Below, in pieces: positions 1 through 64,000 of a stretch of 64,000 nucleotides of DNA. The stretch is from contig OY848923.1 in assembly GCA_963693285.1 (NCBI GenBank), forward strand, positions 5,722,920 to 5,786,919, in the 5' to 3' direction. The first letter of the stretch is position 1. The number at the start of each line of letters is the position of its first letter. The notes beneath the pieces were generated by a model, which saw nothing but the letters and a program-made list of their open reading frames with translations, was not told the origin of the DNA and ran no database searches. The position numbers and the translations under genes were made by a program. The DNA comes from Xestospongia muta (Eukaryota; Porifera; Demospongiae; Haplosclerida; Petrosiidae).

Positions 1-3000
1 ACATTCATTGATATCTATGAATAGATATTGTAAAGAATGTCATAAGATGTTTTATATAACAGTAAATACAGTGGAACCTGTATATACCGGTCACCCTTGG
101 GACCAACAAAAGTGGCTGTTATACAGAGGTGGCCTCTTAATACAGAGGCCTTTATAAGCAGGTGAAAATTGCTTCCTGCACTGTTAGCAGGTTAAAATTG
201 TTATACAAAGTGATAACTCAATAATAAAATACACAGCTGAAAACCACTTAACAATTTGCTTATGGTTAGTTATTGAGGGTTGGTAAAGTACTGCAAATGG
301 ACTTTTGTTGGACTTGATTTAGCTTTTCTTGTTCTATCAATTGTACAACATCAAGCATTTGTTCAAATATTTTTTCCTCTCCTCTTTCAGTTAAGAATAA
401 CAACAAATCATTAGCAACTCCGATTGCTTCATTAAAAGATGTAATAGACGATGCTGGAACATTGTCATCCTCCGATTCTTCCTCATCACTTTCTTCCTCG
501 TCTACATGACTCGTCTTTGAAGGTTTACTTGAGATCACTATATCATGAAGCTCTTCTCTCCAATTTTCATCATCTTCACATGTGGCTGATGTTGGAATCT
601 CTTCATCAGCATTGATATACTCTGTAGCTGACATTTCTAAATCAAATTGGAGTGTCGGACTGGGATTAGAAATCCTATGTGTATATTACGGAAGCCGAAG
701 GCGGACATCCAATTCCAACTCTACTTTCCATCACTCATTCAAGTAAAGCGCGGAGCGCGAGGACAGCGAGCTGAATGGAGCGTAGCCTCGTACCCAGGCG
801 TTCTAGTAAAGAGTAGAACGCCTGGTGACTACTGCTTGCGCATGCGCGTAATTATTGAAACATGTTGACATCATAATTACTACTTTTTCAATTAAATGAC
901 GAAAGCGATGGGCTGGGTTTATAATGATGATGTTTCATTCACTACACGAGTTTAAGCATGCTAGTCAAGTTTGTCGGTTATGCAGTGATTTAGTGGAAAC
1001 CAAAAGAGCAACAAATTTGTCCAGTGCTTTTGGGATGCAAAACGACTGGGTTTCTAGAATAACTTCTTTGCTTGATGTTATCGTTTCGAGAGATCATGGT
1101 CTCTATATATATATTTGTATTAAGTGCAAACTTCAAATTGTGTCTATATAGAAATCTCTTGCAGGATTAGAGGCATTCAAACAGCTGGTTCCTAGCTTCT
1201 TTAGAGCATACAGTAGATCAGCAGAAAAGTTGCTATCAGTACTACAAGTAGCCATCACAATTAATCTAATATTGAGGTTAAAGGAATTTTGACGTCATAG
1301 TTGACGGAGGATTCTTAGAGTATACTATTTTCCAAGAATTCTGTGGAAATTAAACGCATGCGCAAACGGTAGTTACCAGGCGTTTACCCTGGGTACGAGG
1401 CAAAATAGAGCGAAGCGACATGTTTCCGGTTAGGGTGGGGCTATAGGATTTTAGCTGTTAAATATTGGAAAACTGCAAAGTACAATTGCATATAGTCGGC
1501 AAACTTAAAAGCAGAGTATATGAAATTTGAAATAGAATTGGATGTCCGTTTTCGGCTTCCGTAGATTTTATGGAAATAAGAAATATTTTAGTAGACTTGA
1601 ACAATTGTTGTTAGTTTGTTAGATTAATTTTTGTGGGTGTGGTTTACGCTGACCATTCGTCACAGTGTCGTTTTCAATGTACTTTACATTGTTGGGGCAA
1701 AGCAAGCCCGCGGTTAACCGTATTATAGAGTGACCGTTCAGCCAGGTTTCATTTGTACTATGAATATGGGAAAAATCGTTGGGACTTTACCACGTGACCA
1801 TTTTAAATTAGCATACCGCCTTACTCAGGTGACTGCTAAGTCAGGTTCCACTGTACTAAATTTTTGTCATTATTGAGGACTGCTGAATAACTCACCAACA
1901 CATGATGTTCCATTTCCTATAAATCCTGTATTACATTGACATGTAAAGCTGCCTGCATTGTTCATACAGGTAGCATTTTGATGACAATCATGGCTTCCAG
2001 TGTCACATTCATTAATATCTATAAACAGATATTGTAAAGAATGTCATAAGATGTTTTGTATAACAGTAAATACTAGATTTTTGTCAATATTGAGGACTGT
2101 TGAATAACTAACCAACACATGATATTCCATTTCCCATAAATCCTGTATTACATTGACATGTAAAGCTGCCTGCATTGTTCATACAGGTAGCATTTTGATG
2201 ACAATTATGTCTTCCAGTGTCACATTCATTAATATCTATAAACAGATATTGTAAAGAATGTCATAAGATGTTTTGTATAACAATAAAGTACTAACATTTT
2301 GTCTTATATTGAGAACTACATATATAGTTAATAGAAGATAGAAGACAGTTACAACTAAGTGTCATGTATATTTTACTTAAAATTACACAATTTATCCTCG
2401 CTATTTTGAAAATTTTTGTTAGACATAGTAAATAGCAGGCTTAAAGTAAGTGCATATATCTCTACACACACAAAAGTATATCTAAAGTTAATTGTTTAAA
2501 TATATGACACTAATGACTTCATTGATTTCCTGAGTATCCTGACAGACATTGACAAACACTGCTACCAACTATGTTCATATATGTGCAAGTATTTAAATTA
2601 CAGTCGTGTGTCCCAGTGTCACATTCATTGATATTTAAAATTATTAGAAAATAATACTTCAAATTAACAGGTGGAAATATATTGTTAAATATTAGTAAGT
2701 GTATCCAATAATGACTACATAACTGACTTGCCTTCACAAAATGTTCCACTTCCAGTAAATCCTGAATTACATACACAATTGCCGAATCTACACGTAGCAG
2801 AAGAGTGACAGGTACCATAACAATTAAGACTGCCTATATAAATAAACATGATCACTCATTGTGTTATTTATTGTACATTCATTAGTACTTAGTGCTTACA
2901 TCTTGTCACTACCTTTACAGATCTAGAACCTTTATAAATGCAAGACTATGTAAACAAGAAAAACTGCTGTATGGTCTAACAGCTAATCTAGGAGTCTGTT

Positions 3001-3931
3001 ACTAAAACATGGAAATGAGGCAAACAATTTCTTGAATATCACTGCAAAAATTATAATTATAGTCTGTTATTTCAATCTGTTGCATGATTATTTAGATTGT
3101 ATATATATTGTCAAAAATAATATTAATTTTACAGAAGTATTCCAACTTATGAGATAAGTATGCATTTGTAGAGAATAACAATATAGTCAACCTTGTGATG
3201 TTGTACTAGATCTTGGTATGTGAGTCACCACTGGTATGTTCAGTTGTAACAGTATTAATTCCATGCTTGTTGCTTCAGCTACTGATTAACAAACTACAAA
3301 GACTAATTTTAGCATTCTAGTTGACTTGAGTTACTCATTTGGAAACAAATTTTAAGTGTGCATATTTGTGAACAATAGCTGTCAACCTTTTTTAAATATG
3401 GCTACCAAACATGTTAATTAAAATTCTACAATTCAGTAAGTTGAATAATTCACTTACTTCTACGTAATTTATCTTTTATAACTTCCTCCTGAAATTGACA
3501 TATGAAGGTACCCTCAGTGTTTACACAGGTAGCATAATAGGCACAGTTGTGATATCCAGTTTCACATTCATTAACATCTATTAACAGAATATCATACATC
3601 ACAAACAGTATATCTGACTCAAATACGTACGCTCATACCTTCTTCACAGTTCACTCCTTGATATCCAGTACCTGTACAATCACAGATGTATTGATCAGGA
3701 GAAGATCCCATACTACATATTCCTCCATGTTGGCAAGGTTTGTCTTGTAAACATGTGCTTATTTTGCATTCATTATTATAAATGATTTCAATAGGACCAC
3801 AAGATAGATTATTAGTGACGGCACCTATATTAAATAGAGATAGCAGGAGATTATAATAATAATGCAGCTAGTTCAACTGACATACCTCCCAATGAAAAGA
3901 GTAAGAGGCAGAATTGAAAAGAGAGGTCCAT
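1..3931 (-). CDS. Secreted or cell-surface protein of repeated EGF domains, 3' end outside window
   Basis: Exons, read on the minus strand, are 3931-3886, 3824-3639, 3577-3458, 2833-2732, 2235-2113, 2018-1896 and 14-1 (runs off the left edge). Exon 1 starts with a hydrophobic signal-peptide-like stretch ([16 protein letters not shown]). Exon 2 is a six-cysteine EGF domain with CxHGGxC. Exon 3 and the exons at 2235 and 2018 begin DVNEC or DINEC, the calcium-binding EGF signature. The exon at 2833 is a shorter EGF without that motif. All introns checked are phase 1, so the exons are symmetric and can be duplicated or skipped without breaking frame. The intron after 2732 uses a GC donor (GCAAGT). 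Fibrillin- and fibulin-like proteins share this layout, but no specific orthologue is recognised and the far end is not visible. Confidence 0.75.
266..634 (-). pseudogene. C-terminal fragment of a pogo/Tigger-type transposase
   Basis: A 122-residue reading frame has an acidic segment ([13 protein letters not shown], residues about 45-57) followed by [20 protein letters not shown] and a leucine/glutamine-rich helix. Such an acidic linker plus helical tail is common at the C-terminus of Tigger/pogo transposases. It lacks the DDE catalytic domain and the DNA-binding domain, so it cannot be active alone. It lies inside the TA-flanked inverted repeats of the 69-1853 element, which supports the assignment. 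Confidence 0.55.
688..1562. mobile_element. Nested inverted-repeat element (MITE-like)
   Basis: Terminal inverted repeats of 28 bp match at 26 positions: 688-715 (starts ACGGAAGCCGAAGGCGGAC) and 1535-1562 in reverse complement. Inside, a second inverted pair shares GCCTCGTACCCAGG (from 785, and ending about 1401 in reverse) and GCGCATGCG (about 840 and about 1356). The outer boundaries fall within the pogo-like element, so this insertion is younger. I could not define a convincing target-site duplication, so the superfamily is open. Confidence 0.6.
924..1292 (+). pseudogene. Possible captured ZAD-like zinc-finger exons inside the nested element
   Basis: The frame from 924 encodes [15 protein letters not shown] and later ICIKCKLQI, a CxxC...CxxC spacing resembling N-terminal ZAD-like zinc domains. 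After a possible intron ending in TTGCAG at 1165, a second piece reads [21 protein letters not shown] and stops at 1290-1292. That helix following the second CxxC fits the domain layout. There is no convincing start context or continuation. It is either a gene fragment carried by the element or a remnant of its own protein. Confidence 0.35.
2519..2634 (-). pseudogene. Dead calcium-binding EGF exon within the EGF gene
   Basis: This stretch encodes an EGF exon beginning INECDTG with the expected cysteines, like its neighbours at 2235 and 2018. Its 3' splice site reads TTTTAA where the sister exons have an AG, and the reading frame ends in TGA after SGYSGNQ, before the last cysteine. Because the neighbouring exons are phase 1 on both sides, splicing 2732 directly to 2235 keeps the frame. 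It is therefore most likely a decayed, skipped exon. An alternative terminal exon using an unusual acceptor cannot be excluded. Confidence 0.6.
2835..3457. other. EGF-gene intron, no feature seen
   Basis: AT-rich sequence between the EGF exons at 3577-3458 and 2833-2732. I see no coding exon or repeat boundary in it. Confidence 0.6.
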
Positions 3932-4267
3932 GTCAAGATAATACTTTATTGATGAATATCGACTAAACTCAAACCGTGCACAAATAACGTTAACCCCGAC
4001 ATTGCAGCCACTACTACTTCCGTTAATATAATCGTTGGTTAATGGTAATATAACATAATTATTGTATATTATATAAAGTAGAAAGAAACAAACTGTATTT
4101 GACTGTTCCCCATAATAAAGCTAACTGGACAGAATGTCACATTTAGTTTGTAGGTAAAATTAATGTAACGGTAAGTAAACATTTACGTTTAACGTATTGA
4201 AGTCTATCATAAACTATATTCAGAATCTACCAATGTTGCAATATTGGAGACATTTTCAATATATATA

Positions 4268-4695
4268 ATAAGAGAGAGATACTCAGTAAAATACTAAGTG
4301 AATGGGTCAGTACCTCATAATACTTAGTATTGATATTCAATAGTAAGGACATGTTGTAGATACTTGTTGTATTACTTGGTAAATACATTACTCTACTATT
4401 TAATTTTTGCTGTAACTTGACGTTTTTCATTGTCTTCTCAAATCTTCTCACTAAAGCAGGTAAAGTGCCTGGTCATTTATTAGTTTAATATTCTATCAAA
4501 TATTCGAGAATTTGTTTTAACAGACTAATAAGTACTATTGTCTAATGCACATACTATTACTTGGTAAGTAGTTTCTGAATATCATTAGTTCTCATCCTAT
4601 ATATATAGATACTGGCTGTATATTAGTGTTTGTAAAGACAAAGAGATGACTTTCTAGCCCCTCTCAAGAATGTTTCCTACCACCAGTATTCATAC
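4268..4695 (+). pseudogene. Ancient Vasa fragment (V0): end of exon 8, intron 8, exon 9
   Basis: Two blocks align by eye to the intact Vasa gene V5. Around 4268-4320, AAGAGAGAGATACT and GGGTCAGTACCTCATAATACT match the end of V5 exon 8 and its donor (56952-57006). Around 4590-4692, GTTCTCATCC, TATTAGTGTTTGTAAAGACA, TGACTTTCTAGC and CCAGTATTCAT match the acceptor and exon 9 region (57225-57352), with small deletions and substitutions. No kelch-kinase copy is visible beside it. It is the most degraded Vasa copy in the window and extends the duplication history left of the present array. Confidence 0.65.
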
Positions 4696-6400
4696 TATAA
4701 TATATATGTAATATATTCTATATACTGTATAGCTGGTTTTATTGGCACCAACTTTATTATTGATAATCTTCTTAAACAAAATTAAACTAAAGTCTGTTAG
4801 TATTGGATCATTGTCTACTAATGATGTCACAACCCATGCACAAAAGGAGACATTACTGGCATTACCAACATACTTTTTTAATAGAAATGCTTCTCTCTCT
4901 ACTATATTCATAGGTGTCTAAAGTCTGTAATCTCATACAGAAGAGCTATCTCATTTTCAACCACACTTCACACTACTTGACACTAGTACTACCCACATTT
5001 TAAGTAATGTAGCCATTTTAGGAAATCTTCAGATTTAATTGTACTAATTTTTAATTTTACCTACTTATTTTCAAAATCATCAAATGTTTTCACTACCAAT
5101 AAATTAATAAAACCTGCTACACATGTACAGTTAGTTAGTAATAGTACAATTATATATATGAACAATGTGAAGGTAAATAAGATCAAAGCTCACTTTTACC
5201 TTGTTAGACTATGAGATCAAAGTCACTTTTGTCATTCAATCTAGGCTATGACTACACAAGGCAAACCCTACATAGGTAATTTGCTATTTAACAGCATTAC
5301 AGCCATTACAGAATTAAAGCATGAAAGATGTGGTCAAATATCTGATTTATTGTTACTTTTTGGCCCATCATTTATCATCCTGAGACCTTTCTCCCCTGGT
5401 GTGACAATAATAAACATGTGTATTAGCTTGAAATAAAGGAAGAATTATTGACAGCATTGCTTCAAGACCACACACCCACAGTGCAGTTATTACAGTTATT
5501 GCACTTGTACACAACCAAAAAACAAGGCAAACGTTTGGTAGCACAACACTGATCAAAACAGGCTCGTATATTCACAAGCAAATTCACAGTGTTAAGTAAT
5601 AGAACATTATTTTGACACTTAACAATATCAATATTGTTTCTATCAAGAATCCATAACATACCACTGTTTTCATTGATGTAATTATTAGGAAAGAAACTAC
5701 ATAGTAGAAAGGCACTGTATCTAGAAATGATTTATAATCATTTATTTTCTTGATATAATTATTATAACTATATATAATTATAACTTTATCTTTTCATAGC
5801 ATATATATTTAATAAATAAATATTATTAGAATTGTCATGATCATAAATTAATGCCAACACCAATGATGATATGATATTGATATGTCCCCTATAGTTATGA
5901 TAAGGAATAATTGAAAAATTGTAATATAAAAGTATCCACATACCTCAGATACAAAGTTTCTACAGCATTTCCTATAATTTTTTATTTTGATCAATGACTA
6001 TGCATATTGCCTTACAGTAGTCTTATTGGATATATTCAATGTGTCACTATATTGAAAACTAGCTTGTATAGAGCTGTAATATACTAATCACCAACATTGG
6101 GTAATGTGACAACAATCTGACCAAATTTCTGCAATAGACAGTCGCAAACTTGTTTGTTATTCGATTAAATTTGAAACTGAGCTAATAATTAATACTAATC
6201 AGTCTCAGAGTGCCTGGATGGTAAATCTCTTTAATTTGTGTGAACAAAGATCATGAGAGGATACAAAATTAAAAAAATCTCTGAATAGCTGAGTTGACCC
6301 ATAGTTGAACCAAACTCTTTCCACTACTAATAAAATAATTAAAACAATGTATTTTTAACATCATACTTACCATTTTCCATCACTGAAACAACTTCCACTA
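4696..6400. other. AT-rich region without a supported gene
   Basis: The 5' side of the EGF gene (from 3932) and this stretch hold no exon I can support. Minus-strand frames at 4690-4911 and 5462-5659 are open; the latter is cysteine-rich (CNNCNNC near its end) and might belong to the KDZ-like remnant immediately to the right. Neither shows a recognisable domain or a convincing splice pattern. Confidence 0.4.
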
Positions 6401-6408
6401 TACACATG

Positions 6409-6898
6409 TCTGATACTCTCTAATTTGGAAAACCTATTGGCAATATCATGACTTGGAGCTTGTTTATCATCCTATATGTTTTGCATTCTCATTAAGCCAT
6501 TGAAAGACTCTGTCTTATTGTACAGAGTGAGACACTGCACTTAATACATGGACTAATGTGTCAGTGTTATATGCTAATGTAGCACCAAATTGTCTCATGC
6601 TGTTAATGATGTGTAACATCAGATGGATGTTTGGTTTTTTAACATTTCAGGAGAATCTTCCTTGATAATAACATCTACAAACTCTTGACAAATCTGTCTG
6701 AGCTCTTCATTGTGAGTGGGATTGTAAAACGTGCAATAAGTGATTTTGAAGATCTAAAACGTTAATTATGATAGTGAAGCTATAGTAATATAACCATTTG
6801 TCACCTTTGAAAGACTAAACCAAATAGCTTTCTTCTCAGCTGACAGGTATGGAGCAATAATGAACATACAGATTTGGGCCCAAGCTTGATAGTCTCAG
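6409..6898 (-). pseudogene. KDZ-like (Kyakuja/Dileera/Zisupton) transposase remnant
   Basis: Read on the minus strand, an exon ending at 6805 (AQICMFIIAPYLSAEKKAIW...SLSK) joins by a proper GT-AG intron to one starting at 6753 (IFKITYCTFYNPTHNEELRQ...). After a frameshift in a run of A at about 6640 it continues KPNIHLMLHIINSMRQFG...YNTD, and after a stop and another shift DKQAPSHDIANRF...SIRHVYSG. The order (H-rich helix, FG, YNT[DE], QAPS.DIA..F, RH..SG) matches what I recall of the catalytic C-terminal half of KDZ transposases. At least two frameshifts and a stop make it a relic. The family name is from memory of motifs and needs a profile search. Confidence 0.45.
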
Positions 6899-6956
6899 CC
6901 TAAAAAAAAATTGTTATATCTGTGAACAAATCGTTCATCAATAATATAATCAACAG

Positions 6957-7665
6957 CATAGGCGTAGGAAGCTCTTTGACATTGGGGGGCTGTGAAAATA
7001 TATGCACATGTATAATAGGTAACTCAATGTTAGTTTACACAGTAAATAAAAAATCATGTTTATAGTTTTCCAAAATATTGTAGTCTTTGCTCATTAGCTG
7101 TGATGAAGGAAGAGGCAATTTTATGTATGTCAATCTTATCGGTTCTCAACTTGTGACAATGAAGCAAAAGAACATGATTGAGTCGTTCTTGGGTCATTGA
7201 TGATCTGAGAAAATTTTTCAGCCTTCTCGTTACTGAAAATGTCCTTTCAGAACTAGCTGTAGTTACAGGGATGGTCAGAAATAGCTTTAAAAACCCGTAT
7301 AAATCAGAACAAAGTACCTTGGCACCAGAAACTTTATTCATTGCATCACATACTGAAAGAACATTAGTAACCTTTTTAATTGGGCTTCCAGTTATTTCGC
7401 CATAAATTTTGATGATATCACGAAGCATTTAAAGGTAAATGTAAGTCTGTCCATTCTCAGATCATTTGTGTAGGATGCTTTAATTGACTCTGGTATAACA
7501 ACCTGTGTTGCTGACCCGTTTCATCACTCAGCCCGTCTCCACACGTGTAAGGTTCAAGGTTCACGTAAATTTCGCCCATGCGTTCTTCTTGCAAGATAAT
7601 AAATAATCAACCAAGAATGTTGGGGGGGCTGTAGCTCCCCAGCCCCCCCGGTTCCTACGCCTATG
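6957..7665 (-). mobile_element. Short hAT transposon derivative upstream of K1
   Basis: Perfect 14-bp terminal inverted repeats: CATAGGCGTAGGAA at 6957-6970 and its reverse complement at 7652-7665. The direct repeat AACAG flanks both ends (6952-6956 and 7666-7670), shorter than the 8 bp usual for hAT. The only coding content is the C-terminal dimerisation part of a hAT transposase at 7060-7428. The right end lies 40 bp before the K1 start codon, so it replaced most of the upstream leader that the other K copies share. Confidence 0.75.
7060..7428 (-). pseudogene. hAT transposase C-terminal dimerisation domain
   Basis: The 122-residue frame contains LTIPVTTASSERTFS followed by RLKNFLRSSMTQERLNHVLL, the hallmark of the hAT C-terminal dimerisation domain (Dimer_Tnp_hAT). 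The N-terminal zinc finger and the catalytic core are absent, so it is a truncated, non-autonomous remnant. It is enclosed by the CATAGGCGTAGGAA inverted repeats of the 6957-7665 element. Confidence 0.8.
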
Positions 7666-7704
7666 AACAGCAAAGAGTAGGCAACGCCAGACTAGACACA
7701 ACCC

Positions 7705-10700
7705 ATGGCTAATTTTTTTAGAAGGTTAAGAGCTAGAGATAGAACTACCGAAGTCCATTCAGGTAATGTTACTAGATGTCATGTACTATCTTAATTAGTA
7801 GTAGTACAATATCTACACTTGTAGATATTATGTAGTCTCACTAACTAGACCCTCTTTCTCTACAGTGAGTGTCTGACTAGTGAGACTAGTATAATGTATG
7901 GACTACATGTATCATAATATATAGTAGAAGATGAGGGTTAGGTATGTCACATAATGTGAAGTATGTGTCAACTATATAATTAGTATAGTCTTTGTACAGG
8001 TCTTATAGTAGATGTGATGACATACTGTAGGTATATTACCTTATACTGTAACCTGATCTCAAGATATGGTACATATCATTTTCTACAGGACAATATAAAC
8101 TTGATGGAAGAATCTTTCATCACACTCAAGTGATAGGAGATAACCTGTACCTGTGGGGTGGGGACTCAGATGACTTACCTGCTGTACATAATAGTGAGGA
8201 GAAGATGAGAGTAACTTCAAAAGTCCAAATATTTGATATTACTACTGGTAAATGGAACAATCAGTCTACCAGAGGTAATCCTCCACTAGGAGTGTTTAGT
8301 TATTTATGTACAACATTCAACAACAAAATTTTTTATTTCGGTGGGGATTGTGGACATGACTCATGTTACCATAACAGTCTCAATGAATTAAATATTTCTA
8401 CCCTCACCTGGACCCAACTACAATCTACTGATGACAGTATAACAGTGATGAAGAGAGGCTATGGTGGTATGATGTCAAGTGAACAAGCAGGACAGCATTG
8501 TCTTTTAATTATTGGAGGTAGTGGGTCTCCACCCTCTACAGAATTATCACAAGCTCAATATTATCAGTTATTTATTGGAGAAGTATCTACTAATGAACAA
8601 AATCTATATGACCTGACAACAGGTAATAATATTAATATATCATATTATACTATCAGATATCACTTATTACAGTCAATGTCACTACATGTAATTATTGTAT
8701 GTTATAATAGTGAACATCAGTAACTATAAACTAAGAGTATATGGACTATATTTTCTACCATTAAAGATTAGTCTTCATTCATTAAAATACAATATGTTTT
8801 ATGTATAATATTCAGTCATTGTTATCGACATTGACTAGATGTTTTTTGTTTGTTCTCCTTTTAGGTCAATGGATCATACCTGACATTATTGGACAGTGTA
8901 TGCCACCTAATAGTAACTTTGTTATGGAAGCAATAAATAATACAAGAGCAATCATCTTTGGTGGTAGAATTGAAGACACAGTATCAAATACACTGTATAT
9001 ACTGGATATTATCAACCATACAGTGGTGAGTTATATTATCATTCATACACTGACTGATAACATGTTATATAATGAGTGTTAGTTGAGTTCATTTGTCTAT
9101 CTAGCACTGGCAGACTATAACTAAACCTGACCTAGTAGTACAGTGGCCAGAGGAAAGGTGCTTTCATACTGCCAGTATTATCATTGGATCAATATCACCT
9201 ATACTGATAATGATAGGTGGAGTGGATGATGATAACAAAACAATAAAGGACTGTTGGATACTGGATATTAATGAGAAGTCATGGACAAAGGTACATAATA
9301 TAATATTAGTTTATAATATAGAATACATTTCATTCAGGTTGATAGTATTGTAGAGTAAAATGACAACCATAATGAAATAATGGTTCCATTGGTATAATGT
9401 TGACTTAATAATAAGATTGTAATTTTATTTTGATGGAGTTAAGTACATTTAACACAATAAAAATCTTTTGTAATTTCAAATGGAAATTATTAAATAGTTA
9501 ATGATTTAGGTGATAGTGGTCAGTTTAATGACAAACTATTGTTAAGAGTTTACTTGTAGTAGCTACAAATATATAGTGTTCATTGCTCAGGTCAGTGAAT
9601 TAAGTCAGGTCCAGTTAGTGAATTAAGGACTGGTTTTCTCTAATTGTGAACACCATAAATACTGTGACAACAAGTGTGACTGATCTAATTTGAAGGCTTG
9701 AAGTTTCTCACTAACTTGGATCTCTGCATAGCATTCTATACTATAGTCTTTCATAGATACTGCTACTAATTCTCTAATCTTTGTAACTCTAGTCAGTGTT
9801 TCACTGTGAAGTTACTATCTTACAAAACAGCTAGTGCTCTAGTTGTTGTATAATTTTTGTGGAGTTTCAAGATATATTAAACTCTGTGAACTATATATCT
9901 CTAGCTTATTCCTATTGAGTATAACACTGAGTTAAGTGCTCAACTCAAACTGATCAGAGTATAACGTTTATCATTAGTAACAAGGACAATTATTACTTCA
10001 CAACAAATTCCTATAACCCTTTAATTGTATTACTTAAGTATAATATAGTATAGTGTAGTATATTAGTAATAAAAATATTTAAATTGTATGTGTTTTGTGT
10101 CTACATGAAATATATAGAGTCAGATAGATTAATCTGTAATATGTAGAGACATTATTTATATGTGTATAGATAAATTATAGTACATTGAAGATATATTTCA
10201 TGTAGACACAAAACACATACAATTTAAATATTTTTATTACTAATATACTACACTATACTATAATATACTTAAGTAATACAATTAAAAGGTTATAGGAATT
10301 TGTGTACTATAATTTATCTATACACATATAAATAATGTCTCTACATATTACAGATTAATCTATCTGACTCTGTCACTGAGAGATTTATCCACTCTCTATC
10401 AACATTTATCATGGGACCACATTGTATGTGGTTAGTAGCTATAGGAGGTATAGTAAATGTTGGTGATAGTACACCTGTCAACGATCCCAATATAACAATG
10501 TTGGTAGAACTAGGTAAGTAAGTCATTACACACACAATAGCAGGCTGTAGCACCCAATCAGACAAGTTTGATAATGGCCTAACCACTTTTTGACATCTGA
10601 AGTGCAATTTGTAGTATTTGTATATCATTGATAATGTTGCTATTATGATTGATCTCTTTTCATTACATCACCTCATTGAAATTAGTTCATTAATATCACA

Positions 10701-12546
10701 GTTTCTTGATAATTTGCTGCCCTCTTTTGTCCACTGGTCATTAGACCACACCTCTAATGAATAATTAATATCCTTAAAATGTTTGTAGTACACAAAGCAT
10801 AGTATAATTGCCTTAATGCTCATTTTTTTTCTTCTTGCAATTTTGAATAACAAATGTCACATTTGATTTATGTATAAATCATGTGATAGTATTTCTATAT
10901 AGATATTTAAGAGTGTAATATAATACAATGACTTCATTTTTTATCTTTTAAATGTCTTAAATCACCATCTTTACATCATGTAACTATTATAAGTGACAAT
11001 TAAATAAAACTGATTGTTCAAACACATGTATCACAACATAACAATTTGATTTTTGAGTATGAATACATCATTTATCAAGTCTGTGCTAAATATTTGCCTG
11101 TCATTAACATGAAATCAATGATGTTCATCAAATTATATGATTTTCACAATAATTTAATTTATATATATATCTGTTGTTGCTATGGGAGACTTTATAGTTG
11201 ACATATCCCATGTAGCATATACTGACCACAATGTTTACTATATAGTTATAACAGGTGACCTTGTTATGTACTACATAGTATAGTCTTATTACTATCATAT
11301 ATGTTATACTAGTAGTACTACATTGTATACTAACATTAGTACTGTTGTGTTCTCTCATACAGTCCTCAATGATGGTCAGTGGACAGTAGGGTTTGTACTA
11401 GACTCTAATGAACTGACCTCAACTGATAACTACCAACAAAGAGTACTAAGACGACTCAGAGAAGGAAGAAGAGAATGTCGCATAGAACAAGGAAAGAAAC
11501 AAAGTATAAAACAAGAAGACAAAGAGCTTCATTCTATCATTCAGTCTCTTCAAGATGAACTAAAAGAGACTAGAGATCATTATCACCAACAAATACAGCA
11601 AACACAGCAAGCTCAAGATCAGTTACAGCAGTCTCAAGATGAGATACAAGAGACAAGACAAACTAGAGATCAATATCAACAAAGTAATCTTAGTCTTCTA
11701 CAACGACTTCAACAAACAGAACAAGCTCGACAATATATTGAACAACAGTTAGAACAGCTTTGTTCTCAACAGGATCAACCTCATTGGGTTGTAGGTAAAG
11801 AGGAGGTGATCATGACTCAGGAAGTCTTAGGTAATGGATCATATGGCAAAGTTAAAGTGGCTGTCTTTCGAGGTCTGAGAGTAGCTGCCAAGACTCTTCA
11901 TGGTATCATCATTTCTGACTATACCAGTGAGCTTTTCTCCAGGGAAATGGACATTGCTTCTAGAGTACGTCATCCTAATCTTGTCCAATTTATTGGAGCT
12001 ACTAGAGTAGGCACACCAATTATCCTTACAGAGATCATAGCCACAAGTCTTTACAAAGAACTCCAGAGGAAGGCCTTGACACAATCCCAAATACTTGGTA
12101 TCGGTTGTGATGTAGCTTTAGCTCTTAACTACCTCCATTTATGGAAACCAGATCCTATTATACACCGAGATATTAGTAGCCCAAATGTTTTGTTAGAGCC
12201 ATCAGTAGGTGATAGCTTTAAAGCTAAAGTAACTGATTATGGAGCAGCTAACCTTCAACAACAAGCAAAGACAGATATGCCAGGAAACCCAGCCTATGCT
12301 TCCCCAGAGTCTCGCTACCCAGATGATCACAGTCCAGCAATGGATGTCTACAGCTACTCTGTCCTATTGATGGAGATGATTATTCATCGTCCACCTGCTA
12401 TGACAGTTCGTAAGAGAGAAGAACAAGCTAGTCATGTATCATGGCCTCCTATGTCCTCTCTCATCCAGAGGTGTCTCAACCGAGATCATCGTTGTCGTCC
12501 AACTATGAGCCAGATCTTAGATCAACTCAAACAACTAAAGATATAA
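7705..12546 (+). CDS. K1: kelch propeller, coiled coil, TKL-like kinase (760 aa)
   Basis: Exons 7705-7762, 8089-8622, 8865-9025, 9105-9290, 10354-10513 and 11363-12546 join in frame (2283 nt) with GT-AG junctions. Residues about 20-366 form six kelch blades, each with an (I/F)GG doublet. About 395-505 is a glutamine-rich coiled coil, and about 515-760 a kinase with GNGSYGKV glycine loop, RVAAK lysine, [13 protein letters not shown] helix C and [11 protein letters not shown] catalytic loop. The DFG motif reads DYG and APE reads SPE. No signal peptide or membrane segment is seen, so a cytosolic sensor kinase is likely. The catalytic loop lacks the usual LK after HRD, so Ser/Thr versus Tyr specificity is unclear; overall it looks tyrosine-kinase-like. 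Start chosen at the ATG in ACCCATGG, conserved in K1, K2, K3 and K5. Confidence 0.85.
10006..10376. repeat. Large inverted duplication in K1 intron 4 reaching into exon 5
   Basis: The order is A, B, reverse-A, reverse-B. A (about 10006-10118, TTCCTATAACC onward) is inverted at about 10188-10300. B (about 10115-10183, AGAGTCAGATAG onward) is inverted at about 10308-10376, which contains the exon 5 acceptor and its first 20-odd bases. In K5 the corresponding stretch is just A followed by reverse-B. K1 therefore carries an extra inverted copy of the whole segment. The arms of more than 100 bp are nearly perfect, so the intron RNA could form long hairpins over the exon 5 splice site. Confidence 0.8.
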
Positions 12547-12991
12547 TAAACTAGAATTGAACTAACTTTGTGTGATACAGTTTGTAGTTTATAGGACTTG
12601 TATACTTTACCTCTTTTTATAAGTTATGATGTGTACAATATACTATTAATAGTGTGTAGTTGTTTAAGTGATTATCAATATATGATATCTGTTACATTCC
12701 ACTTATTTTTTATTTTACAGACTTTGTTACTAGTGTTGATTTTACTGGATATAGTTTTGCAATTAATTAACTTTAATAATTGTTAATGACTATTGTAATG
12801 AATGTTATTAACATTTATCTGGGCATGTGCTCCAACTGTGCAGGTTTGGTTCTCTGACTGACTTCTAAAGCTACTCAAGGTACTAGTAGTAAGAGTTAGT
12901 GCTATATTGTCCTGTACTTTAGATGAGTTAATGTCAAACTGTCTATTGTTATCAACAGATTGTCGTGTGTTACTGATATAAATCAAGTAAA
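12547..12991 (+). promoter_or_regulatory. K1-V1 intergenic spacer (3' region of K1 and Vasa upstream region)
   Basis: This 445-bp spacer is conserved in all five units and ends at the Vasa exon 1 start. In V2-V5 it contains CACGTG, a perfect E-box, about 160 bp before the Vasa ATG. In this unit the site reads CATGTG (12824-12829). Small open frames here are not preserved in the other copies and are treated as non-coding. Confidence 0.4.
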
Positions 12992-15942
12992 ATGTCTGAA
13001 GACTGGGATGAAGATGATAATGAACCTACTACTACTATGACTACCTTGACTCCAGTAAGTTGTAACTATTAATATGACTCTAGTCTAGTAAACTGATATA
13101 TCATGTAATGTGTACCATGTCTTTAACATAAGATCATGTGCTTAATTCAAATGCATAGGCATATCTACATAGGGGCAGACTAGGGCATAGAAAGAAAATT
13201 TCCACTATGAACTGCTTTTATAATTTATTTAAAAACACTCCTACTTGGCACTGAATACTACGTAGCTCTACCCACTGTTTAATAAAATACTTTACATAAT
13301 ACTTCACAGTTCTACCCACCCACTTACAGTAATTAAAAATCACATGAAATAACAAGCTGACTTTTACTGGTAATAAAAGTGCAACAATGAAATATACAGC
13401 TACAATTACGGATTTTTGGGCTGGGAACAGTAGTAGTTCTAGAGTTGAATCACTAGATTCAGTTCATGTTCAACCTGAAGTTTGCAACAGTGCGGTTACT
13501 GCATGAGAGTGATACTAATAATGGTAAGTCATTATCACGGTTACCACCTATGAGTCACTAGATAAAGTATTACATCTAGTTAGGTGTGAAGCTAGCACAG
13601 TCTGTTTAGATTATAATTTTTTAATTTCTCCATCTGCTCCATCGGATTCTGAAGGTGATGTCAATCGTGTCACTAGTACTGTTGAGTCAACTCATGATCA
13701 GGGTAGCAATGACAGCAATGAATTAGCATCATTGTCAATTTCTTCTGCTCCATCACTGAGTCATTTCTCATCTTTAACATCCAACTTAGCAAAAGATAAG
13801 TGCCAAAGTCCTGTACAGCCAACTATTGAGTTTCCCGAGTCAGCTTTTGGTAAAGCTATCCGATCTTTCTAGCAAAGATAGTATAGCATATATCCTTGGT
13901 TGAAATACTCAATAAATTTAGATGCTGCTTTCTGCTATGCATGTAGACTCTTTGATACCAATCCCGAAGCACATTTACAACAGTAGGATTTAGGGACTGA
14001 AAGCACACTTTAGGAAAAAGTGGAGTACTTAGTCCACATTCATCAACTAAAACTCACATAGAAACAATGTTAAACTGGAAAGGGTATCAGAAGAGAGTTC
14101 AAATGGATAAATCAGTTGGGGTACAGCTTGATAGACTAAGTACACAGAAATGGATAACAGAAAATATGTGGAAGCTTTGATGGAAGCTGTTCTTTATTGC
14201 TCAAAGCAAGGAATAGCTTTTCGGAGACATGATGAGAGTGATGCTTTGTCCAATCCTGGTAATTTTAAATCCCTTATGAGACTAATTTCTAGTCACTCTA
14301 GTGTTGTCCAAAATCGACTACATGATGGTAGCAAAATAGCCATATGGTTGTCTCCAACCTTTCAAAATGGAAATATTCATTTTCTGGCAGATTGGCAGAT
14401 CAAGTGTGTCTTTACATCAAACAGTAACTTCAGGAGACACAATATTTTACTGGCAGATGAGATAGTAGTAAAAAGGAGCAAATGTCAATTGTGTTCAATA
14501 TGTCCATGAATGTAAAATAATAGAGCGTTTCACAGGTTACACCCATGCAATAGATTTAGATGCTCCTGCACTTGCTGATTATATTCTCTCTCGTATTTCA
14601 ACTTTTGATTTAGATCTCAGTAACTGTGTGAGCCAGTGTTATCCTGGCGCCTCTGTGATGAGTGGATGTAACACAGGCTTTAATACAAAAGAAATGTAAT
14701 CAAACTGTCTGTGTTCATTGCTGTGCTCACCAGCTAAACCTAGTTCTTGTAGATGTTGTGAAACAAATACCAGCTGCCTCTAGTTTTTTTGCCCTTATTG
14801 AGGCACTGTATGTATTTCTGTCATCTTGTAAATCTCATGAAACATTTATTTCAATTCAGAAGTCTCGAGGAGGAAGAGAAGTTAGATTGGGTAAATTGTC
14901 TGATACGCAATGGTCATGTAGACATGAGTCAATAGTAGCAATTTCAGCAACATACCCTGCAGTGGTGGAAACTCTTCAAACTATAATGAATGGACCAGAC
15001 AGAAATAGACAAATAGAAGCAAGTGGTATCCTTTCTGGAATCACAGATTATAAATTCATCATTTGCCTCATTATTTATAAGGTGTTTAGCATTACTGCTT
15101 GTCTTGCAGACTTGCTTCAGACAGAGTCTGTAGATCTTGGTAATGCTGACACTGTCATTTAGGCTACCATGGACAGTTTTAAGAAAATGAGATCTACATC
15201 AGGTTGGCAGCTTTTATGGCAGGAGGCTTTGGCAATGTTTAATCATGCTTGTGGTGATGTGGCTAAACAGCCTCAAAGGCCAAAACAACAAAGGGTACTT
15301 CCTCCAACCCTTCATAACTCAGTTATTGATGAAACTATAGGTGCTCCACAATTGAGCTCAACCACTTCCTGTAACAACTTTAAAGTAGATTTGAATTATC
15401 CAACTCTTGATCACATTTTAACAGAAATGAGGGAGCGTTTGCTGATATTAATTTATCTTTGATGAAGTCCATCGACTGTCTTCACTTTAAGTCAAAGAAC
15501 TTTCTTGAGGCAGACTTATTGAAGAAGTTCCTACAGCACTATAGCATTTCTTATGATGATGGCTTAGACCAAGAGATTCTCACCTTTAAAAGTTATCTGG
15601 GTAGAGTAGAATTACCAGAAGACGAAAAGCATTTGCATGAACGTCTTGAGGTCATAGCACCATATACTAGGACTGTCTAGATTTTCCTACTACAGAGCTT
15701 TTCCTTTATGTTTGATAAAGTGACATAAATGTCAGGTTTATTAGTTAGGGGGTGTGGCTTAACAGAGTAATTCCTATCTTGGTAATACACATGTTTGTAT
15801 GTATTTTCATATTATAACTTGTTTTCCTTTTCTATCCATCATATCTATAGGTACTGCTCGTGCATTGGTGTTTGTAGAGACAAAGAGAAATGCTGACTTT
15901 CTAGCATCTTATTTATCTCAAGAAGGTTTCCCTACTTATTAG
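12992..15942 (+). pseudogene. V1: Vasa remnant with exon 1 and exon 9 only
   Basis: Exon 1 (12992-13054) encodes MSEDWDEDDNEP... and keeps its GTAAGT donor. Next comes a hAT insertion (13154 to about 15656), and then the sequence rejoins Vasa inside intron 8. Exon 9 begins at 15851 ([13 protein letters not shown]...) but runs to a stop at 15940-15942 after EGFPTY, because a deletion removed the rest of exon 9, exon 10 and most of exon 11. Exons 2-8, with the ATP-binding and DEAD motifs, are missing. It cannot encode a helicase. Confidence 0.85.
13154..15656 (+). mobile_element. hAT element (TTF-finger / DUF4371-like) in V1 intron 1, degraded
   Basis: The left end is CATAGGCATATCTACATAGG at 13154, resembling the hAT terminus CATAGGCGTA seen at 6957. 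Coding remnants on the plus strand: an N-terminus from 13387, a TTF-type finger region near 13892 (PWLKYSINLDAAFCYACRLF), residues typical of DUF4371 at 14150-14509 (SNPGNFKSLMRLI), and at 14662-15162 CAHQLNLVLVDVVKQI, seen in ZMYM1-like hAT transposases. Further pieces at 15169-15462 and 15459-15680 continue the transposase. Stops and frameshifts separate them. This is the longest of three copies. Its right end is not preserved and it fuses to Vasa intron 8 near 15656. Confidence 0.7.
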
Positions 15943-17450
15943 ATAGCTCTATTAATAGAATTAGGATAGTTTATCTCCAAAGATATAAGAGTGAGTATAG
16001 TCAAGTTAACATTTTCTTTTAAGTTATTTTGCATGTCTGCTAATATCCTTTCTTTTTCAAATATTACTTGTGGACTGACCAAACTTGAAGTATTGAATTG
16101 TCTATATATCCATCCACATAATTACAATAGTAATAGAAACCTGGAATGAAAGTACTACCAAGTTAAGGAGACTTTAGGTATTGCTCATGTACTAATATAT
16201 TACATATTTACATTGTAATCAAATATTTCATAAATAGCTTATTTCTATATAGAGACCTAGTGGCTTATAGCTACTCGCAGATGAAAGTAAGTTTTATTAT
16301 AACAGTGCAGATATCATCTATTAGTGAGTTTTCATATGGATAGGAGGAGGTGTGGTCACATCTGTTACATTAATTAAGTAGGTACCATTACACTTGGTTA
16401 TTTTGAAGCATAATGAATGAGATCAATATGAAATATGGAAGGGCATGTATAGTAGATCTCAATTTGAGACCAAGTCTCTATTTATTATTTGATTCAGATT
16501 ATTCCTTAGATTGGCTTACATACCAAACAGTGACAAACACTAATACATAATCCATAGATTATATGCACTACAACACACTGTATAAACCAATGATATACAA
16601 TTTACTTAGCTCAAGGTATTTGATTATACTTCATTGAATAGAGGCCCGGTCTTGAATTGAGGCCTGGTATAGCTATGAATAAAGTTGTCTGTGAGTTTTT
16701 AGGTTAATGGCTGTTTCTAATTGTAGTATGTGATTAAACTAAGAATAATTCTTAGCAAGTCAACTTTGACAAGTGCAAATTTCTTGTAACTATAGCTAAG
16801 CTTGCTAATACAATCCCTGCAGTTATTGACCTCAAAGTGGCAGCCATAATATAGATTGTTTATATAATTTTATAGGAAAATATAACATAACCTAATTCAT
16901 AAGAAATGTTACTTCCCTCTCACTCCTATCTGTACACCTGTGAATACAGTAGTACTATAACTCTTTGGTATGTATCTTATCACTATATATCAGTTATGAC
17001 TAGTAATCTGATAAGACAATAGTTTTAACAAGTATACATTATATTGTTATTACTCAAGTACATAGTGACTTTATTGATCAATACACATCATTGTGGTCAC
17101 CTTTTACTATAGATGACATCCACTCATTTTCATTACAAGTATATATCAACATGAAGGATGATCTAATGAGACAACTAACAACACATAATTAACCTCTACA
17201 TCAAACATTTGTAGCATACTTCATTTATTTTATTTATAATATTATTGTGATATTGTGTAGTTACTGTCCCTTTGCTATAACTAAACATATTGTGAACTTA
17301 CTATCTTTACTGATTACATAACACAGTTAATCTATTATCTTATCATATTTCAAATTATATCATTATTACTGAAGTGTTATCTGCGCTATTACATGTGTCC
17401 ACATTGTATAAACAAGCCCCACTCTTATGACATTAAGGCGTGGCATCTCT
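15943..17450. other. Spacer between V1 and K2, no gene seen
   Basis: AT-rich sequence alignable with 25532-27050 and 42406-43939. Its first part (about 15960-16090) is rejoined Vasa intron 11. A region near 17110-17330 is open only in the V2 copy (26722-26931) and is interrupted by stops here, so I do not call it coding. Nothing else is recognisable. Confidence 0.6.
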
Positions 17451-17518
17451 CTCTGCTAACCCAAGAAGGGTAAAGACACGACGGCAAAGTGTAGGCAATG
17501 CCAGACTAGACATAACCC
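17451..17518 (+). promoter_or_regulatory. Conserved leader of the K genes with a mini-uORF
   Basis: The bases before the start codon (GAAGGGTAAAGACACGACGG onward) are nearly identical before K2, K3 and K5 and recognisable before K4. Within it, ATG CCA GAC TAG (17498-17509) would be a three-codon upstream ORF ending 9 bp before the main ATG. The same mini-ORF is at 27106-27117 and 48477-48488. K1 and K4 have ACG in place of that ATG. Whether this stretch is transcribed is not shown by the sequence. Confidence 0.4.
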
Positions 17519-20500
17519 ATGGCTAATTTCTTTAGAAGGTTAAGAGCTAGAGGTAGAACTACTGAAATCCCATCAGGTAATGTTACTAGATATCATGACT
17601 AGTGAGACTAGTATAATGTATGGACTACATGTATCATAATATATAGTAAAAGATGAGGGTTAGGTTTGTGAAGTATATGTCAAGTATATAATTAGTATAG
17701 CCTTTTAAGTCTTATAGTAGATGTGATGACATACTGTAGGTATATTACCTTATATTGTAACCTGATCTCAAGATATGGTACATATCATTCTCTACAGGAC
17801 AATACAAACTTGATGTAAGAGAATATCATCATACTCAGGTGATTAGTGATGCTCTGTACTTGTGGGTTGGGGACTCAGATGACTTACCTGCTGTACATAA
17901 TAGTGAGGAGAAGAGGAAAGTAACTTCAAAAGTCCACATATTTGATATTACTACTGGTAAATGGAACAATCAGTCTACCAGAGGTAATCCTCCACTAGGA
18001 GTGGAGGGTTGTTTATGTACCACAGTCAACAACAAAATTTATTATTTCGGTGGGTATTGTGTACATGATCAATGCTACCATAACAGTCTCAATGAATTAA
18101 ATATTTCTACCCTCACCTGGACCCAACTACAATCTACTGATGACAGTATAACAGTGATGAAGAGAGGCTATGGTGGTATTATGTCAAGTGAACAAGCAGG
18201 ACATCTTTGTCTTTTAATTATTGGAGGTGGTGGATCTCCACCCTCTATACAATTACCACAAGCTCAATATTATCAGTATCATGATGATAGAGCATGTACT
18301 AATGAACAAAATCTATATGATCTTACAACAGGTAATAACATTAATATATCATATTATACTATCAGATATCACTTATTACAGTTAGTGTCACTACATGTAA
18401 TTATTGTATGTTATAATAGTGAACATCAGTAACTATAAACTAGGAGTATGTGGACTATATTACCTACCATTAGTATGTGTGTTGTGGTTTACAATTATGG
18501 ATCTCTTCACTCATTAAAGTACAATATATTTTATGTATAATATTCAATCATTGTTATCTATATTGAGTAGATGTGTTTTATTTGTTCTCCTTTTAGGTCA
18601 ATGGATCATACCTGAGATTATTGGACAGTGTATGCCACCTAATACTGGCTTTGTTATGGAAGCAGTAAACAATACAAGAGCAATCATCTTTGGTGGTTTA
18701 GTTGGAGTCACAGTATCTAATACACTCTATATACTGGATATCAACAACCATACAGTGGTAAGTTATATTATTATTCACACACTGACTGGTAACATGTTAT
18801 ATAATGAGTGTTAGTTGAGTTAATTTGTCTATCTAGCACTGGCAGACTATAGCTAAACCTGACCTAGTAGTACAGTGGCCAGAGGAAAGGATGGGTCATG
18901 CGGCCAGTATTATCACTGGATCAATATCACCTATATTAGTAATGATAGGTGGACTGGATGATGATAGCAAAACAATAAAGGACTGTTGGATACTGGATAT
19001 TAATGAGAAGTCATGGACAAAGGTACATAATATAATATTAGTTTATAATATAGAATACATTTCATTCAGATTGATAGTTTTATAGAGTAAAATTACAAGC
19101 CATAATGAAATAATAGTTCTATTGGTATAATGTTGATTTTATGATAAGATTATGATTTTATTTTCTTGGAGTTAAGTACATTCAAAACAATGAAAACCTT
19201 TTGTAATTTCAAATGGAAATTATTAAATAGTTAATGATTTAAGTGTAGTGGTTAGTTTAATGACAAACTATTGTTATGAGTTTACTTGTAGTAGCTACAA
19301 ATATATACAGTTCATTGCTCAGGTCAAGTCCAGTTAGTGAATTAAGGACTGGCTTTCCCTAATTCTGAATACCATAAATACTATGACAATAAGTGTGACT
19401 GATCTAATTTGAAGGCTTGGAGTTTCTCACTAACTTGGATCTCTGCATAGCATTCTATACTATAGTCTTTCATAGATACTGCTACTAATTCTCTAATCTT
19501 TGTAACTCTAGTCAGTGTTTCACTGTGAAGTTACTATCTTACGAACAGCTAGTGCTCTAGTTGTTGTATAACTTTTGTGGAGTTTCAAGATATTTTAAAC
19601 TCTGTAATCTATATATGTCTAGCTTATTCCTATTGAGTTATCTTTACCTAACTATGAGCTCTAGTCAGTCTTCAGGTCCAGTCTAGTTAGCGAATTAAGG
19701 ACTTTTCCTATTTTGAATGCTATGATGATGAGTGTGACTGATCTAATTTGAATCCTTGAAGTTTCTTACTAACTTAGATATCTGAATAGTATTCTATAGT
19801 CTTCCTTAGATAATGCTACTTCTTTAATCATTGTAGCTCTAGTCAGTGTTTCACTGTGAAGTTAGTATATATCTGTGAACTATATATCTCTAGCTTATTC
19901 CTATTGAGTTATAACACTGAGTTAAGTGCTCAACTCAAACTGAATAGAGTATAATGTTTATAATTAAAAAGAATAACTACTACTTCATAACAATTCCTAT
20001 AAGTGTGTTTTGTACCTACACGAAATATATCTTCAATGTACTATAATTTATCTATACACATATAAATGATGTCTCTACATACTACAGATTAATCTACCTG
20101 ACTCTGTCACTGAGAGATATGGCCACTCTCTATCAACATTTATAATGGGACCACATTGTGTGTGGTTAATAGTTATAGGAGGTGGAGTAAATCCTGTTGA
20201 TAACACATTTGTCACAGACCCCAATATAACAATGTTGGTAGAACTAGGTAAGTAAGTCATTACACACACAATAGCAGGCTGTAGCACCCAATCAGACAAG
20301 TTTGATAATGGCCTAACCACTTTTTGACATCTGAGATGCAATTTTTAGTATTTTTATATCATGGATAACGTTGCTATTATGATTGATTTCTTTTTTTATA
20401 TCACCTCATTGAAATTAGTTCATTAATATCACAGTTTCTTGATAATTTGCTGCCCTCTTTGTCCACTGGTCATTAGACCACACCTCTATTGGATAATTAA

Positions 20501-22292
20501 TATCCTTAAAATTTTTGTAGTACACAAAGCATAGTATAATTGCCTTAATTTCTAATTTTTTCTTCTTGCAATTTTGAATAACAAATGCCACATTTGATTT
20601 ATGTATAGATCATGTCATAGTATTTCTATATAGATATTTAAGAGCATACCATAACATAATGACTTCATTTTTATCTTTTAAATGTCTTAAATCATCATCT
20701 TTACATCATGTAACTATTATAAGTGACAATTAAGTAAAAATTGATGTACTAACCATTCAAACACATGTATCACGGCATAACAATTTGATTTTTGAGTATG
20801 AATACATTGTCATGTATCAATACTGTGTTAAATCTTTGCTTTCATTAACATGTAATCAATTATGTTCATCAAATTATATGATTTTCACAATAATTTAATT
20901 TATATATATATATCTGTTGTTGCTATGGGAGACTTTCTAGTTGACATATCACATGTAGCATATACTAACCACAATGTTTTACTATATAGTTATATAACTG
21001 GTGACCTTGTTATGTACTACATAGTATAGTCTTATTACTATCATATATGTTATACTAGTAGTACTACATTGTATACTGACATTAGTACTGTTGTGTTCTC
21101 TCATATAGTCCTCAATGATGGTCAGTGGACAGTAGGGTTTGTACTAGACTCTAATAACATCACCTCAACTGATGACTACCAACAAAGAGTATTAAAACGA
21201 CTCAGAGAAGGAAGAAGGGAATGTCGCATAGAACAAGGAAAGAAACAAAGTATGAAACAAGAAGACAAAGAGCTTCAATCTATCATTCAGTCTCTTCAAG
21301 ATGAGCTAAAGGAGACAAGAGATCGTTATCACCAACAAATACAGCAAACACAACAAGCTCAAGATCAGTTACAGCAGTCTCAAGATGAGATACAAGAGAC
21401 AAGACAAGCTAGAGATCAATATCAACAAAGTAATCTTAGTCTTCTACAACAACTTCAACAAACAGAACAAGCTCGACAAGATATTGAACAACAGTTAGAA
21501 CAGCTTCGTTCTCAACAGGATCAACCTCATTGGGTTGTGGGTAGAGAAGATGTCATCATGACACAGGAGGTCTTAGGTAATGGATCATATGGCAAAGTTA
21601 AAGTAGCTGTCTTTCGAGGTCTGAGAGTAGCTGCTAAAACTCTTCATGGTATCATCATTTCTGACTATACCAGTGAGCTTTTCTCCAGGGAAATGGACAT
21701 TGCTTCTAGAGTACGTCATCCTAATCTTGTCCAATTTATTGGAGCTACAAGAGTAGGCACACCCATTATCCTTACAGAGATCATGGCCACAAATCTTTAC
21801 AAAGAACTCCAGAAGAAGGCATTGACACAATCCCAAATACTTGGTATCAGTTGTGATGTAGCTTCAGCTCTTAACTACCTCCATTTATGGAAACCAGATC
21901 CTATTATCCATCGAGATGTTAGTAGCCCAAACGTTTTATTAGAACCATTAGTAGGTGATAGCTTTAAAGCTAAAGTAGCTGATTATGGAGCAGCTAACCT
22001 TCAACAACAAGCTAAGACAGATATGCCAGGAAACCCAGCCTATGCTTCCCCCGAATCTCGCTACCCAGATGATCACAATCCAGCAATGGATGTCTACAGC
22101 TACTCTGTACTCTTAATGGAGATGATTCTTCATCGTCCACCTGCTATGACAGTTCCAAAGAGAGAAGAACAAGCTAGTCATATATCATGGTCTTCTATGT
22201 CCTCTCTCATTCAGAGGTGTCTCAACCGAGATTGTCATCATCGTCCAACTATGAGCCAGATCTTAGATCAACTCAAACAACTAAAGATATAA
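17519..22292 (+). CDS. K2: kelch propeller, coiled coil, TKL-like kinase (760 aa)
   Basis: Exons 17519-17576, 17798-18331, 18597-18757, 18837-19022, 20088-20247 and 21109-22292, the same lengths and phases as K1. It is open throughout. It differs from K1 mainly in the kelch part: for example EY for IF before the first conserved His, EG for FS in blade 2, TG for SN in blade 4, MG for CF in blade 5 and YG for FI in blade 6. The first blade reads WVGD where the others have WGG. The kinase keeps GNGSYGKV, the VAAK lysine, HRDVSSPN and DYG and is otherwise nearly identical to K1. The coiled coil is the same length as K1. Confidence 0.85.
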
Positions 22293-22904
22293 TAAACTAG
22301 AACTGAACTAACTTTGTGTGATACATTTTGTACTTTATAGGACTTGTATACTTAACCTCTTTTTATAAGTTATGATGTGTACAATATATACTATTAATAG
22401 TGTGTAGTTGTTTAAGTGATTATCAATATATGGTATCTGTTACATTCTACTTATTTTTTTATTTTACAGACTTCGTTACTAGTGTTGATTTTACGGGATA
22501 TAGTTTTGCAATTAATTAACTTTAATAATTATTAATGACTATGTAATGAATATTATTAACATTTATCTGGGCACGTGCTCCAACTGTGCAGGTTTGGTTC
22601 TCACACTCACTTCTAAAGGTACTCAAGGTACTAGTAGTAAGAGTTAGTGTTATATTGTCCTTTACTTTAGATGAGTTAATGTCAAACTCTCTATTGTTAT
22701 CAACAGATTGTCGTGTGTTACTGATATAAATCAAGTAAAATGTCTGAAGACTGGGATGAAGATGATAATGGACCTACTACTACTACTATGACTACCTTGA
22801 CTCCAGTAAGTTGTAACTATTAATATGACTGTAGTCTAGTAAACTGATATATCATGTAATGTGTACCATGTCTTTAACATAAGACCATGTGCTTAATTCA
22901 AATG

Positions 22905-24513
22905 CATAGGCATATCTACATAGGGGCAAACTAGGGCATAGAAAGAAAATTTCCACTATGAATTGCTTTTATAATTTATTTAAAAACACTCCTACTTGGC
23001 ACTGAATACTACATAGCTCTACCCACTGTTTAATAAAATACTTTACATAATACTTCACAGTTCTACCCACCTACTTATAGTAATTAAAAATCACATGAAA
23101 TAACAAGCTGACGTTTACTGGTAATAAAAGTGCAACAATGAAATATACAGCTACAATTATGGATTTTTGGGCTGGGAACAGTAGTAGTTCTAGAGTTGAA
23201 TCACTAGATTCAGTTCATGTTCAACTTGAAGTTTGCAATAGTGAGGTTACTGAGAGTGATACTAATGATGGTAAGTCATTATCACGGTTACCACCTATGA
23301 GTCACTAGATAAAGTATTACATCTAGTTAGGTGTGAAGCTAGCACAGTCTGTTCAGATTATAATTCTTTAATTTCTCCATCTGCTCCATCTGATTCTGAA
23401 GATGATGTTAATCGTGTCACTAGTACTGTTGAGTCAACTCATGATCAGGGTAGCAATGACAGCAATGAATTAGCATCATTGTCAATTTCTTCTGCTTCAT
23501 CACTGAGTCATTTTTCATCTTTAACATCCAACTTAGCAAAAGATAAGTACCAAAGTCCTGTACAGCCAACTATTGAGTTTCCTGAGTCAGCTTTGGTAAA
23601 GTTACCTGATCTATCTAGCAAAGATGGTATAGCATATTTCCTTGGTTGAAATACTCGATAAATTTAGATGCTGCTTTCTGCTATGCATGTAGACTGTTTG
23701 ATACCAATCCTGAACCAACATTTACAACAGTAGGATTTAAGGACTGAAAGCACGCTTTAGGAAAAAGTGGAGTACTTAGTCTGCATTCATCAACTAAAAC
23801 TCACATAGAAACAATGTTAAACTGGAAAGGGTATCAGAAGAGAGTTCAAATGGATAAATCAGTTGAGGTACAGCTTGATAGACTAAGTACACAGAAATGA
23901 ATAACAAAATATGTAGAAGCTTTGATGGAAGCTGTTCTTTATTGCTCACAGCAAAGAATAGCTTTTCGGGGACATAATGAGAGTGATGCTTTGTCCAATC
24001 CTGGTAATTTTAAATCCCTTATGAGACTAATTTCTAGTCATTCTAGTGTTGTCCAAAATCGACTACATGATGATAGCAAAATAGCCACATGGTTGTCTCC
24101 AACCTTTCAAAATGGAAATATTCATTTTCTGGCAGATTGGCAGATCAAGTGCATCCTTATATCAAACAATAACTTCAGGAGACACAATATTTTACTATAC
24201 TGGCAGATGAGATAGTAGTAAAAAGGAGCAAATGTCAATTGCATTTCAATATGTCCATGAATGTAAAATAATAAAGCATTTCACAGGTTACACCCATGCA
24301 ATAAATTTAGATGCTCCTGCACTTGCTGATTATATTCTCTCTCGACTTTTGATTTAGATCTCTGTAACTGTGTGAGCCAGTGTTATGATGGCGCCTCTGT
24401 GATAAGTGGATGTAATACAGGCTTTAATACAAAAGAAATGTAATCAAACTGTCTATGTTCATTTCTGTGCTCACCGGTTAAACCTAGTTCTTGTAGATGT
24501 TGTGAAATAAATA
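22905..24513 (+). mobile_element. hAT element copy in V2 intron 1, truncated
   Basis: Same insertion as in V1, beginning CATAGGCATATCTACATAGG at 22905 in the identical intron position. Remnants include the TTF-finger region near 23640 and the SNPGNFKSLMRLI segment (23922-24215). The copy ends at ATACCTATTGGTTTATTCAG near 24513, where Vasa intron 1 resumes, so the 3' half is deleted. V4 has the same breakpoint. It therefore derives from a shared ancestor by unit duplication, not from a new insertion. Confidence 0.7.
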
Positions 24514-24802
24514 CCTATTGGTTTATTCAGTTGGCCTCAGTCACTGTGTATTGTCCAGTTATATCTAAAACTATATGATATCAGACTGTATAGTAATTAT
24601 AGGACCTGGCCATCTCTCAGAATTTGTACTAAAGTCTGATGTTTGTTAGCGTCCCTTACTCTGTTATGTACTTATTATATCTTGTGAGTTAACTACCAGC
24701 TGCTGTATTAATAATATTATCACAAAACAGTGTGTATTGATTATGTTCTCTAATATCAATGGGTTGATATAGTCATGGCTTCTTTGAGTTTTATCATGCT
24801 CA

Positions 24803-25045
<243 letters not shown>

Positions 25046-25531
25046 GCTGATTTTCTTGAGGACTATCTCTTTCTTACTGTTGGACGAGTGTGTGGAGCTA
25101 CAAGTGACATACAACAACGTATAATTGAAGTAGGAGAGTATGAAAAGAGAGAGAAACTTGGAGAAATACTTAAATTAATGGGTCAGTACTTCATATACTA
25201 TATTTTATAAAATTATTCCATCTCTGAACAGATGTTCCTTATTGTATTATAACACTATATACTAGGACTATCTTGATTTTCCTACTAAAGAGCTTTTTTT
25301 ATGTTTGATAAAGTGACATAAATGTCAGTTTATTAGTTAGGGGGTGTGGCTTAACAGAGTAATTGCTATCTTTGTAATACACACGTTTGTATGTATTTTC
25401 ATATTATAACTTGTTTTCCTTTCTTATCCATTATATCTATAGGTACTGATCGTATATTGGTGTTTGTAGAGACAAAGAGAAATGCTGACTTTCTAGCATC
25501 TTATTTATCTCAAGGTTCCCTGCTTATTAGA

Positions 25532-27060
25532 TAGCTCTTTTAATAGAATGAGGATAGTTTAAAGATATAAGAGTGAGTATAGTCAAGTTAATATTTTCTT
25601 TTAAGTTATTTTGTATGTCTGCCAATATCCTTTCTTTTTCAAATATTACTTGTGGACTGACCAAACTTGAAGTATTGAATTGTCTATATATTCATCCACA
25701 TAGTTACAGTACATTTAAAAGTAATAGAAACCTGTAATCAAAGTACTGCCAAGTTAAAGGAGACTTTAGGTATTGCTCATGTACTAATATATTACATATT
25801 TACATTGTAATCAAGTATTCCTATAGTCAATAAATAGCTTATTTCTATATAGAGAGCTACTGCCTTATAGCTAATCATAGATGAAAGTAAGTTTTATTAT
25901 AACAGTGCAGATATCATCTACTAGTGAGTTTTCATATGGATAGGAGGAGGTGTGGTCACATCTGTTACATTAATTAATGGAGTAAGTAGGTACTATTACA
26001 ATTGGTTATTTTAAAATATAATGAATGAGATCAACATGAGATATGGAAGAGCATGTATAGTAGACCTCAATTTGAGACCAAGTCTCTATTTACTATTTGA
26101 TTCAGATTTTTCCTTAGATTAGCTTACATACCAAACAGTGACAAACACTAATACATTATCCATAGATTATATGCACTACAACACACTGTATAAACCAATG
26201 ATATACAATTTACTTAGCTCAAGCTATTTGAATGTATTTCATTGAATAGAGGCCTGGTCTTGAATTGAGGCCTGGTATAGCTATGAATAAAGTTGTCTGT
26301 GAGTTTGTAGGTTAATGGCTGTTTCTAATTGTAATATGTGATTAAACTAAGAATAATTCTTAGCAAGTCGATTTTGACAAGTGCAAATTTCTTGTAACTA
26401 TAGCTAAGCTTGCTAATACAATCCCTGCAGTTATTGACCTCCAAAGTGGCAGCCACAATATAGATCGTTTATATAATTTTATAGGAAACTATAACATAAC
26501 CTAATTCATAAGAAATGTTACTTTCCTCTTACTCCTATCTGTACACCTGTCAATACAGTAGTACTATAACTCTTTGGTATGTATCTTATCACTATATATC
26601 AGTTATGACTAGTAATCTGATAAGACAATAGTTTTAACAAGTATACATTATATTGTTATTACTAAAGTACATAGTGACTTTATTGACCAATACACATCAT
26701 TGTGGTCACCTTTTACTATAGATGACATCCACTTCTCTTCATTACAAGTATAATATTAACATGAAGGATGATCTAATGAGACAACTAACAACACCTAATC
26801 AACCTCTACATCAAACATTTGTAGCATACTCCATTTATTTTATTTATAATATTATTGTGATATTGTGTAGTTACTGTCCCTTTGCTATAACTAAACATAT
26901 TGTGAACTTACTATCTTTACTGATTACATAACACAGTTAATCTATTATCTTATCATATTTCAAATTATATCATTATTACTGAAGTGTTATCTGCACTATT
27001 ACATGTGTCCACATTCCATAAACAAGCCCCACCCTTATGACATTAAGGCGTGGCATCTCT
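25532..27060. other. Spacer between V2 and K3, no gene seen
   Basis: Alignable with the spacer after V1. A 69-residue frame at 26722-26931 is open only here. The same stretch has stops in the spacers after V1 and V4, so it is probably not coding. Confidence 0.6.
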
Positions 27061-27126
27061 CTGCTAACCAAAGAAGGGTAAAGACACGACGGCAAAGTGT
27101 AGGCAATGCCAGACTAGACACAACCC

Positions 27127-30100
27127 ATGGCTAATTTCTTTAGAAGGTTAAGAGGTGAAGGTAGAACTACTGAAGTCCCATCAGGTAATGTTACTAGATA
27201 TCATGACTAGTGAGACTAGTATAATGTATGGACTACATGTATCATAATATATAGTAGAAGATGAGGGTTAGGTTTGTGAAGTATATGTCAAGTATATAAT
27301 TAGTATAGTCTTTGTACAAGTCTTGTAGTAGATGTGATGACATACTGTAGGTATATTACCTTATACTGTAACCTGATCTCAAGATATGGTACATATCATT
27401 CTCTACAGGACAATATAAACTTGATGGAAGAGTTGACCATACCACTCAAGTGATAGGAGATTCTCTATACTTGTGGGGTGGGGACTCAGATGACTTACCT
27501 GCTGTACATAATAGTGAGGAGAAGATGAGAGTAACTTCAAAAGTCCAAATATTTGATATTACTACTGGTAAATGGAACAATCAGTCTACCAGAGGTAATC
27601 CTCCACTAGGAGTGGTGGGTTGTTTATGTACAACAGTCAACGACAAAATTTATTATTTCGGTGGGGATTGTGGTCATGACTCATGTTACCATAACAGTCT
27701 CAATGAATTAAATATTTCTACCCTCACCTGGACTGAACTACAATCTACTGATGACAGTATAATAGTGATGAAGAGAGGCTATGGTGGTATGATGTCAAGT
27801 GAACAAGCAGGACATCATTGTCTTTTAATTATTGGAGGTGGTGGATTCCACCCTCTATACAATCACCACAAGCTCAATATTATCAGTATTCTGATGATAT
27901 AGTATCTACTAATGAACATAATATCTATGACCTTACAACAGGTAATAACATTAATATATCATATTATACTATCAGATATCACTTATTACAGTCAATGTCA
28001 CTACATGTAATTATTATATGTTATAATAGTGAACATCAGTAACTATAAACTAGGACTATATGGACTATATTTCCCATCATTAAAGATTAGTATGCCTGTT
28101 GTAGTTTATGATTATAGATCTCTTCATTCATTAAAGCACAATACATTTTATGTATAATATTCAGTCATTGTTATCTATATTGAGTAGATGTGTTTCATTT
28201 GTTCTCTTTTTAGGTCAATGGATCATACCTGAGATTATTGGACAGTGTATGCCACCTAATGGTGGCTTTGTTATGGAAACAGTAAACAATACAAGAGCAA
28301 TCATCTTTGGTGGTGCAGTTGAAAAAACAATATCTAATACACTCTATATACTGGATATCATCAACCATACAGTGGTAAGTTATATTATCATTAATACACT
28401 GACTGATAACATGTTATATAATGAGTGTTAGTTGAGTTCATTTGTCTATCTAGCACTGGCAGACTATAGCTAAACCTGACCCAGTAGTACAGTGGCCAGA
28501 GGAACGGATAGATCATCCTGCGAGTATTATCACTGGATCAATATCACCTATACTAGTAATGATAGGTGGAGATAACACATACAACACAACAAAGGACTGT
28601 TGGATACTGGATGTTAATGAGAAGTCATGGACAAAGGTACATAATATAATATTAGTTTATAATATAGAATACATTTCATTCAGGTTGATAGTATTTTAGA
28701 GTAAAATGACAAACATAATGAAATAATAGTTCTATTGGTATAATGTTGATTTAATGATAAGATTATAATTTTATTTTCATGGAGTTAAGTACATTCAAAA
28801 CAATGAAAACCTTTTGTAATTTCAAATGGAAATTATTAAGTAGTTAATGATTTAAGTGATAGAGGTCAGTTCAATGACAAACTCTTGTTATGAGTTTACT
28901 TGTAGTAGCTACACATATATAGTGTTCATTGCTCAGGTCAAGTCCAGTTAGCGAATTAAGGACTGGCTTTTCCTAATTTTGAATGTTATGATGATGAGTG
29001 TGACTGATCTAATTTGGGTGCTTGAAGTTTCTCACTAACTTAGATATCTGAATAGTATTCTATAGTCTTCCTTAGATAATGCTACTTCTTTAATCGTTGT
29101 AGCTGTAGTCTGTGTTTCACTGTGAAGTTAGTATATATCTGTGAACTATATATCTCTAGCTTATTCCTATTGAGTTATAACACTGAGTTAAGTGCTCAAC
29201 TTAAACTGATCAGAATATAATGTTTATAATTAAAAAGAATAATTACTACTTCGTAACAATTCCTATAAGTGTGTTTTGTACCTACACGAAATATATCTTC
29301 AATGTACTATAATTTATCTATACACATATAAATAATGTCTCTATATACTACAGATTAATCTACCTGACTCTGTCACTGAGAGATATGACCACTCTCTATC
29401 AACATTTATAATGGGACCACATTGTGTGTGGTTAATAGTTATAGGAGGTAGAGTAAATCTTGATGATAACACATTTGTCACAGACCCCAATATAACAATG
29501 TTGGTAGAACTAGGTAAGTAAGTCATTACACACACAATAGCAGACTGTAGCACCCAATCAGACAAGTTTGATAATGGCCTAACCACTTTTTGACATCTGA
29601 GGTACAATTTGTAGTATTTTTATATCATGGATAACGTTGCTTTTATGATTGATCTCTTTTCATTACATCACCTCATTGAAATTAGTTCATTAATATCACT
29701 GTTTCTTGATAATCTGCTGCCCTCTTTGTCCACTGGTCATTAGACCACACCTCTAATGAATAATTAATACCTTGAATTTTGTAGTACACAAAGCATAGTA
29801 TAATTACCTTTATGCTCATTTTTTTCTTCTTGCAATTTTGAATAACAAATGTCACATTTAATTTATGTATAGATCATGTGATAGTATTTCTATATTTAAG
29901 AATATAACATAATGACTTCATTTTTTATCTTTTAAATGTCTTAAATCACCATCTTACATCATGTAACTATCATGAGTGAAAGTTAAGTAAAACCTGATGT
30001 ACTGACCATTCAAACACATGTATCACGGCATAACGATTTAATTTTTTAAGTATAAATACATTATCATAATCAATACTGTGTTAAATCTTTGCTTTCATTA

Positions 30101-31532
30101 ACATGTAATCAATTATGTTCATCAAATTATGATTTTCACAATAATTTAATTTATATATATATATCGGTTGTTGCTATGGGAGACTTTATAGTTGACATAT
30201 CACATGTAACATATACTGACCACAATGTTTTACTATATAGTTATAACAGATGACCTTGTTATGTACTACATAGTATAGTCTTATTACTATCATATATGTT
30301 ATACTAGTAGTAATACATTGTATACTAACATTAGTATTGTTGTGTTCTCTCATATAGTCCTTAATAATGGTCAATGGACAGTAGGGTTTGTACTAGACTC
30401 TAATGACCTGACCTCAACTGATGACTACCAACAAAGAGTATTAAAACGACTCAAAGAAGGAAGAAGAGAATGGCGCATAGAACAAGGAAAGAAACAAAAT
30501 GTAAAAGAAGAAGACAAGGAGCTTCAATCTATCATTCAGTCTCTTCAAGATGAGCTAAAAGAGACAAGAGATCGTTATCACCAACAACTACAGCAAACTC
30601 AACAGCAGCTGCAGGATTCTCAACATGAGATACAAGAGACAAGACAAGCTAGAGATCAATATCAACAAAGTAATCTTAGTATTCTACAGCGACTTCAACA
30701 AACAGAACAAGCTCGACAAGATATTGAACAACAGTTAGAACAGCTTCGTTCTCAACAAGATCAACCTCATTGGGTTGTCGGTAGAGAGGAGGTGATCATG
30801 ACACAGGAGGTCTTAGGTAATGGGTCATATGGCAAAGTTAAAGTGGCTGTCTTTCGAGGTCTTAGAGTAGCTGCCAAGACTCTTCATGGTATCATCATCT
30901 CAGAGTATACCAGTGAGCTTTTCTCCAGGGAAATGGACATTGCTTCTAGAGTACGTCATCCTAATCTTGTCCAATTTATTGGGGCTACTAGAGTGGGTAC
31001 ACCAATTATCCTCACAGAGATCATGGCCACAAGTCTTTACAAAGAACTCCAGAAGAAGACCTTGACACAATCCCAAATACTTGGTATCAGTTGTGATGTA
31101 GCTTCAGCTCTTAACTACCTCCATTTATGGAAACCAGATCCTATTATCCACAGAGATATTAGTAGCCCTAATGTCCTATTAGAACCATCAGTAGGTGATA
31201 GCTTTAAAGCTAAAGTAGCTGATTATGGAGCAGCTAACCTTCAACAACAAGCTAAGACAGATATGCCAGGAAACCCAGCCTATGCTTCCCCAGAGTCTCG
31301 CTACCCAGATGATCATAGTCCAGCAATGGATGTCTACAGCTACTCTGTCCTATTGATGGAGATGATTCTTCATCGTCCACCTGCTATGACAGTTCCTAAG
31401 AGAGAAGAACAAGCTAGTCATGTATCATGGCCTCCTATGTCCTCTCTTATCCAGAGGTGTCTCAACCGAGATCGTCATCATCGTCCAACTATGAGCCAGA
31501 TCTTAGATGAACTCAAACAACTAAAGATATAA
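27127..31532 (+). pseudogene. K3: kelch-kinase copy with two frameshifts in the kelch exons
   Basis: Exons correspond to 27127-27184, 27409-27941, 28214-28374, 28454-28638, 29354-29513 and 30358-31532. Exon 2 is 533 nt instead of 534: GGTGGATTCCACC (about 27839-27851) lacks one C present in K2 (GGATCTCC). Exon 4 has two extra bases (AATGAGAGAAG near 28616, where the others read AATGAGAAG). Both shift the frame and do not compensate. The kinase exon is fully open, with all motifs of K1 and a slightly shorter coiled coil. Either K3 is a recent pseudogene or the two changes are assembly errors. Its variable kelch residues are VD, VG, GG, ID and YD in blades 1, 2, 4, 5 and 6. Confidence 0.8.
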
Positions 31533-31987
31533 TAAACTAGAACTGAACTAACTTTGTGTGATACATTTTATAGTTATAAGACTTGTATACTTTACCTCTT
31601 TTTATAAGTTATGATATGTACAATATCATATTAATAGTGTGTAGTTGTTTAAGTGATTATCAATATATGGTATCTGTTACATTCTACTTATTTTTTATTT
31701 TACAGATTTTGTTACTATTGTTGATTTTACTGGATATAGTTTTGCAATTAATTAACTTTAATAATTATTAATAAAATAATGATAATTATAGTAATGAATA
31801 TTATTAAGTATATTCTGGGCACGTGCTCCAACTGTGCAGGTTTGATTCTCTGACTGACTTCTAAAGCTACTCAAGGTACTAGTAGTAAGAGTTAGTGTTA
31901 TATTGTCCTATACTTTAGATGAGTTAATGTCAAACTCTCTATTGTTATCAACAGATTGTCTTGTGTTACTGATATAAATCAAGTAAA

Positions 31988-34234
<2,247 letters not shown>

Positions 34235-35463
34235 GGTAATAATCATGATGGATTTTATAATCCTTGGTATTATTATTGGTACTATGCTTTATGAAGTAAA
34301 GTGTCTGAGTCAATGTTTGAAGGTGTTCACAAAGATCAGGAGACAACTTTAAAGCTATGAAGGACATTTTATCTTCACTTCAAAGTCAGACCAAGTTCCT
34401 AGAGAGTGTATGACGTATACTCTGATATCAAAGATCTAAAAAATGAAATATGTGTTAATACAAAACTTTTAAAAGACTCGCTTCATCAAAGAGATATCTA
34501 GTCATTTAATAATAATGTATTCTCTTCGTGAATGTAATAGCAACTTATTGATTAATTTATTTATAATAAAATAAATTATAAGGACAATGCTTAAGTTTAT
34601 ATTCCATTCTCTAGAAGAGAAAGAAAGTTTTTTTATCATGTGAAGTGACTAAATCTGAGTTGTTGAATTGTCTATATATCCATCCATATAATTACAGTAC
34701 ATCTAGATAGATGACATCCACTTATCTTCATTACAAGTATATATCAAGAAGGATGATCTAATGAGACAACTAACAACACCTAATTAACCTCTATAGCAAA
34801 ACATTTGTAGCATTCTTCATTTATTATTATATTTATAATATTATTGTGATATTGTGTAGTTACTGTCCCTTTGCTATAACTAAACATTGTGAACTTACTA
34901 TCTTTATTTATAGATTGAGATAGTTGAGCTTTAAAAACATGATATTACTGTAAAATGATGTTGAAATTTGTTATAATACAAAGGCCTTCATCAGCTGCAT
35001 AGTATGAAATTAACAAAATGATGGCAAATTGGCAATCTGTATACAAAGTAGAGTGTACATGTTGACAGTTCATGGCCTTTTTTGTAGACGCTAATTGAGA
35101 CGTGAAGCGACACGATCTTGTCCTATCAATCAACAGGAAGACGTGAAGCTGTCCCATAAAAAGTTCTGTTACTTGTAGAAGAGTGTTTTGAATGATGAGC
35201 CTTAATGAATAAGCCCCACCCTTATGATATATGATATTAAGGCGTGCCATCTCAATGCTAAGGCGCTAAAGACACGACAACAAAGTGTACGAACGCCAGG
35301 CTAGACACTAGATTGCTTGTTACTGAAGTCATACTACACTATTATATGTGCCCACAATGAGCCCCACCTTTATGACATAAAAGTGTGGCTTCTCTCTGCT
35401 AAGCCAAGAAGACACTTAGACACAACAGCAAAGATTAAGGAACGCCAGACTTAGATACAACCC
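34235..35463. other. Spacer between V3 and K4 with a duplicated K leader
   Basis: No gene is seen in most of this stretch. Near 34700-34900 it carries a shortened form of the spacer found after V1, V2 and V4. The sequence upstream of the K start is present twice in diverged form: about 35210-35310 (AAGCCCCACCCTTATGAT, then GACACGACAACAAAGTG) and about 35371-35463 (GAGCCCCACCTTTATGACAT, then GACACAACAGCAAAG). Only the second is followed by the K4 start. Confidence 0.5.
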
Positions 35464-38400
35464 ATGGCTGAGTTCATTAGATGGTTAATAGGTGGAGATA
35501 GAACTGCTGCAGTCCCATCAGGTAATGATTTCGTTAGAAGGTTAAGAGGTAATGTTACTAGATGTCATGTACTACCTTAATTAGTAGTAGTACAATATCT
35601 ACACATGTAGGTATTATGTAGTCTCACTAACTAGACCCTCTTTCTCTACAGTGAGTGTCTGACTAGTGAGACTAGTATAATGTATGGACTACATGTATCA
35701 TAATATATAGTAGAAGATGAGGGTTAGGTTTGTGAAGTATATGTCAAGTATATAATTAGTATAGCCTTTGTACAAGTCTTGTAGTAGATGTGATACATAC
35801 TGTAGGTATATTACCTTATACTGTAACCTGATCTCAAGATATGATACATATCATTCTTTATAGGACAATACAAACTTGATGTAACAGCATTTCATCACAC
35901 TCAAGTGATTGGTGATTCTCTATACTTGTGGGGTGGGACCTCTTATGACTTACCTCATGTACATAATAGTGTGGAGAAGAGGAAAGTAACTTCAAAAGTC
36001 CAAATATTTGATATTACTACTGGTAAATGGAACAATCATTCTACTAGAGGTACTCCTCCTCTAGGAGTAGATGGCTATTTATGTACAACAGTTGATAACA
36101 AAATTTATTATTTCGGTGGATATTGTGGACATGACAGATGCTTCCATAACAGTCTCCATGAGTTAAATATTTCTACCCTCACCTGGACACAACTACAACC
36201 TACTGATGATAGGATAGCGGTGATGAGGAAATCTAGTGGTGGTATGATATCGAGTAAGGAAGCAGGACGACATTGTCTTCTGCTTATTGGAGGTTTTGGA
36301 TCCTCACACTCTACACAATTACCACAAGCTCAATATTATTGGGCACCCAATGGTGTAATATCTACTAATGAACAAAATATCTATGACCTTACAACAGGTA
36401 ATAACATTAATATATCATATTATACTATCAGATATCACTTATTACAGTCACTACATGTAATTGTTATGCCATTTCATGCAGTAAAGTACAATGCATTGTG
36501 TCACAATTTTTATAAAATAGTTCACTGTTAACAGCTATTGACTACATGTGTTTTGTTTTATGACGATGAGTGTTTTGTTTGCTCTCTTTTTAGGTCAATG
36601 GACTATACCTGAAATTACTGGACAGTGTATGCCACCTAATAATAATTTTGTTATGGAAGCAGTAAACAATACAAGAGCAATCATCTTTGGTGGTGATGTT
36701 GAAGGCACAGTATCTAATACACTCTATATACTAGATATAATCAGCCATACAGTGGTAAGTTATATTATTATTCATACACTGACTGATAACATGTTATATA
36801 ATGAGTGTTAGTTGAGTTCATTTGTCTATCTAGCACTGGCAGACTATAGCTAAACCTGACCTAGTAGTGCAGTGGCCAAAGGAAAGACAAGGCCATGCTG
36901 CCAGTATTATCACTGGATCAATATCACCTATATTAGTAATGATAGGTGGAATCGATAAGACAAACAAAACAATAAAGGACTGTTGGGTACTAGATATTAA
37001 TGAGAAATCATGGGCAAAGGTGTGTTGTGTACTATTATTATATTCAGTATGATATAGTGTACATCTTGTTTAGATGGTTTTCAGAGTAATAGTTTGAGAA
37101 TTAAAAACAACATTTAAGAGTAAATATGTAAAACACAATATAAAGAAATAATGGTTCTATTGGTATAATGTTGATTTAATGATAAGATTATAGTTTTATT
37201 TTTATGGAGTTAAGTACATTTAACACAATACAAACTTTTTGTAATTTCAAATGGAAATTATTAAGTAGTTAATAATTTAGATGATAGTGGTCACATATAA
37301 ATGATGTCTCTACATACTACAGGTTAATCTACCTGACTCTGTTACTGAGAGATGTGCCCACTCTCTATCAACATTTATCATGGGACCACATTGTGTGTGG
37401 TTAGTAGTTATAGGAGGTGCAGTAAATATTGGACATAGTATACCTGTCAAAGACCCCACTATAACAATGTTGGTAGAACTAGGTAAGTAAGTCATTACAC
37501 ACACATAACAGGCTATAGCACCAACTCAGACAAGTCAGATAATAGCCTAGCCACATTTTTGAATAATTAATTACTCCTGAAATTTTTGTAGTGCACAAAC
37601 CATGGTATAATTATCTTATTGCTCATTTTTTTCTTCCTAGAATTTTAAATAACAAATGTCACATTTAATTTATGTATAGGTCATGTGATAGTATTTCCAT
37701 ATAGATATTTAAGAGCGTAACATAATACAATGACTTCATTTAACTTTCTTAAATCACCATCTTTACATCATGTAACTATTACAAGTGACAATTAAGTAAA
37801 ACTTGATGTACTGACCATTCAAACACATGTATCACAACATAACAATTTGATTTTTGAGTATGAATACATTATCATGTATCAATACTGTGTTAAATCTTTG
37901 CTTACATTAACATGTAATCAATCATGTTAAACAAATTATATGATTTTCACCATGATTTCATTTGTATATATCTGTTGTTGCTATGGGAGACTTTATAGTT
38001 AACATATCACATGTAACATATACTGACCACAATATTTACTATATAGTTATATAACTGGTGACCTTGTTATGTACTACATAGTATAGTCTTATTAGTATCA
38101 TATATGTTATACTAGTAGTACTACATTGTATACTAACATTAGTACTGTTGTGTTCGCTCATATAGTCCTCAATGATGGTCAGTGGACAGTAGGGTTTGTA
38201 CTAGACTCTAATGACCTGACCTCAACTGATGACTACCAACAAAGAGTATTAAAACGACTCAGAGGAAGAAGAGAATGTTGCATAGAACAAGGAAAGAAAC
38301 AAAATGTAAAAGAAGAAGACAAGGAGCTTCAATCTATCATTCAGTCTCTTCAAGATGAGCTAAAGGAGACAAGAGATCGTTATCACCAACAACTACAGCA

Positions 38401-39358
38401 AACTCAACAGCAGCTGCAGGATTCTCAACATCAGTTACGACAGTCTCAAGATGAGATACAAGAGACAAGACAAGCTAGAGATCAATATCAACAAAGTAAT
38501 CTTAGTCTTCTACAGAAACTTCAACAAACAGAACAAGCTCGACAAGATATTGAGCAACAGTTAGAACAGCTTCATTCTCAACAGGATCAACCTCATTGGG
38601 TTGTGGGTAGAGAGGAGGTGATCATGACACAGGAGGTCTTAGGTAATGGATCATATGGCAAAGTTAAAGTAGCTGTCTTTCGAGGTCTTAGAGTAGCTGC
38701 CAAGACTCTTCATGGTATCATCATCTCAGAGTATACCAGTGAGCTTTTCTCCAGGGAAATGGACATTGCTTCTAGAGTACGTCATCCTAATCTTGTCCAA
38801 TTTATTGGGGCTACTAGAGTGGGTACACCAATTATCCTCACAGAGATAATGGCCACAAGTCTTTACAAAGAACTCCAGAAGAAGACCTTGACACAATCCC
38901 AAATACTTGATATCAGTTGTGATGTAGCTTCAGCTCTTAACTACCTCCATTTATGGAAACCAGATCCTATTATCCACAGAGATATTAGTAGCCCTAATGT
39001 TCTGTTAGAACCATTAGTAGGTGATAGCTTTAAAGCTAAAGTAACTGATTATGGAGCAGCTAACCTTCAACAACAAGCTAAGACAGATATGCCAGGAAAC
39101 CCAGCCTATGCTTCCCCAGAGTCTCGCTACCCAGATGATCATAGTCCAGCAATGGATGTCTACAGCTACTCTGTACTCTTAATGGAGATGATTCTTCACC
39201 GTCCACCTGCTATGACAGTTCTAAAGAGAGAAGAACAAGCTAGTCATGTAGCATGGCCTCCTATGTCCTCTCTTATCCAGAGGTGTCTCAACCGAGATCA
39301 TCATCGTCGTCCAACTATGAGCCAGATCTTAGATGAACTCAAACAATTAAAGATATAA
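35464..39358 (+). CDS. K4: kelch propeller, coiled coil, TKL-like kinase (763 aa)
   Basis: Exons 35464-35521, 35864-36397, 36594-36754, 36834-37019, 37323-37482 and 38166-39358 are open (2292 nt). It is the most divergent copy. The N-terminus is MAEFIRWLIGGDRTAAV, not [10 protein letters not shown]. The kelch blades carry AF, DG, SS, NN, QG and CA at the variable pairs, and blade 1 reads WGGTSYDLPHVHN. Intron 4 is only 303 bp against 1063 bp in K1. The coiled coil has an extra glutamine-rich stretch, and the kinase is intact with DYG. Just after exon 1, part of exon 1 (TTCGTTAGAAGGTTAAGAGG) is repeated within the intron. Confidence 0.85.
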
Positions 39359-39963
39359 TAAACTAGAACTGAACTAACTTTGTGTGATACATTTTGTAGT
39401 TTATAGGACTTGCATACTTTACCTCTTTTTATAAGTTATGATGTATACAATATACTATTAATAGTGTAGTTGTTTAAGTGATTATCGATATATGGTATCT
39501 GTTACATTACACTTATTTTTTATTTTGCAGTCTTTGTTACTAGTGTTGATTTTACTGGATATAGTTTTGCAATTAATTAACTTTAATAATTATTAATGAC
39601 TATTGTAATGAATATTATTAACATTTATCTGGGCACGTGCTCCAACTGTGCAGGTTTGGTTCTCACACTCACTTCTAAAGCTACTCAAGGTACTAGTAGT
39701 AAGAGTTAGTGTTATATTGTCCTGTACTTTAGATGAGTTAATGTCAAACTCTCTATTGTTACCAACAGATTGTTGTGTGTTACTGATATAAGTCAAGTAA
39801 AATGTCTGAAGACTGGGATGAAGATGATAATGGACCTACTACTACTATGACTACCTTGACTCCAGTAAGTTGTAACTATTAATATGACTGTAGTCTAGTA
39901 AACTGATATATCATGTAATGTGTACCATGTCTTTACCATGAGATCATGTGCTTAATTCAAATG

Positions 39964-41567
39964 CATAGGCGTATCTACATAGGGGCAGATTAGGGCATTG
40001 CCCTACTATTTCCACTATGAAATGCTTTTATAATTTACTTAAAAACACTCCTACTTGGTACTGAATACTACATAGCTCTACCCACTGTTTAATTAAATAC
40101 TTTACATAATATTTCACAGTTCTACCCACCCACTTACAGTAATTAAAAATCACAAGAAATAACAAGCTGACTTTTACTGGTAATAAAAGTGCAACAATGA
40201 AATGTACAGCTACAATTACGGATTTTTGGACTGGAAACAGTAGTAGTTCTAGAGTTGAATCACTAGATTCAGTTCATGTTCAACTTGAAGTTTGTAACAG
40301 TGAGGTTACTGAAAATGATACTAATGATGGCAAATCATTATCACGGTCACCACCTATAAGTCACAAGATAAAGTATTACATCTAGTTAGGTGTGAAGCTA
40401 GCACAGTCTGTTCAGATTATAATTCTTTAATTTCTCCATCTGCTCCATCTGATTCTGAAGATGATGTCAATCCTGTCACGAGTACTGTTGAGTCAACTCA
40501 TGATCAGGGTAGCAATGTCAGCAATGAATTAGCATCATTGTCAATCTCTTCTGCTCCAACACTGAGTCATTTTTCATCTTTAACATCCAACTTAGCAAAA
40601 GATAAGTGCCAAAGTCCTGTACAGCCAACTATTGAGTTTCCTGAGTCAGCTTTTGGTAAAGCTATCCGATCTTTCTAGCAAAGATAGTATAGCATATATC
40701 CTTGGTTGAAATACTCAATAAATTTAGATACTGCTTTCTGCTATGCATGTAGACTCTTTGATACCAATCCCGAAGCAACATTTACAACAGTAGGATTTAG
40801 AGACTAAAAGCACACTTTAGGAAAAAGTGGAGTACTTATTCCGCATTCATTAACTAAAACTCACATAGAAACAATGTTAAACTGGAAAGGGTATCAGAAA
40901 AGAGTTTAAATGGATAAATCAGTTGGGGTACAGCTTGATAGACTAAGTACACAGAAATGGATAACAGAAAATATGTGGAAGCTTTGATGGAAGCTGTTCT
41001 TTATTGCTCAAAGCAAGGAATAGCTTTTCGGAGACATGATGAGAGTGATGCTTTGTCCAATCCTGGTAATTTTAAATCCCTTATGAAACTAATTTCTAGT
41101 CATTCTAGTGTTGTCCAAAATCGACTACATGATGATAGCAAAATAGCCACATGGTTGTCTCCAACCTTTTAAAATGGAAATATTCATTTTCTGGCAGATC
41201 AGGTGCGTCTTTACATCAAACAGTAACTTCAGGAGACACAATATTTTACTGGCAGATGAGATAGTAGTAAAAAGGAGCAAATGTCAATTGCGTTTCAATA
41301 TGTCCATGAATGTAAAATAATAGAGCGTTTCACAGGTTACACCCATGCAATAGATTTAGATGTTCCTGCACTTGCTGATTATATTCTCTCTCAACTTTTG
41401 ATTTAGATCTCAGTAACTGTGTGAGCCAGTGTTATGATGGCGCCTCTGTGATGAGTGGATATAATACAGGCTTTAATACAAAAGAAATGTAATCAAACTG
41501 TCTATGTTCATTTCTGTGCTCACTGGTTAAACCTAGTTCTTGTAGATGTTGTGAAACAAATACCTAT
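39964..41567 (+). mobile_element. hAT element copy in V4 intron 1, truncated
   Basis: Begins CATAGGCGTATCTACATAGG at 39964, the best preserved terminus of the three copies. An N-terminal frame (40197-40385, TATITDFWTGNSSSSRVES) and the segment at 40957-41172 are open. The copy ends at about 41567 with the same junction as V2. Confidence 0.7.
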
Positions 41568-41848
41568 TGGTTTATTCAGTTGGCCTCAGTCATTATGTAT
41601 TGTCCAGTTATATCTAAAACTATATAATGTCAGACTGTATAGTAATTATAGGACCTGGCCATCTCTCAGAATTTGTACTAAAATCTGATGTTTGTTAGCG
41701 TCCCTTACTCTGTTATGTACTTATTATATCTTGTGAGTTAACTACCAGCTGCTGTATTGATAATATTATCACAAAACAGTGTGTATTGATTATGTTCTCT
41801 AATATCAATGGTTTGATAGAGTCATGGCTTCTTTGAGTTTTATCATGC

Positions 41849-41849
<1 letters not shown>

Positions 41850-41911
<62 letters not shown>
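41850..41911 (+). repeat. (CT)n microsatellite before V4 exon 8
   Basis: About 62 bp of CT repeat, the shortest of the deletion-junction tracts, leading into CTGTAG and exon 8. Confidence 0.9.
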
Positions 41912-41914
<3 letters not shown>

Positions 41915-42405
41915 GCTGATTTTCTTGAGGACTATCTCTTTCGTACTGTTGGACGAGTTGGTGGAGCTGCAAGTGACATACAACAACGTATAATTGAAGT
42001 ACGAGAGTATGAAATGAGAGTAAAACTTGGAGAAATACTTAAATTAATGGGTCAGTACTTCATAATACTATATTTTATAAAATTATTCCATCTCTGAACA
42101 GATGTTCCTTATTGTATTATAACACTATATACTAGGATTATCTTGATTTTCCTACTAAAGAGCTTTTTCTTTATGTTTGATAAAGTGACATAAATGTCAG
42201 GTTTATTAGTTAGGGGGTGTGGCTTAACAGAGTAATTGCTATCTTTGTAATACATGTTTGTATGTATTTTCATATTATGACTTGTTTTCCTTTCTTATCC
42301 ATCATATCTATAGGTACTGATCGTACATTGGTGTTTGTAGAGACAAAGAGAAATGCTGACTTTCTAGCATCTTATTTATCTCAAGAAGGTTTCCCTACTT
42401 ATTAG

Positions 42406-43939
42406 ATAGCTCCATTAATAGAATGAGGATAGTTTATCTCTAAAGATATAAGAGTGAGCATAGTCAAGTTAACATTTTCTTTTAAGTTATTTTGCATATT
42501 TGCTAATATCCTTTCTTTTTCAAATATTACTTATGGACTGACCAAACAAGAGGTATTGAATTGTCTATATATTCATCCACATAATTAGAGTACATTTAAA
42601 AGTAATAGAAACCTGTAATCAAAGTACTACCAAGTTAAGGAGACTTTAGGTATTGCTCATGTACTAATATATTACATATTTACATTGTTATCAAGTATTT
42701 CTATAGTCAATAAATAGTTTATTTCTATGTAGAGACCTACTGGCTTATAGCTACTCATAGATGAAAGTAAGTTTTATTATAACAGTGCAGATATCATCTA
42801 CTAGTGAGTTTTCATATGGATAGGAGGAGGTGTGGTCACATCTGTTACATTAATTAATGGCATAAGTAGGTACTATTACAATTGGTTATTTTAAAATATA
42901 ATGAATGAGATCAACATGAGATGTGGAAGAGCATGTATAGTAGACCTCAATTTGAGACAAGTCTCTATTTATTATTTGATTCAGATTATTCCTTAGATTG
43001 GCTTACATACCAAACAGTGACAAACACTAATACATTCATTATCCATAGATTATATGCACTACAACACACTGTATAAACCAATGATATACAATTTACTTAG
43101 CTCAAGGTATTTGAATGTATTTCATTGAATAGAGGCCCGGTTTTGAATTGAGGCCTGGTATAGCTATGAATAAAGTTGTCTGTGAGTTTTTAGGTTAATG
43201 GCTGTTTCTAATTGTAATATGTGATTAAACCAAGAATAATTCTTAGCAAGTCGACTTTGACAATTGCAAATTTCTTGTAACTATAGCTAAGCTTGCTAAT
43301 ACAATCCCTGCAGTTATTGACCTCCAAAGTGGCAGCCACAATATAGATCGTTTACATAATTTTATAGGAAAATATAACATAACCATATTCATAAGAAATG
43401 TTACTTCCCTCTCACTCCTATCTGTACACCTGTCAATACAGTAGTACTATAACTCTTTGGTATGTATCTTATAACTATATATCAGTTATGACTAGTAATC
43501 TGATAAGACAATAGTTTTAACAAGTATACATTATATTGTTATTACTAAAGTACATAGTGACTTTATTGATCAATACACATCATTGTGGTCACCTTTTACT
43601 ATAGATGACATCTACTCATTTTCATTATAAGTATAATATTAACATGAAGGATGATCTAATGAGACAACTAACAACACATAATTAACCTCTACAGCAAACA
43701 TTTGTAGCATACTTCATTTATTTTATTTATAATATTATTGTGATATTGTGTAGTTACTGTCCCTTTGCTATAACTAAACATATTGTGAACTTACTATCTT
43801 TACTGATTACATAACACAGTTAATCTATTATTTTATCATATTTCAAATTATATCGTTATTACTGAAGTGTTATCTGCACTATTACATATGCCCACATTGT
43901 ATAAACAAGCCCCACCCTTATGACATTAAGGCGTGGCAT
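42406..43939. other. Spacer between V4 and the MULE, no gene seen
   Basis: Alignable throughout with the spacers after V1 and V2. It ends where the K5 leader begins and is cut by the MULE at 43949. Confidence 0.6.
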
Positions 43940-43948
43940 CTCTCTCTG

Positions 43949-46900
43949 GACTGCTCCTAGCCGGAGGAACAAGCCACTTAATATTCACAATGGGCGTGGT
44001 CTTCTATTAATTATTATTATTTGACATTTTCAATGAATAATAAACAAGTAATGAAAATTAATGCACATAATACCGTGCTCAGTTTGGATTACTGAGAGCT
44101 GTGTGTGATGGACTCAAGTCTCCCCTCAGGATTTAACAAATCTAGGAAATACTTGCTTTGCAAATGCAACTCTTCAGGCAATCCTTCATATTCCTCTTCT
44201 ACAAGAATATATAAATAAACATAAAGAATGCAGTAAGAATTGTTATTATCAATTATTATCAATAATTATAAATGTACTCTTAGCTACATTATGCTGTATA
44301 TGCTTGATAAAAAGATTGAAGAATCTCTGCATGCCAACAGAGATCTACAATCACCTGAACAGTAATGGACAAAACTAATATGAAACAAATTACATATTTT
44401 ATAGAATTCATTCCACACTGGTCTCCAGGTGATCAGGAAGATGCCCATGAGTTTGTTACTCAAGTTCTTCTTCAAATTGAAGAGAGGTAGTTATAGTCAA
44501 TATTAGTGCTTTTGATATATTAATTTAATCATAAGTGACACCGGTGTGCACAAATTAACTGAAACTACAATAACTACTACTAGTAAGAACATATACATAC
44601 ATAAAATGTATATTTAACATAATACAGTTGAATGTCTAAAATGTGGATTGTCCAGATCTTCTGAAAACAACCAATCAAATCTACAAGTAGCTGTACAGGT
44701 ATGACATAAACAGTACTATTAATATGTTGATAATACAGTGGACATATCATCCAGGGAGCTAACATAGAAAAAGCAATCAAAAATTCATTCCAAAAAGTGA
44801 TGTTATCTGAAAAAGAGGGGGTAATATGTCCGAGGTGATGAATGCATTTTCAATTAGTCCAATATAATTAGTTCCATTACCAACAATAGATGTGACAAAC
44901 AAACTCAAACAAGAGTAAAACAAGATCTGCATTCGCTGCCATCAATTTTGATACTTCAATTACAAAGGTATACTCTTGTCATTGTTTGACAATAAATATA
45001 TGAAGAACAAATTACATATATAGATTCTTTTGGAAGAATGGCCAAGCACAAAAATATACATCACTAGTACCATTTTCTGAAGAATTACATCTTTGTGATG
45101 CACCTTTGCTTAAAGCAAAATTACAAGTTATCATAACATGTACAATTTAGGGAGCTACAGTTATGTTTAACCTGGTGGCAATGATAGAGCACATTGGACC
45201 ATCCTGTACACAAGGTCATTATGTTTCCTACATATTAAACAACAAAAGGTGGTACAAAATGGATAACTCCTTGGTAAGCTATACAAGCGATGATAATAAA
45301 ATATAATTACTTCAAGGTATACCACATGGATCTTGATGAGATCTTACAAAAGCAGGCTTATATACTGATATATCAAAAGAAAAGTGTTAAGGTAACCTGA
45401 ATAGATGGTGAAACCACCTTCCAACCCAAGCACTTAAATGCCACATAATTTCAACCACATTAACCTAGTTTACACATATTATACACCTTATTAGTTCTTG
45501 TGATTTTTAGAGTTCACTAAGACTGTCTCCTGAAATTATTAATGTTCAAAAACAGCTATTTGACAAACTTCTAGAAGAATTATCAACCAGAGATGAAACA
45601 CTTATCAAAGAGAGAAGCAAGCTTGCCACATTACTACGTACACAACAGCTAAAGCAAGAAAATAAAAGCAAACAAGGGCTCTGTCATCAATCAGTACATG
45701 TATGTGGCACATTAACAAAACTACCAACAATGGATGGTATACAAATGTCAGTTACAATGCATTAAATAAATAATCTTGTCCTATATAGATCTCAAACAAT
45801 ACTATGATGAAATGCAATCAAATGACACAATGTGTACAGTCAATTGGGAATGTATTAGTCAGCCATTTCACATAACAGTATCAATCACTGGTAAACAGTT
45901 ACAGTGTCTGAAACAAGTTCATGAAGAAACACATGATTCATCTTCCTGCCTCAATGATAAGGTGTGAATACTCACAGTCAGATCAAAATCACATGTAAAT
46001 ATGATTAGGTCATTAATAGTTATGTCATACTTATTACAAATGAAGTGCAGCAGATGAAGGTAAACATGTGCTCACAGGAACAAATTGGTATATGTTATTG
46101 TAGGGTTGTCATGTTTTGCCTCTGACATCATATTTCTTTCAACTAATTTCACAACATACAGTGATGATTGTTGATGAATATGGTGAGGGCTATCCAGTTT
46201 CATGGTGCCTAAGTAACAGAGAGGATCAGATACTACTGACACATTACTTTGAACACCTTAAGAAAAAGACTGGAACAATATCACCAAAATGGTTTATGTC
46301 TGATGACTTTGATGGGTTCTATAATGCATGGATATCAGTATTCAATAGACATCCACAAAAAATCCTACGTTCATGGCATGTAGATCGTGCCTGGAGAAGT
46401 GCCTTGAAATTTATCAATGACAAAGAGCAGAAGTGTCAAATCTACCACACTCTCCACACACTACTTGATGAAGAAGATGACAACAAGTTTTCAACAAGTT
46501 TATGACACTTATTGACAATAACCAGAGTACACAACGTTTCGCTAAGTACTTCAAGCAAGAGTACAGTCAACGTAACCATCAGTGGGCTACATGTTACCGA
46601 AAAACAGCTGGTATCAACACCAATGTGTATGTTGAAGCATTCCACCACACACTAAAGTATTTGTACATGAAAGGTAAAATCAATCGACGTGTTGATAAAT
46701 GTATTCATATGCTCATGAAGATAGCAAAAGACAAAGCTTTTGAAAGACTAATAAAATTAGAGAAGGGGAAGACATCTTATCGAATAGGTATTATTAAGAG
46801 CAGACGTGTACATAGTATAAAGCTTTCAATAGAAGCTGTAAGAGACACTAACTGTAATGAATGGACAGTTACTTCTACATCAAAACCTGAAACCCACTAT

Positions 46901-48425
46901 ACTATCAAGAAACAACAAACAATTTATCAAAATTGCCATATACGATGCAAGGAATGCAACATTTGTATACACGAGTATACATGTACATGTCCCGACTCTC
47001 TTCTCAATGTAACAATGTGTAAACACATTCACCTTGTTATTAGGTATATCAACTCTAACTTCAATCGTATTACAGCAGAACCATCAAATGTCCCTATGAA
47101 GGTACTCAATGTTGGGAATAAGGAAATATTTCATGAAGTAAAAGTCTTAGGGGAATACACCACAACAGCTGCCATGAAAGAAGATATACAGAGAGATATG
47201 GATCATCTATATGCCTTGTTAGATCAATGTACAGATGAAGATATCCTGCAACATGTAAGAAAGAACATAAGAGCAGCGTTAAATCTTGTTGAAATCAATA
47301 TAATAGAACCATCATCTAGATTTAATAGGTTATCAAATGAACCAGCAAACAAAGCACTATCGCCACAAAAACCATTCTTTTCAACTCGAAAACATTGTAA
47401 AACTCCATCGACAAAAATAGCTAAACCAACCGACAAACAAAAACATGAGCTAAAACAGTCACTTCTATCAAAACTCCAATCACTCAATTTACCTAACTCA
47501 GTTATAGGTAAGTAGCAACGTTCATAGTTGATAGTTTATTATCAATAAACACTGTATACACATAATTTTTTACATGTGATAATGAGATTAAAATTGTAAA
47601 TAATGAAAAGCTGTTGCATGAGGACAATAGTAGATATTATGAACAATGAACAATGAATTTGTTACTAACTATATATAATTCTTGTGCCATAGAAATTCTA
47701 GCCATGACTGTCAATCAGAGAAGTATCGAAACCTTGTCAAAACATGGACAACTAATTACAACAAATGGTCTTTTAACGTCATTACCAGATGAAATTGTTG
47801 ACAACTCCATTAATGATGTGAAGCATTTTTTCACTGATCATGCCTGGTATGAATTACTACAAAGAGGTATATCAAAATATCCAATGTAAAGAATTCTTTT
47901 ACATGTTTTTGATATAGTAAACAAAAAGAAATGTGAATGGGCCTGTAAATTATGCAACAATGTTTCTACAACAATGAATATGATACAATGTGAGGTGTGT
48001 GAAGAGTGGTATCACTGGTATGTTTATCAACCCAAAGAATTTATAGATTAAACATATTTTGGCTTTTAATAATCTTTGTTCCAAATATACAATTACAATA
48101 ATTTCACTTACGTTCAATAGGACCTGTGTTAACATCAAATATCCTCCCAGCTCTGACTTTTATTGTAACACGTGCTTAACATCTAAGAAGACAAGACAAA
48201 ACACATCATAAGTCTAACATAATCTATACTCAACCAACAATACCTTCATTAACAGACTATCTTACATTGAGTACTATTTCATTACTCCATTATTATAATA
48301 TAAAGCAACACATGCAGATTATTCTGAACGTTCATATGACGACAGTAGTGTTCACGTGATCGACCAAAATAATCAATGAATCTTATGAATATTAAGTGGC
48401 TTCGTTCCTGTGACTAGCCGCTTTG
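43949..48425 (+). mobile_element. Mutator-like element (MULE) with USP protease and PHD finger
   Basis: A 9-bp target duplication, CTCTCTCTG, flanks it exactly (43940-43948 and 48426-48434). Removing the element and one copy restores the leader seen before K2 (GGCATCTCTCTCTGCTAACC). The inverted ends share AGGAAC(G)AAGCCACTTAATA and TTCA (about 43964-43987 and about 48390-48412 in reverse). A 9-bp duplication is the hallmark of the Mutator superfamily. The cargo is one multi-exon gene described separately. The precise duplication suggests a fairly recent insertion, after the array formed. Confidence 0.9.
44108..48211 (+). pseudogene. USP deubiquitinase, MULE transposase, SWIM and PHD-like fusion, frame-broken
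   Basis: Exons: 44108-44232, 44284-44361, 44405-44486, 44628-44698, 44755-44834, 44890-44967, 45024-45273, 45317-45391, 45511-45699, 45789-45961, 46104-47507, 47693-47866, 47918-48017, 48121-48211. The first eight encode a peptidase C19 domain: NLGNTCFANA (Cys box), GDQEDAHEF, a CLKC zinc pair, GHYVSY (His box) and YILIYQKK. Exon 11 holds the MULE core (VDEYGEGYPVSWCLSNRED, WFMSDDFDGFY, SWHVDRAWR) and a SWIM finger (CTCPDSLLNVTMCKHIH). The last exons form a PHD-like finger (CKLCNN...CEVCEEWYHW, CNTC) and stop at 48209-48211. Breaks: an extra T near 44133, an in-frame TAG at 45148-45150, and an 11-bp tandem duplication at 46482-46492. It is therefore probably inactive. Confidence 0.8.
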
Positions 48426-48497
48426 CTCTCTCTGCTAACCCAAGAAGGGTAAAGACACGACGGTAAAGTGTAGGCAATGCCAGACTAGACACAACCC

Positions 48498-51400
48498 ATG
48501 GCTAATTTCTTTAGAAGGTTAAGAGGTGGAGGTAGAACTACTGAAGTCCCATCAGGTAATGTTACTAGATGTCATGACTAGTGAGACTAGTATAATGTAT
48601 GGACTACATGTATCATAATATATAGTAGAAGATGAGGGTTAGGTTTGTGAAGTATATGTCAAGTATATAATTAGTATAGTCTTTCTACAAGTCTTATAGT
48701 AGATGTGATGACATACTGTAGGTATATTACCTTATACTGTAACCTGATCTCAAGATATGGTACATATCATTCTCTATAGGACAATACAAACTTGATGGAA
48801 GAACCTTTCATCACACTCAAGTGATAGGAGATAACCTGTACCTGTGGGGTGGGGACTCAGATGACTTACCTGGTGTACATAATAGTGAGGAGAAGATGAG
48901 AGTAACTTCAAAAGTCCAAATATTTGATATTACTACTGGTAAATGGAACAATCAGTCTACCAGAGGTAATCCTCCACTAGGAGTGGAGGGTTATTTATGT
49001 ACAACAGTCAACAACAAAATTTATTATTTCGGTGGGGATTGTGGACATGACTCATGTTACCATAACAGTCTCAATGAATTAAATATTTCTACCCTCACCT
49101 GGACCCAACTACAATCTACTGATGACAGTATAACAGTGATGAAGAGAGGCTATGGTGGTATGATGTCAAGTGAACAAGCAGGACATCATTTTCTTTTATT
49201 TGTTGGAGGTCAAGGGTCTCCACCCTCTACACAATTACCACAAGCTCAATATTATCAGTATTCTGATGGTGAAGTATCTACTAATGAACAAAATATCTAT
49301 GACCTTACAACAGGTAATAACATTAATATATTGTATTATACTATCAGATATCACTTATTACAGTCAATGTCATTACATGTAATTATTGTATGTTATAATA
49401 GTGAACATCAGTAACTATAAACTAAGAGTATATGGACTATATTTTCTACCATTAAAGATTAGTCTTCATTCATTAAAATACAATATGTTTTATGTATAAT
49501 ATTCAGTCATTGTTATCGACATTGACTAGATGTTTTTTGTTTGTTCTCCTTTTAGGTCAATGGATTATACCTGAGATTATTGGACAATGTATGCCACCTA
49601 ATGTTGGCTTTGTTATGGAAGCAGTAAACAATACAAGAGCAATCATCTTTGGTGGTGAAGTTGAAAACACATCATCTAATACACTCTATATACTGGATAT
49701 CATCAACCATACAGTGGTAAGTTATATTATCATTCATACACTGACTGATAACATATAATATAATGAGTGTTAATTGACTTCTTTTGTCTATCTAGCACTG
49801 GCAGACTATAGCTAAACCTGACCTAGTAGTACAGTGGCCAGAGGAAAGGTATGGTCACGCTGCCAGTATTATTACTGGATCAATATCACCTATACTAGTA
49901 ATGATAGGTGGAGTGGATGATGATAACAAAACAATAAAGGACTGTTGGATACTGGATATTAATGAGAAGTCATGGACAAAGGTACATAATATAATATAAA
50001 ACACATTTTGTTCAGGTTGATAGTATTTTAGAGTAAAATGACAACCATAATGAAATAATGGTTCTATTGGTATAATGTTGATTTAATGATAAGATTATAA
50101 TTTTATTTTGATGGAGTTAAGTACATTTAACACAATAAAATTGTTTTGTAATTTCAAATGAAAATTATTAAATAGTTAATGATTTAAGTGATAGTAGTCA
50201 GTTTAATGACAAACTCTTGTTATGAGTTTACTAGTAGTAGCTACAAATATATAGTGTTCACTGCTCAGATCAAGTCCAGTTAGTGAATTAAGGACTGGCT
50301 TTCCCTAATTGTGAACACCATAAATACTATGACAATCAGTATGACTGATCTAATTTGAAGGCTTGAAGTTTCTCACTAACTTGGATCTCTGCATAGCATT
50401 CTATACTATAGTCTTCCATAGATACTGCTACTAATTCTCTAATATTTGTAGCTCTAGTCAGTGTTTCACTGTGAAGTTACTATCTTACAAAACAGCTAGT
50501 GCTCTAGTTGTTGTATAATTTTTGTGGAGTTTCAAGATATATTAAACTCCATGAACTATATATATTACTAGCTTATTCCTATTGAGTTATAACACTGAGT
50601 TAAGTGCTCAACTCAAACTGATCAGAGTATAATGTTTATAATTATTAACACTCAAGAATCACTACTTCACAACAAATTCCTATAACCTTTTAATTGTACT
50701 ACGTAAGTATATTATAATATAATGTAGTATATTAGTAATAAAAATATTTAAAGTGCATGTGTTTTGTACCTACATTAAATACATCTTCAATGTACTATAA
50801 TTTTTCTATACACATGTAAATGATGTCTCTATATACTACAGATTAATCTACCTGACTCTGTAACTGAGAGATATGTCCACTCTCTATCAACATTTATCAT
50901 GGGACCACATTGTGTGTGGTTAGTAGTTGTAGGAGGTGGAGTAGATGTTGATGATGATAGTACATTTGTCAAAGATCCCAATATAACAATGTTGGTAGAA
51001 CTAGGTAAGTAAGTCATTACACACACAATAGCAGGCTGTAGTACCCAATCAGACACGTTTAATAATGGTAAACCACTTTTGACATCTGAGGTGCAATTTG
51101 TAGTATTTTTATATTATGGATAATGTTGCTATTATGATTGATCTCTTTTCATTACATCACCTCATTGAAATTAGTTCATTAATATCACAGTTTCTTGATA
51201 ATTTGCTGCCCTCTTTTGTCCACTGGTCATTAGACCACACCTCTAATGAATAATTAATATCCTTAAAATTTTTCTAGTACACAAAGCATAGTATAATTGC
51301 CTTAATGCTCATTTTTTTCTTCTTGCAATTTTGAATAACAAATGTCACATTTAATTTATGTATAAATCATGTGATAGTATTTCTATATTTAAGAGCATAC

Positions 51401-53083
51401 CATAATATAATGACTTCATTTTTACCTTTTAAATGTCCTAAATCACCATCTTTACATCATGTAACTATATAAGTGAAAGTTAAGTAAACCTTGATGTACT
51501 AATCATTCAAACACATGTATCACAGCATAACAATTTAATTTTTGAGTATAAATACATTATCATAATCAATACTGTGTTAAATCTTTGCTTTCATTAACAT
51601 GTAATCAATGATGTTCATCAAATTATATGATTTTCACAATAATTTAATTTATATATATATATCTGTTGTTGCTATGGGAGACTTTATAGTTGACATATCA
51701 CATGTAACATATACTAACCACAATGTTTACTATATAGTTAGTTATATAAGAGGTGACCTTGTTATGTACTACATAGTATAGTCTTATTACTATCATATAT
51801 GCTATACTAGTAGTACCACATTGTATACTGACATTAGTACTGTTGTGTTCTCTCATATAGTCCTCAATGATGGTCAATGGTCAGTAGGGTTTGTACTAGA
51901 CTCAAATGACCTGACCTCAACTGATAACTACCAACAAAGAGTACTAAGACGACTCACAGAAGGAAGAAGAGAATGGCTAGAACAAGGAGCAAAACAAAAT
52001 GTAAAAGAAGAAGACAAAGAGGTTCAATCTATTATTCATCCTCTTCAAGATGAGCTAAAGGAGATTAGAGATTCTTACCACCAACAACTGCAGCAAACAC
52101 AACAAACTCAACATCAGTTACAACAGTCTCAGAATGAGGTACAAGAGTTAGAACATCAGTTACAAGAGTCTCAAGATGAGATACAAGAGACAAGACAAGA
52201 TAGAGATCAATATCAACAAAGTAGTCTTAGTCTTCTACAGCGACTCCAACAAACAGAACAAGCTCGACAAGATATTGAGCAACAGTTAGAACAGCTTCGT
52301 TCTCAACAGGATCAACCTCATTGGGTTGTGGGTAGAGAGGAGGTGATGATGACTCAGGAAGTCTTAGGTAATGGATCATATGGCAAAGTTAAAGTAGCTG
52401 TCTTTCGAGGTCTGAGAGTAGCTGCCAAGACTCTTCATGGTATCATCATTTCTGACTATACCAGTGAACTTTTCTCCAGGGAAATGGACATTGCTTCTAG
52501 AGTACGTCATCCTAATCTTGTCCAATTTATTGGAGCTACTAGAGTAGGTACACCCATCATTCTTACAGAGATAATGGCCACAAGTCTTTACAAAGAACTC
52601 CAGAAAAAAGCCTTGACACAATCCCAAATACTTGGTATCAGTTGTGATGTAGCTTCAGCTCTTAACTACCTCCATTTATGGAAACCAGACCCTATTATAC
52701 ATCGAGATATTAGTAGCCCTAATGTCCTATTAGAACCATCAGTAGGTGATAGCTTTAAAGCTAAAGTAGCTGATTATGGAGCAGCTAACCTTCAACAACA
52801 AGCCAAGACAGATATGCCAGGAAACCCAGCCTATGCTTCTCCAGAGTCTCGCTACCCAGATGATCACAGTCCAGCAATGGATGTCTACAGCTACTCTGTA
52901 CTCTTGATGGAGATGATTCTTCATCGTCCACCTGCTATGACGGTTCCTAAGAGAGAAGAACAAGCTAATCATGTATCATGGCCTCCTATGTTCTCTCTTA
53001 TCCAGAGGTGTCTCAACCGAGATCATCATCATCGTCCAACTATGAACCAGATCTTAGATGAACTCAAACAACTAAAGATATAA
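48498..53083 (+). CDS. K5: kelch propeller, coiled coil, TKL-like kinase (774 aa)
   Basis: Exons 48498-48555, 48780-49313, 49556-49716, 49796-49981, 50842-51004 and 51861-53083 are open (2325 nt). Exon 5 has one extra Asp codon (DVDDDST). The coiled coil is the longest of the family, with an extra heptad-like block ([15 protein letters not shown]). Variable kelch pairs are TF, EG, GY, VG, YG and YV, and the residues after the GG doublets are D, D, Q, E, V and G. The kinase is intact. Its upstream leader is interrupted by the MULE, which ends 73 bp before the start codon. Confidence 0.85.
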
Positions 53084-53371
53084 TAAACTAGAACTGAACT
53101 AACTTTGTGTGATACATTTTGTAGTTTATAGGACTTGTATACTTTACCTCTTTTTATAAGTTATGATGTGTACAATATACTATTAATAGTGTGTAGTTGT
53201 TTAAGTGATTATCAATATATGATATCCGTTACATTCTACTTATTATTTATTTTGCAGTCTTTGTTACTTTTAGTGTTGATTTTACTGGATATAGTTTAGC
53301 AATTAATTAACTTTAATAATTATTAATAAATTAATGATTTTAGTAATGAATATTATTAAGTTTATTCTGGG

Positions 53372-53377
53372 CACGTG
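53372..53377. promoter_or_regulatory. E-box (CACGTG) upstream of Vasa V5
   Basis: Perfect CACGTG palindrome inside GGGCACGTGCTCC, about 163 bp before the V5 start. The same site is at 22572-22577, 31820-31825 and 39634-39639 before V2, V3 and V4. The V1 copy reads CATGTG. The site is conserved among duplicates, but the copies are recent, so conservation alone does not prove function. Confidence 0.35.
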
Positions 53378-53539
53378 CTCCAACTGTGCAGGTTTGATTC
53401 TCAGACTGACTTCTAAAGCTACTCAAGGTACTAGTAGTAAGAGTTAGTGTTATATTGTCCTTTACTTTAGATGTGTTAATGTCAAACTCTCTATTATTAT
53501 TAACAGATTGTCGTGTGTTACTGATATAAATCAAGTAAA

Positions 53540-59509
<5,970 letters not shown>

Positions 59510-60290
59510 AAATAAGGAGCAACTATATCACTTATTATTTATAAGTGGTTAGTAGCTTATTGACTAGTTAATGACTTAATTGATTATTATGTAATGATTA
59601 CATTTTTGTGATAATTTATAGTTGGCATTTATGTTCATCAGTTACCGTGACAACACAATCATTATATTATTGTTGATTTTACATGTACGTGTAGTTAATA
59701 TTGTTTTGTTTGTGGATGTGTACCTTTAATTATTATTATTCTATTGTTTTCTTATTAAAATGTCTTGGTGTTGTAATTGTATCATATTGTATTATATATG
59801 TCCTATACAAAATTAACAACTTCATTTATTATTCTCATTTATCATAAAATTTAATACATAATCAAGTGATGGTCTTGTTTATTGTCTGAATTATTATTAG
59901 TTTACCAATACATGTATGTACACATAAGTTTACCATGGCTTCCTTCAATAATGGTATTATCCTTTTATATTATGGGTGTTTGAAATTAATATTCATATTG
60001 GGTGTGGTTCACGTTGCGGACGTTGCTAGTGCACCTAGAAACGAATGGCAAAAGGCAGGAATGTTACATCAAAAATTCATGAAAATAGGCGGAAAATAGG
60101 CGTGGTGACTCATATGCTATGAATAATATAAACGTTATGCAGCAAGATGACAATGAACTTTGACCTCACGTGATGACAAAAGTAGGCAGGACTGACTGAT
60201 ATCTATTATCACTTTTATTATTATAATGATTGTTGTGCTGGTGAAAATTTACAGTTAGCTCAAGTCAGTGACATATAAGTGTTCTCTTCA
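59510..60290. other. Region 3' of Vasa, no gene seen
   Basis: AT-rich sequence expected to hold the Vasa 3' UTR. From about 59987 a GGGTGTGG-containing segment may begin the MULE-derived sequence to the right, but no clear terminus pair could be matched. Confidence 0.4.
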
Positions 60291-60291
60291 T

Positions 60292-61700
60292 TCATTTTGT
60301 TGGATTTACTTGGCATTTACCAGAAATCTGAGTGCATTTTTTTAGTTTACAGCATTGCTTCAGTTTCCCTGGCCCTCCATATTTTGACTTGTCTTTACAA
60401 AATACACAAATGCCACAATCATGTGTCTGCTTACAACCTGTACAAGTTCCACACCTTTTTCTCTTCATCCCTAAATTTTCAAATACATGGATTTGACAAG
60501 TATATAATTTATTCCATTGCATCCATATACCTGGTTTAGTATATATATATACATTCTTTATAATCGAATGTTACTTCTGTTATATTTTTGTCATTAGTTA
60601 GTTCATCTAAAATTCTCATCCTCTCTTCTTTATTGGCATGGCTATACAGATGGGTATTAATTAGTTATGAACTAATAAAGACTCAATGGTTGTACATGTT
60701 GTAACTAACCGTAGTACATTCCCTTTGTTTCTTCCAGGTGCTTTCCCAGTTTGTTTAAATCGCCACTGATGTTCCATATCTTTGTATGGTGCAATATTCT
60801 CTCCTTGAAACTCTGTTGAAGGCACCATTGAGTTTGATGATGAGGCTGCTTTGCATGTGAGTACTGCACTGTGTAAAAGTGAATTGATGTGAGGTAGGAA
60901 GCTATGAACAAATGTGTTCTCCATAGTCACAGTTTCTTCTAACTGTTTCAAGTACAACTGAAATGTCTGAAGTTGGATTGATGGGTCTGTACAAGTGCAG
61001 ATATAATGATAATTATAAGTAAATAAACATGCACTATACAATATGTAAACATGTACATACATACATTAATTGAATTGACAAAATTAATAAGTCAATAAAA
61101 GGGTCACTTTTTACCTGTGGTTGGATTTCGTAAACTTTCAGCGAACTCAGAATTGTCATCAAAATCAGAGCCACTTGACAGGTGATCATGAGTGTTGGAT
61201 GTACACATATTCATATTGAAAATCTTTGTCTAGGTCATTAGTCTCTAGTAATCGAATGCTATCTACTCGGTGAATGTGTTTACAAAGATGACCATTTGTA
61301 TAGTCATAACACAGCTGATCACACTCGTACATATGGTAGCATAGTTTCTTGCACTCACTCATGGTACATATTAAATTTGACTTGGTGCATTCAGTACATA
61401 GATCCATTTTCGTCCTTATAATATAACCATCTGAATTTTTTCCTGATACACTAGGGACATGCCATGTGTTTGAATCTACTCTCTTCAATACAAAATTATA
61501 CTATTAAAGCAAAAAACCATAATGATGATGATACCTGTACTTTTTCTGCAGGGATAAGCATCCCATTCTGGTGACGATTGCATTCATCTCTCTGAGTAGT
61601 TGGAAGATGTACTTTTTTCATATAATTAAAAAAATTATCTTCTTCTATCCGAATACATTCAACAGAAAGTCTACTCTCCTGTACAGCTCTTAAAGAGTAA
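60292..61700 (-). pseudogene. MULE-derived gene remnant with SWIM and CXXC zinc fingers
   Basis: Minus-strand exons in order: one ending at about 61541 (ESRLSVECIRIEEDNFFNYM), 61489 to about 61115 (SWIM-type CYDYTNGHLCKHIHRV), about 60988-60709 (helical, LYLKQLEETVTMEN), about 60650-60564, and 60531-60292. The last encodes a classic CXXC finger (RKRCGTCTGCKQTHDCGICV...CCKLKKC) and stops at 60292-60294. SWIM fingers follow the catalytic core in metazoan MULEs. CXXC fingers bind unmethylated CpG in host proteins such as MBD1, KMT2A and TET. A frameshift near 61190 (YIQHS then stop, continuing in another frame as THDHLSSGS) indicates decay. The catalytic core is not seen. Confidence 0.6.
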
Positions 61701-61860
61701 GTTTTAATTCACAAGCAATTTACTTTGCATACGATAGCAACCAATGCAAAACAACCCTCAACTACCAAAGTCACAGCAACCACACAAAGGACACAATTAC
61801 AAAAGGTTAAAATTGGGACAACAATAGTGCAAAATTAGCAGCCTCATATATGTAGGTAGA

Positions 61861-62719
61861 TAACAAATACCAATGCTTGTATTGTGAAATGGGGTATCAA
61901 ACCAGAAGTGGCCTTTTCAAACATAAGAAAGCTCTTCATTATGAACATTCTGGAACTCTTCATTGTCAGGAGCCTAACTGCCACTTCACAACACAAAGAC
62001 TAATACAGCTACGTGAACATTTAACAAACACACACAACATAGAGATGAAACTGAAGACAATGACATTTGCAGACAATGAAGGTATAATGCTATCCATGTA
62101 TCAGCTAAGAGGCTAGTGTTATATTAATCTCCCTGTAGAATTTAAAACATGGAAAACATGCTTTGAAGAAGAGACTTCATCTTCATTCATCAAAGCAACA
62201 GGAAACAAAAGGGACAGTGATGACAACTTAATATGTTACTATTATTGTAACAGAAGTGGATTTTACAATACAAAGGGGACTGGAAAACGACAGGTGAAAG
62301 TTCAAGGGACGTACTTTGATATCACTAACATTCAGGATTACATGACAAATGAAGCATGGGAAGCATTACAACAACTAGGTAAGGTGACATTACACTTCAA
62401 TCATACTATCATCAACACCAAACTACAGTGACTACTAAACGCCTTGAATGGATGTGCTCTCATTGCCAACTATCTACAACACACAGAGACATGATAGAAT
62501 GTGATGACTGCTGTAGATGGTTTCACTGGTAAGCATATTAAATGGTATATTATATATACTATATATAGAAATGACAACAATAATATACAGACCAAGATTA
62601 ACATATAATATGTGAACCTTCTATTTTGTAGGGCATGTGTAAATATTGAAAACCCACCAACTGCTGCCTGGATCTGCTCGAATTGCATTAAAATAAAGTC
62701 AATTAAAATAGAAGAATGA
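61861..62719 (+). pseudogene. MULE-related fragment: C2H2 fingers, MULE N-terminal domain, PHD finger
   Basis: The first exon (about 61861-62080) encodes two C2H2-like fingers (YQCLYCEMGYQTRSGLFKHK and HCQEPNC...HLTNTH). The second (about 62137-62378) has FKTWKTCFEEETSSSFIKAT and CYYYCNRSG, a pattern I associate with the N-terminal domain of metazoan MULE transposases, and ends NEAWEALQQLG. The last exons carry a PHD-like finger (CSHCQLSTTHRDMIECDDCC, RWFHW, then CSNC) and stop at 62717-62719. The tail matches the end of the 43,949 MULE gene in order and in the intron position after xFHW/xYHW. The transposase core is missing. Confidence 0.6.
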
Positions 62720-62874
62720 TTAAAATAGAAGAACGACTACACTAGATAACGTGTAATTATTAATTGTTACTCCGCCCATTATTTATTTTAAGTTGCTATG
62801 AATATATAATATACTCATTCTTGTGGAAACATTCCTGTGGAAACATTCCTGTTTTTAGCCGCTTCTCACCTAGA

Positions 62875-64000
62875 ATGGCTGTTGGAGGAGAAGAATCGTC
62901 TGCTTTTCTGAACGAAAAACCTACTTTACATGAGTTGTGTGAGTACGTTACAATTGGAACTAAGTGGTTCCTATTTGGTGTACTTCTCAAGTTAGACGAG
63001 AGAGAACTAGATGCTATTGAAGAGCTAAATAAAGATGTAGTTTATAAAGCAATGAAGATGTTTCGATTATGGTTGGATATCAATCCCTCTGCTACCAGGA
63101 GACAAGTTATTGATACATTAAGGATGAATACTATTAAAGAAAATGCCATTGCTGAGACCTATGAAAGAGGACTGACTGAAGGTGAGATCTTGTAGAGATA
63201 AGAATTATACATTCTATATAGTTAATATCAAAATGTAATGATACATCAGTCACTGATGTCTTAAAATAATGTAGTGTTGACTTTTAGAGTAGATAGTATG
63301 ACTGTTCTAGAATACCAAAGACCTAACATGACTATGTACACACTAATAACTACTAAAACTCTTCTCTAAATATATAGAGGTTGAAAGAAATGTTTCCAGT
63401 CCAGCATGTCATATATTACACAAACACTCCGAGAGACTTAAACAACTGGAACTTCCTGTTAAAACGTTATGTAAAGAGAAAGTCATCTCTAAAAAAATAT
63501 TGACTGGGAATGAAGTGATCAGATTAGGAGGGTTGCCAAATGATGGTGTATTGAGAGCACTTCGTACAAAGGTACTGAAGGAGTCTGGGAAATTACGAAA
63601 ATTTGCTGATGTTCTACAGAAAGAGGTAACAACTATATGTTGCTGAAGAAATACTCAAAGAGTGCAGTAAGTAAACAAGTTGTTGTGTGATTTCCCTTTA
63701 AATTTTAATGTTTTTCATATTGTATATAGATAATATTAATGATGATGGGACTATTCAAGGACACACTGTGGACAAAACTACTCAAAGAGGTATACTTATC
63801 TAATACTTTATTTAACAATACTTACTTTAACAAACAGAGACCACTGTCTCATCTGAGATAACACAACTTTATTGTTTTCAATCTGGTGTTTTTAATACAT
63901 TTTTGGATTGCTTTAAAGTCATTATCTCCTGATAGCTCGTTAATAGTGTTTAGCAATCTCAATGAATGTCTAGTGAGACGACTTAATATATGGAACACTT
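62875..64000 (+). CDS. Death-domain plus CARD-like adaptor gene, 3' end outside window
   Basis: Exons 62875-63181, 63378-63625, 63730-63789 and from 63919 to beyond the edge join in frame. Residues about 15-100 (LHELCEYV...WFLFGVLLKLDERELDAIEE...MFRLWLDINPSATRRQVIDTL) fit a Death domain. Exon 2 (ILHKHSERLKQLELPVKTLC...LGGLPNDGVLRALRTKVLK) resembles a CARD or similar Death-fold domain. Such adaptors assemble apoptosis or innate immune complexes in the cytosol. The Death-fold call is from pattern and helix spacing only. Which Death-fold subfamily applies, and what follows, cannot be judged here. Confidence 0.65.

Follow-up and report, generated by a model that had tools for sequence, protein, structure and literature searches.

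Predicted kelch-kinase genes of the locus

The window, a stretch of 64,000 nucleotides from the demosponge Xestospongia muta (contig OY848923.1, positions 5,722,920 to 5,786,919), contains five copies of a predicted kelch-kinase gene, K1 to K5, all on the forward strand (Table 1). The K1 propeller is a six-bladed kelch of the KLHDC type and is followed by a coiled coil and a TKL kinase. Unlike Keap1 and other BTB-kelch (KLHL) proteins, spliced K1 has no match to a BTB domain at E ≤ 0.001. Keap1 was ruled out as nearest template, the KLHDC group being more similar. The main kelch exon (exon 2) of K3 carries a frameshift after the motif IIGGGG, near window position 27848, which indicates either a pseudogene or an assembly error. 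For exon 1 of K4 the exon map gives no clear candidate, only a weak 7-residue match at 35527-35547.

Table 1. Kelch-kinase genes of the window and variable residues of K1 (P, P(dN>dS) in the site scan; A and B, gene clusters)
Feature	Position	Strand	Basis or result
K1 gene	7705..12546	+	splice-like borders and homology between copies; Pfam kelch and kinase on predicted spliced protein
K1 exons 1-5	exon 1 7705-7761; exon 2 (blades 1-3) 8091-8624; exon 3 8867-9025; exon 4 9105-9290; exon 5 10354-10512	+	
K1 exon 6 (coiled coil and TKL kinase)	start ~11362; kinase 11782-12543	+	
K1 blade-1 variable pair IF (columns 8-9)	8112..8117	+	P>0.9: column 9 in 4/5 clusters, column 8 in 1/5
K1 blade-2 variable pair FS (columns 71-72)	8295..8300	+	P>0.9: column 71 in 3/5 clusters, column 72 in 0/5
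K1 first residue after blade-3 GG (column 152), aligned with KLHDC2 Y163	8520..8522	+	P>0.9 in 4/5 clusters; 0.86 in fifth
K1 blade-4 variable pair SN	8912..8917	+	P 0.97 and 0.58 (A); 0.88 and 0.99 (B)
K1 first residue after blade-4 GG, aligned with KLHDC2 R236	8966..8968	+	P 0.99 (A), 1.00 (B)
K1 blade-5 variable pair CF, aligned with KLHDC2 S269 and W270	9159..9164	+	P 0.94 and 0.66 (A); 0.47 and 0.91 (B)
K1 blade-6 variable pair FI	10384..10389	+	P 0.82 and 0.91 (A)
K1 first residue after blade-6 GG	10450..10452	+	P 0.97 (A)
K2 gene	17519..22292	+	exon map
K2 exons 1-5	exon 1 17519-17575; exon 2 17800-18333; exon 3 18599-18757; exon 4 18837-19022; exon 5 20088-20246	+	
K2 exon 6	start ~21108; kinase 21528-22289	+	
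K3 gene	27127..31532	+	exon 2 matches in two frames
K3 exons	exon 1 27127-27183; exon 2 from 27411; exon 3 28216-28374; exon 4 28454-28636; exon 5 29354-29512; kinase 30768-31529	+	
K4 gene	35866..39358	+	exon map
K4 exons	exon 2 35866-36399; exon 3 36596-36754; exon 4 36834-37019; exon 5 37323-37481; kinase 38594-39355	+	
K5 gene	48498..53083	+	exon map
K5 exons 1-5	exon 1 48498-48554; exon 2 48782-49315; exon 3 49558-49716; exon 4 49796-49981; exon 5 50842-51003	+	
K5 exon 6	start ~51860; kinase 52319-53080	+	

The adjoining kinase is held constant, as the initial annotation had stated: the kinase domains of K2 to K5 are 92.5-94.5% identical to that of K1, and kinase dN/dS is 0.06-0.23 at a mean dS of 0.167. 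Recent gene conversion is ruled out as the cause of this constancy, because mean dS in the kinase equals that in the kelch part (0.157). Exchange is nevertheless visible in single pairs: kinase dS is 0.075 and kelch dS 0.239 in K3-K4, and the pattern is reversed in K1-K5 (0.149 and 0.073). The K1 kinase matches both PF00069 and PF07714 and belongs to the TKL protein kinases; nearest to it by sequence in the PDB are CTR1 and TAK1 (the two best matches), TNNI3K and MLK, with IRAK4 further down. A pattern search over 30 kinase loci (L039-L068) recovered the HRD Asp in 30, the DYG Asp in 29 and the catalytic Lys in 27. The site scan used below also flagged kinase positions, three in cluster A and four in a set of 32; these include His/Arg/Cys changes near the C-terminus that may reflect CpG mutation.

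Variable residues on one propeller face

The exon map gives exactly the residue pairs that had been read from the five copies (K1 to K5 in order): IF, EY, VD, AF, TF in blade 1; FS, EG, VG, DG, EG in blade 2; SN, TG, GG, NN, VG in blade 4; CF, MG, ID, QG, YG in blade 5; and FI, YG, YD, CA, YV in blade 6. The residue after the GG doublet varies likewise (R, L, A, D, E in blade 4; I, G, R, A, G in blade 6). As class positions we took the pair before the conserved residue and the first residue after GG. Selection was scanned site by site with our own FUBAR-like code in five gene clusters of 12-21 sequences each, with three null simulations per cluster; cluster A is that of the window, and the other four played no part in the initial annotation. 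Exon 2 was read at 80 of 150 places and 79 of these entered the scan, all but L118, whose start is truncated; masking was applied to the stops of L094 and L111, and the sequence of L033, which is K3, was cut at its frameshift.

Loop residues of one propeller face differ between copies beyond neutrality, and do so repeatedly in separate gene clusters. Over the six blades of cluster A, P(dN>dS) exceeds 0.9 at 7/18 class positions as against 8/328 elsewhere (p=1.5e-6), and the selected sites of blades 4-6 are of the same kind as those of exon 2. The four columns originally listed for blades 1 and 2 are also enriched in exon 2 of the four unseen clusters (7/16 vs 37/676, p=1.9e-5). With five further columns that follow the same rule but were chosen after the alignments had been seen (the blade-3 pair and the first residue after GG in blades 1-3), the count becomes 14/36 (p=1.8e-8). 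The agreement with the class positions has gaps: taken by itself, exon 2 of cluster A gives only 1/4 for the four listed columns vs 3/170 elsewhere (p=0.09), three class positions are selected in no cluster (the second of the blade-2 pair, the first of the blade-3 pair and the first after the blade-2 GG), and unlisted loop sites are selected too, e.g., column 33 in 5/5 clusters. Six columns are selected in at least three clusters, compared to a mean of 0.34 and a maximum of 4 in 20,000 permutations. The 12 columns selected in at least two are no more than permutation can give (mean 6.0, maximum 14). A check in Amphimedon gave a weak signal in the same direction (4/17 vs 24/317, p=0.044).

Tandem copies recombine, and tree-based tests are therefore inflated. 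A tree-free, leave-one-out comparison, in which columns were picked from the other clusters, gave pN/pS of 3.0, 1.8, 2.8, 4.7 and 2.2, compared to 0.40-0.77 for the remaining columns; for the nine columns (four listed, five added), pN/pS was only 1.09 in cluster A and 1.11 in B. It might be argued that constraint is relaxed and that the surface loops of redundant copies simply drift, without selection for change. The dN/dS of the whole propeller is indeed below 1 in all K1-K5 pairs (0.51-0.96), and broken copies exist (the K3 frameshift, and stops in 2/80 exon-2 rows). However, pN/pS at columns picked from the other clusters exceeds 1 in every cluster, null simulations without positive sites flag just 0-3 sites per cluster, and the turns of the opposite face are barely affected (2/137 vs 60/515, with loop/strand borders set by us after the scan). 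We consider relaxed constraint an improbable explanation. Positive selection is concentrated on the putative binding surface, as would be expected of a diversified receptor repertoire, and among the 80 exons read there are 78 distinct combinations at 12 sites.

Several of the variable loop residues align with the KLHDC2 pocket that holds peptide ends, in which we presume Y50, K147, Y163, R189 and W191 to take part (the letters match the aligned KLHDC2 chain). The initial annotation had placed the changes where a kelch propeller binds its target, with reference to Keap1, whose ligand pocket is lined by residues after GG doublets (Y334, R380, Y525, Y572) and by R-x-G turns (R415, R483, S508). 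That the variable sites keep to one face, and that they overlap the pocket of KLHDC2, favours this placement. The carboxylate-binding residues R236, R241 and S269 of KLHDC2 (excerpts of PMC11470957) correspond to R, V and C in K1 and vary among copies, so that this set is not retained; W270 is taken from excerpts of PMC12035522.

Family size and signalling outputs

Further copies are numerous. Genome-wide searches with kelch exon 2, in which the best 150 of 194 candidates and in a second listing the best 150 of 186 were scored, yield at least 150 matches, and we put the family at about 150 because comparison by eye shows the two listings to be largely the same, four places being confined to the second. 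The idea of a diversified repertoire with one output can be kept as far as the diversified putative binding face and the constant kinase are concerned, but not for the single output: among the best 150 of 194 candidates, the kinase follows in 79, Death and/or ZU5 domains follow in 22 and neither follows in 49. The 22 matches represent 21 exons, one broken exon (C6:2.4497 Mb) giving two. Since the Death search scored the best 150 of 1488 candidates (ZU5: best 150 of 182), some of the 49 may have an output that was missed. The exon that precedes Death and ZU5 domains in these related copies is the same sensor exon; kelch and output within a single protein were seen only in Amphimedon gene models. 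No COR domain (PF16095) beside kelch arrays was noticed by eye among the 150 matches listed.

The output labels on the kelch tree require several swaps, and they are more clustered than in most shuffles, which suggests that a sensor and its output are in part passed on together. Such swaps, together with the opposite kinase/kelch dS contrasts of K3-K4 and K1-K5, would also fit an artefact in which gene conversion or exon shuffling between tandem copies merely scatters old variants. Exchange moves variants, but by itself it does not raise pN over pS, nor would it confine variants to one face and to the same columns in separate clusters; moreover, columns 33, 71, 152 and 174 hold 13-16 different residues each over the 80 exons read. 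We regard this artefact as very improbable.

A putative recognition repertoire

The reading that fits these patterns best, and which we hold to be probably correct on the sequence evidence, is that of a sensor cassette with a diversified putative ligand pocket and exchangeable outputs of innate-immune type. The copies would act as receptors in the cytosol, each holding a ligand of its own, most probably a short peptide or the end of a protein, in the pocket of the propeller; binding would cluster the coiled coils and activate the kinase or, in the other class, the Death/ZU5 module. The driver may be recognition of microbes or other non-self. Such a family resembles a repertoire for intracellular recognition, here in an early animal.

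The repertoire might instead serve purposes other than defence: self/non-self recognition between sponges, sensing of food bacteria or sorting of the sponge's own proteins. Sponges do show allorecognition, and KLHDC2 sorts self proteins by their C-terminus (excerpts of PMC12035522). K1 shows no apparent signal peptide, which speaks against a cell-surface role, and the Death and ZU5 domains that lie close to kelch exons of related copies point to cell-death or immune signalling. We judge these other purposes rather unlikely.

Among known kelch proteins, KLHDC2, KLHDC3 and KLHDC10 are receptors of C-terminal degrons, KLHDC2 being a ubiquitin-ligase receptor of fixed specificity (excerpts of PMC12035522), whereas the sponge family has about 150 copies, varying pocket residues and a kinase or Death/ZU5 output. 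The kelch domain of LZTR1 binds Ras-type small GTPases, judging by PDB entry titles; to our knowledge it has no kinase or Death output. Animal and plant NLRs are likewise large intracellular receptor families with selected recognition surfaces, but the sponge proteins have a kelch propeller in place of LRRs. The NACHT-WD40 genes of HET-D/HET-E type in Podospora have beta-propeller repeats in which the residues under selection occupy an equivalent position from repeat to repeat; these, however, are WD40 and not kelch, are NACHT-based and act in fungal incompatibility. A Pfam scan found no NACHT or NB-ARC match at E ≤ 0.001 in spliced K1 or in the Amphimedon queenslandica proteins P0009, P0020 and P0021. 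LOC100636886 (P0009) of A. queenslandica shares the kelch-kinase architecture and is 41% identical to K1 across 97% of the latter, and in P0021, annotated as Death domain-containing by one source, kelch is joined to COR-A and Death matches that both lie slightly under the Pfam cut-off. P0009 and the kelch proteins P0021 and P0022 are named only as uncharacterised or by domain. A ZU5 domain suspected by eye in P0020 had no Pfam match up to E 5.

A limited literature search, which does not establish novelty in print, returned no paper on a sponge kelch-kinase family. PMC6208332 records that, in two sponges exposed to microbial patterns, a single "Kelch motif containing gene" was down-regulated in each; the word "kelch" is absent from the main text of PMC12909245, which describes Death-bearing NLRs in a sponge, and from excerpts of PMC4772301.

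If our reading is true, the cytosolic sensors of the sponge match its NLR-type genes in number (at least 150 kelch exons, and at least 98 NACHT matches among the best 102 of 155 candidates scored). We know of no immune repertoire built on the kelch fold. Since KLHDC2 reveals the geometry of the pocket, ligands can be sought directly by peptide display. Near-identical sensors paired with a kinase or with Death/ZU5 would provide a natural experiment in the coupling of recognition to signalling. More tentatively, early animals may have evolved a further large cytosolic repertoire beside NLRs, in which hypervariable KLHDC-type propellers read short peptide ends from foreign or altered proteins and were re-paired with TKL kinase or Death-ZU5 by exchange within tandem arrays.

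Architecture of the tandem genes and constraint on the kinase

The genome analysed comprises 158 Mb in 28 contigs, and the window (C7:5722920-5786919) carries on its + strand five kelch-kinase genes in tandem, K1-K5. A short exon 1, found for K1, K2, K3 and K5 but not for K4, is followed by exon 2 (blades 1-3), by exons 3, 4 and 5 with a single blade each, and by a last exon encoding a glutamine-rich coiled coil and the kinase. The main kelch exon of K3, exon 2, is frameshifted at about 27848 (+), and the part before the frameshift is 89% identical to K1. The closest named relative of K1 is the kelch-kinase P0009 from the sponge Amphimedon queenslandica; the two align over 97% of K1 at 41% identity. 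Nothing resembling a signal peptide was seen at the start of K1, and a membrane helix is unlikely in this protein, because the 19-residue stretch of highest hydrophobicity (mean 1.96) falls in the propeller strands of blade 5.

The initial annotation described propellers that vary at set residues of each blade in front of a near-identical kinase. All per-blade residues that it named are reproduced in our exon map, and between K1 and each of the other four copies (K2-K5) the kinase domain is 92.5-94.5% identical. Pairwise dN/dS among K1-K5 is 0.06-0.23 in the kinase and 0.51-0.96 in the kelch part, at similar mean dS in both halves (0.167 and 0.157, respectively); the constancy of the kinase therefore reflects constraint, and recent homogenisation as its cause is ruled out by these dS values. 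Individual pairs nevertheless have halves of unequal dS (K3 and K4: kelch 0.239, kinase 0.075; K1 and K5: kelch 0.073, kinase 0.149), as expected if the halves were sometimes exchanged between tandem copies. The long CT/TC microsatellites of the window are possible places of unequal exchange. The two open frames that follow CT repeats may, judged by eye, be helicase remnants travelling with the tandem unit.

Further elements of the window
Feature	Position	Strand	Remark
Transposase remains, hAT dimerisation region	7063-7428	-	Pfam E 2.1e-8
Transposase remains, DUF4371	14135-14506	+	E 2e-6, below its cut-off
Open frame	24788-25210	+	After CT repeat; no Pfam match; short stretch common with 32515-32919
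CT/TC microsatellite	24799-25042		<=3 kb downstream of K2 kinase exon
Open frame	32515-32919	+	After CT repeat; no Pfam match
CT/TC microsatellite	32548-32661		<=3 kb downstream of K3 kinase exon
Transposase remains, weak MULE match	46104-46502	+	E 0.0062, below its cut-off
CT/TC microsatellite	54089-54335		<=3 kb downstream of K5 kinase exon
DEAD-box helicase, start	55216-55638	+	PF00270
CT/TC microsatellite	56715-56849
Death domain open frame	62764-63192	+	PF00531, E 1.2e-5, above cut-off; window end, ~10 kb past K5 kinase

Size of the kelch family and its selected positions

Further genomic copies of the kelch exon are numerous. A protein query with exon 2 gave at least 150 matches (150 of 194 candidates scored), which form arrays on contigs C7, C6, C1 and C2 or lie scattered elsewhere; when the query was taken from the array on C2, mostly the same places came up (150 of 186 candidates scored). 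NACHT domains have at least 98 matches in the same genome (102 of 155 candidates scored), all three counts being lower bounds. Exon 2 was read at 80 of the 150 places: 77 copies have no stop in the matched stretch, two have one, and K3 is frameshifted. At 12 variable sites these 80 copies display 78 distinct combinations. In the public protein search, eight kinase-type proteins out of 19 agree with loci of this genome at 94-99.8%, a hint that a comparison with a second assembly, haplotype or individual would be feasible. Kinase proteins encoded on other public contigs agree with four loci (P0004-L050 96.3%, P0013-L054 99.5%, P0019-L063 94.4%, P0018-L064 94.8%) and perhaps come from a second haplotype or individual.

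Site-wise selection was scanned in 79 exon-2 sequences of five gene-cluster sets (A, the window's own cluster, 12; B+C 15; D 12; E+F 21; G 19) with our own FUBAR-like code, which combines an MG94 codon model, its synonymous and nonsynonymous rates set on a grid, with IQ-TREE trees. Sites with P(dN>dS)>0.9 number 5, 17, 6, 15 and 13, respectively, and 0-3 in null simulations (three per set, no site above neutrality). Alignment column 33 is under selection in every one of the five sets, columns 9 and 152 in four of them, and columns 6, 71 and 174 in three; these six columns compare with a permutation mean of 0.34 and maximum of 4 (20,000 permutations). The 12 columns selected in at least two sets are no more than permutation can give (mean 6.0, maximum 14). 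In the four clusters unseen by the initial annotation, the blade 1 and 2 pairs (four columns) are selected in 7/16 cases against 37/676 elsewhere (p=1.9e-5). Five columns were added by the same rule after the alignments were viewed: both positions of the blade-3 pair and, in each of blades 1-3, the residue that directly follows GG. They give 7/20 (p=0.0001), and all nine columns together 14/36 (p=1.8e-8).

A tree-free test, with columns picked from other clusters only, yields pN/pS of 3.0, 1.8, 2.8, 4.7 and 2.2, and 0.40-0.77 at the remaining columns. The nine columns alone have pN/pS of 2.91 in D, 1.59 in E+F and 1.80 in G; values near 1 in A (1.09) and B (1.11) count against diversification. 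Blades 4-5 (A and B) and blade 6 (A) were scanned apart from exon 2, and the pairs and first residues after GG were flagged again, along with other loop sites. Over all scanned blades, these positions are selected in 7/18 cases versus 8/328 others in A, and 5/15 versus 19/276 in B. The Amphimedon paralogues P0021 and P0022 differ at 4/17 such positions and 24/317 others (p=0.044), the same direction, weakly, in two paralogues.

Domains downstream of the propellers

Outputs were called, among the kinase, Death and ZU5 matches listed, as domains downstream on the same strand, within 10 kb and ahead of the next kelch. The single output proposed in the initial annotation does not hold: among the 150 kelch matches listed, 79 precede a kinase, 22 (21 exons) Death and/or ZU5, and 49 neither. 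In the array at C6:2.25-2.45 Mb a kinase follows three matches, Death with or without ZU5 14 (13 exons), and neither three. Traced on the tree of 60 exon-2 rows (20 kinase, 17 Death/ZU5, 23 unlabelled), the output label requires eight changes, four of them forced by well-supported branches; for example, L073, of kinase type, groups at support 94 with two Death-types, L079 and L036 (branch lengths 0.009-0.016). Shuffled labels need 12.4-12.6 changes on average, and 3 and 1 of 500 shuffles are as low as observed; outputs are therefore in part inherited together with the sensor.

We infer that the kelch and output exons of this genome belong to one message. The Amphimedon gene models join kelch and kinase in P0009, and kelch with COR-A and Death matches, both slightly below Pfam cut-offs, in P0021. 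COR-domain open frames of Xestospongia form big arrays, chiefly on C1, C3, C5, C6, C10, C12 and C15 (150 of 261 candidates scored), and constitute a further expanded signalling family.

A candidate recognition repertoire

Within this single genome the loops on the pocket side are diversified, the kinase is constrained, and alternative domains lie downstream. From domain knowledge, the ligand would sit in the propeller pocket and the coiled coil would drive oligomerisation, upon which the TKL kinase, whose nearest PDB kinases are CTR1 and TAK1, would be trans-activated; in the other class, a Death-domain assembly with ZU5 would take the place of the kinase. By analogy with other selected repertoires, the ligands may be microbial or otherwise non-self. 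That the family serves in this way as a diversified repertoire for ligand recognition is, in our view, quite probable; a role in defence in particular is less so.
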